Shown here: positions 1 to 64,000 of the stretch, piece after piece | Numbering within the stretch: position 1 is the stretch's first letter | Layout of the letters: each line of letters begins with the position of its first letter | Assembly: GCA_963921825.1 (NCBI GenBank) | Contig: OY997588.1 | Location: 8,694,001 to 8,758,000, forward strand | Origin: Erodium maritimum | Taxonomy: Eukaryota > Streptophyta > Magnoliopsida > Geraniales > Geraniaceae | Length of the DNA stretch: 64,000 nucleotides | Direction of reading: 5' to 3' | Translations under genes and position numbers: made by a program | The notes under the pieces: model-generated | Database searches by the model: none | Told to the model about the DNA's origin: nothing | What the model saw: the letters and a program-made list of their open reading frames with translations, nothing else

Positions 1-1080
1 CTATAGAGGATGAAGTGAGGGTGGAACGTCGTGATCGACGGTGGACGAGGGCGGCGGTGGCACATGAGGAAGTGGTGGGGCTCGATCTCTTGTGGTTGTG
101 GGATAGCAGATTAGTGAGGGCAGCAGGGAGAATGGAGGGAGCTACTGCACTGGTGGAAGTGGTGGACGGGAGGAGGCTCGAAGGCGAAGATCAAACACGA
201 CGAAAAAGTAGAATTTCATAGGTTGGAGGAAGAGAGGGTGACGACTAGCTGTAAACTCTAATAGAGCCATCCCCACGATATTTCAGAAAATTATTATGAT
301 GACGAGGAGTATAATCCTCTTCCAATTAATTAATCTAATTAAAAAGAATTCAGACAGAGTTGTTCTCTGTTTTATCGTGTTTGTTTTGCATCAAATGGAC
401 TCGATCAATTATACTACCAACCGGAGAATTAATGGAAAAATTATAAGGGATCAAGTTGGGTGAAAATAACCCTTCTATCTTCCATTTGTAATTTACAAAT
501 GATATTGTGATCTTCTTGGAATGAGGAATTGAAGAAGTTGATGATCAGAAGAACACTTATGGGGACTTGAATTCACTTTTAGATTGAAGATTAATTTACA
601 GGGGTCAAATATGCATGTTCTGAACCCAAAATCTGATTTAGAAGAAGTATGAAAGATACTAGGTTGTTTTATCTGATCATTAAAACTTGGGAACCTGTCC
701 TTGTTTTGCATGTCTATAAAAAGAAACAGAGGGTAGAAAATGACTGAGAGTTCGTATATCTGTAGTTACTTACTTTGCTGCTTTAAGTAATGTTCTTTTT
801 TATTGGTCGGAAGAGAATCCGACTTTATTGAGTGATAGGGCAATTCAAGTTATGGATTTTAGGTACAAAGTAACGATAACGGAAGTGAAATCTACAGTGA
901 AGCAGAACAATTTCAGACATAATTAGAATACTTTACAATTCAGAGTTCTTAGGTAACATTAGATATTAAACCACATAAAATTAAAACTACCCGTTTATAT
1001 TTGTACAAAATATATGATTTTTGTTGTAAAAAAAATAACATTATTAGAGAGTATAATAAAACCAAAATAAAGGTTTTGTT
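1..1080. other. Intergenic, no gene recognised
   Basis: The first 230 bases are GC-rich and hold a short open frame with no recognisable domain. The rest is AT-rich without coding character. I see no RNA gene or clear transposon end here. Confidence 0.5.
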
Positions 1081-2036
1081 AGGGTTTGCGCCTCTAATGG
1101 AGGATAAACCTAAATTTTCAGCTCCTCTCCGCGTGTCACTCCGGCGCAGTCTTTACCTCTTCCTGCGTAGGTTCAGTCTCTCCTTTTTTCCGCCATGGCG
1201 TTCTCCATATTCCTATGCTTTATCTGTTGTTGTTCGTGCTGGGTTATAGGAGTTTTCCTCTCTACGGGGCGTCATGTCTCGGCCTTTTTCGCCGGCACTT
1301 CCTCGTATATCCCCACCTCCTTGGCCTCCACCAATGCATGCGAACAGGGTACACTTTCGCAACCCTATTTTCTATCATTATTTCATATTGATCTGGTACT
1401 TGATCAATCCGTCTCGGATGCTTGATCCTGAGCAACCCTCGCCGTCTCTGAAGCCACCACCAGCGCATCCATCTCCTTGGCCTCCACCGTCGAACAATCC
1501 TCGACCCCTCTCTCGATTTTGGACCAAGCTAATCGAGTGGGTCTTTGTTATATTCACTAATTTTGTCTTTGCATGGTCAAAGACTAGCGCGCAAAGAGTC
1601 AGAACTTTTCTGGGGAGGGAACTCTGATTCGCTTATATCCTCCCACCACTACTAGAGAAATCCTTGGCCAATACTGCTTGACAGTTTTTCGGAGCAGGTT
1701 CTCTAGTACCATCTTCGCACTCGCTTTTTTATTGGCCCTTATGCCATCCAAACACCGTCGGTCGCGGTTGATTCGCGTATATTCCCATCACTACTGGAGA
1801 AATCCTTGGCCTTTACAGCTGCGACAGTTTTTCGGAGCAGGACGTCCAATACCATCTTCGCACTCGTTTTTGTTGGCCCTTATGGCATCCAAACACCGTC
1901 AGTGGTGGTTATAGTAGAAAAAGGGTTGGTGAACTTCGGTTCCGTACTGTCCTTCTTAAGTGGTCAAGGAGCCTGTTCCCTGACGCACATCGATGTAATG
2001 GTTATTAAGGTTTAATGAAATTTCCTCCTTTCATTC
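1081..2036 (+). mobile_element. LINE-like retroelement fragment
   Basis: A GC-richer block with several short overlapping open frames ends in a sequence (ATTTCCTCCTTTCATTCAAAAA) typical of the 3' tails of plant L1-type LINEs. No reverse transcriptase or RNase H motif is visible. I infer a degraded, internally deleted LINE copy. The assignment rests mainly on the tail and on the neighbouring LINE. Confidence 0.4.
1637..1911 (+). repeat. Two-copy tandem repeat, about 146 bp period
   Basis: The segments 1637-1766 and 1783-1911 are diverged direct copies. They share blocks such as GAGAAATCCTTGGCC, CAGTTTTTCGGAGCAGG and CATCCAAACACCGTC. The repeat lies inside the LINE-like fragment and is probably an internal duplication of it. 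Confidence 0.75.
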
Positions 2037-2169
2037 AAAAACAATATTAGATAGTATAATAATAGTAAATTTTATTCTAACCGATAAAAAAATCTCTCTC
2101 GCAAGTCGAGAGCTCTTCCTTCCCGAGAGAACCCTACCCTCTATAGAGTTACCTACCTCTGTCGCCGAC

Positions 2170-3702
2170 ATGACTGCCGTTAGTTCTACTACCGGTTCTG
2201 TCTCATCGCAGTCAACTCTGGTGCAGTCTCTCCCATGTGCACCACCGCCTCGCATCTCGTCAGACGTGAAACCCCCTAATAAGCCGAGCGTAAAAGAAAC
2301 CATAAACCTTCTTCTACATCCCCAGTTTCTCTCTCACCCTCATCCACTCCACCTCTTCTTCTTCCCCCGCCTACAACAACCATGTACTTCTCCCTTGGTT
2401 CATCTGAATCGATGGGTAAAGTCCGGCGTGATCGACCTTTGAAGACCCAAACCCTAGCTTTTTCTGCAAGCAAATCTAGGGTTTGGGAGAATTTCAATCT
2501 GTCGCCCCCTCCGGTCGAGCTGAAAGCCCTAACGACCGCTCCCGATGATGTGCAACCTTTGATGCCTCAGAGGAAGGTCCCCTCTCTCCGACCACCGGTG
2601 GAACCAACTCCACCCATCGTGACCACTACTCCGACTGTCGACGCCTCGCCTCTTCCCGTCACAGCGTCGCTTGTGACATAACCTGCCACCATCATACTGC
2701 CCCCTATGGTATGGGATTCTCTTAAAGGAAAATATCTCATGCTTGATCAGGGGATGCCGGAGCCAGGGAGGGCGAACGTGATTTCCCTCTATGAGGTGAT
2801 CAAGGTTCCCAACGTAGCTTGTATTACCGTGATCCCGGTGCTCCTCACACCACCTTCGGGGATGGATCACCATCGTCGTTCCTTCAAGCCCAAGAAAGTC
2901 GGCTCAACTACACCGGCACCTCCCCCTCCGACAGGCCTGAACACCGGATTGTTCAAACTGCAGGATGACCTCTCAACTTTCTCCTTGGAGGAAGAGGAGG
3001 AGATTGAGGTGATGGAACCATACACCCCGGTGAGCCCATCCAAATTGGCTAGGCAACAATTTGTCATGATGAGCAAGCTGTGATTATCCAAGCCGCCCCA
3101 GAAAAACGTCCTTCTTCGGATCATCACCAAGGCATGGAGTACATCAGCGGAGGGGTTGGTGATTAAAGATATCGGCCCGAGGGTGTTTAGTTTTTACTTC
3201 GAAACTGAGAAAGTCGGGCATGGGTTCGAGACAACAAACCATGGTGCTTCGATGGAAGAACTCTCCTGCTGGGTGACCTAAACCTGATGGCTAGAGAGCC
3301 CCCCACCCTGGATAGGCTCCAGATATAGGTGCACGCTCGTGGCCTCCCCCTTTTGGTTCGTACCAAAACCACTAGGAAACAATTGGGGCAACGCTGGGGC
3401 TCTATGTGCACATACCGTGGGACAAATAGGGGACATGTTAGGGAGAATCAGTCAAAGTCCGCTTCTGGCATCTTGTAGAGCGCCCCATTCGACGCCACCT
3501 CTTGTTGCGCTTTACAAAATTTCCCGACCCGGTTTGTGTCACCCTTACCTATGTAAAGCTCCGTTCGTTTTGTTATAATTGTGGGATGATATCTCACATG
3601 GTGGCCGAGTGTGATTGGGAGGTGATGGGTACCCCTAGGTTCGACTCATCGCTGCTAGAGTTCCAAATGGACCGCCAACCCAAGGCTTATGCTACAGATT
3701 AA
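2170..3702 (+). pseudogene. LINE ORF1 (DUF4283/zinc-knuckle type) pseudogene
   Basis: Pieces of one protein lie in shifting frames. There is a proline-rich N-terminus, then a segment reading QDDLSTFSLEEEEEIEV that is shared with another LINE copy at about 20,990. Next comes a DUF4283-like region around 3200-3300 (containing NKPWCFDGRTLLLGDL). A zinc knuckle follows at 3571-3612 with spacing C-x2-C-x4-H-x4-C (CYNCGMISHMVAEC). ORF1 proteins of plant LINEs bind the element RNA. Stops and frameshifts separate the pieces, so it is not functional. Confidence 0.8.
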
Positions 3703-3980
3703 GACGCTCAGCAGTCTCGTATACCAGTATCCTCGACTACTGCACATAAAGCTCTTACATCACCTGCACAAGTTATAAGATCCTAAATTAGATCAAGGCA
3801 CAATCCAGACATCCAATTATTGTATCATTATGATCCAACTTATGGAATATCACCACACATCCTTGTCTCCATATCTTCCTTCGATTGGTACTTACAAGGT
3901 CTTCACAGGCAGCAAGCCGTCTTCTGTAACAATTTGTCCTAGTATCCCCTACATGCCTGATTTGTGGTCGTCACCATGAA

Positions 3981-4614
3981 ATGACTACACACATCCTTTT
4001 CTATTGTGGCTTCAGATATGTTGTTCGACGTTGTTTTGGAGTCTCCATGTCCTCCATCCTAAGCTATCATTTGCAGAATGTTGGGAGATTATCATTGCTG
4101 TGGAAACCCCTAAATTATAGCTCGAGTTCTAGGATGACTTTAGGAGATCTGGAAAGCTCGGAATGCAAAATTCTGGAGCGATTTTACCCCTACGTCAATA
4201 AGCGTCAAATCCGCTACTAAAAAAATTGAATAGCTTAGAAATAGGTTAACTTTCAACCCCATATCTTGGTACCATATACCACTCGAAGGGCAGAGACAAC
4301 ATGGGTCACACCGCCAAAAATGATTGAAGCTCATGCTATCGCGGAAACTTTGGCATTTTTCAAAGATATGAAATGGACTCGGATTCTTATTAGGTCGGAT
4401 TCCCAGACAATTACTTAGATGGTCAATTCCATTGCCTACCATACTTCCCCACTAGGCTCTATTCTTCAAGATATTCGTACTTTACTCCTTCAAAACGAAG
4501 TTTCCAAACTCGTTTTTGTTAGGAAGGTCAAAGAACCAGGCGTCTCACCGACTAGCCTGGGAGGTTCGTTCATCCAATACGTTATCGAGTTAGATTTTGC
4601 CCGATGCACTCACT
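3981..4614 (+). pseudogene. LINE pol C-terminus (RNase H-like) remnant
   Basis: Frames in this stretch carry a peptide of RVT_3/RNase H type: EAHAIAETLAFFKDMKWTRI, then IRSDSQ, and further on VFVRKVKEPGVSPTSLGG. This is the end of the LINE polyprotein. It is broken by stops and joined almost directly to ORF1, so most of pol has been lost. Confidence 0.7.
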
Positions 4615-4664
4615 TGTATGTTATCCGCATAATAATTAGTAAACAATGTTCCTTTCGCTCAAAA

Positions 4665-6756
4665 AAAGTGTTACGTAATATGTAATAATATATTAAAATA
4701 CATTGTTTTGATTTTGTATGATGTTAACACAACACTAAATTTTTTATCTTGAAATTGAATACACTTTTTTATAGTTTGGATTTTTCATTTTAATTTACAT
4801 CTTACAAATTATTTAGTACACTGAATTAAAAATAACAAAAGATAGATGTTCATTTTATTAAAATAAAATACCCTATCCATATATATAAACCTAGGTAATG
4901 TTTTTTTGAAACGTACATTTGATTTATTACTTTTTTTTATGAACGGTCAATACATACACTAGAGAAATTTCTAAACGCATCAAGCGGGAATAGAGAAACA
5001 AAAAGAATAAGTTATAATAGACTTGGATTTTGGAAGAGTTTGTTTGTGTGGATATTTACAGAGGATGGATTTACTCGAAAACACCTCTATGTCAAAGTCC
5101 ACGAAAGCATTCAAGTTCTGAGGTCCCCTTATCGAAACAAGTTGCAAACTATAAGAGGTAATCTTATAAGATAGATTTAGTTTTCAAGTTAGTACCTTCA
5201 GTCTAGTTTTGGACGGTAAAACCCTAATACCATCTCTATTTCTCTCTCTCTCTCTCTTCTTCTTCTTCAATACGATTTTGAAAATTTGATTGTTAGTAAG
5301 AGATATTATTGATCTTTTATTTGTTTTGACGGAGAAATTAATGCTGAATAATAAATTGAAACAAATAAGATTTCTAGATAACGAAAGAAAACTTATAGTA
5401 ATTTTGGAATCCTATATTTATATGACAGATATAAAATCATCCTAAAAAATAAGGAGAAAAAAAATGCATCTAACACCCTCCCCTACTCCCTCATTAACCA
5501 TGATTTGAAAGACATCAAACTTGGATGAAAGACCATGTCTGTGTCTGGTAAAAACAATTCTAATATATTGTTGATGAAAATATTATGTATAATCTACATA
5601 TAATTATTATGAGCTTATTTTAAAAGTAGAAAATACTATATACAAGTTGGGAGATAAATATGTGGCTAATGAGAGCTGAATAGCTGTCAGCTAGGTAAGT
5701 TTAGGACAGTGAGATGGGGCCAAAAACATGTACGAAATGGTCTACGCGTGTAATGAAAGTGCTATTGACAGATGAGCCCAAACACCGATAAATAAATGGA
5801 GCCTTTAATGCACTAACTCATTTTCAATCAAAAACCAAATGACAATTGATGCCACAACTACTAAGTTTTAACTAGTCATCATGATGAGTTAGTGATTCAA
5901 CAATAAAAATAAAATAAAAATATTTCAATTGATTGCTAAATATATAAATTTACTTATGACACGAAACAGTTCAAGGTATGTAAGAAAAGATCGACAAATA
6001 GTTATTTAATAAAATATATCCTGATAATAAAAATGGATGGATGATGAAGTTACTCAATATTTGATTCAATAGTTATGATTTGAACTATAGTTGTAATATG
6101 AAGAATGTAGAAGACAAGATAGGGTATCCAGGAAAACTCCAGACCTCATAAGAATAGACTGAAAACAAGTTTTTTGGGATAACAAATTAAAGATTTTGTT
6201 CGTTGATTTTTTACAAATTCGAGTTTGACATCTGTGATGAGAGATAAAGTACTTTGACGTCCTACAAGATGGTCCCGATTGGGGATAGTGTTAGACTAGA
6301 GGCCGACATGAGTCTCAAAACTCCTTGAGCATCGCTACGAATAACAATCCGACTCTAGTCATGGTCCCGGCCGTTGCCAGAACAACAACAATCGCATTGG
6401 CCTCAATTATAGTCGGATCGAATAAAGGCAGGTTTGGAATAGGTTACTGTTAATTATACCCCAAAGGTCAAATCCTAACATATTTGACATTTGATTTCAA
6501 TTCCTACAAGAGGCTTTTCAAAAATTGGTAATTCCTATAGTAAAGGTGAAGAATTTTTCATTTTAAAAACTAACATTTTTTACGTTAGTTTGTAAAAATT
6601 TATTGTCACCCATACGTTAGAAAATATCAATTTATGAAAAATTACAGGTAGGAAATGAAACCAAAAGGCCAGAAACATTAGGATTTGATTATTGAAGGCC
6701 TAAGATCTACAATTTCCTTTTTTTAAACTAATATTATTCAAAAAAATCGACAACAT
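4665..6756. other. AT-rich intergenic sequence, no gene seen
   Basis: There are no long open frames and no recognisable RNA gene or transposon end. The stretch includes one pyrimidine microsatellite (annotated separately). A GC-richer patch near 6260-6420 may be transposon debris but has no motif I recognise. Confidence 0.5.
5239..5268 (+). repeat. CT/CTT microsatellite
   Basis: A run of CT dinucleotides passes into CTT trinucleotides. Such tracts are common in plant intergenic DNA and in 5' leaders. No gene start was found next to it. Confidence 0.85.
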
Positions 6757-7066
6757 AATACGTCCAAAATAGACGTTATAGTTCCAGAAAAGACTTCAAA
6801 GGTAGTTAAACTGATTTAAATCATAAGACAGCGCACATATAATACGTCCAAAAACATCAGTTCCAGAAAAGACTTCAAAGGTGACCAGAATACTTTAACC
6901 AATAAAGACAGAACAGAGTTTAGTACGTCCCAAAAAGGCGTCACAGTTCCAGAAAAAGTTCCATGGGTCCGTGGTTATAGATTTTTCCAAACGTGCAATA
7001 ATGCTTCCAAACTAAACTTCGTATAGATCTTAGACAGGTTAAAGTTCCAGAAAAAGTTTGATGGGT
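6757..7066 (+). repeat. Local tandem repeat, about 80 bp unit, 3-4 diverged copies
   Basis: Units begin near 6759, 6843 and 6923 with TACGTCC(A/C)AAA. Each continues after a short spacer with GTTCCAGAAAAGACTTCAAAGGT or a close variant. A fourth, partial copy (AAAGTTCCAGAAAAAGTT) lies near 7043. No coding frame runs through it. Confidence 0.75.
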
Positions 7067-7789
7067 CTTTTTTTAGTACGGTTTTGTATTGTTGTCTCTT
7101 TTCACCTTTATGGATGTGATGGAGACAATCTGAATGGTAGCTAGAGATTTTTGTAGTACCATCATGTCTAATATCTGTTCCTATTTCATTAATAGTCCCC
7201 AAAATACACATGTAATTTAGTTTTCTTCAACGTTTAAAACGAATTAATTGACTGTAATGTTACCACGACGTTTGTTACGTATCAGCGCAAATATAGAAAA
7301 TGTGCATTTAAGTGTTTAACTTTAATGTTTTCTGGACCTTGTTTTGAATTTGAAAGGATATTTGTTCAAACTAAATGATAAATGCTACATTGATTATTAG
7401 GATAAGATTGTATGTGATTTATAGATCAAATAAACCTTTAATCGTGATATTGATATACGAATCTTCAATCACGGTTTTGAAAGTTTTTTTTGTTGAATAA
7501 AAAAGAACAGTAATCAATGGTAACATAATTGTTATTTATTTGATGCAGTTGAAAATTAATGAATATTCAATATTTTACTTTAATCATCTTCTAATATTTC
7601 TGTCCATCAAAGCAAGAACAAATATTGAAAAAATCGTTCGCAATTCTTTTAAAGATAGAACGGTCACAGACGGTATTGTTACGCACATTGGCAGGAAAGA
7701 AAAAATGGGGTTAAGAAAGTGAAACTGAAAGTCCTGTAGAAAAATCCTAGTATGGACTACATCAGAAATAGGAGGCAAGACTTGAACCA
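7067..7789. other. AT-rich intergenic sequence
   Basis: No gene is recognised. A segment near 7628-7683 reads, on the minus strand, AATACCGTCTGTGACCG followed by AAAAGAATTGCGAAC. A related segment occurs at about 46,845-46,890, so this may be the edge of an unclassified repeat. Confidence 0.4.
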
Positions 7790-9690
7790 GGGGCAGGAAT
7801 CCCTACCAGAGTCAGTCCCTGAAGCCCGAGGCCCTAACATTCCTCTTAGCAGGACTACTTCCCAACACTCGCATGATCATCCCGGGGTTCACCACCCGAA
7901 CCCTTCTTCACTCCGCTGTTACCGGTTGTAGCTCTAGAACCAACTTCAGCTCCAACCCAGTTCCAGCCCCAAGTCCAACCCTACCTATGTGTCTAGGTAA
8001 ACCTGAAACTTCAGTTTTCTTGCTCCTAGAGAGATGGACGGTCCTCCAGTTGCACCAACCCGGGTCCACCTCCCCGGCCTGGGTAATGCCACGAGTCCAT
8101 GGACCCTTAGGTACAGTGCCCGCGGATACTATTGGGCCCCTACCCCGAGGCAAGGTGCCCTTAGGTACAGTGCCCGGGGATACAGTCCCGGTCTTCAACC
8201 GAGGTCCCTTGGTATTCTAGTCAGTCGTGTGCAACTTTTCTCCCCTATCCTTCTGGAGCTCCAAGATAGAGGAATTGAATGAGGACACGTTCACGATCTC
8301 CTGGTCGCAATCCTGGATAGTGTGGCCAATTATCCCACAATTATAGCAGAAGGAGGGCAACTTGGTTTACGTGTGGGAGACCCGGATTGGGTCCGGAAAC
8401 TCCTTGAACCGCAGAAACATATGTCGGTGCGAGGGGCGCTCTACAAGGTGCCAGAACCAGACCTTCACTGTTCCTCCCCAACAACTACCCCATTGATCAC
8501 ATGGGACCTCCACACACATCCCAAACGTAGCAACAATGGTGTTCCCCGTCGTCCGAGTCCGTACGAATGAGGGAAGCCCGTGGACATGAACCCATAGTTA
8601 GAGCCAGTCGAGAGCAGGAGGCTCCCTAGCCATCGGGTCCAATTCCCCAAGGAGGAGTGGACGGCCGTCAAAACACCATGCACGCGCCTCCTCAGATTTG
8701 AAGTAGAACCCGAAGATTCCAAGGGCGATGTCCTTGATCAAGAGGCCTTCTAAATCTTTACACCATGCCTTGGTAATGATCCATAGGAGAACCCATCATC
8801 GCAAATTACTGGCAGGCGATGACCATGGGATCCACCGGGAGTACGAAAACGAGGATCTCCAGCTCCTCCTCCTCATCCATCGAGCTAGACGAGATGTCGT
8901 CCTAAAGACTGGCAAGACTGGACTCGATGGATTCTGATGGTGTTGATGGCCCTAGAACCGAGCTGGCCTCGCGAGGTTTGAGCACCCGTCTTCGACGTAT
9001 CATACCCGATGGCATGGTAAGAAGAGCTGGAATGAGAGGGATCATCGCCGTGTTAAGGGCTACGTTCCCTTCAAGCATCTCTTCCACCTTCACCCCTCCG
9101 TGATCCACCATCGGATCCTTTCCCCAGAGAGGACCCTGACACAATGGGGGTATCAGGACCTCACCAAGGGTAGGATAACCTTTAAAGGAGACGACGAGTT
9201 ATCAAGTCTAGGGCTCGAAGGTAGAAAGCCAACATGTTTAGGGTTTGCAAGCAGAGGAGGCGATGAAGGAGATGATGGTGGTGGATTGCATGGCAAGGAA
9301 GCAAACGATGACCCCTTCACCGGCCGACCTCTCTTAGGTTTCATAAGTGGTGTGGAGAAACCAAAAGAGAATGAAACGATCATCGTTGAGAGGGGCGGCG
9401 TAGATGTAGAGAGTGGCGGTGGAGGAGGATGCGAAGGGATTCCCGTTATAGTTTGTTTGGATGTCCTTCAACATTGGGGATTTAATAGAGACTCCACCAC
9501 CGAAGAATGGCGATGAAGGAGGACTACCGAGAAGTACATGGGCGCAGGCGGCGATGTGACCAGTCCGATAGAGTTATCAGCGATAAAGGAAGACGTAGGT
9601 AGCTCTATATGGCTAGGGTTTCCTCGGGCAGAGACTCTCGACAAATGGTACGAGAGAGAATATAACGTATGAATGGAATACTTCATTTCT
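7790..9690 (-). mobile_element. LINE fragment with ORF1 pseudogene
   Basis: Read on the minus strand, a leader near 9690-9590 contains TTCTCTCTCGTACC and AGGAAACCCTAG. ORF1 pieces follow: a KPKRGRPVKG basic motif at about 9320 and a DUF4283-like region near 8600-8700 (ARAWCFDGRPLLLGELDP in one frame). A zinc knuckle lies at 8307-8348 (CYNCGIIGHTIQDC, C-x2-C-x4-H-x4-C). Frames are broken repeatedly and no reverse transcriptase follows, so the copy is dead and truncated. It belongs to the same family as the LINE at 2090-4664. Confidence 0.75.
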
Positions 9691-9739
9691 GATTAGTATG
9701 CGTCCAAATACTTACGGTTTAGAGGTAAACATAAATCAA

Positions 9740-9885
9740 TCAAAGAGAAAACTCCCACTAGACCAAAATATCGTCAAATGATGAACAACCATATGAGTAG
9801 TGTGCTCATGAACGACCGTGGATGATAAACCCTTTGTTAACAAATCCATTATCATATAGTTTGTCCTAATGTGGTATATTGATAT
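9740..9885 (-). pseudogene. Copia polyprotein C-terminal remnant
   Basis: The minus strand reads YHIRTNYMIMDLLTKGLS, then VVHEHTTHMVVHHLT. This matches the end of plant Copia pol, where the motif resembles HIRTD-MIADPLTKGL followed by a HEH-AHMG block. It lies downstream of the Copia reverse-transcriptase remnant at 10,158-10,550 and is separated from it by a palindromic insertion plus missing sequence. Confidence 0.65.
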
Positions 9886-9895
9886 TTGTTCATTT

Positions 9896-10145
9896 TGCAG
9901 TCGAGCCACAGTGTGATCACGATTCGCGACTCGCGAGATTGTGGTTCATGGTTCGCGAATTGCACGCTGTGGCGTGCGTGATTCTCGAACCACAATCTCG
10001 CGAGTCACGAGTGGTGGTCTGCATTGCAAACCACTACTATGGTTCGCTGGTGCGCGTATCACAGTTCTTTGGCGCCCAATGACAGACCGACACATGGCTG
10101 CTGAGGAGAAAAAAATTCAGACCGTTGGTCAACAGTCCGATTCCA
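9896..10145. repeat. Large palindrome / MITE-like insertion
   Basis: The arms 9929-9947 and 9987-10,005 are perfect 19-nt inverted copies (ACTCGCGAGATTGTGGTTC against its complement), and pairing extends imperfectly outwards to about 9924 and 10,010. The 39-nt loop holds a smaller inverted repeat (GCACGC/GCGTGC). The stretch is much richer in CG than its surroundings and interrupts Copia remnants. Similar GATTCGCGA/GCGGTTCAC-type repeats flank the Harbinger transposase near 23,410-23,640, so it may be a Harbinger-related MITE. That link is inference. Confidence 0.65.
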
Positions 10146-10157
10146 ACGACAATAATT

Positions 10158-10550
10158 TTATTCAAATCTCTTAGTTTCGTGCAATAGTTCTATATTGTTA
10201 GTGGTAAGCGATATGTTATTGATATAAAGAAGCAGGAACGTGTACGTACTCCCACTACATTTGCGATACATACAATCATCAATAATATTTGTCTCAAACC
10301 CAAACAAGACAATAACTTTATTAAATTTGACGTGTGTCAACAAGAAGTTTGCTTGAGTCCATATATAGTTTCTTTAATTAACAAACTATATTTTTTTTGG
10401 GTCTTTTGACCAAAAGTTTTCTAGTTGTACTATATAAATTGATTTTTTCAATGCCTCCGTTGAGAAACATGATTTTAACATCTATCTGATGATACTCAAG
10501 ATCAATACAAGCGGCAAGTGCCACAATTATCCCAAAAATTAACCTTTCGG
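10158..10550 (-). pseudogene. Copia reverse transcriptase remnant
   Basis: The minus strand encodes pieces of a Copia-type reverse transcriptase: ACIDLEYHQIDVKIMFLNGG, then LFGFETNIIDDCMYRK, then FLLLYINNISLTTN. The catalytic YVDD box of the family is changed to YINN, so both aspartates are lost, and the frame is broken upstream. The gag, protease and integrase parts are absent here. It is a dead fragment. Confidence 0.8.
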
Positions 10551-11056
10551 TGAAACAAGAAAAAAAAAATCAACGTATAGTCAGTGTCTTCCATTTGAGT
10601 ATAACATTTAACCATAATTTGTGCCTTATACAGTTATACACCTCCACATTATCATTTGCATATTTTTTGGTTAAAAAAATTCATTTACAACCGATTGATT
10701 TTACATCTTCATATAAAGAGACAAATTCTCTTCATGCATGTCATCAATCCATTTTAGAAGATTGTAACTTTTTATGTTTAAATCATCTTATATTATTTCA
10801 TCCCCATTTTTTTAATCAGTGTGTATTTCTACTTCTACACCCCAAGAGTGGAGTGAGGAAGAAATAACTGTAAGATAGCATAATACAAGGCCTTCCACCC
10901 AAAGAGGAGGAAACCATGAAAATACAAACCATTACAACTTGAAAAACTAACAGGACCATATACACACATGAGCCACAAGAAACGAAAATAGTTTTGGCAT
11001 CCACAGAAAACCCACTTCACAAACCACCAAAACCATCACCAGACTCCAAACCCTCC

Positions 11057-11230
11057 AAGAAGTGAATTCATAAGTTTAACAAGACAAATAATCGTATGGA
11101 ATATCATTTCTCCTCTATTTTAATGATAGATGTCACCGAAGTAGTTGAATTTATTTTTTTAGGATAACTATTTCAACTTGAATGAGGAGCCGTTCAATAT
11201 TATCTTGTTGAACTTATGAATTCACTTCTT
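11057..11230. repeat. Inverted-repeat (MITE-like) element
   Basis: A 28-nt arm at 11,057-11,084 (AAGAAGTGAATTCATAAGTT and onward) is matched with one mismatch by its inverse at 11,203-11,230. The arms enclose about 118 bp of AT-rich DNA without an open frame. I could not define a target-site duplication. Confidence 0.75.
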
Positions 11231-11754
11231 GATCAATTATAAGTGAATGAGCCCGTACATGAATGATAGTAAGGATTGAAAAACTAGGATATTAGACCTC
11301 TCTTCACCTTTTTCATGTTCCACAAGTTTGTAAAATCTAATTAGTAGACCCTGTTTTTCTTGTTTGCACCCAGCTTAGACTGCTTTCTGTAATTGTTGGT
11401 TTCACAGGTCTGGTTGGACCCTCTCATTGTTGTTTCCTATTGTTTGGATTGTCATAAGACTGTGTTGTCATGCCGGTGCTCGAGTCTGTTCAGCTTCTGT
11501 AACTAGATTTTTTTTGAAATTTTGATATCAACTCCTTTTTAGAAGCAATATTTATAATCATGAATTTATTTACTAATGAATGGTCGTATCCATTAAATAG
11601 ACCGATAATATGTTCATATTTATAATCACTGAAGTGGAGCCACGAGAGGTCGCTGTACTGAAAATGCTTGATTGTAGAAACCTAACAGTCTCATGATTCA
11701 AATAAATTAGTAGGGAACAACTCAGCACTCCTAAATCCTAATTCAATTCCAAAC
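11231..11754. other. Intergenic, possible LINE 3' debris
   Basis: No gene is seen. The T- and G-rich plus-strand stretch at 11,340-11,510 resembles the untranslated 3' regions of the non-autonomous retroposons found elsewhere in the window, but no clean tail is present. Confidence 0.35.
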
Positions 11755-11978
11755 CCATTCTTACACTGGAAATTCATATATAATCGTGGTGACACAAACG
11801 TACAGAAATACATAGCGCGACAAGAAATATATACATAACATAAGCAAGTAGCTTAATATATATATATATATATATATATACCATTCTTACACTGGAAATT
11901 CATATATAATCGTGGTGACACAAACGTACAGAAATACATAGCGCGACAAGAAATATATACATAACATAAGCAAGTAGC

Positions 11979-12018
<40 letters not shown>
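11755..12018 (+). repeat. 126-bp tandem duplication ending in (TA)n
   Basis: The sequence from 11,755 (CCATTCTTACACTGGAAATT and onward) is repeated without visible change from 11,881. Each copy ends in a TA microsatellite, the second longer (to about 12,018) than the first. The near-identity indicates a recent duplication, probably by slippage or unequal exchange at the TA tract. Confidence 0.9.
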
Positions 12019-12022
<4 letters not shown>

Positions 12023-12569
12023 GAGCTACGGCGGACCCAAAATCTCCAACCACATTATTTGTTTAGGTCTTTAGTTATGTTTGTAGGTATAAGCAGAAAT
12101 AGATAGGAAAGAGTTGTTACCCAATTGGGATGGTAAAGAGTTCTTTTTTCTTATTTAATTGGTGAGTCGAAATTTAATATTTTAGAAACATATCATTTTG
12201 ACTAAGAATCAATACGAATGTTAGCATCTGTACACATACTTTGGGACAATAATATTTGTCTAGAATATTTTGTCCGATAGTTAGCACCCGAAAACTATTA
12301 TATATATGAACATTTTTTTTATTGTTAATCAATTTTATATTACGTTGTTGACTATTAATCAATATAAACCATTTATTTAAAAAAATAATGATAATTGTTT
12401 TTCAGCTTTAAAATGAAATCAACAAACGCGTCCAATGTCTTCTGTAATTTTAAACTGTTATATATTGTAATTTCTTATATGAATAAGTGATATTATCATC
12501 TATATATACATGATACATAAGTGGTTACAGATAGTTACATAATACAAATATAACTACTAAATATAACTA
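12019..12569. other. AT-rich intergenic sequence
   Basis: I see no gene, RNA or transposon signature in this stretch. Confidence 0.5.
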
Positions 12570-12965
12570 CTATTGCTCCCCCGCAGTCGAGCGGGAGAAA
12601 GACGAACACTTTGATTGGAGCAACCGAGTTGTGAAAAAGGCTTCTTTAGTTGAGTTCATGCCTCGTAGGCAGAGGATCCGGTTTTCGGATCGGACACCGG
12701 GACTCGTAGTCCATCCTTTAGTAGTGTCGTGTCGTCGACGTGAAGGATTACTGAGCAATTGATCTCTTGGAACATTACTAAACGTCGAACACATTAAGCT
12801 GAGAAGATGTCGGAAGCTATAAGTAATGCAACTATGAATCTCACATAGAGTTTGATCCTGGCTCAGGATGAGCGTTGGCGGTATGCCTAACACATGCAAG
12901 TCGAACGGGGAGGTGTGTTTCTAGTGGCGGACGGGTGTGTAACGCGTAAGAACCTGCCTATTACA
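12570..12965 (+). pseudogene. rrn16: Plastid DNA insertion: 16S rRNA leader and 5' end
   Basis: From about 12,843 the sequence is the 5' end of a bacterial-type 16S rRNA (GTTTGATCCTGGCTCAGGAT, then AACACATGCAAGTCGAACGG, then GTAACGCGTAAGAACCTGCC). It stops at about 12,965, so only some 120 of about 1490 bases are present. Just upstream, GAAGCTATAAGTAATGCAAC and the TTGCTCCCCCGC block resemble what I recall of the plastid leader before rrn16. Changes from the plastid consensus are visible (for example GGATGAGCG and GACGGGTGTG). I read this as a nuclear insertion of plastid DNA (NUPT), not a working rRNA gene. The origin of the middle part, about 12,600-12,800, is less certain. Confidence 0.8.
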
Positions 12966-13649
12966 GATAAAAACAACTATATATATTGTTGAACAAACAA
13001 AAGAATACCGGTTATAAGGGTTGTCGAGGTTCTTTTGATATGAATGTTTTTTTTTGCATTGGTACGATCCTTTTAAGATATGTTACCTTATTTGGTTTGA
13101 GGTTGGGTTTTGTTCAGCTCTCTGATGTAATTTGTTTAAGCCAAAATTAGTTCGGTATAAGTATCATGTAGTTTCTTTGGTCATGCAAATGGTAATGGGT
13201 GTATAGTGTTCTTTAAAAGCACCAAATGAAGCTCCATGAAAGAGTATGTACATGTAAAATGAAACCTGGTACACTGTAATAATTAATTTCTGATTCAACC
13301 GATCATGAATGACTATGTTGCTTCTGTTCATGGGAAATCACTGCCATGGCCTGCGTTGTTCAGAGCATTTATTTCTTTGAATATCTGTACAAACCAATCT
13401 ATAGGTATTCAACAGTCAACACTGATAAAGCCACTGGAGCTTCAGAACAACTATAAGGTATGGGCATTCCTGGTTTTGTTCGTCGTCGGTATCTTTGTTC
13501 CTACGTATGTTATCTTTGTTCCTACGTACGTATATACTGATAGAAAATCAAACTCTATGTATTTAGCGTTTTATTTATTTTGTAACAAAAACTATCAATG
13601 AATCGAATATGTACCTGAAATAACCACCATTTTTTTTTGAAAGAGAAGT
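12966..13649. other. Intergenic, no gene recognised
   Basis: One open frame of 98 codons at 13,305-13,601 has no recognisable motif and AT-rich codon use. It is not supported as a gene. Nothing else is evident. Confidence 0.45.
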
Positions 13650-14070
13650 ATTGATGATATTACTTGAAGTGCCTCAAAATACACGAAAATGCATATGGTA
13701 TTTGAAATCCAAACCATGCCAGAACACATAGAATGGGACTCTCGTGCTAACCAGTGAGCACTCCCTTTCGCAGTTCTAGAAATAAGCTCGAGTTTAACAT
13801 CCTAGAGTGACATAATAAGGGGCCTACATTCTTCAATAAGCGTCTGATATATACCAATAGCTTCTTCCATTTCAGACTGGTGGTACATGTTCATTCCCGT
13901 TTCTACCTTCCACGATCATTGTCTTCTCATCTCTACATATCATACCCCACCCCGGTTGGGAGGTGTCTGCAAAAACCGCCTCATCCACATTTAGGGACAA
14001 CCAATGAGTCGGGGGGGGGGGGGGGGGGTCCATCCTCTTTAACGAAGTTTTTTCGTTCCAAAAATATATT
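13650..14070 (-). pseudogene. LINE RNase H-domain remnant
   Basis: The minus strand reads WLSLNVDEAVFADTSQPGWG, then MICRDEKTMIVEGRNG, and later RVPFYVFWHGLDF in broken frames. This is the RVT_3-type RNase H domain at the end of plant LINE polyproteins, with the usual N-x-D start (NVDEA). In-frame stops follow. A run of 18 G lies at its N-terminal side and is read as prolines on the coding strand. Confidence 0.7.
14011..14028 (+). repeat. Poly-G tract (18 G)
   Basis: A homopolymer of 18 G occurs just ahead of the LINE RNase H remnant. Its length is prone to sequencing and assembly error. Confidence 0.9.
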
Positions 14071-15222
14071 AAAGGTGTAAGCACATAGGGTTAGACCTTC
14101 TACAAAAGTATGTATGTGAAAATAAAAGTCACGACGATTCAATTTTGTACACAAAAAATCATCAATGGGTAAATTATTACAATTTTATTTATTTATAAGA
14201 AAATAATTATATAAATCCTGAACTATTGAAATATAATAGCAGGACATGAGGAAAAACCTCTTAAGAGAACAAACCAACACGAGTATGCCACAAGCACCTC
14301 GAACCAAAAGATTAGATTCATTCAAAGGATCAAACAGGTCTAAAAACAAATGCAAACAAGGGCACTAACATCAAAAGCAGAGTCTCAACCAAAATACCTC
14401 ATCTCAACCTTTTACCCTCTCAATCCCTAAACCTTAAACACAAAATGCTAATCCCTTCTTCTTCTTACAACAATACATATAATGTAACTTATTGTGAATG
14501 TAAATCTGCCATTGTAGCTCTCGACCAGGTCCAAGTTCTGATTCTTTTCGTGCTCTGCTAAAACACGATATGAGATTGATTGCATGTCATACATTTGGTC
14601 TTTGACTTAACATGCATATAGTTCTGAGAATTTATGTCAAGTTATGAAGATCTATCAATACATTGTAAGTCTCACTGCAGCGCAAAGATCATGGTTTCAA
14701 TTTATATCCTACGTGAAAAGCTTGAATGACTGATTATCTGCTGGGAATATATACTTTAGCCACTTTTGAAACACAAGGTAAAAAAAGTTATTTTAATATA
14801 AATAATAAAGACAAAATCGACATTTTACTTTGCACGTTTAACCTCATTAGTTCGTAGATAATAAATAAAATAGTTTATTAAATATTTTGAAACATATGAG
14901 ACCTAAAGGTACGTTACTAAAACAATATATATTTAACCCTAAATAATATGTGGAGAAATGGTTTTCCCCCTCACAACAAGTTCTGCCAAGGTTTTTTCTA
15001 CAACCTACTACTGGTTACAAGAATTTCAGGTTAGAAGCCGACGAGCTATTTGATTCAGAAGCTTCTATTTGCTTATTGTTTCTCTTGTTAGCAATACAAA
15101 CATCTCTAAACAATGTCTATGAAATCAAAGCTAGTTCACAAACACACATGATCTATCCGAATACAGTAATGTCTCTACAAATACATGTCTACAGAGGTAA
15201 CGGATTATACCTTTTATCTTCT
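14071..15222. other. Intergenic and 3' flank of the basic-protein gene
   Basis: AT-rich sequence. The portion next to 15,222 should contain the 3' UTR and polyadenylation region of the minus-strand gene. No other feature is supported. Confidence 0.5.
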
Positions 15223-17936
15223 CTACGCCTTTCTTCTCTTCGGGCTCAGAATGAAATCGTCGCTATCACTGTCATCATCCGCTATTCTTTTCTTGGCTTT
15301 TATGTCAATTTTCTTTGATGATGGTTGCTGCTTCTGTGAACTCTCGGGCCTATAGCTCGGTGTTTTGGATGGCTTCACCGGAATTCCCATCCGAACTTGC
15401 TTTAGGTTCCTCTGCTTCTTCTCGTGCGCCCTCCTGGATTTTTCGGGGGACAACAACCCATGTTCCATCATCCTACAAGTTCAAATGTATGTTTGTTTCA
15501 CTTTCATGCCCAAATTGAACAAAGCCTTAAACATAAACATATATAGGAATGAGAAATAAAAATCTGCTTGGTGATGGTTGGATGGATCCAATGAAAAGCT
15601 ATGCCAATGCGGAAAAAAAATTGGTATTCTAGTCTTAAACAAATAAATGAGTACGGCTAGAGAATTGGAGAAGCTTGCGTCTACGAATTGGCTCTAGGTT
15701 ATTTTGAGGCTCTACTAAACTCTACAACCTTCATTGATCTGACCAAACCATTGAGTTGGCCTTCCTATTCACAATTTCCTCAACAATAAGAAGAAAGCGA
15801 AAAGTAAGTGTTGGGCCAAAACGTGAGGTGAGGGTAAAATATATATGCTTTCTTCTCAGCTATGCACTTTCTATGTTTACGCAAAGCCCAAAGAGATTAT
15901 GGTTGATTAATTCGTATTAAAAGGCCACTCCCGGACATGCTCCTAATCAAGATAGTCCTTGGTAAAGCCTACAAGAGTCTATTAAAACAACCTTAAAAGA
16001 CATGGGCACGTCCGGGTTTCATGCATTCTGGGGCTAGCCTCAGTTTCCTCCCATCATATCCAACATATAGACCATCTGACAATAAGCTTATTGGGCTTCT
16101 TGCCTCGAGTTTTCCTCCCTCACTCCATCTATCTACTTCTATTTTGTCAAACCAAAATACTATCATGTCTTTTCACTTCTTAAGCTTAACTTCAATTGTG
16201 TTTTTTTTACCAAGGTTCTAAAACTCGCTAACGGTTAAAACTCGACGAGGTGCCAATTAATCTATTAATTCATTAGGGAGATATCCACAAAATGCGTTTT
16301 GTGTTATATATATAGACAAAAAGTAGTTCAGTACAATAAGATAGTTCCAAACACATTTTAATTCATGTTATGTGAAAATGAATTGTATTTGAAAAGTGAA
16401 TTTAACTTGTCATCACAAATCTCTTTTTGAAATCGTGCTATGCACAGATCTTCGAGTACAAGTTTTCATATACACTTTAGAATAGTATATGAAAACTAAT
16501 TGACCATGTTTTGACCAATTTTAACTTATCTGTGGAAATCGTTCAAAACTCTCAGGGAGATATCAGGATGTTTAGAAAACTTTTTTTTCACCCAATTTTG
16601 TCAACTCAACATATCATATGATGATCTGGAAAAGTGTAGATTTCCGAGTCCTCAGTTATGTGACCATTCTAGTTTACTTCCTACAGATTGCAATCTGAAC
16701 AACAAAACAGAAACTAATCCACCGGTTTCAAAATTTCCAAGAAATGATTCGATAAATTATCCATAGATTTAAAGGGAAACTCACCAAAATTCTGCCATTT
16801 GACTTGTTGGTATCTGTTTTGACAATGACTCGTAGAATATCCTCAAGGGTTCTCTCTGTGAATAGGAAACACAAAACTAAGCAAGAATCAGAGGCACGTC
16901 ATTGCCAACAATACTCTTCAAAGAGAGAGGATGACAAATGTACAATGCCAGAACCTCTTCTGGAGGATCAAATTTCTGTCCAGCCAAATTGTACACTTTC
17001 TTCTCCCTCTTCCCTTTAACTTTAGTAGTTGAGGTTTTTACTGTTGTTTTTGACGAACTTGAAGATACCGTCTTTGCTTTTACCTTCACGTTCAAATAAA
17101 ACACAAAACCGAATCAAACTGTACTCTAAACCACCACAGCCTATATGATCGACTGAAATCGCCCAATTCCAATGCATATACAATGAATTAACAGATAAAT
17201 CATCATAACCAACCAAATAATGAACTAAAAAACATGTAAACAATTAGAAACACAAGAATCCCAATTTACCCCAGGTCATAGCAATAAACAAAGTAACCTT
17301 GAAACTCACCTAATCAAGAGGCATATAAGTCAGTTTACAGCCAAAAAAATTACAAATTTAACAAATCTGAAGACAGAAGGATATGGATTCTAGATGGGTA
17401 GCCTCAAAAACCTCATATACCCAAACAACAAAAGCCAATTCACTGAAAATTGGAAACTAACAATGATGGCCCAGATCCTCAAATACACAAACCAGACTGA
17501 GAAACCAATGAAATTCAGCTTTAATCCTCAAAAGATCACAAATTTAACAAATCTGAAGAAGAAAATCTATGGATACTGAGATGGGTATCCTCAAAATCCC
17601 CCAAATACCCAAACAACAAGACAAATTCACAGAAAATCGGAAACAATCAAAACTGACCCAGATGCCCAAATACCCAAACCAGACAGAGAAACCAATCTAG
17701 AGACATGCAAGTCTATAATTTGCTCAGAGATCATAAATTCAACAGATAAGAAAAAGAGGATATATGAATTCTAAGATGGGTACCTCATACTTTGTGACAG
17801 CATGCTTGGAATCAGATCTGGTTGAGCTGCTCTCGATCTTCTTCTTGATGAACGAACCACTAACCTTTCCCTTTGAAGAAGCATCCAGATTTCCAGGTCT
17901 GACCTTCACCACACTGCTTTTGGTGTCTGAGGCCAT
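15223..17936 (-). CDS. Small basic, probably nuclear protein of unknown function (four exons, 200 aa)
   Basis: Four exons on the minus strand join without a stop: 17936-17784, 17083-16955, 16855-16785 and 15472-15223 (153+129+71+250 nt), all with GT-AG introns. The protein starts MASDTKSS, has a Ser/Lys-rich N-terminal half, then a conserved-looking core (KKVYNLAGQKFDPPEE, REPLRIFYESLSKQIP, EFWMMEHGLLSPEK). A lysine-rich tail follows with an acidic patch (DDDSDSDDF) and the C-terminus PKRRKA, which looks like a nuclear localisation signal. There is no membrane segment or signal peptide. I recall similar short uncharacterised plant proteins with the REPLRIFY and MMEHGLL blocks but cannot name a function. 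The third intron is long (1312 bp). The gene is flanked by transposon debris. The start is the first ATG of the open exon. Confidence 0.85.
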
Positions 17937-18354
17937 AGATGTATGTGAATTCGATGTTCTTGTTCCTTAACTTGCCATATTGATCTGATGAATCATCAAT
18001 CATATTCTTGCTCTCGATTTATTAACCATACATATGTTTGTATTTCCGGTAAATGAAATCGTTTACATTCATCAGGTAAACGAGAAGGGTGTATGATTTT
18101 GATTTCTTTTTAACTCCTTTTCCTTCTTTTTCCTTTACGAAAAGGAATAGTATAACTTCGGGGTATGAATTCGTATTAGAGGATTTTTAATCTCTTGGTC
18201 ATTTTTTAGAATAAGAAATAGCTTTCATTAGTAATGCAGGAGAATCGTTATAACAGTCAGTGTTTTTAAGAGGACGGTGATCCAACAATTTTCATATACG
18301 AAATGCTTCAAAACGAACACGATTATAACAATCAGGACAATACATGAAACATAT
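17937..18354. other. 5' flank of the basic-protein gene
   Basis: This stretch should hold the promoter and leader of the minus-strand gene. I see no convincing TATA box or other site and no other gene. Confidence 0.45.
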
Positions 18355-20235
18355 TTAAAACAGGAAAACCAATACATGAAAGGGAACCAAAGCTAGAACT
18401 GAAAAGAAAACCAAAGGGTACCATCTGCCAAGACGACTCAAGGTGGGGCCTAAACGCTGCTTGATCCCTATTCTCCAAAGACTCGTCTTGTCGATTGGTG
18501 GGTCGACTGAACCACTAAACTTGAACCCGGCAATACGACGGGGAGGAATGACTCTCATCAAGGACCCCTCCCGAAGTAGATCCCTAGAGCCATGAAATCC
18601 TTTCATCCCTCTTGGCGCGGTTGTTTCCCAGCCCTCGCCTAATCTTCTCGCGGCTCCCCCGCCGTGCTCCTCTTCTTGCCCAAGGTCCTTGTAGCGTCCC
18701 TGATGGACCAGACCAAGAAGGCCTATCTCTGAGCACCCAGGGTGGCCTATCGTAGACGATTGGCCGAGGCCCCAAGGGGAAAGATCCTTACCCAACCGAA
18801 ACTGGGCCATCAGACCCATGTTAGATATCGAGTCCATGGTCATGAGGGTAGCATTCCCTCGGGGCAATCCAACCTTAGGTATCGAATCCAAGGTCAGCGA
18901 TGCGAACCCCGACGACGGTGGAGGAATTAGGTCCCGTCCCCAATCAGTAGCATACGACCTGTCTTCCTTCGTCATCTTGAACTCCAGCATAGAGTCATCA
19001 TATCGAGGAATTTGTGGCACCTCCCACTCGCAGTCTTTGACCTATGACCAATCATGTCATAATTGAAACAGAAGGCAGGAAGCTTTGCATATGTAAGGGT
19101 AACACGTACCAGGTCCTGGTATTCTCGGAAACGCATTATCATCAACCGTCGGAGGGGTCGATGGATAGCCATCCAGAAGCGCACCTTCAGCGTACCACCT
19201 CAGCATAGACCTCATTGGTCACACGGGATATCAACATGCTCCCCTAGGGTCGCCCCAATAATCTCTCTGGTTGCCCGCATACGGACGAGGTGCGGTATCC
19301 CCCGAGCAAACACCCAGAGTTGAAGACGATTCAAGCGATGAAGGTCTCAGGACATCAGGTCTACAATCTACACGAGCACCAAAGGGTGGTCGTGGAAGCA
19401 CCACAGTTCATTCTGACGTACCCATACCCAGGCTTTCAGAGACACAAAGTAAAAAGCGAATGTGCCCGGCTCGAGGTCCTTGATGACCACCCCCACACCA
19501 GCATGCCCCCAAGCATGGGTGATGACGGTAGGAGGACCTCCTTCCGAGGAGGGTTTGGAGAAGCCAATCCGCTCACCAGGCCAAATTGGAGCCGATCTAG
19601 GGTTTTGTGGATCCGGCGGAGTGTAGGGCACCACCACCTCCATCGCCTCTTCTTTAGTGAGGCAACAAGCCGAGAAGCCCGCTTAAAGGTCCCTCATCGT
19701 TAGGGAGTGATCAGGGAGAGTCAGGACTACTACATGCATGGCCGCCACTAGTTGCATGGACGTGGCGTCTACTCCGAGAGGGGAGTCGTCTTCTCCGAGG
19801 AGTGGGCAAGCGGAGTCAAAGCCGGAACAAGCGGTGGAGGAGTCATGGCCTTCATCGGCCGACCCCGTTTGATTTTCACCGATGGAGGAGCCGGAGTAGT
19901 CCTTCTAGACGAGAAAATAACTAAGCGGTGATCCTCGGGGACCGGTTCTTGAAAGAACTCAAAATATGGAAAAGGAACCATCTCCGACAGAGGAGCTTCG
20001 GCTAGAAGGGATTTAAGTTTGTGTTTTTCTTCTCTCTCACGTGTTTGGTGGTGAAACTTGTGGGTGGTTTTGGGGGCATGACGAGGGGGGAAGGGAAGAT
20101 GAAGCACCTGAGGAGGGAGACAGGGCACCGGGGAGGGACATCTGCGCAACAGCCGAGGAAGGTGTGGTCATGTCGGTAGAGCTAGAGAGAGACTCTAGGG
20201 TTGCGGTTCCAGAGAGACCGAGAATAGTTTGTTAA
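18355..20235 (-). mobile_element. LINE fragment with long ORF1 pseudogene
   Basis: Minus-strand reading gives a leader near 20,235 and a basic motif KRGRPMKAM at about 19,870. A DUF4283-like region lies near 19,300-19,560, and a damaged zinc knuckle near 19,060-19,100 (FCFNYDMIGH, with the second cysteine replaced by tyrosine). A 221-codon C-terminal open frame starts at 19,020 (RYDDSMLEFKMTKEDRSYATDW). No reverse transcriptase follows. It belongs to the same LINE family as 2090-4664 and lies head to head with the copy starting at 20,290. Confidence 0.75.
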
Positions 20236-20289
20236 AAGCGTTAATTGAATCTTTGGTATATATTTTTTTGAACGGTAATCATAACTAAT

Positions 20290-21170
20290 ATGTTAAATGA
20301 AAATTAATAAATTTTCTCTCTCGTTTATTGAGAGAAAACCCTAGCCCTAGTCGTGCGACTATAGAGTTCTCTACTCCTGCACCTGTCGCTGACACCGCTG
20401 TCAACACTGTTGTTGTAGCTCATGCCGGCCCTGTCCTCTTGATGTCTCCCCCGTTTGCAGTCCTCACCCATGCTGTTTCCTCTTCCCTCTCCTGATTCCA
20501 AATTGCCTTTAAAATTTCGGCGTAGGAAGAAGCCGAAGCAAACCCTCGATGTGCCTCCATCACTACCTGCGCCTCCATTACTACCATCGCCCTCCACGAC
20601 CTTAGTGCCCTTTGCCCTGGGATCCTCCACACCGACATCAATATCGGGGAAACCACAAGAGGCACACCGATGAGGACCAAAGGAGTTGCTTGGATTGCAA
20701 GCAATCCGCCTTGTCCTCTTCCTCCTTCCACAGACGGGTCTCCTTCCATCCCTCCACTATAACGGGACCTTGTGGAAAAGCGTCGATCGATGACAACCCG
20801 AGGTCGTCTTTAGAGACTTTGTGCGTGAGGCTCTCCCTCCCTAATGCGGAAAGGATTCCGGTACTCCCATCCCTACTCACTGTGCCTGTCGATTTGGATC
20901 TTGGACGGATAGCGGTGATGTCCCCAGCGAAAACCCTAACACCCATGGCATCAAGTTCGTTAGATCTGTTGGCATCTATGGTGTGTCTCCAAGACAACCT
21001 CTCATCGTTTTCCCTCGAGGACGAGGAGGAGGTGGAGTTCTTGGTCTCATGCTCCCCGGTCAGTCCTTCGGTACTCACGCACCAACAGAGACATAATGCA
21101 TTAAGGTTTGTGAACTTCTCTAGCTTTCGGGGTTGCAATCTTATAGCTATCGCACCCGTGTTAACCTAAC
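20290..21170 (+). mobile_element. LINE 5' part with truncated ORF1
   Basis: The leader (TCTCTCGTTTATTGAGAGAAA, then AACCCTAGCCC and TATAGAGTTC) parallels the leader at 2095-2160. ORF1 remnants follow, including LQDNLSSFSLEDEEEVEF at about 20,990 and SPVSPSVLTHQQR, which match the ORF1 at 2950-3060. The element breaks off near 21,120-21,170, before the zinc knuckle. Confidence 0.7.
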
Positions 21171-22082
21171 TTTATCATAAATTAGATTTAAACCCGAGTT
21201 TCATAATCCTTAGTCCTATTAGCAATTCTCGTTTTACAATTGTTGAATGATAAAACCTAATCGTCCATCAATTGATCAATTTGACAAAGTTTCAAGTGTA
21301 AATCATACAAACATAAAGCTAAACACAAATTGCATGGAGTAAACACGAACTCATTTAATTAAACTTTCATATTTATTCCCCTAGCCTTAGATCAATAGAG
21401 ATCATGGAGATGAAGGAAGAACACAAACAAGAAGATGAATAAGAGAAAAACATATTTCAAAGGTAAAGTTAATATAAACTATCGATTCAATGATGAAAAT
21501 CCCAAAGTTGCTTCAACCCCTTGCTTTTAAAACACTTCTCTCTCCTTAAATCCCAAGCCTTAACTTTCACTCTCTCTGACTTTGCTCTACAAACTCCTCT
21601 CCCCCAAATAATGCCTAAGTTTCTTTTTAATAAGGCTTCAAAAACGGAATTAGAAATAGACTGATGCACGCAGCCCGGAGCGTGGCCCGGAGCGGGCCTG
21701 TTCATGGCCGGTCTAACTGCACGAACAGAGAGCTCAACTCTTTTTCCTCTTCGACATTCGCTATGTTGCATAGGACGGGCGACCTAATAGCCCGTTTTGA
21801 AGCTCGGGGCGTGCCTCTATCAGGGAATGGACAATTGTTGGGTCTTTTCTTCGTGCTTCTTGGATTCATTAATTGCCACTAAAACCGACACTTCTACATT
21901 TCTGATCACCTAAGCCTTATATGTCCTCATTTTGATATGAATATTTGAAAACCCTTTAATCAAGGCCAATTGTACGCAAGGAGAAAGAAATGCATTAAAA
22001 CATACTAACGTGGGACCGAAAAGCTCAAAATGTGGGCTTTAAAACATTGAAAACTGATGCATTTTGCGTCCACATCAATGTC
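21171..22082. other. Intergenic, no gene recognised
   Basis: Short frames only. A GC-rich patch at 21,665-21,730 (GCCCGGAGCG repeated) resembles the GC-rich flank of the Harbinger element near 59,000. No domain is visible. Confidence 0.4.
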
Positions 22083-23233
22083 CAATCAAGTATGTCCGAA
22101 GGGGCGTTGTAATGCCATTCTTCAGCTCTTTGTTAGTACCGGTCACATTCATCCTCTACAGTCATGTTGTGTAGAATGATAAAAGTGTGCATGATATCAT
22201 CCAAAGTCCATCTGCTCCAAATACAAGCTTGTCGGGAAATTATGTGTCACCAGGCTTGGAGGACTCTAAAAAAGCGTTCAATATCTTTGTGAGCATCTTC
22301 TTGGACTTTAGCAAATAATTTGTGTTTGTCTTGGGTGGGATGGCGAATCGACTTCACAAACCGACTCCATGATGGGTAAATACCGTCAATCAAGTAATAA
22401 GGTCGGTTGTATCGATTCCGGTTGATCTTGTACTCCACGACATAGTCGTGGCCCCGATGAGCGTCTTTGAATAAGTGACTGACGTTTAGGATGTTGATAT
22501 CATAGTTCGAGCCAGATATTCCAAAAAACGAATGCCAAATCCACAAATCACGGGACGCTACAACTTCCAGCATTGCGGTTTGATGCCCGTGGCGATCTCT
22601 CCAGCCAAAGGCTCCTTGCAACGCGGTTGGGAAATTCTTCCACCCTCAATGCATACAATCGAGACTCTCAGTCATGATAGGGAACCCTCACCCGTATCTT
22701 GATTCTAGTAATCGGGTCAAGTCCTTTACAGTTGGATTATGATTATACTCTTCCATAAAAACCTCGACAACGGCCTTGCAAAACCGTCGTACACATTTGA
22801 GTATGGTAGTTACCCTAAGTCGTAGGGACTCGTCCAACGAATCGGCTGAGCACCCGTACGCTAGCATTCATATCGCGGCGGTGCATTTTTGGTGCGTTGA
22901 TAACCCCATGCGTCCTATTGCGTCCGACTTCTGAACAAAGTAATCGTCATGCTCCACTACCTTTTTCATCACCCAAATAAAAAGTGGTCGGATTATATGG
23001 TATCAATGCCTAAACATCTCGGGCCCATAGGTGGGGTTTTCGACAAAATAATCCTGCATTAGTCGCTCGTGGCCTTTGACACAACCTCTGTTAATTTGTA
23101 TTCTAGAAGGTTCCCCAATTTAGAGCTTTCGCCTCATTACGTCAAACTTTGGTTGCATTCTCTGTATCGTTTTCTCAGTCTTTCACCGGATCCGTTCTCC
23201 CATTTCACGAACGTAGGCTTTTGAATCATCCAT
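22083..23233 (-). pseudogene. PIF/Harbinger transposase pseudogene
   Basis: On the minus strand the frame begins MDDSKAYVREMGERIR and soon meets a stop. Further blocks include LSTHQKCTAAI, LAYGCSADSLDES, LQGAFGWRDRHGHQTAMLEV, DLWIWHSFFGISGSNYDINI, YYLIDGIYPSW and DIERFFRVLQ. These are the hallmark blocks of the plant PIF/Harbinger DDE nuclease, which cuts and moves the element. Catalytic-region motifs are still recognisable, but several stops interrupt the frame, so it is inactive. Confidence 0.85.
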
Positions 23234-23399
23234 GGCTCGAACAAAAAAACGTCCGGACTTTAAACTTTGTGGGAAGTGGAATTTGAGAGAGAACCGTTTA
23301 AGATGAAAAGAAATTGTTAGTGGATTGATGAATGAGATGAAGGGTATTTATAGATGGAAAAAAAAATGAAAATTTTGATGTATTTCAGATTTTTTTCAA

Positions 23400-23650
23400 T
23401 TAAAAAAGCCGTACTCCAGCTCGTGATTCACGAATCGCGGTTCACGACTGTGAACCGTGAGTCGCGGTTTACAGTTCCGATTTACGGTTTAGTGAATCGG
23501 GATCGCGAGAGACGCAAATCACATCGTGCGACTCGCGGTTTGCGGTTCACTATATCATAAACCTTGTATGTGTCCGTGCTCTTAAATAATCAATCACAAA
23601 CTCGCGGTTTGCGGCTCACTAAATCGTAAGTCATAAACCGCACATGTGAA
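23400..23650. repeat. CG-rich interspersed short inverted repeats upstream of the Harbinger transposase
   Basis: The stretch consists of many short direct and inverted copies of motifs such as CGATTCGTGAATCGCGG, GTGAACCG and CGCGGTTTGCGG. On the transposase strand it lies just upstream of the start. At 23,571-23,586 the minus strand reads TTAAGAGCACGGACAC, similar to TTAAGAGCAAGAACAA at the left end of the Harbinger element near 58,983. I take it as the subterminal and terminal region of the transposase-bearing element. Confidence 0.5.
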
Positions 23651-24083
23651 TCGTACTATGTAGATGCTTTTAAATGCCCGGTCATAAATCTGTACTCCGC
23701 ATCACTAGTAACACCCTTAACAAGAACATACAGACAATCATGGAATTAGCATCTTCTAAGGAAAGATCCTTTTCCAGAAAATAACAACTGAAGATTTTTT
23801 TTACTCTTGTATTGGTCCATCAACTTGGTGCATGTGTCAATAGGGGAAAAAAATAACACTCTCTGATTCAATCGAGTCAATCTTAAATGGCAAGTGGTTA
23901 TTATTTTAAATTTTAATTTCAAAATCATGGATTGAAATTAAAAGATATAAAATATTAGCAGTGTCAGCAGTGTAGTAACTTGACAATTATCGTACCATGG
24001 AATATTAGTAGCGTCAGTGTAATAACTTCACAAACATCAAAATATTCAATCAACAATGTGGTGCTCTTATCAATAATCGTAGG

Positions 24084-24091
24084 CTATAAAT
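24084..24091 (+). promoter_or_regulatory. Putative TATA box of dioxygenase copy 1
   Basis: CTATAAAT lies about 70 bases before the start codon of copy 1. The flank (CAATAATCGTAGGCTATAAATG) is shared with copy 2, which has CTATACAT at the same place. The transcription start is not known from sequence. Confidence 0.5.
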
Positions 24092-24162
24092 GTTTGTTTG
24101 TGGTAAGTGTAAAAGTATAGTCAGTTTCATTGTTTCGTTGATCTCCCTCGTCGTACCAAGAA

Positions 24163-27100
24163 ATGGCCCTTTCGTTCACATACTTCCCATTTCAATCCAT
24201 CACTTGCTCTTCCCAAAAACCTTCCACGTCCCCGAACTTGGATCATTTCAAGACCTCTCTCTCTTCTTCTTTCAAGGTAATGACTCCCCCGAAACATGGC
24301 AAGTTAAGGTTGTTGTAAAGGAGTTCTGTTTATCTGAGTTTTGAGTTCCGGTGATTTTTCGCTAGATTATCTCTGTCGTTTTCGATGTTGGTCGCCGGCG
24401 TGTCGGTGTCCATGTATTCGCTGAGTCTGGTTGCCGATGAGATACATTTATTTCCTCAATCTCGGGTACAGTTATGGGGTTTCTGTGAAGGGCGGCTCTG
24501 CTTTTTTGTGCTTCATGGTTGCAAAATCTGGGTAGTCGACCCATTTTTATCCAGACTTCATGGTTGCTAAATCCGAGTTCTAGACTCTTTTGTTAGCCTT
24601 TTGTGTTGCGCTTAGATGATTGTCATATTTGGTTCTGAGACCTTTGTCCCCCTTTGTTGGGCTAGTTTGGTTATTGGTTCGATCTCTGTAGCTAGAGTTC
24701 TGTAATTGGTGCGCCTAATTCAGTCTTTGAATTGGTGAGTTTTAATATATTGCTTTGCCCATAAAAAAAAAGGACAAGGACACGTCCGATTCTTCGGATT
24801 CATGTTTTTGTGCATATCCAATGTCTCTCTTTTAACTTGGTGGTTAAATTTAGGTATTAGATCATGTTTTTATGTTTGTTGGTTTCTTGCATAAAACGAA
24901 TTATGTTTCATTTCATTTCTTCTATATTTTTATATTTGTTGTCTTCCTGTGTGGAACGGGATGGTTCCTTCTTTAGGTCAGGCTTCTTTGTTTGTTTTGT
25001 TTCTAGTATCTGATTTTGTCTTTGTTGACTATTTTGTACTCCTTTTCATATAACTTTTCTTTATGTTTAAAAGATATTTAATTTAAATTTATTTTGCTGA
25101 TAAAAAAATGCCCCTCTTTAACTTTTTTTTTGTTATGCCCCATGATCGATCAGCCTTGGTTGAAAAACTTGCAACATGTGCCATTGCAAATGGATGCAGC
25201 TGTTCAAGCCATCAAGACGGCTTCTTTAGGAGTGGTTGATGCATTTGTTGACTCCACGTTCCGATTCGTTGACCAGCCGTTGCTCCCATCACAAGTAATA
25301 TAGCAATCATGCTAGTTTAATTTAAGTTCCCCCGATTCGGAAGAACTTGTATCAGTATCCCGATTTTGATATTCGATTTTTCTCAACTGCAGAGAAATTT
25401 TGCACCCGTCGATGAGTTGGGAGAACCCGTTCTTATCACGAGGGTTGAAGGAGATATTCCTCATGGCTTTCCGGTTGGAGTGTACATCAGAAATGGTTTG
25501 TTCACTTTGCAATATATACCTCGTAATCTTGATTTTTTTTACTTTTAATTGAAGTAATTCCAATTAATTGATAAACATATACTCTAAAATCATAATCCCC
25601 TCAGGTTATAAACCAAACTGGGTTGAAAAGCCAAACAAACACCATAACACAACAAACAACAGGGTCTAACAATTGCCTATACGTAAGATTGGTTTGTAGT
25701 AAATAAACATATACGTAAGATCATAAGTCATAACAAAGGACATAGACCTTCAGGGTTATTTGTCTTTATACCCTTATCTAGGTTTTTTTGTCTTGTCTAT
25801 TCCGGTGCATATTATGTAATATTGGAGGACAATCTCTGTATTACGATAACAAGTTTTCAGGTAAATTTTGGAATATTTTGTTAAAGTTGATGGAATATTT
25901 CAAAATGCTATGTTAAAATTGAAAGAACTTTAAAAAAAATCTAAATGAAGAAATTACCCTTGTGATAATAAATTAAATTATAAATAAATAATAAAATAAC
26001 TATAAAATAAATTCAGAAAATAAAGTTTAAAAATAAAAGTAAGCAATATTTAACAAATAAGAAAATAATTTTAAAATTAAATTTTCTAATACTAATACTA
26101 AATCTAATTTAATTGTGATTTTAATTTATTTTTAATTGTAAAATTATTGTTTGTTTAAATATTGAGGGGTAAAACAGTGATTTCGTCGAAAAAAGTATCA
26201 AACAATAGTTACCAAAACGTAAAAATTCTTATTGAACGTTACAAAACAAAATATAAGGGTACTTATAATATGTTACACATTCAAAAGGAGTATAAAAGGC
26301 AATCAACCTTTGTGCATACATGCCTTGTTATCCGAAAACACGTATTTTGTGTTTTAATTTGACGAAGGAACCTTATGACACATTTTGGAAAAATATGTTA
26401 GGATATGTAGCTAATGGAACAGCCCTAAAATTATAAGTAGGAACTTGTAAAAGGGTTCTAATCTTATAAAGGAAACAATATTATCGGTAAAAACCTTGAT
26501 GTTATAATTATAATTTCAGGACCAAACCCTTTATTTGGAGGATTTAAGTCAGCGGAGTCATTTTTCGGAAAGTCAAGTCACATTTGGGTTGAAGGTGAAG
26601 GGATGCTCCATGCTTTGTATTTCACTAAAACCAGTGATGCCAAATGGACTGTTTCCTACAACAACCGCCAGGTCGAAACCGACACTCTCGAGCTCGAAAA
26701 ACGAAGAAATAGGCCGTCGTTTCTTCCTGCCGCCGAAGGAGACTCGCCCGCAGTTCTTGCCGCTTATCTTTTCAACATGGTACCAAGATTTGCACAACAT
26801 TGATCTACAAACATGATAGCTGGACTATATGTGACTCTTATATAATCCTTTCTAAAATATTAGTTTTGTTTTAGCGTTATTTTTGTTTTATGCGTTTGTT
26901 TATAAACGTTTTTTCAGTTGAGATTCGGGATGGTGAACAAGTATGTTAGTAACACTAACGTTTTTGAGCATTCCGGGAAGTTTTACTCTATCGCAGAAAA
27001 TCACATGCCTCAAGAGATCGACATTTTAACTCTAAGAACGTTGAGGAATTGGGATGTTGATGGAGCTTGGAAACGACCGTTCACGACCCATCCTAAGGTG

Positions 27101-29389
27101 CTTGTAAATAACTTAGTTTGTCTAGAAAAAGTCATAATATTATCGATATCTGAGAAAGTGAACACTTATTACAATGATGTTTCAGATTGCTCCGGATTCG
27201 AGGGAGCTAGTTATTATGGGAGTGGATGCGGTCAAACCCTACCTTGATGTTGGGATAATCTCCGGTACTAGTCCTTATCTTTTTTTATCAGCAAAACAAA
27301 TTTAAATTAAGCCTCTCAAGACCTTTGCTTCTTAACTTGGAGGCATAATTGAAATGATCTTTGTAATATATTTTTTTGATCCAGCTGATGGAAAGAAACT
27401 AGTTCATAGAGCGGATCTAAAACTCGAAAGGTGTACACTTTCTCACGAATTAGGAGTTACGCAGAGGTCCGTTACTTAGGGATGTCTAGGAAGACAAAAT
27501 TCATATATATTTAGTACCTTATTCATATCTCCTCGGTGTAGGTTCAATGTGATACTGGATTTTCCGCTTACCATAGATATTGGAAGATTATTTCAAGGAG
27601 GATCGTAAGTACATATATCCTTAATAAAAAATATTTATTTTGTACTTTAAACATAATTCGTTATGAAGATTTGTAATTGTGGTTTGTTGCAGATTACTAA
27701 AATATAACAAGGACGGATATGCGAGGATCGGGGTGATGCCACGCTATGGCGAATTTGATTCGGTCAAATGGTTTAATGTTACACCATGTTGCACATTTCA
27801 TGTTTTTAATTGTTTTGAAGACGGGGATGAGGTTAGTAATTAACCCTTGATATTGCCATAAGTTTTATATATACAGGGGACAATAAGTGTGAATAGTGTC
27901 AATCTGTGAACCTTAAATCTGGTTTGAGAAAATAACGAATATGGTTTGAGAAAAACATCCCAGTTTGAAGGAAAAATAATTTGAGAAAATAACGTTTTAG
28001 TTTGAAAAAATATAGTTTTAGAAAATAGCCTTCCCGATTTGGAAAAAACTTTTGTCTGAGAATATTCACCTCAAACTAACTAAGACTTACTATGTATGCA
28101 GATTGTAGTCTGGGGTTGTAGGGCACTTGAATCCATCGTACCAGGACCAGACCTGGGTAGGAACAAACTTGAGTGGTTCTCAAGAGGATTTAGGGCCGCA
28201 AAAGTAGTTGATCAGCAGCTCGGTGTAGTTGGTGAATCAACCGAGGAAGGGCTTTTACGCGGCCGAGCTTACGAGTGGAGATTGAACATGCAGACCGGAG
28301 AGGCTAAGGAGAAAAACTTGACCGGAACTGAGTTCGCTGTTGATTTCCCTGTGATCAATGACCGCTTTGTGGGTCTCAAGAACAAATATGGGTATGTCCA
28401 AGTTGTCGATTCCATCAAGAGCTCCGAAGCAGGTATATACTTAGTATCATATTAGAGGACAACTCAATTAAAAGCTCAGACATATCTTAATAAGATCAAT
28501 GTATATATGTCCAATTTTACTTTACAGGTGGATCAATGTATAATTCTGGACTTGACCATTTCAGGTATGGCCAAGTATGGGGGTCTAGCAAAACTATACT
28601 TTGAAGAGCATGTCACAAGCTCATCTACCCATGTAAGTTATTAAAGTGTGTGATAAGTTGATCGCTTGATATATATCTTGATGTTTTTATTTATCCGTTC
28701 GAGTATTTCGGTTGGATTGGACTTTAACATAGTATCAAGTCCAGTTTGAGTTTATGCTAATAACCTCCCCCTCGATGCCTAAATACACCACGCGCGTAAC
28801 CTGTATTTATACGCGGGGAGTGTTCAAGTGTGTGGATGAAATGTCTTGATGCTTCCACTTATCAGTTTTACGTTGAAGCCCTGCAGCTTTAATTTGTTCC
28901 TTGTTCAAATATTTTGATCTTAAACTTGATGATTAAGGTTCAAATCACAAGTTTATTAATGATTATTTGGAACTTTGATATCATGTGGCAGAGAGAGAAG
29001 CAAAATGAAGATGTGATAAGGGTTGAGTACCATAACTTTGGGGACAATATTTTCTGCTCCGGGACAGCCTTTGTCCCTAAAGAAGGAAGCTCTGAAGAAG
29101 AAGAAGAAGAAGATGGTTGGATCGTCACTTTTGTTCACAATGAAGATACGGACATATCTCAAGTGAGCTCATTATTTTCTGATATATATATGTTTCAATA
29201 TAGTTTAGGAACTATCTTCATTATGTTTTGTTTCGATTTAGTCTAATTATTTATGTATTTGTCCTTACACAGGTTCATGTAATTGACACCAAGAATTTTT
29301 CAAGTGATGCAGTGGCCAAAATTACCCTACCATGTAGGGTACCCTATGGATTTCATGGAGCTTTTATGCCAATATCACCTAAAACCTAG
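24163..29389 (+). CDS. Carotenoid cleavage dioxygenase, tandem copy 1 (13 exons, 615 aa; probably ZAS/CCD1-related clade)
   Basis: Exons: 24163-24276, 25154-25294, 25393-25495, 26520-26779, 26918-27097, 27186-27264, 27385-27466, 27542-27604, 27693-27831, 28102-28432, 28565-28632, 28992-29162, 29273-29389. They join without a stop, all with GT-AG introns. The family cleaves carotenoid or apocarotenoid double bonds with a non-haem iron. The four iron-ligand histidines are present at about 264 (THPK), 313 (SHELG), 377 (CCTFHVFN) and 605 (YGFHGAF). The first two are 49 residues apart, as I recall for VP14. The Ser/Thr-rich N-terminus (about 40 aa) resembles a plastid transit peptide. An acidic run (EEEEEED) lies near residue 560. 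Thirteen exons argue against NCED/CCD4, which are usually intronless. Sequence blocks differ from true CCD1, so a ZAS-type enzyme is my best guess (about 50% sure). Introns 1 and 11 carry retroelement insertions. Confidence 0.93.
24316..24778 (+). mobile_element. Retroposon insertion in intron 1 of copy 1
   Basis: Compared with the 109-bp intron 1 of copy 3, copy 1 carries extra DNA ending in CCCATAAAAAAAA just before AGGACAAGGACA. A short AAGGA sequence flanks both sides and may be the target-site duplication. The body resembles LINE 3' untranslated sequence, and no open frame is recognisable. Confidence 0.6.
24838..25113 (+). mobile_element. Second retroposon insertion in intron 1 of copy 1
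   Basis: This 276-bp insertion is absent from copies 2 and 3. It ends in TTTTGCTGATAAAAAAA and is flanked by CTCTTTTAACTT on the left and CTCTTTAACTT on the right, consistent with a 3'-tailed retroposon and its target-site duplication. The tail is the same as that of the minus-strand elements at 62,185 and 63,470. Confidence 0.7.
28638..28894 (+). mobile_element. Degraded TRIM-like element in intron 11 of copy 1
   Basis: Two related segments of about 75-100 bp (from 28,638, and again from 28,821) share AAGTGTGTG and TCTTGATG blocks. The first ends in GACTTTAACA, followed by TAGTATCAAG, a diverged form of the Met-tRNA primer-binding site. They match the terminal repeats of the intact TRIM at 37,156-37,475. 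The 3' end is worn and I find no target-site duplication. Confidence 0.6.
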
Positions 29390-29599
29390 GCAACAATTAG
29401 TTATGGGTTGTACCATGTTTCACTCAAATTTGTTTCTTAAAAAACAAATGTAATTTCAGTATGTTGAGGGTTTAAGTGATCATGTAAGAACGATGATGTA
29501 ATTATTGTTGGGTATTTTCATCAGTCATGTCTTATATTGCTCTCCATCGGTCCTAGTGGCATTTATCTATTATAAAAATCATACCATCTACATCTTAAG

Positions 29600-30365
29600 A
29601 GTTTAGACAGAACGAGATGAAATATTTGACAAAGTCCACTTGTATTGTGGTTTCGGTTAAGATGGATATGGGTCGCAATGTCGATTCTCTTGGGTTGGTC
29701 CGGATGGTTTGACCCTAACTTTGTCCGATCTGGTACACCCACTGGTTCGATCGGATTTAGTAACCTTTCTCGGACTTGGTTCGGCTGTGGCAATACCTAC
29801 TTCGGATCGTGTTCAGCGTGATTGTTCCAACTTATTACAGTGGATCAGTCATCACTACAGGTGGAAAATAGTGATCCTCCGGGGGATAAACAGAATAGTT
29901 CGTGGAATGAGGTTCTCTTTAAACCTTCGAAATCTAAACCTTTGAATAAGGGTCGTCAATCGAAGCAAGCCCCGTCTAGAGCTTCAAATCGTTAGAGTCG
30001 ACCTCCCAAGTTCTTAAGGGACTATTTTACTGTTGAAATAAAACCATCTTGTTCTTTGAGTTAATGAGAGATTTGTAAATCCTGTGGACGTTGGGAAGTA
30101 GATTTTACAAGCTCGATCTGCTCAGCTAGCTCAGCCTTCTCGACTAAAGGCTTTCGATGATCCAAACTTGACTTCGGAAGGTGAAGAGTGGTCCACCGAT
30201 GTAGGCTAAGTGTTTGCTTTTATGGTTTATTTGTTTTGGTTGTTTTTATCCGCGTCTTATTCCCGCAGTTTCTTTTGAGAGCTCCTATGTAATGGTCGTC
30301 TTTTGGTCTGATCATTCTTGGACCTGATCTTTTTCTTCTAATAAAATTTTTCGAGCTTATAAAAG
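29600..30365 (+). mobile_element. LINE 3' fragment downstream of copy 1
   Basis: A frame near 29,860-30,060 reads SWNEVLFKP, then SKPLNKGRQ and SRPPKFLRDYFTVEIKPSC. This closely parallels the C-terminal end of the LINE ORF1 at 40,690-40,860 downstream of copy 2. The fragment ends in an AATAAAATTTTTCGAGC-type tail near 30,360. It is interrupted by stops. Confidence 0.65.
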
Positions 30366-31030
30366 AAAGGATATCATCTCGTTAGTCAATTTGGCCAAAT
30401 GATGTCTCGATCGCGAATTCGTGCGCACACTACGATTATTTGGGCTTCGATAGCCAACGACTATGCGCCACATAATGCGTTCGTTGGCAAGACATGTCTC
30501 TCTTGTCTCCGACGACTCTTTTTTTTTCTATTAAACAAGAACATCCATTCTCTTTTCAACTTCCTCGTTTTTTAGTACCTCTTCCTCTAAAATTCAATCT
30601 ACCACCATAAACATCCTCAAACTTTTAAGACAAGTGTCGAACGAAGATTCAACAATAGACACTTAGATGGACCGAATGGCTTGAGGAAATGATGGAAGAC
30701 CACAAACGAGGTGGAAGAAAGGGAAAAGGGTGCATCAAACAGTTATCCAAAGCGTTGTCGTGACCCCCCTCATTCTCAGAGAACGTGGAACATAAGACTA
30801 ACATTTCAAGTCATTACGGTGTATGGAGACCATATATCCATGTGCAGGTTCATAATAAGGAGAGACATTTTTCTTCGCATCAAGAATACGCTTGTGGAGC
30901 GGGAACCATACTTCAGACAACGCGAGACTTAGGATTTTCGTCGTACCAGAAATCCACCGCAATGACTTGAACACTGCCTTTAATAGTTCGAAAAAATAGA
31001 GTAAATTTATTTTACAAGTTTAACTCAGAA
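30366..31030 (+). mobile_element. PIF/Harbinger transposase fragment
   Basis: Frames around 30,800-30,965 encode MCRFIIRRDIFLRIKNTLVE and REPYFRQRET, then FRRTRNPPQ. These resemble the N-terminal block of PIF/Harbinger transposases (a RR-x-LFLRI...YF-x-QR-x-DA-x-G pattern). Upstream sequence is CG-rich as in the other Harbinger copies. It is a small dead fragment, and its edges are not defined. Confidence 0.5.
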
Positions 31031-31039
31031 CTTTAGAAA

Positions 31040-31236
31040 CAGTATTTTGAGTTGTGACACAACACAAAGTACGAATATTCAACCATATGGCTTCTTGTCA
31101 ATAACGGTAGGCTATAATTGTAAGTTTGTGGTTAGGGAGAGTCACAAGAGAGTCAGGACATGTCTCTCCCTCGTAACCTTTTTAATTTTCCAATTATTTA
31201 AGAATAAAATCGTCCTTACTATGATTTTTTTAGGGA
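31040..31236 (+). other. Relic of the dioxygenase 5' flank
   Basis: The sequence GAATATTCAACC..., TTGTCAATAACGGTAGGCTA and GTTTGTGGTTAGGG matches the immediate upstream regions of copy 1 (about 24,035-24,105) and copy 2 (about 33,560-33,640). It runs to a CTCTCCCTCGTAACC stretch corresponding to the last bases before the start codon and is then replaced by a MITE. No exon follows. I read it as the promoter remnant of a lost extra copy. Confidence 0.6.
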
Positions 31237-31652
31237 AAATTATAAATATCTACCCTAAACTTGTACCGTTTAACTGGTCTCTATTCTAAAGTTTTTTTTA
31301 ATTGATACCTACTCAAATATTTAGTTATGTAACAAATAGTCCAAGCCGTAAGCTAAAATGACGAAAATACCCTCAACTACACTTTAATAACTATTTTTAA
31401 AAAATTATTTAAAAATCACTTTTGTTATATATATATATATATATATATATTTACTTATTAAATCACTTCAGTTTTATTTATTTTTTAAATATTTAAAAAA
31501 TAACGAAGGGCATTTTCGTCATTTTATCTGACAGCTTGGGCTTTTTTTTATATAACTAAACATCTGAGTAGGTATCAGTTAAAAAAACTTTAGGGTAGGT
31601 ATCAGTTAAATGCTACAAGTTTAGAGTAGATATTTGTAATTTATCATTTTTT
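31237..31652. mobile_element. MITE with long terminal inverted repeats
   Basis: About 150-bp arms are inverted copies of each other (AAATATCTACCCTAAACTTG against CAAGTTTAGAGTAGATATTT; AATGACGAAAATACCCTC against GGGCATTTTCGTCATTTTA), with an ATATAT tract in the centre. The same TGACGAAAATACCCTCA block occurs in the MITE at 34,945-35,379, so they are related families. Target-site duplication is unclear because both ends lie in T-rich DNA. Confidence 0.8.
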
Positions 31653-32832
31653 ATTGAACTTATAACAGGGATTACGATTGAGTCGAGTTTCAAAGAATTG
31701 ATTCGAGTTTAATTCGTTAAATATTTAAATTTGTTATTAAAATCGAGTCTAATTCAAATTTAAGATTAGACTCGTGTTAAATTGTTAAGACACACGAACC
31801 ACCTCCTTTAACATTAAATAAAATAGATTGCTTTTCAATACAATCAAAATAACTTTTTACCGAATATTCAGAGGAAAAAACTAAACAAAATGAGCCGGAC
31901 TTAGTTGGACCGAAACTAAGCTTCTGTAATCATTTTCAAACCGGTTGAAATCTTGTCAACTTTGGAGAAAATATATTTTTTTTAGCATGAGTATCATCAA
32001 TACTCGGTTGGAAAATCGAATGAGAGACAATGGATGAATAATAGTACGATTACTGATGATGAAAATATTTTCACAAGACTTTCAAAATATAAATTTTCAG
32101 CATATTTATTATACACAATCATTTACTGTACGATATAAATATTTTAATATTATTATTTTATTACCTTTTATGTTATTCATTGTTACAAATTCTTTTATTA
32201 TTACACGATAGAACCTGACCAAAAACCGGATAATCAGTTCTCTCAGCTCCAGGTTCGGATCCATGAATCTGGATTTTCGGTACTTAACAAACGCTATGAG
32301 ATCACTCATTCACTAATCTACTCAGACGGCCCATTCCATTTAAGCAGCCAGCTTGGCAATTGGAATAAAGTTGAACCTGTATCCATAGATGACGGATCAA
32401 CTAGAGACTCCTCTTATTCTGAAAAGAATTATGAGAACTCATTTTAGTCACACTCCTAAGATCCAATATTCAACATGATGCCACGACATAATTGTAATAG
32501 CATGGTGCGATGTGGACAAGTGTCCATTTTTTCTTGGTCTATTCACTAATTTAATTATTTCGCTTTGTTTAAACTCTGATTAGCTTCAAACTTGTGCCAA
32601 TATTTATAAAATGGATGACTTGGATGAATTATCACAATTTTTAGGATAAGAGTTGGTTTCTATTGGATTTATCCTTTGCGCCTCATATATCTAAAAAAAC
32701 TAATAACTTGCTCTTCTAAAATGTTATTCTTTCGCACTCACAAACTTTCTTCCCCAATCTATCTATTTGTCTCTCCCTCCCCGGATATTTTTCTTCATAT
32801 TATGACGTGCATCTCTCCTTATAAAAATAGCT
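31653..32832. other. Intergenic, no gene recognised
   Basis: AT-rich DNA with short frames only. I see no gene or clear transposon end. Confidence 0.5.
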
Positions 32833-33000
32833 ACGGATAGCATCCGTGGGGAAAGTGTAGTTCTTCATCTACGGATAACATCCATTGGGAAGGTGTAGGT
32901 CTTCAGCTACAGATAGCATCCTTCGGGAAGGTGTAGCTTTCAGGTTCGGATAGCATCTGTCGGAAAGGTGTAGTTCTTCAGTTACAGATAGCATCCATGA
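32833..33000 (+). repeat. 38-bp tandem repeat, about 4.4 copies
   Basis: Units start at about 32,833, 32,871, 32,909 and 32,946, with a partial fifth. Each opens with a variant of ACGGATAGCATCCGT, itself a short inverted repeat (ACGGAT/ATCCGT), followed by GGGAAGGTGTAGTTCTTCAG. The first unit has the perfect palindrome. Looser copies of the ACGGAT motif continue to about 33,150. Confidence 0.85.
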
Positions 33001-33224
33001 CTAAAGGTTCATCCTTCCCGACGAACATTTTGCTCTGTTGGTCAAAATCTGGCCTACGAGACTTCACCGACGGATCTTAGACAACCGATGCATCCGTAGG
33101 CAAGGTATTTCACCGACGGATAGATCCTCTTAAGCAACGAATACTATCCGTCTGCCAACTACAAATTAGACGTACTGGTTATGACCATCACGCCACGTTT
33201 CATTAATAAGTTAAAAACTCAATT

Positions 33225-33715
33225 TAAATTTATACTCCGTATCACGCCTAACACCCTTAACAAGAACTTAGAGACAAACATGAAGTTAGTATCACTCAAA
33301 AAGAAAACCCTTCGAAGAAAATGACACGTTTGGACTGCCTATAGAACAATTTTTTTCTCTGTTTGTACTTGTTCACCAACTAGATACTTGTGTCAACTTA
33401 GTAAAAAAGAAACATATAACAAGCTCTTCGATCCAATCGAGTCAATTTTAAATGGCAAGGGGTTACTATTTTCTATTTCAAAATCACGGGTTCAAATTAA
33501 AAAAATATTTTGATCCCAATCAGAGATACATCGTACTATATATAATTACTTTAAATTCAAGAATATTCAACTCAACTATTTTGCTCTTGTCAATAATGGT
33601 GTGCTATACATCGATGTGATTGGTTTGTGGGGTGTGTTAAAGTATAGTCCTTAAGTTTCATTGGAGACAAGTTTTAAGGTAATTGTCCCGTTGCTCTCCC
33701 TCCTTGTACCCAGAA
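33225..33715 (+). promoter_or_regulatory. Duplicated 5' flank of dioxygenase copy 2
   Basis: This flank is homologous to about 23,685-24,162 before copy 1 (for example ACACCCTTAACAAGAAC, AAATCAC/ATGGGTT and TTGTCAATAATGG blocks). The tandem duplication therefore included about 0.5 kb of upstream DNA. The TATA-like CTATAAAT of copy 1 is CTATACAT here at 33,604-33,611. Confidence 0.6.
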
Positions 33716-36603
33716 ATGGCCCTTTCTTCAACTTACTCTCCCTTTCGATCCATCACTTGCTCCTCCCAAAAGCCCTCCACGTCCCCGAGCTCGGATCATT
33801 TCAAGGCCTCTCTCTCTTCTGCTTTCAAGGTAACGACTCTCCCGAAACGTGGGATGTTAATGATTTCATTGTAATTGTTCACTTCGTTTCTTGGGGTTGG
33901 GTTCTGTTGTTGTTTTTAGGCTTCTGTTGTTCTTTTTGTTCAACTGCGCTCGTTCTGTAGCTGGAATGAGTGTTGCTGCTGTGTATCTTTTTTCTCAAAA
34001 GATAATTTCAATTTGCTTTCGCTGATAAAGAAAAGGTTGTTGTAAGAACAGGACATGCCTAATTCTTTAGTATCTTGGTCGGATTCATGAGCGGATCCGA
34101 TGTCTCTCTTTGACTTGTTTTTTTTTTGTTATGTCTCGTGATCGATCAGCCTTGGTTGAAAAACTTCCAACATGTGCCGTTGCAAATGGATGCGGCTTTT
34201 CAAGCCATCAAGATTGCTTCCGTTGGAGTGGTTGATGCTTTTGTTGACTCCACGTTCCGGTTCGTTGACCAGCCATTGCTCCCATCACAAGTAAATCTAC
34301 ATTTCATGCTAATTTGATTTTAATGAATTTGTTTCTTGATTCGGGAGAACTTGTATCAGTATCCCGATTGTGATTTTTGACTTTTCCCCGACCGTAGAGT
34401 AATTTCGCACCGGTCGATGAGTTGGGAGAAGCCGTTTTTATCACGAGGGTTGAAGGAGAGGTTCCTCATGGCTTTCCGGTTGGAGTCTATATCAGAAATG
34501 GTTAGTTTAGTATGCAATTTAAACCTATTAATCTTGATCTTTTTATTTTTACTTCAAGCAATTACAACAGAATTATTGTTCATCTCTATTATTGTGTGCC
34601 TTTCAAAAAAGATTCGCTAGATACTCGTCAATGGCAGTCCAAAAATATAATTGCATGTTTAGCATCATATAAAAATGTTACACTTACATCATAACATGTT
34701 GTGTTATAATTTTTAATTATAAATATAAACAGCCTGCTAATGCTTTCTGTCGTGGTCCATGCCCCGTCACTCAACTCGTGGGTTAGTTGTAAGAACTTAC
34801 CCTTATATATTTGGGGCATGTACCGAAAACTGTTATAAAATTAACAGTGATCAATAAGGTGCAATATCTTTTGGTCACACTGTCTTTTAGGACTTAACAA
34901 TAATTAAGATGAAAAGGTAAAGCATTTGTTCTGAATTTATTCAAAGGAAAACTAACCATACGTACTCAAAACCATGCCCATTTAACTGATGTTTACTCTG
35001 AAGTTTAAAGTTAACTGATGCATACCCTGAAGTTATGACTTGTAACTAAAAACCCCTTCTGTCAGCTGAAATGACGAAAATACCCTCAGTGATTTTTTAA
35101 ATAATTTTTTTAAAATATAAATGAAATGATTTTTTAAATAAAAATGAAGTCATTTAATAAGTAAATATATATATATATATATATAGCAAAAGTAATTTTT
35201 AAATAATTTTTTAAACATAATTATTGAAGTGTAGTTGAGGGTATTCTTGTCATTTTTGCTGACGGAGGGGTTTTGAGTTACATTTTCGAAACTTCAGGGT
35301 ATGTATCAGCTAACTTTATACTTCAGAGTAAACATCAGTTAAATGGGCATGATTTTGGATAGGTATTGATAGTTTTCCCTTTATTCAATACGATATCATA
35401 ACTTAACGGTAACTTTTGACGATTAACCCATGTTAGAATGGTAATTGCAGGACCAAACCCTGTATTTGGAGGGTATAAGTCCGCGGAGTCATTTTTTGGA
35501 AAGTCAAGTCACGTTTGGGTTGAAGGTGAGGGAATGCTCCATGCTTTGTATTTCACTAAGACCAGTGATGCCAAATGGACTGTTTCCTACAACAACAGGC
35601 ACGTCGAAACCAAAACTTCCAAGCTCGAAAAACTGAAAAATAGGCCGTCCTTTCTTCCGGCCATTGAAGGAGACTCGCCGGCTGTTCTTGCTGCTTATTT
35701 TTTCAACGCGGTACCAAAATTTACACAACATATAAATGATTGCCTTATTTCCTTCAACTTTTTATTTTATACATGTATGTTTTTGTTACAGTTGAGATTC
35801 GGGGCGGTGAACAAGTACTTTAGTAACACTAGCGTTTTTGAGCATTCGGGGAAATTGTATTCTACCGCTGAAAATCACACGCCTCAAGAGATCGACGTTT
35901 TAACGCTACGAACGTTGAGGGATTGGGATGCAAATGGAGCTTGGAAACGACCGTGCACGGCCCATCCTAAGGTACTCGAAATGAACTTTCTCGGGAACAG
36001 AACATTGCATATAAGAATTAAGATTATTAGAGGTAGTTATCGACTTTTTCTACTATCTCGCTTGATCAATATTATCGATAATTATATAGGCAACTGAATC
36101 CAGAACAATAAAAATAAAAATAACGATAATAGACTTACGAACAAATCGTTAGGGTTTTTGGTATTGTAGAAGTCCGATCCAACAGAAGGCTCCTATAAGA
36201 CAAAATTTGATATGGGCGAGTGTCTCCTAAGATAAGACGGCCATAAACAGTAGTGAGTGATTCAACTCTTGATGATTTGAGACCGATTTATATTCAAATT
36301 GTAGAACGTCAAAGGAGAAGAAGAATTGAAAATGAATTGAGTGTTTCTGTCATAGGAATTAGTGGTGCCCAAAGCCCAGGCCTGAAAGAGACGGTGGCGG
36401 TCATTTGGGCTCTCTTCATCACACCCTAGTGATGACTTAAGCCCACGACCTCGGCTCCCGTTTTCAACTTTATAAAACGTACGTTGTAACATGATCAATA
36501 TGAATTTGCATTAAACGCCATTAATGCATGTCATTAATTTCATATTTTCCCCAAACTTTGTATACATCTTATGTTCGAGTTTGTAGTGATGTAAACATAA
36601 ATG

Positions 36604-36636
<33 letters not shown>

Positions 36637-39229
36637 CAGAATCGATGACCAAACCAAATAGGATAAATGTCGAAAAATCAGTTGTCCAACACATTCATAA
36701 TAACTGAGAAAGCTGATTCTTATTTGGACAATGTTAAAGATTGCTCCGGATTCGGGAGAGCTGGTTATCATGGGAGTGGATGCGATCAAACCATACCTTG
36801 AAGTCGGGATAATCTCCGGTACTCTCTCAATGTTGCATGATGAAAACCTCTACTGATTAAGCTTCTTAATTTGGGGGCATAATTAAAATGATCCTTGTAA
36901 TTTTTTTGATCCAGCTGATGGAAAGAAACTAGTTCATAGAGTGGATCTAAAACTCGAAAGGTGTACCCTTTCTCACGAAATAGGAGTTACGCAAAGGTAT
37001 GTTATTAATGGATGTCCCGATGTATTTAGTATCGAGGCATTGATTCTTATTCGTATCTTCTCACGTGCAGGTTCAATGTGATTTTGGATTTCCCGCTTAC
37101 CTTGGATATTGAAAGACTAGTTCGAGGAGGACCGTAAGTACATATATTCTTACAATGTTAAAGTGTGAGTCTCACATAAAAATGTATGGATAAATTGACT
37201 ACTTCAATATATATCTCGATGGCTCCCCTCGTTAGTCCGAACTTTTGGGTTGAATAGAGCTTTAACATGATATCAGAGTTGGTTCGGCCCACAGCCTATT
37301 TGTAACATACACCCTGTGGTCTCCGACTCATATGCAGATCTCCAGTCCTACACGTGAGGGGGTGTTGAAGTGTGAGTACCACGTAAAATGTGTGTGGATA
37401 AATTGACCATTTTGATATACATCTTGATGGTTCCACCCATTAGTTCGAACTTTTGGATTGCATAGGGCTTTAACATACAAAAAATTATATATTTGTTTCG
37501 TGCTTCAAACATTATTCGTCAAGAAGATTTCTAATTTTACTGGGTGCAGATTGATGAAGTATAACAAAGACGAATATGCAAGGATCGGGGTGATGCCACG
37601 CTACGGCGATGCAGATTCAGTCAAGTGGTTTAATGTCACGCCATGTTGTACGTTTCACGTTTTCAACTGTTTCGAGGACGGAGATGAGGTCAATAACATC
37701 GCACCTATTACATGTATATTCGGCATCATAGTCTTCAGACACTAGTTTAGTAAAATATGCAATAATGTAACGTAAGACTAAGACTCACTAAATGCAGGTT
37801 GTAGTGTGGGGTGTTAGGGAACTTGATTCCATCATACCGGGACCGGACCATGGTACGAATAAATTCGAGTGGTTCTCTAGAGGATTTAGGAGTATAAAAT
37901 CGGTCGAGGAGAACAATGTAGTGGACGAAGAAGGGCTGTTACGCGGCCGAGCTTATGAGTGGAGATTAAACATGCTCACCGGAGAGGTTAAGGAGAAGAA
38001 CTTGACCGGAACTGAGTTCGCTATGGAGTTGCCTCTGATCAATGGACAATTTGTAGGTCTCAAGAACAAATATGGGTACGCACAAGTTGCCAATTCCATC
38101 AAGAGCTCCGAAGCAGGTATGTCACTGTCTCGAGTGGACTGATCGATTAGGGATAAATTAGATGAACAAAGAAATTAATACTTTTAGCTGTTGAATTTGA
38201 ACTCGTGTCTGTGAGAAATTAATATTAGTATAATTTTTATCAATTCACCCGTACCATAGTTGTTAAACATGACTAGTTGTTTGGTGTAAACATAATTATG
38301 TAACTTTACTTGACCATTTCAGGTTTGGCCAAGTATGGGAGTCTAGCAAAGCTATACTTTGAAGAGCATGTCTCAAGTTCATCTACTCATGTAAGCGACT
38401 GAAGCTTTAATTGATAAATTAATTGTTCAAATACTTTGAACTTAAACTTGATGATTAAGGTTCAAATCATAATTATTAATGGTTATTTGTAACTTTGATA
38501 TAATGTATCAGATAGAGAAGCAAAATGAAGATGTGATAAACGTTGAGTACCATAACTTTGGGGACAATACCTTCTGCTCTGGGGCAGCCTTTGTCCCTAA
38601 GGAAGGAAGCTCTGAAGAAGAAGATGGTTGGATCGTCACTTTTGTTCACATTGAAGATACAGACATATCTCAAGTGAGCTCATTCTCTTCCGTTATATGT
38701 TTCGGGTTAATTACTTTTTGTACCCTTTTTCTATTGGAAACATACCTCTTGTACCCCTGCGTTTTATAACGTTCAATACCGTTTTGGTAACTGTCATTTA
38801 GTACCCTTTATGAATTGGTCACAGATTATTTAATACCCCTTATGTATTGATAACAGAATATTTAATATCCCTTATGAATTGGTCACAAATCGTCAAAATG
38901 ACGTAAACTTAACCAAAATTTTATCCAAAGCGTTACCAATACATCAGGGTACTAAAAGAGTATTACCAATAGAAAATGGGTACTAAAGGTAATTAATAGA
39001 AAATGGGTACTAAAGGTAATTAATCCATATGTTTCAGTATAGTTTCGAAACTATCTTTATTATGTTTTGTTTCGATTTAATCTAAATTATTTATGTATTT
39101 GTCCTCACGCAGGTTCATGTAATTGACACCAAGAATTTTTCAAGTGAAGCAGTGGCCAAAATTACCCTACCATGTAGGGTACCCTACGGATTTCATGGAG
39201 CTTTTGTGCCAATATCACCTAAAAACTAG
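33716..39229 (+). CDS. Carotenoid cleavage dioxygenase, tandem copy 2 (13 exons, 608 aa)
   Basis: Exons: 33716-33829, 34150-34290, 34398-34500, 35451-35710, 35792-35971, 36740-36818, 36915-36996, 37071-37133, 37550-37688, 37798-38116, 38323-38390, 38512-38673, 39113-39229. They join without a stop. All splice phases equal those of copy 1, so the two arose by duplication of a whole gene. The four iron-binding histidines are at about 264 (AHPK), 313 (SHEIG), 377 (TFHVFN) and 598 (YGFHGAF). The transit-like N-terminus [13 protein letters not shown] is kept. Exon 10 is 12 nt and exon 12 is 9 nt shorter than in copy 1; the latter trims the acidic run. The intron 5 acceptor is preceded by TTAAAG instead of TTTCAG. 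Introns 1, 3, 8 and 12 carry transposons, and intron 5 holds about 600 bp not found in its sisters. Function as for copy 1. Confidence 0.93.
33870..34034 (+). mobile_element. Retroposon remnant in intron 1 of copy 2
   Basis: Relative to copy 3, intron 1 of copy 2 has a T-rich insertion ending in TTTGCTTTCGCTGATAAAGAAAA. This is a diverged form of the TTGCTGATAAAA tail found on several other retroposons in the window. Confidence 0.5.
34945..35379. mobile_element. MULE-type MITE in intron 3 of copy 2
   Basis: The 435-bp element has long inverted arms (AGGAAAACTA...AAACCATGCCC against GGGCATGATTTT...AGTTTTCCC) and an AT-rich centre. It is flanked by a perfect 9-bp direct repeat, TTTATTCAA, at 34,936-34,944 and 35,380-35,388. 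Long arms and a 9-bp target duplication are typical of Mutator-like MITEs. It has no coding capacity. Confidence 0.9.
36098..36735. other. Copy-2-specific insertion in intron 5, class unknown
   Basis: Intron 5 is 88 bp in copy 1 and 170 bp in copy 3 but 768 bp here. The extra DNA has no long frame, includes an ATAT microsatellite near 36,605-36,631 and a GC-richer part near 36,360-36,470. I cannot assign a transposon class or its ends. Confidence 0.55.
37156..37475 (+). mobile_element. TRIM retrotransposon (terminal-repeat miniature) in intron 8 of copy 2
   Basis: Two terminal repeats, 37,156-37,267 and 37,363-37,475 (112 and 113 bp), both start TGTT(A/G)AAGTGTGAG and end GGCTTTAACA or AGCTTTAACA. 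Immediately inside the left repeat is TGATATCAGAGTTGG, a primer-binding site of the Met-tRNA type. A purine run (GTGAGGGGG) precedes the right repeat. A perfect 5-bp target duplication, TACAA, flanks the element. The 95-bp interior encodes nothing, so it must be moved by enzymes of another element. Confidence 0.93.
38704..39026. mobile_element. MITE in intron 12 of copy 2
   Basis: A 323-bp element has inverted ends GGGTTAATTAC and GTAATTAATCC, and further inverted GTACCC/GGGTAC blocks inside. It is flanked by a perfect 9-bp repeat ATATGTTTC (38,695-38,703 and 39,027-39,035). Copies 1 and 3 show the uninterrupted site (ATATATGTTTCAATATAG) at the same intron position, which confirms the insertion. 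The 9-bp duplication suggests a Mutator-like origin. Confidence 0.92.
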
Positions 39230-39639
39230 GCAACAATGTAGTTATGGGTTGTACGAGATTTGCATCGGTAGCAATGTTTCACTCAAATTTGTTTCTTAAA
39301 AATCAAATGTAATTTTAGTATGATGTTGTAAGAACTAGGATGTGTTTATTGTTAGGTATTTTCGTCAGTCATGGCTTATATTGCTCACCATGGTTAAGGG
39401 AGTACTTTCAGAACGGCTTGCTCAAACCTCAACTCAGCCCCTTGGAAGATCCTAACCGGTCCTAGTGGCATATATGATCTATCTACTATAGAAATCAGTA
39501 CAAACTACAACTTAAGACAATGAAGCAAGGATCCTAACCAATTGCAAAACAAACTACACCAAAAGAAGAAGACCATCCTGTCCGAAACGACCCAACACCA
39601 CTTTGATCGATACCAAAGTCAATCGTTGTATCTTGTACT

Positions 39640-41150
39640 ACAAAGTCAAAACATAGTTGTTTCCTGGAGTTTCCCCTAAAAAAGGAGATTCGGTCCGATG
39701 CTCTTTTTCTCTGTTTTCTGCGCTACAATGATGATTTTGTATGGCGGTTACTGCAAGGTTGTCTTTAGGACAGAGCCATAATCAAAACAAAGGAAGGACA
39801 ACAATCGAGGGAATTCTAACCCCAAGGTTAAGAGAAAATCTCTCACGAGTACTCACCATTCGAAGTTGTACTTGCAAAGAGATGAAGTCTTTATTTGCAA
39901 CCTACCGTCCGACACTCAGCCAGAATGGGTTCGAAATGTTTTTGGCGAATTTGGCATGATTATGACGTCCTCAGTTGTGATCCGACCAAATCATCAGGAA
40001 ACTTCTTTGGTTTAGTTCGGTTTAATTCTCAGGTCGAGCCGAATAAGGTCGTCGACAGTTTAAATGGTTTTAGGATCAATTGTTGTAGTCTACTTGTAGC
40101 CATTACTCAGCGCCAGAGAGACTCGCCGATGACGAACAATCTGAAACAGAGCACTGAATATGACGGTAAGAGTCGCCGTGAGCTGGTCGTTCTCCGAAGC
40201 TTCAGGTGGACGAAGGAGTAGCTGTTGGTGCAGATTTCGTCGGTTCACTAGTGACGGCTCCTCCGTGTGCTCAGGATTCAGAAGCGAATCGTGATCCCAG
40301 GATTCACGGGTCTCATCCAAATTCGATTTCAAATCCTGATTTGCTTGATTTCAGGGATTCGATTATTGAATCAGTTTGTGCCGATTCTGTTTCCGTTTTT
40401 GACGAGCACATCGTGTGTGTGGGAGAAGAACGTGAATCGTGCGACAAAGAAGATGAATTTGTGGTTGGGCCTGGCGTTATGAGCCCATCTAGTTCCAAGG
40501 ATGCTGACGCGAATCAAGGTGTGTCTGCGCAGCTTGCGTTTGGGTCTAGGCATTCTTGTGTGGGCAGGCTAAGTCCAAATATAGTTGATTTGGGTATTGA
40601 AGTCGTTAGGCCTTTTTCGGATTATGTAATCCATGACTTTTCAGCGGTCCAGTCGCCACAATTGGTGGCAACTAGCTATCCTATCGGGGATCAACAGAGT
40701 AGTCCGTGGAAGGAGGTTCTTCTTAAACCTCCGAATTTTAAATCTCTGAATAAGGGTCGACGTTTGAAGTATGTGTCATATAGAGTTTCGAATCGTCAGA
40801 GTCGGCCTCCCAAGTTCTTAGGGGATTACTTTACTGCTCAACTCAAACCAGCTAGTTCTTTGAGCCTAGAATCGTCTGACAGTAAAAGAGGTTGAAGGCT
40901 CAAAGGAGCAAAGCATTTTTTCAACCGGAGGTCTAGCATTTTTTTAGAATCAAGGTTTGGGGAGGGCTCAGATGTTTTCCGAAAGCTAGAAGCATAGGCG
41001 TGTCGGGCTCGGCCTTTTAGCAGGTTTGGCCCGTGGAGCGTGTTATAGCTCCAGTGTTGAGTTGCTTGCACGACAAGTCTCCAGGATTGTTGTGTTTTAC
41101 AATTCTTTTTTTATTCATTTTGTTTTTAGTCTTCGGATGGATCCTCATTT
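39640..41150 (+). mobile_element. LINE with RRM-type ORF1, degenerate
   Basis: Frames at 39,890-40,110 encode an RNA-recognition motif split by frameshifts (WVRNVFGEFGMIMTSSVV, then FFGLVRFNSQ and VDSLNGFRI). A 229-codon open frame follows (40,206-40,895), ending in PWKEVLLKP and SRPPKFLGDYFTAQLKP. The RRM-containing ORF1 is known from plant L1-type LINEs. No reverse transcriptase follows. Its C-terminal part matches the fragment downstream of copy 1. Confidence 0.7.
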
Positions 41151-41359
41151 TCTAAGTTGTATCACAGGCTTTTGTTTTACTTTCTTGTGTCACATCCATA
41201 AATCTCTTGTCACTGGAAAAGGACACAATTTTATTTTTGTATCAAATACACGAGTAAGCATCACCTTTGAGACAAAATGCCGAAGCTGTACTGATACAGA
41301 AAGTCTCGTGTTTGGGATGCTAATGAGTGAAAAATATCCGTTCCACACACCTCTAAACA

Positions 41360-41600
41360 CCGCTAAAATGCAGTAAAAGACAAAGACCAAGTTAGCATCT
41401 CCGTGAGGAAAGATCCTTCTCAGAAAATTATACATATTTTCAACTACCGGCTAAACGAAAAAAAAATATATACCTACTTGTTCACCGACTATACACTTAT
41501 GTCAAATGAGGTACAAAAATTGCATCATACTATCCATTCCAACCGCTTCAAAACGTGGTTCAAATGTGACCTCCGGGGGACCTTGCTAAGAATAGTTTGA
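41360..41600 (+). other. Second relic of the dioxygenase 5' flank
   Basis: The stretch with AAGTTAGCATCTCCGTGAGG, AAAGATCCTTCTCAG, TACTTGTTCACCGACTA and CACTTATGTCAA matches the upstream regions at about 23,745-23,850 and 33,280-33,400. A second match lies at about 43,060-43,110 directly before copy 3. This one has no gene behind it and is followed by a MITE and a retroposon. It suggests another lost copy or a promoter duplication. Confidence 0.6.
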
Positions 41601-41654
41601 TGAAAATACAGATAGTTAAATGTGGTAAGATTTTAATTCGATGTCAATTTTTTT

Positions 41655-42042
41655 AGGGATAACTTTGTTTCTAACCTTTGCAAACGTTTCATTATTAGAT
41701 CGCAACCCAGGGCAACGTTTGGTCTCAATTCCTAACATAATAGGTTTGGAATTTCTCAGAAACTATAAAAAGCCGTCTAAACTCACGATTTCGTCAACTC
41801 ATCCAAGTGTTGTCGTTGTTGGCGTACATTACCCATGGTGCCTTTCTCGACGTTGAACTTATCCCCGTTCTCAAGCAACCGAACCCAATGCTCGACGAGT
41901 TGACGGAATCGTGAGTTTGGACGGCTTTTTATAGTTTCTGAGAAATTTCAAACCTATTATGTTATGAATTGAGACCAAACGTTGGCATGGGTTAGGATCT
42001 GATAATGAAACGTTTGTAAAGGTTAGGAAACAGAGTTTTCCC
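41655..42042. mobile_element. MITE with about 140-bp inverted arms
   Basis: The left arm (TTTCTAACCTTTGCAAACG..., AACTATAAAAAGCCGTC, AAACTCACGATT) is matched in reverse by the right arm (GAATCGTGAGTTTGG, GACGGCTTTTTATAGTTTC, GTAAAGGTTAGGAAACAG). The ends resemble those of the MITE in the aquaporin intron (GGTTAGGAAACAG). The probable target duplication lies in a T-rich run and cannot be fixed exactly. Confidence 0.8.
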
Positions 42043-42845
42043 TTTTTATCAGTAAATTTGTGTTTTAGTAAGCCTCTAAAATCAGATGACAAGACAGAGG
42101 AAATCCCTCACGAAAGGAAATTTACAAATAAAGACAACTGTAAATGAGGTGCTTAGAGTAAATAAACTTACAAAATAAATAACCTAGGTAGAACCAAGGA
42201 GGGGACTAACAATCCTATACTCAGATATTTCAATCATGAAACAAACCGAAACATACCAAGGACAAACCCAACCAAGAGTAACACAGATAAACTGAAACAA
42301 TTTGATGTATTAGATTTTACCATCACGAAGCTCGAGGGTTACAACACAAAACACCCACTAAAGGGCTAAACACAATAACCAAAGAAAATCGATAACCTAG
42401 AAGAAATGACGATGTAGTACAACAAACCTCTCTATGACAACAGTAACCAAAGCTCCAGAACCGACCACCACTCCAAACAACCCAACTTACACAAAAGTAG
42501 ACAACACCCGATCTCATTGGAACCACCAACAAAAGCCCCGGTAAAAACTCTGATACTCCGTCGAAGCAAGATCACCAGTAGCATCTGACCCCCACCCCAC
42601 GATGAACACTGACCGAGAACTCTGATGAACCACGTAGCCCAACACCAAGATTTCCCCAGCAAACGACCAGTCACCGTGCAAGAGGCGATCTAGATATGGT
42701 GTTTAAGGACCAGATCTATCTCCATGACAACAAAAGAGGGAAGCCCGGTGAAGAAACAGATGAGGTACGAGACTAGACGTTCCGGATCGAGCACAAAGGA
42801 AACTAGATCTCGTCTTGCTTGTTCAAGAAATAGCGAGTTTTTTAA
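42043..42845 (-). mobile_element. Non-autonomous retroposon, minus orientation
   Basis: On the minus strand the element ends in AAATTTACTGATAAAAAGGG, a variant of the TTGCTGATAAAA tail of the elements at 50,988, 62,185 and 63,470. Upstream are GC-rich 5' and T/G-rich 3' parts as in those copies. No reverse transcriptase is encoded. Confidence 0.55.
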
Positions 42846-42849
42846 AGAT

Positions 42850-42915
42850 GGGGCATTTCGAGAATTGAACTCGGGACCTCTCCCACCCTAAGCGAGAATC
42901 ATACCACTTTTGGTA
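42850..42915 (-). pseudogene. tRNA-Pro(AGG)-like pseudogene
   Basis: The minus strand reads AGTGGTATGATTCTCGCTT, then AGG at the anticodon position, then GAGGTCCCGAGTTC and ATGCCCC. This matches plant tRNA-Pro from the D arm to the 3' acceptor strand. The 5' acceptor strand does not pair, and the anticodon stem has a mismatch (GGGAG where GCGAG is expected). I infer a tRNA pseudogene or tRNA-derived piece next to the retroposon. Confidence 0.65.
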
Positions 42916-43261
42916 TTCTTGTCAAAAAAAGTGGACGATAAATGTAGGGTTATGGTGATACGCCTTTTCTCTTTTTCACCGAGATACCCTCGTTTTAGGG
43001 TGGTTGTTTTTTCTTGCTCTCCTGATACACTCTTAATTACAAGGACACAGAGACAAACATGAAATTAGCATCTCCCAAGGCAAGATCCTTCTATGAAAAT
43101 ATTTTGATCTCTTTCAAAAACTGTCAAAATTATCTTGGGGGAAATTAATGAGATAGAATTGTTAAAGACTAAGAAAACATCAACTTGCTATTCTTTGATA
43201 CATGGTGACTATACAACATTAGTAATGTCACTGTAAGTAATACTCTGCAAACATGAATACT

Positions 43262-43537
43262 CAATTAGAAAAGTCATTTGCACCTCCTAATTTTACTCCA
43301 CATTTTGTGACAGATCCTAAAACAAAAGTGGTACACGTTTACAAAAAGTATCATTCACGTGTAAAATAATTATGAAAACGGGGCTAGGATTTGTAAAAAA
43401 GAATACCACATTTATACTATTTTTTGTAAAAAAATACCACATTTATGTTAGTTTTTGTAACAAAAAACCACACTTGTGTTAGGATTTGTCACAAAATGTG
43501 GAACACGGTTAGTGTGTGCAAATACTTTTCTAATTTG
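43262..43537. mobile_element. MITE in the promoter region of copy 3
   Basis: Inverted arms of about 60 bp: AATTAGAAAAGTCATTTGCAC against GTGCAAATACTTTTCTAATT at the outside, and a near-perfect 23-bp pair 43,298-43,320 / 43,479-43,501 inside. The centre holds repeated TTTTTGTAA(A)AAA and ACCACA motifs. It ends only about 140 bp before the start codon of copy 3. Confidence 0.8.
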
Positions 43538-43560
43538 GCTAAGAAATGACGTTTTCCCTG

Positions 43561-43567
43561 TATATAT
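43561..43567 (+). promoter_or_regulatory. Possible TATA box of dioxygenase copy 3
   Basis: TATATAT lies about 117 bases upstream of the start codon, between the MITE and the coding region. The sequence here is not homologous to the TATA region of copies 1 and 2. Only the last 65 bases or so before the ATG are (from CATTGGAGACA). Assignment is tentative. Confidence 0.35.
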
Positions 43568-43677
43568 GTGTGTGCGCCGGTTCTTTCTTTGTTGGCTAGT
43601 CTTTTGTTCCATTGGAGACAACTGGGTCGGTTCTGTCCTCGTTTTAAGGTGGTTGCTCTCACTCCTCGTACCCAAAA

Positions 43678-46600
43678 ATGGCCCTTCACGTGCCATTTCT
43701 ATCCATCTCTTGCTCTGCCCAAAAGCCGTCCACCTCCCCCAACTTGGATCATTTCAAGCTCTCTCTCTCCTCTGCTTTTAAGGTAATGACTCTCCCAAGT
43801 TAAGCTTCTTGTAAGAACAAGGACATGCCCGACTCTTCGGATTCATGTCTCTCTTTGACTTGTATTTTTGTTATGTCCCATGATCCATCAGCCTTGTCTG
43901 AAAAACTTCCAACATGTGCCATTACAAATGGATGCGGCTTTTCAAGCCATCAAGACTGCTTCACTTGGAGTGGTTGATGCTTTTGTTGACTCCACGTTCC
44001 GGTTCGTTGATCAGCCGTTGCTCCCCTCACAAGTAATCTACATTTCGTGCTAATTTAATTTAAGTTCCTGTTAAAAAAACATGGAGCTGCTATTCTTGGG
44101 AGGTGGAGAGCTGTCGGTGTTGTAGTGTAAAGTCAAGAATAACAGCTCCATGTTTTCTAACAGTTCCCCTGATTCGGAATAACTTGTATCACTATCTCGA
44201 TTTTGATTTTCGACTTTTCTCGATCGCATATTTGCAGAGAAATTTCGCACCGATTGATGAGTTGGGGGAAGCTGTTCTTATCACAAGGATTGAAGGAAAT
44301 GTTCCTCGAGGCTTTCCGGTTGGAGTCTACATCAGAAATGGTTTGTTCACTTTTTAATTTGTATCTTTGATTTTTTTACTTTTACTTGAAACAATTCAGA
44401 CAGTTAATTAATCGGATTTACCTAATCTAGATAAGTTATGGACAACTATAAACCATCGACTATAACAATCATGTGTGATCACATCAAACCTGATAAAATG
44501 ATATAATTTTAGTATAAAGTAATAAAACCGATATTTATAGTTTCGTTGTATATATATGGGTGTCTCTATTTGGCACTTTGTTTTTGCCGCGGGATACTAG
44601 GGAAACTAACGTATTACGTGAAACCATAACAGAGGACATAAACTTCACTGGTTCTGTGTCTATGCCCTTATCTAGGTTCTTTGATCCCCTGCATATTCTG
44701 CTTAATTATATGCCTGATTTATGACGATTCTATGTTTTAATTCGATGGACAAACCTTATGAAACCTTTTGAAAAATATGTTAGGGTATATAGTTAGTTAG
44801 TTTGAAGAGGGGCATAATGTTAATGGTTAGAGGATTGATATTATTGGTGAATGAATTAAATAGCTTGAAAACATTATATTTCTTGTTCGGGGGACAAGTC
44901 CTGATAATATTGATGTAGTCATCAAGCAATACTAAATAATATTTATATTCAGAAATGTCCTTGTTAGGACGCTGGCCCATAAACCCATTGTCTAGGAACA
45001 GTAGGATACGAACAGGGCGGGTGTTGTGTTGACCCGTTCCAATCGGGTTGTTGGCCGGCCCATGGAGAAGATGGATGTTGGGCCCAAGTCGGCGGCCCAG
45101 TCCAAAGTAGTTGTTGTCCATTCCAGGCCGTGGAAGGAGCATACCAGACCCGCTCTTGAGATTGTCAGTCTGTGTTTTACAGCTTAGGTTCAAACCGGGG
45201 ACCCCCACGGTGGCCTTTGTTGGAAGAATTACAACCCCGAGACGGAATACGCCCTCGAGAACCACCACGAGAGGGGGCTTTGTCCACACCATCCTTAGTA
45301 AAGTATCCAAAGGTGTGAACATACATTGCAGAGGCGGACGAAACAGAGCCTGAAGAAGGTTGCTTCATTTTGCGAGTTTCCTCAAAAACAAGCCTAGAAC
45401 GAGCTTCATAAAAGGGAGGGAGTGGGTCGCTCTGTTGAATAATAATGGACACATTATTATAGGCCTCCGATAATCCTGCAACCAACTAAGGAAGAATCGA
45501 CAACCAACTAAGGAAGAATCGATTGTTAGACACCAGAGCCCTCATGGCATATAACTAATCTGCAACATTTTTCAATTCTTGAAAAAACTTGACACATTAA
45601 CAAAATCATCCAATTTAATAGAAGAAAATTGATGTTCAAGATAAATAGTGCGAGAATGCTTATTGTCCTGAAAGTTGAGCCAAAGAGCATCCCAAGCTCG
45701 GGTAGCGGTATTATCTGGTGCAATGATCATTTGCAGTAGGTCATTAGAGATCGTACCGTAAATCCATTAAAAGACTGTAACGTCAAGACGATCCCATATG
45801 TCAGTTGGGACAATTAATCGAGAATCAGTCGGAACCAATGGAGAGGCAGTAGTCGGTAGTGTAGCAGATGTCTCTATGGCTTCGGTGGACACGACAGAGG
45901 AAGAATCCAACACAAGCGGGGCAGCAACAGTGGTGGAGCCAGAATTGGAGCTGGTCGTCGGAGTTGCTTCAGGGAGAATATGATAAAGAACACGAAACAC
46001 TCAGCAATGGATCTTGAATAATTTTAGCCCAAAATGAGTATTGTTCCTTGTCTATTTCCAACGTTATTGGAATGGAGCTTCGTATTTTGGGCATTTTCAG
46101 CATTGGGTATAATCTAGGATCATTCATGGTTGCGGGAAGAACAGAGGGGAATAGGGGCGACGGAATGCGTGAGAGAAGTGGGAAAAGAAGGAAAAAAAAG
46201 TAAAAGAGGTTTTAGGTAAACCTCTGTTACCATTTTGGAGTTTAAACCGTACTTCGTATATTCATTATGCACTTACAGATAAGAGCATTATATTCAAAAC
46301 CTATACAAGTTTATCTAAGAGTTTAATTGTATTCCAACTCTGATAATAACAATATCTCTAACAATTCATGAATCTTTGCAAGCGGAGTTGTTCTTTGTGT
46401 CCTAGCAGTCAAAACAATCGTTTAATAGGGTCTTTAGCTCGTTGTATTGGTTTAATCGTGTCGGACAGTTGTGTTAAACTAGTATCTTTTGTATTTCTTA
46501 ATAAGCCTGTGTTCCGTGACTTAGAACACCGATACACCTACCTTTGGTGGATCCAAGACCATATTCTCGACCTTAGGGTTTGCTCCATAAAATTTGTATT

Positions 46601-49600
46601 CGGATATCTTATATAAATGAAAGTTTACCTCGCAATCAAAAATAACCGTTCTTGTTTCACTTTGATTAATCTACCATAATTGTATTTAGTTGAATGGATT
46701 GATTCATTCTCATTCATGATTTGTTGTCAACTCGGTGGGTATTTTTGGGCGAAAGAAACTTTTTTTATTAATCATGGTATTTCAATACATTGGATGTGCG
46801 TCAGAGACTCTCTGACCACTAAGAATAGACCTAGAACATGTAAAAGTGTTTGCTATTCTTTTCATAAAATAACCGTCGCAGACGGTATTGACTTGGTGCC
46901 CTAGAGGCGAGAGCAGAATACGGAGAAAGAGGATGGGAAACTGGAGAATACTGAGAATCTCAACAGTTGTGGTGCTGGTGGGAGGCAACGCATCAGCTAG
47001 GGACCCCTCCCAGGGAAAGTCCCCGATACTCCCCTCCCAAGGGAAATCCTTGATTCCATGTGCAGAGATTAGCGAGTCTGCACAGACAAAATCGGCGGCA
47101 ACGTCGGCATCCTTGGATCTCGCACTCCCTGAACCAAGGACCAGAGCAAGGTCGTGTTTTGCCTTCCATTCCGCCTTCCGTTCTCCAAACCCTAGTTCGT
47201 CGGCCCAAATTTTCCACGATTGTGCTCTGGATAATCCTCGTCCGGGCGGCGCGACGCCTAGGGTTGCGCTTCCACCTTGCCTTAGGCCGGGCCTGTGGCG
47301 GGAGAGATGAGCCGGACATAAGCCGGGAGACACGGTGTTGGTGGCGGAGGGGAGCCAACACCGTGGTGCCTGACATAAGCCTGGAGCGACGACGACGGTG
47401 CGGCTGCGACGACTTCAGAGAAGCCGACGGAAAAGACGACGTTAAGGTCTGATGCCGAGGTGAGGGGGCCAGTAGAGAGCGTGGAAGAGAAAAACAATAC
47501 CATGACAAAAGCCATAACTATTACTGCACGAGAGAGAGGGCTCTTAACGGTCTGTGCGGCTAGCCCTAGCAGAGCTTATATTTTCAGAGATATTCTTTAC
47601 CATATCGGTATTGTCAACTTAGTGGTTGAATTTAATATTGAGTGGACTTCCTAATTTAGTAACAAAAGAAAAATTATTATCTATAATTATTGTTCTGAGC
47701 ATCTAATTACTATATACTCCTCCATGTCAGTCCAAAAGTATAATTGCATGTTTAGCATCATATAATATTGTTGTCTTAATTTTTTATTTTAAATAAAACA
47801 GCTTGCTAATATTGGCAATGATTTCTGTCGTGGTCATACCTGTCACTCCACTTAATTTATGTTGGTTAGTCGAAACAATATTTTATCGGTAAATCCCTAA
47901 ATGTATTGAAATTCATAACTACTTATTCATCAATTTTTTTTACCATTGATGTTATAATTGTAATTGCAGGACCAAACCCTCTATTTGGAGGACTAAAGTC
48001 TGTGGAATCATTTTTTGGAAAGTCAAGTCACATTTGGGTCGAAGGTGAAGGGATGCTCCATGCATTGTATTTCACCAAAACAAGTGATGCGAAATGGACT
48101 ATTTCGTACAACAATCGGTATGTCGAAACCGAAACTTTCGAGCTCGAAAAACAAAGAAATAGGCCATCGTTTCTTCCGGCCATTGAAGGAGACTCTCCGG
48201 CAGTTCTTGCCGCTTATCTTTTCAACGTGGTACAAAATTCGCACAACATTGATCTACAAACATGATCGCTCGACTATACATAACTCATATATAATGCTTG
48301 TTTTTGACGTTATTTCAGTTGAGATTCGGGAAAGTGAACAAGTACATTAGTAATACTAGCGTTTTTGAGCATTCGGGGAAGTTGTATTCTATCGCGGAAA
48401 ATCACATGCCTCAAGAGATCGACATTGTAACGCTAAGAACGTTAAGGAATTGGGATGCTAATGGAGCTTGGAAACGAACGTGCACGGCCCATCCTAAGGT
48501 ACCCCTAATTAACTTTGTCGCAAACAAAACATTACATATAAAATCAACTCTCCATCATTGCTAAAAATAAGCTTGGTATAGACAGTGGTTGACTTTTTTC
48601 ATTATCTCACTTTATCGATAATTCATTCAGAACTGAGAAAGTTGACACTTATTTCAATGATGTTAAAGATTGCTCCGGATTCAGGAGAGCTAGTTATCAT
48701 GGGAGTGGATGCGATCAAACCATACCTTGAAGTTGGGATAATTTCCGGTACTCTCTCTATGTTGCATGAGCAAAACCTATACAAATTCAGCTTCTTAATT
48801 TGGGGACATAATTAAAATTATACTTGTAATTCTTTTTATCCAGCTGATGGAAAGAAACTAGTTCATAGAGCGGATTTAAAACTCGAAAGGTGTGCACTTT
48901 CTCATGAAATAGGAGTTACGCAAAGGTACTTTACTAACATGTCTCGTAGAAGTAAAAAGGACTAAAACTCGATATATTTAGTATTGAGTCATTGATTCTT
49001 ATTCATATCTCCTCACGTACAGGTTCAATGTGATACTGGATTTTCCACTTACAATAGATATTGAAAGATTAGTTCGTGGAGGATCGTAAGTACATATACA
49101 TTGTTACAATCTTCAAGAAAAAATGTGTCTGTTTTGTGCTTGGAGCATTATTTGTTATGAAGACGTTTTTTTTGTGCTCGGTGAAGATTGATAAAGTATA
49201 ACAAGGATGAATATGCGAGGATCGGGGTGATGCCACGCTACGGCCAAGCAGATTCGGTCCAGTGGTTTAGTGTCACACCATGTTGTACATTTCACGTTTT
49301 CAACTGTTTCGAGGACGGAGATGAGGTTAGTAATAATCACACATATGATATGATATACAGTAAAAACTCGATAAATTAATACACGATAAATTGATAAACT
49401 CACTATATACAGGTTGTAGTATGGGGTTGTAGAGCACTTGAATCCATCATACCAGGACCCGACGGGGGAACGAATAAATTCGAGTGGTTCTCTAAAGGAT
49501 TTAGGAATACAAAATCGGTCGAGGAGCACGATGAATCGGACGAGGAAGGGCTGTTACGCGGCCGAGCTTATGAGTGGAGACTGAACATGCGCACGGGAGA

Positions 49601-50861
49601 GACTAAGGAGAAAAGCTTGACCGGAACCGAGTTCTGTATAGACTTCCCTGTGATCAATGGCCACTTTGTGGGTCTCAAGAACAAATATGGCTACGCGCAA
49701 GTTATGGATTCGATCAAGAGCTCCGAAGCAGGTATGTCTACTAATAAACGAAATTGACTGATGACTTGTCAAATTACATCTATATATATATATATATATA
49801 TAATTTGATTTTCAATTTTTATATCTAACAAAATTTAACTTGATTCATATAAGTGTAAAAGTTCCAGTTATGAAACCGAGTTTTACTATGATGCACATGT
49901 AAAGTCGAATCTTATACACATAAGAGTCAATGATGAAGTGTAAAATCTATTACCACTTAACATGTGTTATGTACAATTGTACAAAGGCGAGGGAAACAAG
50001 AGCTTACTAATAACACTAAATTTTTATTTGTGGGGACGGATTAAATATGCATACCTTGATTTTAAAATATATAGTTAATCAGATTAACACTTTATTTGAC
50101 TGTGAACCTTAACTTCGGTTGGTATACGTGTTTGTATACTATCCGACTCAAAATATATTCTTATTACCGTCCACATATACATGTCCAGCTTTACGAGTGA
50201 ATTTCTTAGTTATAGTTATTGAACTTGAATTATGTGACTAGTGTAAACATATAATTGTCCACTTGACCATTTCAGGTTTGGCCAAGTATGGGAGTCTAGC
50301 AAAGCTATACTTTGAAGAGCATGTCACAAGCTCTTCTACTCATGTAAGCAACTAAAGCTTTAATTGTTTAATTGTTCAAATACTTTGATCTTAAGCTTCA
50401 TGATTAAGGTTCAAATCACAAGTTTATTAATGGTTATTTGGAACTTCGATATCATGTGGCAGAGAGAGAAGCAAAATGAAGATGAGATAAAGGTGGAGTA
50501 CCATAACTTTGGGGACAATACTTTCTGCTCTGGGACAGCCTTTGTCCCTAAAGAAGGAAGCTCTGAAGAAGAAGAAGAAGAAGATGGTTGGATCATCACT
50601 TTTGTTCACAATGAAGATACAAACATATCTCAAGTGAGCTCATTATTTTCTGATATATATGTTTCAATATAGTTTAGGAACTATCTTCATTATGTTTTGT
50701 TTCGATTTAGTCTAATTATTTATGTATTTGTCTTTACACAGGTTCATGTAATTGACACCAAGAATTTTTCAAGTGAAGCAGTGGCCAAAATTACCCTACC
50801 ATGTAGGGTACCCTATGGATTTCATGGAGCTTTTGTGCCAATATCACCAAAACCCTATTAA
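43678..50861 (+). CDS. Carotenoid cleavage dioxygenase, tandem copy 3 (13 exons, 609 aa)
   Basis: Exons: 43678-43782, 43892-44032, 44238-44340, 47970-48229, 48319-48498, 48669-48747, 48844-48925, 49023-49085, 49187-49325, 49413-49731, 50276-50343, 50463-50633, 50742-50861. They join without a stop, with the same phases as the sister copies. The iron-binding histidines are at about 261 (AHPK), 310 (SHEIG), 374 (TFHVFN) and 598 (YGFHGAF). The N-terminus ([16 protein letters not shown]) is three residues shorter and more diverged than in copies 1 and 2. Exon 10 has the same length as in copy 2, exon 12 keeps the long acidic run of copy 1, and the C-terminus ends PKPY instead of PKT or PKN. Intron 3 is expanded to 3.6 kb by a Copia fragment and other DNA. 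Function as for copy 1. Confidence 0.93.
44069..44162 (+). mobile_element. 94-bp hairpin insertion in intron 2 of copy 3
   Basis: Arms TGTTAAAAAAACATGGAGCT... and ...AGCTCCATGTTTTCTAACA pair over about 30 bases with few mismatches around a 35-base loop. The element begins TGTTA and ends TAACA and is flanked by a perfect 5-bp repeat GTTCC. Copy 1 has the empty site (TTAAGTTCCCCCGATTC). The TG...CA ends and 5-bp duplication suit a small solo LTR. The hairpin shape also suits a fold-back MITE. Confidence 0.85.
44785..46363 (-). mobile_element. Truncated Copia retrotransposon in intron 3 of copy 3
   Basis: On the minus strand a 128-bp 5' LTR candidate (46363-46236, starting TGTTAGAGATATTG) is followed by TGGTAACAGAGG, a primer-binding site close to TGGTATCAGAGC. 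A gag remnant starts at 46,127 and has a stop/frameshift near 46,010 (LFKIHC then stop, VFRVL). It continues with [22 protein letters not shown] and LSEAYNN. An integrase-like piece ([14 protein letters not shown]) lies near 44,920. The remaining pol and the 3' LTR are missing. The element is dead and lies antisense to the host gene. Confidence 0.75.
46364..47690. other. Unclassified insertion within intron 3 of copy 3
   Basis: This DNA has no counterpart in intron 3 of copies 1 and 2. The part at 46,880-47,560 is GC-rich with overlapping frames on both strands (the longest 183 codons on the minus strand). It contains a short internal repeat (GGGAAAGTCC / GGGAAATCC region near 47,015-47,050). 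None of the frames shows a domain I recognise. It may be retroelement leader DNA or a captured gene fragment. Confidence 0.4.
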
Positions 50862-50904
50862 TATATCTACCCTGATCCGTATTCCACTCACATTTATGCG
50901 GATC

Positions 50905-50910
50905 AATAAA
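50905..50910 (+). terminator. Candidate polyadenylation signal of copy 3
   Basis: AATAAA lies 44 bases after the stop codon of copy 3. This is a plausible near-upstream polyadenylation element. The cleavage site cannot be read from sequence. Confidence 0.5.
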
Positions 50911-50987
50911 ATTAGATATGTCTTTAATAGAAGACTCGTGTTTATTGATTGAATCATGTATCTTTCTGAAGTCCATATATGTAGTGT

Positions 50988-52420
50988 TTTTTTTTTTTTG
51001 ATCAGCAGTTTTTTGTTTTATAAAAACCATGTTTTCAAAATGAAAACATGGCTATGGGCAGGACCCAACCAAACAAGTACAAACAAGAGACTACCCGAGG
51101 GTATCTCAAACCAGTTACAAACAAAGGCCTATCTAACCAACAAAGGAACTGAAACGATTCTAACAAGTTCCTAAAACCACAGATAAGGCCAAACCACAAC
51201 TAAGCCATTACAGGCAAACAACAATAAAACAAACAAAGAAACCAAAATGGAACGAGTCTGGGAACTCAAATAAACAACCTTGAAGCCCTGAGTAAAAACT
51301 GAGTCTTGAACTCTGAAAACCAGCCTTGAAGTCCTCGGAAGCAGACAAAACAAAATCAACACCGGTCGGTCACCAAGCAGAGGGGGAAGGGAGCGATTTT
51401 CCTCCAAAGCCGCACCCCAAAGAGCTCATTAAGCCAAAGCAACTCCAAAGCAAGCTGTAGCACCCACCTGGAGGACCTGTTGTTCTCAGCTCATCGAGAC
51501 CAAAGTCTAGATTCCCCAGCCAACACTGAGAGAATCCCCCAAAGGCGATGAGCCGGTACCAATTTGATACTGAGAACAGACAGAATTTATCTACCAGGGG
51601 AGAGTACAGCAAGCAAACCCGGAACCCATATTCCGAAAACCCCCATCGATAAGCAAATCCGGCCAACACCGAAGATTTACAAAATCAGATGAAAGGAAAA
51701 GGAAATCAGGATTAAAGGCAGAGAAACTAGGAAAAGGTCTTACAAAACTGTCCTTCTCGACCCAAGCCAAGAGCCATCGACGACCCCATCTCCGATCTGA
51801 AGAATCAGATCCCGACACCGGGCCAGCACCCGGACGCCGACCACCACTGGAGAGACAGCCTTGAAAAAGCAGGGACACGAGGGAAGGCAAGAGCCAGAGC
51901 GTCGACACATCGCCGAACTCAGATCTGAGAACCACAGAATCCCACCTCCACTCTCGAACCCCAGAGCTCCAATGTCCATGAATCACAACAAACCCCTCAC
52001 CGGGGCTACAACAAGGCCTGAGATGCCAAATCGCCGGAGATTTCTAAGGGAGGAGAGGGATCGATAGACCCAAAGTATCAGGAGAAAGGAAACAGAGATG
52101 GGGGTTAGATCCGCGACCAACTTCCCCAGATCTATGAGGAGGAAGGTCTCCCACTGCAGATCTAAACGACCCATCGGTGAAGAGGTCGGTCAAGGAGGAA
52201 GAAGACCAGTCAGAACAACAGAGGAGAGGTAACGGGACGGAAGAAAACAAGGAAAGTGAAGAAAGATGAAGACTGGTGAGGGGAGAACCACCGGTGACTC
52301 CCACGGCCGGAACCAAGGAAGCCACCGGCAGTAAACGGGTGCGGCGGAGAGGCGGCGAAGTAGGGTTCTCCGTGAGAAAGTCTAGAGAGAATCGAGAGTT
52401 CCTCTCTCTAGACTTTTATT
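50988..52420 (-). mobile_element. Non-autonomous retroposon, minus orientation
   Basis: On the minus strand the element ends in CTGCTGATC followed by a run of A at 50,988-51,000. It starts near 52,420 with CTCTAGAGA-rich sequence (GTCTAGAGAGAGGAACTCTC). The 5' half is GC-rich with several overlapping short frames and no known domain. The 3' half is T/G-rich. Similar architecture and tail occur at 42,043, 62,185 and 63,470. I infer a family moved by LINE machinery in trans. Confidence 0.6.
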
Positions 52421-52626
52421 ATAATAAATGTTATATTATATGTTGTGTTGAACATGGAAAAATAGACAGCATGAATTCTAAAACTTCATCGAATCGAAAG
52501 ATGTTCCCATAATATTACAGAACATACTCAGGCTATTTGACAATTTACACAGAAAATACATACATCACAAGCATTATTCAATACACAAAGGACACATTTG
52601 GTCCATTGTTGAGGCAGCTCAACTAA

Positions 52627-54230
52627 CTAGAAGTCCCCATCTTCTCTAGGAAGAGGAACATGAGACCTCACAATGAAGCAATTCTCATAGATGAACCCAG
52701 CAAGCCCACCACCAATAAGAGGCCCAACCCAATAAACCCAATGGTCGGTCCAGTCCCAGCTAACCAAGGCCGGCCCGAAGGACCGAGCTGGGTTCATCGA
52801 TGCACCCGAAAAGACCCCACCGGCTAAGATGTTGGCACCCACAACCAGCCCAGTAAGCAACGGGCCCAGCCCATCGAGAGAGCCCTTCTTAGGGTCCACA
52901 ATGGTGGCATAGACTGTGAACATCAAGGAGAAGGTCAAAATGATCTCCCACACCACTCCTTGTGTGTGGCTCACTCCAGTTGCTAGCGTGTGTACTGGAG
53001 TACTCTGCAAAAAAGGAAAATTGAACTATTAATGATATTGTGTATATAATAGTAACGGTAATAACGACATACTATAAATAGTAAATATGAGATCTTACCA
53101 ATCCGCCGGTAAGATATTGGAGAAGGAAACAAGCAGCCGCCGAAGCCAGCAACTGATCGATCCAATAGAGAACAGATCGGAAGACGGTTATGTGCCCGCC
53201 GACGAGCAGGCTGAGCGTAACCGCCGGGTTCAAGTGACCGCCGGAAATGTGGCCGGCGGAGATCATCACCGCCACAACTAGGGTATGCGCCACCGCCACC
53301 ACAAACAGGCCCAGCATTGGACTCGCCTCCAGCTTATCTGCATTCACCGTTACATACATGCAAAACATTAATCACCTCTATATATATTTTATTTAAATCG
53401 AATTATTTAATGTTATTGTCTTATTAGTTGGATGTGATTTTAATACGGGGAAACCCTGTTTTCTAACCCCTTTGATCTTTGTTTTCTCATTCCTAATCTG
53501 AGTTTACCTTTGATGATCCAACTATCTCATTTCCATTTTTTGCAAAAACTATCAGAAATCATCAAAACTGACGATTCCGTTAGTTTTTTGCCCACGTGGC
53601 GGCACGGGTGAAGTTACATGTGGTAAAAAATCTAACGGAATCGTCAAAATAAATGGTAAACGATACTTTCTGCAAAAAACTGAAAGGTGATAGTTGGGAA
53701 GTGTCACCAAAGATAAACTCAAGTTAGGAATGGAAAAACAAAGGTTAAAGAGGTTAGGAAACAGGATTTCCCCTTTTAATATTTATTATCAATACATTTC
53801 TCCAATTTCTATTTAACGGGTTTAATATATACAAAAATCTATGCGTGTAAAAATTGATGGTTACATGTGGGTTATAACATAATTAGATCTGGACGAATGA
53901 ACCAAAACAAACTAGAAAGACGAACATATAATTTAAATATATCACGTCAAGTTATACAACTAAAAAACTAACCATATTATTATGATATGAACCTAATTTT
54001 TATTTATATCTTCCTTTTTTATTCGACTTGTTTTTTATATAAATTGATTGAACTAAAAAAGCTTAAGATTGGTTCCGGGAGAGTGTAAGTAATGGTGACT
54101 CACCGGCGGTCATGGCGGATCCGACTCCGGCGAAGACGAAGAGAAAGGTGGTGACGAATTCGACCACTAGAGCTTTCATGCAATCTGGCTGAGTGGCCTC
54201 TCGGCTGGTTCCTAGAGCAATTTTAGCCAT
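52627..54230 (-). CDS. TIP4-1: Tonoplast intrinsic protein, TIP4;1 type aquaporin (three exons, 247 aa)
   Basis: Exons on the minus strand are 54230-54104, 53337-53099 and 53004-52627 (127+239+378 nt), with GT-AG introns and an intact frame. The protein starts [14 protein letters not shown] and forms the six-helix aquaporin channel that conducts water and small neutral solutes across the vacuolar membrane. The two pore motifs are NPA at 79-81 (GGHLNPAV) and 193-195 (SMNPAR). His60 in AVAHTLV and Arg196 directly after the second NPA fit the His/Ile/Ala/Arg selectivity filter of TIP4, whereas TIP1 has Val at the last position. The C-terminal segment [12 protein letters not shown] also fits TIP4;1. 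Intron 1 (766 bp) holds a MITE. The length equals the family norm. Confidence 0.95.
53457..53773. mobile_element. MITE in intron 1 of the TIP4;1 gene
   Basis: A 317-bp element has long inverted arms (GGGGAAACCCTGTTTTCTAA against TTAGGAAACAGGATTTCCCC; GACGATTCCGTTAG against CTAACGGAATCGTC). It is flanked by 9-bp repeats TTTTAATAC and TTTTAATAT (53,448-53,456 and 53,774-53,782; one mismatch). The end sequence is related to the MITE at 41,655-42,042. Mutator-like type is likely. Confidence 0.85.
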
Positions 54231-54312
54231 GATTTAATTATGGCTATATTACTAAGAATGATATAAAGAATTGTGAAGGATTAATGGTTAATGGGATCTT
54301 GCAAGGGCGGAC

Positions 54313-54319
54313 ATTTATA
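54313..54319 (-). promoter_or_regulatory. Putative TATA box of the TIP4;1 gene
   Basis: On the minus strand TATAAAT occurs about 85 bases upstream of the start codon, a normal spacing for a plant promoter with a short leader. Confidence 0.55.
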
Positions 54320-55099
54320 AGCAAAGGCAGACATAAATCACTTGGTGAATGGATGGTATTTATGTTATTTTTCATGAATAATTGAGAAGCCAAATTACTT
54401 CCATACCCGTTGACTTTGATTATATTTTCAACTTTGCCACTCATGGAGAATATAATTGACAATGATCATATGTTTCATACCCTACACTACTTTTAAAATT
54501 CATGAACATGTTTAATGCATGATTATATATACTAATTACAAAATTTTCATAATGATTGGATATTATTTTTATTCATTACAGGTTTTGTATCATCTCATTA
54601 CCTATTGTAGCATTTATTTGGTTTTAAAGGTATATATTTTTGGTGTCTAGAGTCCCGAAATTTTTTACATACTTTAATTTGGGGATTTGGAGAAATCAAA
54701 GAGGGTTATCAAATTTGTTCTTTGGAGATTATTTTTGATGTACTGTCATTACTTGAGTTTTTAAAATCACACCACCGTTCTTACTTCTTCTTTTTGTGAA
54801 AATGTTATGTTTCATTAATCATTTCAAAAATATATTGAACGATAATTTGAAAAAAAACTCTTACATCAAAGATTGTAGTCCGAAAACCCTTATTAATTAC
54901 ATGTGTTTCGGCGTCTTAGACGACGCAACATTCTTCTATTACAACAAATACAAGTTACACGACAACATGAGATTAGCTCGATTACGCAAGACCAAGGTTT
55001 TAAATACTCATTCGAGTGGTTGTCTTGACTTACAAGGTGGTGACCCGAATCACTTCATAGAACATGACCCCTCCAGATGGGGCCACATTTAGGTTGGGA
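54320..55099. other. Upstream and intergenic DNA, no gene recognised
   Basis: AT-rich sequence upstream of the aquaporin gene. A 98-codon frame at 54,796-55,092 shows no known motif and runs into LINE-derived DNA, so I do not call it a gene. Confidence 0.45.
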
Positions 55100-57090
55100 G
55101 GATAGTTCCAAAATCCCCCCAACCCCAATAACTGCTTATCATGGCTCCCGACGAGGTTGTTTTGCAGCCTTCAACGATTGCCTCAATGAGGAGGAGAAAT
55201 GCCCGTCTTTGGCATCCGGGTCAACATCCATTAGCTCAAAAAAAACCTCTTCTTGATTATGTCCTTCATTGCAACTGGCCGATAAGCTTTCTCCCGAGCT
55301 AGTTCTTTCACATTTTTTGCCCTTCTTGGGCCCCTTTTGACTGATTTGTAGCTATGATCTTCCTTCTTGTTCTTTAAAGTATGTCTTGAAGTATCCATCC
55401 TTCTACTCACTTTCCCCTTAAATCTGGTGATGGAGAGTAATAACAAGTTATGGACCCAGAGGGGTGTTACGCATGGCAGGGCAGCCCCACCCACCTGTTT
55501 GGGTTCAGTTCTCGCGGTACGTACAATCTCCAACTGGCCCAGGTTAGGAAAAAATGTAGGTTGGATGATTATCGGGGTTCGTTTAGATACTAACTACCCC
55601 TTCCCGATTTCCACCCATTTCTCCAATACCGATGGTGGGTCACGCCTACCACTCTGATCTTTAGGAAAAACTATATGCTGGAAAACATTGGACTCAGTGT
55701 CGGGGCTTCCTCTTCTCTTTGGTCAACACCTCCCACGACATTGGTATGTGGATGGGAGCTCCCTGCTGGATGTGATGCCCCTGCATGCACCAAAATAAAA
55801 TTCGGGACCCCTGAGGTTTCCATTAGAGACTTCGGATCGGGTGGTGGCACAGCTTCCCAATATGATAAAAAATAATCGCCCGCTCGTACGGTTGGTGGTG
55901 AACGGAGGGAGTCCCCATATCTGGTTTCATATTGATCTACCCCTGGAAGGACCGCCATGTAGTCCCAATTAATGTGACCAAGGCGACCGCACCGGAAAAA
56001 AAATCAGAAACTTCTCATACTGGAGTCGGGTTGTATAAGGCTCGGCAAGCCCCTCGAAACAGAGCCTAAGGTGTTGCTGAAGAAGACGGATAGCATCTAA
56101 TTCCACCTGGAGCCATAGGAAAATTTCCTACCCCCTATGTTTCGTCGGGTGCCCGTTTCCGCTTTTTTCCCATATTGGAGCGATAAAACCCCTCATCTGG
56201 GATGTCCCAGCCTCACCCGGTATACCATAAACTCTTACTGATATGCGGACATGTCAGAAGATCAAATATTTTGATTGAGTGTGGGGTGGGAGTGGCGTGA
56301 GGAACAGGATGGTCCCATGAAATGGCCATGGTTCTCTGGCCCTAATACCCTCCAACACAGCTTGGGATGGGAATAAAAATGAAAAAAAATTGTCTGTGAG
56401 GAGTTGGACTGTAAGGCCCCGTACATTCCAGGTATTTGCTATTAAACCACACAGGGTTCCTGGTCTTACCCGTTTGTCGACGAGTAGTCGGCCCGTAAGG
56501 CGAACCGATAACGAGTATCGTCTATGGCCGAGACAGCATTGGTAGGGACGTAAATAACCATGTCATCTTCAAGATCATCATCCTTTTCATCCCCAATGGT
56601 CGCATTGGTGAGCTTATCTTGAATATCCTCAATTGAGTTCGGTTTGAGCTTCTCGACAAAAAAAAAATAGGAGGGGTGGAGATGGAACATGGAACTGGAA
56701 TTCTAGCCTTTCTCCCAAGAGAGACCCCATTGCATGTTGCTTTAGAGTCCCAAAAACACCGATTGTTGTATATGTGTTAAGGGAGGTTGTGGTTGGGAAC
56801 AAGGTGGGGGAGAAAGGAGGAGTGGTGTTAGTTGAGGAGTAGGTGGAGATGGGGTTTGAAATTTTAGGGTCGATGAGGCAATGTGCGGTGGGGATAAACT
56901 CTATGGTGGGGATACTGAGGAGGAAAAGGTGGAGAGAATGAAGGCGGTGACGATGTCGGGGTGGAAAAGGGCAGCATAGAGCTCTGTCGAGAAGAGACTG
57001 GAGAAGAGGAATGGTTGAACGCCATCTGCATCGACCTTGGAAGAAGAGAAAAAAGAAGTGTGAGAGACGCTTGACATAGAGCATGCGAGG
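55100..57090 (-). mobile_element. Strongly degraded LINE ORF1 region
   Basis: On the minus strand broken frames contain a DUF4283-like start (LEDDMVIYVP..., about 56,600-56,480). Further pieces are a worn zinc knuckle (FFRCGRLGHINWDY near 55,970-56,010, lacking its first cysteine) and a proline-rich tail (EAVPPPDPKSLMET near 55,850). Stops are frequent and no reverse transcriptase is seen. The assignment rests on the order of these weak motifs. Confidence 0.45.
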
Positions 57091-57532
57091 GGAGGGCTCA
57101 AGACATGATTTTTTTTTATTAGACCAACGTTCTGATTCTTCAAATAAACATATTTTTAATTTAAAAAAAAAGACATGTTAATACTCTTCTACCGTGTATA
57201 TAATGCAGACTACTATGTCCCGATTATTTGGGTAATTTTTTTTATCATAATGTAGAATATTTTATTATTATTCAATATACGTATAATTATTATTATTATT
57301 TGAAACACGATGATAATGATTTTATTAGATACTTCCAAAACAATATCATCACATACAAAAGGGGACAAACCCTTGGATTTCAAATTATAGTCTGGGACCC
57401 TCTCAAACAAGTAGATATACTGGCGCTTTGGACATGTAGAACTAATTTACTTGGTATCATAGACACATTATGGACAAAACATCTGAAACTTAAAACAGAG
57501 AACACAAATGTCCAACAACTAGAGTGTGCCTA
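57091..57532. other. AT-rich spacer between LINE remnants
   Basis: Contains TTATTATTATT-type simple sequence near 57,290 and no gene. Confidence 0.5.
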
Positions 57533-58340
57533 GGCTGCATCTAGGACCTATAGAACAACCTCTTATAAGGCATAGAAAGGGTCATCTCGATTGCCCATTG
57601 AGTGTCCATGTCCATTGGAACAGGTGGGGGTGTTTCGCCATGTGGAGAAAAGTCGAGGTAGATCAGCCCGAGATGATGAGAAACATGTTTCCATCCTACT
57701 ATCCCACATCCCGCTCAGGGTATCATGTCTCTTAATGGGGCTATTTACCAGTGCATCATGTCTCCTAGCGGGGTTTCTTAGCAACCCTCGCCTGGGTAGG
57801 GTACCACTCATTATCCTCCTGATCCACCTGGATCAGAGACGATCCTGACAGCCCCTAGCCTTCCATATTGTTGCCATAACCCCACAAAAGGTCTTTGGGT
57901 TATAGGAGATCTCGGTGAGAATGTGCCTTGCCAATGCGTATTGGTACCAGGTATCGTCCATCGTCAAGACCGTTCCTTCCAAGATGACCACCACCGCACT
58001 ATCGTCATCTTGTTCCAATGAGAATGACCTCTTTTGGCCATAAACAGTCGTTAGTCCATCCTCCACCTTTGCTAGTGTCGATGACGGATGAGGAACAATG
58101 AAGGACGGTGCGGGCTAGATGAACGAACAAGTTGCATGAGGAGGTGATGAATGGGGAGAAAGTCGAGGATGAGAAGTGAGAGGGGGATGTTTCTTACCAG
58201 TGACGACGACTGTGATTCCGTTGGGAACCCCAAATGACTCATCACTATGAGGGAAAGGAAACGAGAGCCCTGAGAGAATTTTAATAATTATTATTGTTCG
58301 CTTTTGTATTTTAAGAGGTGTTATATTTAAAATATATAAC
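57533..58340 (-). mobile_element. LINE ORF1 5' fragment (DUF4283-like)
   Basis: On the minus strand a frame at 58,066-57,833 reads DDDSAVVVILEG, then YALARHILTEISYN and FCGVMATIWKARG. This resembles the start of DUF4283 proteins (a LVARLLT...PINF-x-A-x(3)TM-x-x-IWK-x(2)G pattern). The frame breaks after that. It is a truncated ORF1 of a LINE family related to, but distinct from, the one at 2090. Confidence 0.55.
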
Positions 58341-58982
58341 AATTCTTTGCTTCTCTCTCGACGTTAAGGTTTTTGGAAGCAATTTTTATTTTTCTCACAC
58401 CATGCATGACGACTACGGCGAACAAGCTTTCTCTCCTCCCTCCGATGGTCTCCTCTACTTTACCAATACCTCATGTCTCGACTCTCCTCGCTCTGGTGGT
58501 CTCTATGACCCTGAGAGCCACACCCTGATCTGGCTTGTTGCCTCATGCACGGGTGCTGTATCCAACCCCTACTCTAGTCCATAACCCGATAGACCTCATG
58601 GGGACTGTCTCTCTCTCTGGGATGATGAGGAAGACGAAATACGTACGATCCTAAATGGGGAGGAAGACATGGCAGAGATAGAGACTATATTCCGAACAAT
58701 CTGGATAGAAAAGGGGTTTACTTGTCACATCCTCTACGACATAATCTATTCAGCCTCCAGTGATCATCAACAAGGACCCATCCTCATTTTGCTAGACATT
58801 CATACCAGTTTGGTAACGGGTTTCAATGGAAATTCGTACAGTCACCCCAAGGTACTCTAGCTTAATGTTGTGCGGTATATTAGCAATCTGTAATAGGGTG
58901 TGGTCGTTCTTTTGACTATTGCGTCGTTCTTTTTTTCAGGGTTCACTTGTACTAGGGATCATGCTGCCAAGGTATTAACTAT
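58341..58982 (+). other. Unrecognised coding-like debris
   Basis: Two plus-strand frames (58,318-58,584 and 58,669-58,860) have moderately coding-like composition but no domain I recognise. They are probably retroelement remnants. No splice structure joins them convincingly. Confidence 0.3.
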
Positions 58983-58983
58983 T

Positions 58984-61316
58984 AAGAGCAAGAACAACGG
59001 AACGGCCCCGCTCCCCGCGCAGTTCCGTTCGCTGGCCGGGCGCGCTGGCCGTTCCGCTCTAATCGTCGAAAAGCACGGCCCCGCTCCCCCTCCACGCGCT
59101 CCCGCTCCCGCTGCACACGCCCCCGCTCCCCACTCGCTGGTCGGGCGCGTTGGACGCGCCTGCGCGCCGTCTGCTGCGCTGGCAGCGTGTGGGGCTGCCA
59201 CGTGTCCCGACCGTTGCACACTAACGGCTATATATATATATATATTTTTAATTCAAAAATCAACAAATAAAACCCTATAAATACCCCTCTCCTCTCATAT
59301 TTTTCACACCACTTCCTACTTCAACTATCCAACTTCACTATCTCCTTCCCAAATTCTCCTCTCTCGTTTCAATTATTCTCGCGAAAAATGTCGGGCGACG
59401 CTGGGTCTCGTGCACACTCATTTGGTGACGAACGAGAATTCACCGAGGACGAACTGGCACGAGGTTTCGGAGACATTCTAACGGGCCCTCACTCCAACTC
59501 CCCAAGCTCGAACCCGGGGTCAAGTTCAGGTTAGTGCAAACTTATTTTATTGTATTAATGCATTGTATTCATTTTTTTGATTAATTATTTGCACTTATTT
59601 TATTATTTTATTTTTGAGCACTTAATTTAATGTATAAATTTTTTTTGTATTAAATTTTTGAGCACTTAATTTAATGTATAAATATTTTTGTTAGGACAAA
59701 ACCGTCCCCCACAATACCAAATGGCGCCAGGGTTCCAAGTGTCATCACAATGGAGCATGCCCCCACAAGGTTTCCAGATGCCACCGTTCCCACCAGAATC
59801 ACAATCACAATGGGGCATGGGACCCTAATTCTACAACTACGAGGGTCATCCACTACCCGACGTAGAAACCCCCCAACCATCCTCTTCCCAACGACGAGGC
59901 CGAGCCCCTGCCCGAGCCCGAGCCCGAGCCCCTGCCCGAGCCCAACCCCGAGCCCAACCCGAAGAACCAGAGGCGGATGGTCGGACATTTAGCAAGGAGG
60001 AGGACAACCACCTCATAACTTGCTGGTTGAGCATAACAAGAGACGCCGTCAAGGGCAACTCGCAAACCGGCAACACATTCTGGTGCGCAGTGCAGAGGAA
60101 ATACAACTCCCAGAACCGTTACCCACCTCGCCGCTGGGAAGCCATCAAGAAACGTTGGCTCAGAGGTACCGGCCAGACAAGGAGGATGCTCGGCTATTTG
60201 AAGAGGTCCAGGGTCGAGAAGCCGAGCGGCGCAAACGACGAAGAGCACTTGAGACGTGCGAAGGAAATGTGGGAGAATGATGGGAAAGTGGTTAAAGACC
60301 ACCCGCTAAAGTTCGACCTGGATCATTGGGTCTGGAGGCTCGATGGCAATGAGAAGTTCAGTGCCGAGGAGGGCACAATGGGAACTGTCCGCCGTCAAGT
60401 ACGCCAACAACGACAGCGGTTGGATGAGGCTGGGGCTTACAGCTCAACCCCACCTACAAGCACAGGGGAGGAGGGCACATCTCTCAGTGGTGAGTCCCAA
60501 CCACCAGAATGGGGAGGAAGCGAGAACTACGAGGGGACTCAAGTCCCTCTCAGCGACACACCCCCATCCCCCGAGGCCGACCCAAGTCCCCCTCACCGAC
60601 CGCAAGGGAAGAAGGCAGCGAAGGCCGCAAAGAATGGGGTCGTCCTCACGGCCCAAATGTCTGCCTTCGCCGAACTGGAACGTGCACGAATCGACGCTGA
60701 ACGTGCACGGTTTGAGGCTCAACGGTCACGTGGCGAACAAGTGGAAAATAAGTATCGCATGTTACAAGCATTAACCCAACAGTGGGAAGCAAACATCGCC
60801 AACTACAAGGCCCTGGTGGAGAAGGATACATCTTCCTACGACGAAGAGGCGTTGGCAGACCGTAAGTTTTGCAAGACCCAAGTGTGAAGACTCATCACTA
60901 GCCTTGAAGCCCAAATTGACGATCTTCGAAGCCAACCCCCACCACCAGATGTCGACCCAACAGAGGATAATTCTTGAACTTGTATTTCGTTTTGGGTTGT
61001 ATTAAAATGGATTGAATAAAATTAGAAGTTCATTTCTATTCGTGTTGAATTTATTAATTATTGGTTGTCTTTAATTATTTATTTCCAATATTGTTTAAAT
61101 TATGACTAAATTAAACGGTTTCTGATAACGAATTAAATAAAACAGGAAAATAACAAATAATAATTCAGTCAGCACTGTTCTGCACTCCCAGGACCTCAAG
61201 GTCCTTTCTGTTGCAAAACACCCACTTTTCTGCACTCCCACTCCCTGACTTTTGTCCAGTCAGCACAAGGTCTGCACTCCCACTCCCTGACCAAGGTCCT
61301 TTCTGTTGTACATGCT
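58984..61316 (+). mobile_element. PIF/Harbinger element carrying only ORF1
   Basis: The left end TTAAGAGCAAGAACAACGG and the right end CTGTTGTACATGCTAAGG are imperfect inverted copies (about 11 of 15 positions). They enclose 2.3 kb with a very GC-rich 5' part (58,990-59,210), an ATATAT tract and then the Myb-like ORF1. AAG flanks both sides and could be the 3-bp target duplication. The transposase gene normally present in such elements is absent, so this would be a deletion derivative. The ends are tentative. Confidence 0.5.
59388..60977 (+). pseudogene. PIF/Harbinger ORF1 (Myb/SANT-like protein), two stop codons
   Basis: Two exons, 59388-59529 and 59695-60977, give a frame of 475 codons that is open except for TAA at 59,826-59,828 and TGA at 60,885-60,887. 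The order is: acidic N-terminus (MSGDAGSRAH), Gln/Pro-rich stretch, Arg-Ala-Pro repeats, a Myb/SANT-like domain (TFSKEEDNHLITCWLSITRD, then TFWCAVQRKYN and RWEAIKKRW), a NAM-associated-like region (HPLKFDLDHWVW) and a coiled-coil-like helix (ELERARIDAERARFEAQRS). This is the DNA-binding partner of the Harbinger transposase. The few lesions point to a young copy, though readthrough or assembly error cannot be excluded. Confidence 0.85.
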
Positions 61317-62180
61317 AAGGTATATCCAGTATGATGATCGTCCCTTGATCTCTCTCAACCTGGCATCGGGTTATTTCCACTTCTTATACGTGTCGATTTC
61401 TTCCACCTTTTTATTTTAATCCAATAAAAAGGTTTCCTTTTCTTTTCTTTTTTAAAAATATGTTTTATATTTTATCTACTTCGATACATACTGTATATCT
61501 AAACAAACATGTGCCTCATTGTTTTACAAATATAAGGGTGTTTCGGTAATTCAGGGGAGAGCTGTTATAGGTAGTATATTAATTGGTTTGTTTTGTGCGC
61601 ATAGATACCAAAATCAAACACCTAACGTTGCACCTCGCTATCATCATCACCATTCACCACCAACTCTAAAAGCTGAGTTGCTATGCTTTTTTAAGTTAGT
61701 GATTGGTGGAACATGTCATATTCCAATGAGTGTGTTTGGTTTCGTGCTCCAATTTCTGTCGTTTCCTATGTTTTCGTTTTCTTTCTTTACTTTATTATTA
61801 TTTTTACGAGTCATGAGCCATTATAGTTTGAGTTGGACTCATTATTCGTTCAACTATAAATATCTAATATGAGTTATTTATGAACTCTCTTACATGTATA
61901 TTATTAAACTTACTCATAACGATACTAACTTACTAAGGAACGAGTTCGGTTTGAAAATATTATTTAAATTAAAAATTAAAAATCAGATCTTACATTGTAT
62001 TTTTGATAAATAAAATTTGGGGTTGGTTCAAAACGTGTAGTGATAAACTTGTAAATAAGACGAGTAACGAGGGAGTAACCCACTTTTTACGACCGTTATG
62101 TGGTAATTTCATCATCTTGCAGACTCGTTACGACAAAATCTGATGTTGGAATATGTGATATCGAACTATTTCTTATGATA
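61317..62180. other. Intergenic, no gene recognised
   Basis: A 117-codon plus-strand frame at 61,519-61,872 shows no motif and AT-rich codons. Nothing else is supported. Just before this stretch, near 61,165-61,290, short repeats (TCTGCACTCCCA..., CAAGGTCCTTTCTGTTG) occur in the Harbinger 3' region. Confidence 0.4.
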
Positions 62181-62184
62181 TTAG

Positions 62185-63450
62185 TTTTTTTTTATCAGCA
62201 ATTTTTTTATTATAAAGAACCAGGTTTTCAAAATGAAAAGCAAGGCCAAGAGGGTAACCCCTCAGATACAAACCAGGGCTAAAAAGCCCAACAATAACCA
62301 TAACTAACAAACAGGTGGGTCTAACAAGAGTCTATACCCAGATATTACATGAAACAAACCAAACACGGGTCAAGCCCACGAACAAACAAGCCCAACAAGG
62401 GGCAACTAGGGCCAACCAGGGCCAACAAGAACAATAAAACCTAAACAAACACAGACAGAAAAACCTCGAGCCCCGCGCCACCGAAGAAACACGCCACAGC
62501 ATCGGTACCCACTCCTCGAAAATGAAGCACAACCGACCAAACCCAGCCGGAGAAACAGAACCACCACCGGTTCAACCAACAGAGTTGAGAAGACAGGGAC
62601 CAAAACTCCAACAAGCCGCAAGGGAAGGCAACAATGTCGAACTCCAAACAGACCCGTAGGGCAGTCAAACCCTCACCTCCAACCTCCCCTAAACCTGGCA
62701 AAGAACCAGAAGCCACCGACCCAAAAACAAGGGAGACCCACTAGAACCCAATACACCTATCTACAAACAGAGAGAAACCCTACAACCCTCATCCCCCTAA
62801 AGTTTCAAACAGAGCCCAAAGGCAAACAATCCACGGCGGTCAACACCCTTCGTGGACCCCGGATCACAGCACCGTGACCGGGAAGGGAAGCTTGAAGAGG
62901 GAAGGGTTGAGGGCTAAATCTGCAGTAGTAGGAGAGAAAGCCTAGTGGGAGCTCTGCCTTGAAATCCCGAAACCCCTCTCTCAGATCTCCGAAAAGGAGA
63001 TCCCGACGGCGGCCAACACCGACCAGTCGTCCAAGAGGATGAGAGACAGCAACCAATCATCAAAGCGAAGAAAGGGAGCCAGGTAACAAGAGGGCACAAG
63101 TGAAGGGGAAGTAAACTTACCTCGTCGCAGATCTGACGCCCCACTCTCAGATCTCGGAAAAAAGAGACCCCATCGACGGTCAGCACCAACCGGACGACTA
63201 GCTAAGGCGAGAGAAAGCTCCAAAGACGCTGGGGGAGTAGATATGAACAAAACGAAGAAAAAAGGAAGGACGAGAAGTCAAAAGAACAGAGCGGGCTGTA
63301 GGAGAAAGGAGGAAGGGGGAGAAATGAGTGAAAGTAGTAGAGGAGAGGGAGAAGAGAGGCCGTCGCCGGCGGCCAAACAGAGGAAGAAGGAAGAGAACGG
63401 TGGGTAGGATTCGGGAGGATTCTAGAGAGAGATCACACCTCCAGCCAATC
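62185..63450 (-). mobile_element. Non-autonomous retroposon with TTGCTGATAAAA tail
   Basis: On the minus strand the element starts near 63,430 (TCTCTCTAGAATCCTCC) and ends in AAATTGCTGATAAAAAAAA at 62,185. The left flank TTCTTATGATATTAG and the sequence after the right end, TTCCTTTGTGATATTAG, look like a diverged target-site duplication. The 5' half is GC-rich with several short frames but no known domain. Confidence 0.65.
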
Positions 63451-63469
63451 CATTCCTTTGTGATATTAG

Positions 63470-64000
63470 TTTTTTTTTATCAGCAATTTTTTTTTTATAA
63501 AGAACCAAGTTTCCAAATTGGAAACAAGGCTAAGGGCGAACCCTCCATTACAACATAGAGTATGCCAAAATGACACCTCCAACCAGAAACACATAACCCT
63601 AACAAAGGGTATAACATAGGTCTACTACCCAGATTTTACACACATTAAGCAAACAAAGACAAACCCACGCAGGGGTTGTAAAAGGACTCTTACCCAAGAA
63701 GATAAAACAACCAAGAAGTAAACCAAGAAACAACACTGGGTCTAACAACAACCTATACCCAGAAAACAAGTACAACCAGAAAACAAGCCAACAATGGCAG
63801 AACTACTAAACCATAAAAGTAAACAGAGTCTAGAAACTCATAATGCAACCAATAAGTACGAGGAGAAAACAATGAAGCAGCACCATTCCGTCCGGACACC
63901 CAACAGAAATCAGAAACCAGAAAAAAGCAATCCAAACCCTAATCCCCAGCGGATTCAACCAAATCCCCACTATTTTCTCCCAAAAAGTGAGAGACAACCG
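63470..64000 (-). mobile_element. Second retroposon of the same family, cut by the window end
   Basis: It ends (minus strand) in AAATTGCTGATAAAAAAAA, just like its neighbour at 62,185, followed inwards by ATAAAGAACCAAGTTTCC on the plus strand, a block also shared. The 5' end lies beyond the window. Confidence 0.65.

Follow-up and report, generated by a model that had tools for sequence, protein, structure and literature searches.

A head-to-tail array of three intact carotenoid cleavage dioxygenase genes, probably of the ZAS/CCD-like type, in Erodium maritimum

We found that the window, a 64,000-nucleotide stretch of Erodium maritimum DNA, contains three complete 13-exon carotenoid cleavage dioxygenase (CCD) genes, g1, g2 and g3, arranged head to tail on the forward strand. 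Our preferred reading, with a probability of roughly 0.77, is that they arose by tandem triplication of a gene of the zaxinone synthase (ZAS) / CCD-like type, and that the copies most likely share one reaction, with expression as the main difference between them. The array looks like another example of a known, little-studied enzyme type that underwent ordinary local triplication. In rice, this type of enzyme converts a carotenoid fragment into a signal for growth and for the root-fungus association.

Results

Structure of the array

All three genes appear intact. Each forms one open frame, and GT..AG borders were found at 36 of 36 introns. The initial annotation had described three intact genes spanning 24163-50861 with identical splice phases; both ends agree exactly with our gene models (Table 1), and the phases are 0,0,1,0,0,1,2,2,0,1,0,0 in every copy. 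A spliced aligner supplied with the g1 protein recovered the g2 model with all internal boundaries the same. The two open reading frames inside the long intron 3 of g3 had no Pfam match.

Table 1. Features of the array (window coordinates)
Feature	Position	Strand	Details
g1, ZAS/CCD-like gene (probable)	24163..29389	+	13 exons, 615 aa; models + Pfam; PF03055 profile positions 1-469, E 3.3e-107
g1 exons 1-7	24163-24276, 25154-25294, 25393-25495, 26520-26779, 26918-27097, 27186-27264, 27385-27466	+	
g1 exons 8-13	27542-27604, 27693-27831, 28102-28432, 28565-28632, 28992-29162, 29273-29389	+	
g2, ZAS/CCD-like gene (probable)	33716..39229	+	13 exons, 608 aa; models + Pfam + spliced alignment; PF03055 profile positions 1-469, E 3.8e-105
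g2 exons 1-7	33716-33829, 34150-34290, 34398-34500, 35451-35710, 35792-35971, 36740-36818, 36915-36996	+	
g2 exons 8-13	37071-37133, 37550-37688, 37798-38116, 38323-38390, 38512-38673, 39113-39229	+	
g3, ZAS/CCD-like gene (probable)	43678..50861	+	13 exons, 609 aa; models + Pfam; PF03055 profile positions 2-469, E 7.4e-111
g3 exons 1-7	43678-43782, 43892-44032, 44238-44340, 47970-48229, 48319-48498, 48669-48747, 48844-48925	+	
g3 exons 8-13	49023-49085, 49187-49325, 49413-49731, 50276-50343, 50463-50633, 50742-50861	+	
g3 intron 3, extra sequence	44341..47969	+	3629 bp vs 1024 bp (g1) and 950 bp (g2)
Exon-6 site matching OsZAS guide, g3	48681..48703	+	4/23 mismatches, in frame, SGELVI(F/M)G
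Second-shell Glu to Gly, FCSG(544)TAFVP, g1 exon 12	28992..29162	+	alignment; g2 exon 12 (38512-38673) and g3 exon 12 (50463-50633) alike
3' tract of g1 from within intron 11 to exon 13	28885..29388	+	95% identical to g3 50356-50857
5' flank and exon 1 of g1	23685..24307	+	69% similar to 33225-33860

The family assignment made initially holds. PF03055 matched all three proteins, and each retains the four iron-ligand histidines (His264, His313, His377 and His605, g1 numbering). These histidines are also present in 22 of 22 comparison rows (17 CCD genes of the same genome, two PDB chains and three Arabidopsis proteins). The first 60 residues of the proteins are S/T-rich and contain two acidic residues; the initial label "plastid-type" is weakly suggested.

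The three genes are separate from the other CCDs of the genome

We found that the array genes form a clade of their own. Our search of the 763-Mb Erodium maritimum genome for further CCDs gave 17 other genes: CCD1 (4), CCD7 (1), CCD8 (2) and single-exon NCED/CCD4 (10, of which four are putatively CCD4). No second locus of the array type was found in these 763 Mb. In a 26-row tree with the CCD1, CCD7, CCD8 and NCED/CCD4 genes of the same genome, g1-g3 grouped at 100/100, and the supports for their position among CCDs were low (58/53 and 43/38). They were again separate in a 102-row tree, made by a quick tree search, that included 77 bacterial rows; there they joined CCD1 plus NCED/CCD4, outside those two groups (SH-aLRT 87), a placement with long branches on which we do not rely. 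In both trees the plant rows were limited to other CCD types, with no full-length ZAS among them.

One alternative is that the array is a divergent expansion of CCD1, the 9,10-cleaving, cytosolic enzyme with a similar exon number. By identity CCD1 is the nearest group (31-34%). Plant CCD1 (the four genome genes and PDB 9m3e, 9luz and 9m6z, "carotenoid 9,10-dioxygenase") belongs to the same family and has the four histidines. A passage of PMC9387305 gives 12 introns each for ZAS and CCD1 genes, the ZAS figure agreeing with the 12 in each of g1-g3. However, the four genome CCD1 genes and a solved CCD1 chain grouped at 100/100 to the exclusion of the array. Placement within CCD1, raised in the initial annotation, was looked for in this tree and the three genes stayed separate (100/100). 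The introns also argue against CCD1. Three modelled CCD1 genes (L011, L012 and L014) have 12 introns in their modelled part, as do g1-g3, but not one position is common to both, with intron 1 of the array genes falling outside the CCD1 models. The closest pair, at intron 12, is 4 columns apart and differs in phase. CCD1 retains a second-shell glutamate that the array has lost (see below), and its FDGDGM motif reads VEGEGM in the array. We consider a CCD1 expansion highly improbable. The tree and introns together rule out membership in CCD1, CCD4/NCED, CCD7 and CCD8. Separately, a reading of the CCD1 locus L013 as truncated was rejected, as its first exons were found further upstream.

Exon structure had been offered initially as evidence for the subfamily. 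It does exclude NCED/CCD4, as the ten such genes are single-frame and the array genes have 13 exons. Exon count fails to separate ZAS from CCD1 because, according to the PMC9387305 passage, both have 12 introns; intron positions do separate them. We suggest as a rule that these two groups, equal in intron number and different in intron positions, be classified by positions rather than counts.

Evidence for a ZAS/CCD-like identity

To our separate clade and intron number we can add a match to a published rice sequence. PMC10255347 prints the sequence of a CRISPR guide directed at exon 6 of OsZAS. Its site in g3 differs at 4 of 23 positions, and those in g1 (at 27198) and g2 (at 36752) at 6 of 23 each, all in frame and in exon 6. 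There was no match at three or fewer mismatches. The best match in the 17 other CCD genes had 7 mismatches, and in 300 codon shuffles of g3, 4 or 5 mismatches were never reached and 6 were reached twice. The remaining three guides, OsZAS guide 1 and the two for OsZAS2, matched the array about as well as they did unrelated CCD genes, so that one of the four rice guide sites is clearly above chance.

The initial guess of a ZAS-type enzyme is thus supported by the separate clade, the 12 introns, the exon-6 match and the glutamate-to-glycine replacement described below, and the name ZAS/CCD-like is strongly indicated, by sequence comparison. Literature counts agree in part: the CCD-like group has 8-11 exons according to a passage of PMC6888377, against 13 here. 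Alternatively, the array could represent an additional plant subfamily that is close to rice ZAS without belonging to it and that uses a different substrate. The lack of full-length ZAS in the tree leaves room for this, as do the three guide sites not clearly above chance and the dicot clades ZAS3-5, which are distinct from the rice clades. Published surveys, however, recognize six plant CCD subfamilies, and the other five are filled by other genes of this genome, which counts against a further one; the exon-6 match and the glycine also indicate the ZAS/CCD-like group. We regard a further subfamily as unlikely.

No plant ZAS was among the matches in solved structures. When bacterial and archaeal genomes were scanned, 551 matches were obtained, of which the best 80 were retained; all of these 80 had bacterial titles. 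A scan of viral contigs found no relative. Six peptide strings had no match in a text search of the literature.

A second-shell glutamate is replaced by glycine

We found glycine at a second-shell glutamate position (Gly544) in all three copies and in none of the 22 comparison rows; CCD1 has glutamate there. Among bacterial rows with four histidines, 76 of 77 have Glu or Asp. The structure of a solved relative has three second-shell glutamates that form hydrogen bonds with three of the iron histidines. The last of these glutamates bonds His522, and by position Gly544 would be its equivalent. We do not present the change as new: a passage of PMC6888377, which names no position, reports that a glutamate required for activity is glycine in three tobacco NtCCDL proteins. 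PMC10255781 reports that all Cerasus humilis CCDs, including two CCD-like proteins, retain three glutamates, which conflicts with glycine as a subfamily-wide trait. The presence of Gly544 in g1-g3 together with the tobacco likeness indicates that the change probably predates the triplication. It offers a natural replacement to compare experimentally with the plant's own CCD1.

These residues bear on the possibility that at least one copy is catalytically weak or inactive and is a substrate binder or decaying. The predicted loss of support for the last iron histidine, and the near-constant acidic residue in bacteria, would favor this. Against it are the four retained histidines, the similar replacement in the tobacco proteins (same passage) and purifying selection on all three copies. 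We think an inactive copy rather improbable.

Divergence and exchange among the copies

Purifying selection acts on each of the three copies. Ks among them is about 0.3 and Ka/Ks is 0.22-0.29; the synonymous rate exceeds the non-synonymous rate by a factor of 3 to 5, which rules out chance.

The 3' ends of the genes have been homogenized by gene conversion or unequal exchange. In three of three pairs, synonymous differences are scarcer in exons 12-13 than in exons 1-11, and the call rests on this test rather than on a run-length permutation test. The latter gave p 0.005 for a g1-g3 run, and also a g2-g3 run of 30 sites thought to reflect misalignment of g1. At the other end, similarity between the 5' flanks (Table 1) indicates that the duplicated unit of g1 and g2 includes upstream sequence.

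Discussion

Comparison with known ZAS and CCD-like genes

The rice set comprises OsZAS (LOC_Os09g15240, Os09g0321200; OsCCDL12 in PMC10634354), OsZAS1b and OsZAS1c (Os08g0369800, Os08g0371608) and OsZAS2 (Os06g0162550). Like g1-g3, these are a multi-gene set of PF03055 CCDs outside CCD1, CCD4, CCD7, CCD8 and NCED, with 12 introns (according to the passage cited above) and the exon-6 SGELVI(F/M)G site. In contrast, the rice copies fall into two ZAS clades on three chromosomes, whereas the Erodium copies are one group in one 27-kb array. OsZAS has 548 aa (PMC10634354) and the Erodium proteins 608-615. On rice chromosome 8, about 0.1 Mb separates two CCD-like genes, which we take to be OsZAS1b and OsZAS1c.

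The tobacco CCDL proteins resemble g1-g3 in the glycine and in grouping apart from CCD1, CCD4, CCD7, CCD8 and NCED. In the same passages of PMC6888377, however, NtCCDLa and b lack one iron histidine, and no tandem duplication was detected in tobacco. ChCCD-like-a and b of Cerasus humilis are tandem, as in Erodium, but are two copies with 58.55% similar proteins and 19 and 11 introns, against 12 in each gene here.

Possible function

The RPE65 fold of non-heme iron dioxygenases is a seven-bladed propeller. Each copy is predicted to be such an enzyme, with Fe(II) held by the four histidines. An apocarotenoid would be bound in a hydrophobic tunnel and one double bond split with O2 to give a pair of carbonyl products. 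By homology with the rice enzymes OsZAS and OsZAS2, each copy would most likely cleave apo-10'-zeaxanthinal at the C13-C14 bond, yielding zaxinone together with a C9 dialdehyde. In the portions of the literature we drew on, activity is demonstrated for OsZAS and OsZAS2 only, and the zaxinone reaction for rice enzymes only. The enzymes would probably act in the plastids of roots and adjust strigolactone levels as well as mycorrhizal colonization, with g1-g3 most likely performing the same reaction and dividing the labor mainly through expression. Identical chemistry is an assumption, since near-metal residues are about as variable among the copies as others (17/91 versus 123/615).

The initial annotation had proposed that a three-gene expansion could mean new signals or substrates. 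We found no positive support for this: with purifying selection, and tandem CCD-like genes also in Cerasus humilis, a three-gene array alone implies no new chemistry. According to a proposal in one paper, an additional, unidentified apocarotenoid for mycorrhiza also comes from ZAS enzymes. For Erodium, a dicot ZAS-type set with split work in which at least one copy makes a non-zaxinone apocarotenoid acting in mycorrhizal roots, seems doubtful to us. Its candidate basis would be the reduced second shell at Gly544, the exon-10 region and copy-specific near-metal changes (T263 in g1; T231, T236 and E468 in g2, g1 numbering).

The array is a convenient system: g1-g3 are intact and stand together, and no further copy was found in the genome, so that a single deletion should eliminate the entire subfamily.

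Mycorrhizal context

SlZAS4 of tomato is induced by mycorrhiza. Upstream of g1-g3, the promoter motifs of phosphate starvation and mycorrhiza (P1BS and MYCS-type sites) showed no consistent enrichment; g2 has two P1BS sites (0.7 expected) and g1 and g3 have none. The literature links ZAS to mycorrhizal hosts, though not strictly, because seven mycorrhizal host species lack ZAS. Erodium maritimum would fit this link, as the common-symbiosis genes CCaMK (exons 71-83% identical) and CYCLOPS (exons 50-82% identical) are present in its genome.

Gene models and family

The window, positions 8694001-8758000 of contig G000:C1, holds three head-to-tail genes, g1, g2 and g3, which encode carotenoid cleavage dioxygenases (CCDs). 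We found that the initial annotation had the coordinates and exon count of these three 13-exon models exactly right, and that its assignment to the CCD family was correct: Pfam RPE65 (PF03055) spans all three proteins (E 3.8e-105 to 7.4e-111). In the assembled models 36/36 introns are GT..AG, and the intron phases are the same in each gene (0,0,1,0,0,1,2,2,0,1,0,0). Spliced alignment with the g1 protein recovered the internal boundaries of g2. The proteins are 84.5-87.3% identical. With the exons masked, a rescan of the window gave zero additional CCD-family fragments.

Features of the array, its surroundings and other CCD genes of the genome (window positions unless a contig is named)
Feature	Position	Strand	Description
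g1	24163-29389	+	13 exons, 615 aa
g2	33716-39229	+	13 exons, 608 aa
g3	43678-50861	+	13 exons, 609 aa
Tandem duplication	11755-12006		perfect, 126 bp
Plant transposon protein fragment	22247-22645	-	PF04827, E 1.7e-48; just upstream of array
Repeat, ~400 bp	31232-31612	+	between g1 and g2
Repeat, ~400 bp	34979-35380	-	g2 intron 3; 73% to the copy at 31232
Major intrinsic protein (aquaporin) gene, partial	52627-53025	-	PF00230 positions 120-222; directly downstream of array
Open frame	59829-60887	+	352 aa; NAM-associated and Myb/SANT-like similarity, below cut-off
L016	G000:C1:153147036-153148421	+	single-exon, CCD4-like
L008	G000:C1:153153531-153154922	-	single-exon, CCD4-like
L098/L013	G000:C9 ~21.297-21.310 Mb		CCD1
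L014	G000:C9 ~21.352-21.358 Mb		CCD1

Subfamily

The proposal that the genes are of the zaxinone synthase (ZAS) type is well supported by a separate clade, introns unlike those of CCD1, a site resembling one in rice OsZAS exon 6, and a glycine at residue 544 (g1 numbering). In a 26-row tree whose deep branching order is without resolution, the trio formed its own clade (support 100/100), CCD1 formed another (100/100), CCD7 and CCD8 stood apart from both, and NCED+CCD4 had support of 87/74. The trio was separate again when the tree was joined by 77 of 80 bacterial rows (the best 80 of 551 relatives); the three rows left out lack histidine at an iron-histidine column.

Because CCD1 and ZAS genes are both reported to have 12 introns (PMC9387305), it is intron positions that matter in comparing the trio with CCD1. 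In one alignment, the 11 comparable trio introns (intron 1 precedes the start of the CCD1 models) shared no position with those of the CCD1 genes L011, L012 and L014; the full L013 model was left out of this comparison. Trio intron 6 lies three columns from a CCD7 intron of the same phase and could be common to the two. No trio intron fell within four columns of a CCD8 intron.

Two OsZAS guide targets are printed in PMC10255347. One of them, from exon 6, has an in-frame match in exon 6 of every copy, with 4 mismatches of 23 in g3 and 6 in both g1 and g2. The best of the 17 other CCD genes had 7; for the ten single-frame genes the scan took in the whole locus. No site in the window matched with three or fewer mismatches. 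Among 300 codon shuffles of g3, none gave 4 or 5 mismatches and two gave 6. The second target, placed in exon 4 once and in exon 2 elsewhere in that source, found its best site in frame in exon 4 of g1, at chance level (9 mismatches). Both OsZAS2 targets taken from PMC9806602 matched the trio not clearly above chance.

Iron site and residue 544

His264, His313, His377, His605 and Glu233 are conserved in all three proteins; at residue 468, g1 and g3 have Asp and g2 has Glu. Residue 544 is Gly in 3/3 copies (FCSG[T/A]AFVP). The same column is Glu in all 22 comparison rows (17 CCD genes of this genome, two PDB chains and three Arabidopsis proteins). Among the best 80 of 551 bacterial rows it is Glu in 71, Asp in 5, Ala in 2, Gly in 1 and a gap in 1. 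The rows dropped from the larger tree are three of the four with Ala, Gly or a gap, and 76/77 of those kept have Glu or Asp. Judged from these alignments, bacteria do vary at this second-shell position. Among these 80 rows, the cyanobacterial CCD L085, from a Trichodesmium MAG, has all four iron histidines but Ala here, and Asp occurs in five further rows from cyanobacteria.

For a relative with a solved structure, three glutamates of the second shell are described as hydrogen-bonding three iron histidines, the last glutamate bonding the C-terminal His (PMC8866865). This last glutamate, Glu464, is 58 residues before His522; residue 544 is 61 before His605. A Glu to Gly change at one glutamate is reported in three tobacco CCD-like proteins, in a passage that leaves the position unnamed (PMC6888377), and the OsZAS locus is listed as OsCCDL12 (PMC10634354). 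Gly544 is therefore probably a known, little-noticed trait of the CCD-like group, and supports the trio's membership. In contrast to the trio, Cerasus humilis CCD-like proteins are reported to retain all three glutamates (PMC10255781).

History of the array

Pairwise Ks among the copies is 0.28-0.32 and Ka/Ks 0.22-0.29. The array is an old triplication with all three copies under purifying selection. If plants in general change at ~6.5e-9 per site per year and this rate applies here, the triplication has a rough age of some 20-25 million years.

The 3' end differs from the rest. In all three pairs, synonymous differences were lower in exons 12-13 (0.07-0.09) than in exons 1-11 (0.26-0.29; Fisher p = 0.0016, 0.00015 and 0.0038), and the intron 12 sequences of g1 and g3 share 99% identity, versus 87-88% in the other pairs. 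We read this end as shaped by gene conversion or unequal exchange. The g3-g1 similarity ends at the last codons and the 600 bases past the gene end are unalike (42%), so g3 has a different 3' flank.

Of exons 1-12, the most variable among the copies are 10 (0.33 of residues) and 1 (0.32). Around seven metal-site positions, counting six residues to either side, 17/91 residues vary, compared with 123/615 overall; the 17 include six close to residue 468 but none close to His377. Variability at the metal site is thus close to that of the protein as a whole, and it is an assumption that the copies have equal chemistry.

Tandem CCD-like genes are reported from Cerasus humilis (PMC10255781), and two CCD-like genes lie ~0.1 Mb apart on rice chromosome 8 (PMC10634354). 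We found no publication on the present array in the open-licence literature, and regard it as an ordinary tandem expansion.

Proposed function

By homology, each enzyme would cleave an apocarotenoid; we infer the trio's reaction, compartment and role. In rice, apo-10'-zeaxanthinal is reported to be cut at C13-C14 to give zaxinone (PMC6379432, PMC9806602), and zas mutants to contain more strigolactone and show weaker mycorrhizal colonisation (PMC6379432). Among the genomes surveyed there, ZAS was absent from 16/16 non-hosts and also from seven host species. CYCLOPS and CCaMK are both present in this genome, which makes an intact common symbiosis pathway probable.

Other CCD genes and neighbouring features

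A family search of the genome (763 Mb, 40 contigs) gave at least 53 exon-level matches, which we read as 20 genes, three of them in the window. The others are ten single-frame genes (L001-L008, L016, L017), four CCD1 genes (L011-L014), two CCD8 genes (L009, L010) and one CCD7 gene (L015). CCD1 labels rest on a PDB chain of carotenoid 9,10-dioxygenase, the NCED label on maize VP14 (PDB 3npe), and CCD7 and CCD8 labels on the Arabidopsis proteins, approximate queries whose alignments span residues 6 to 617 for CCD7 and, for CCD8, begin at residue 34 or 66 and end at 570. L007, L008, L016 and L017 are putative CCD4 genes. Searching the genome with the g1 protein gave no second locus of the trio's type outside the array; there, single-frame genes matched at 29-41% and the last CCD1 exon at 59-62% over 34 residues.

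L016 and L008, tail to tail and ~5 kb apart, are another local CCD duplication. The CCD1 genes L098/L013 and L014 have ~42 kb between them, and a ~5-kb intron had concealed the first exons of L098/L013. Near the array, the inverted pair of ~400-bp repeats looks like a small mobile element, and the 352-aa open frame is perhaps mobile-element related.
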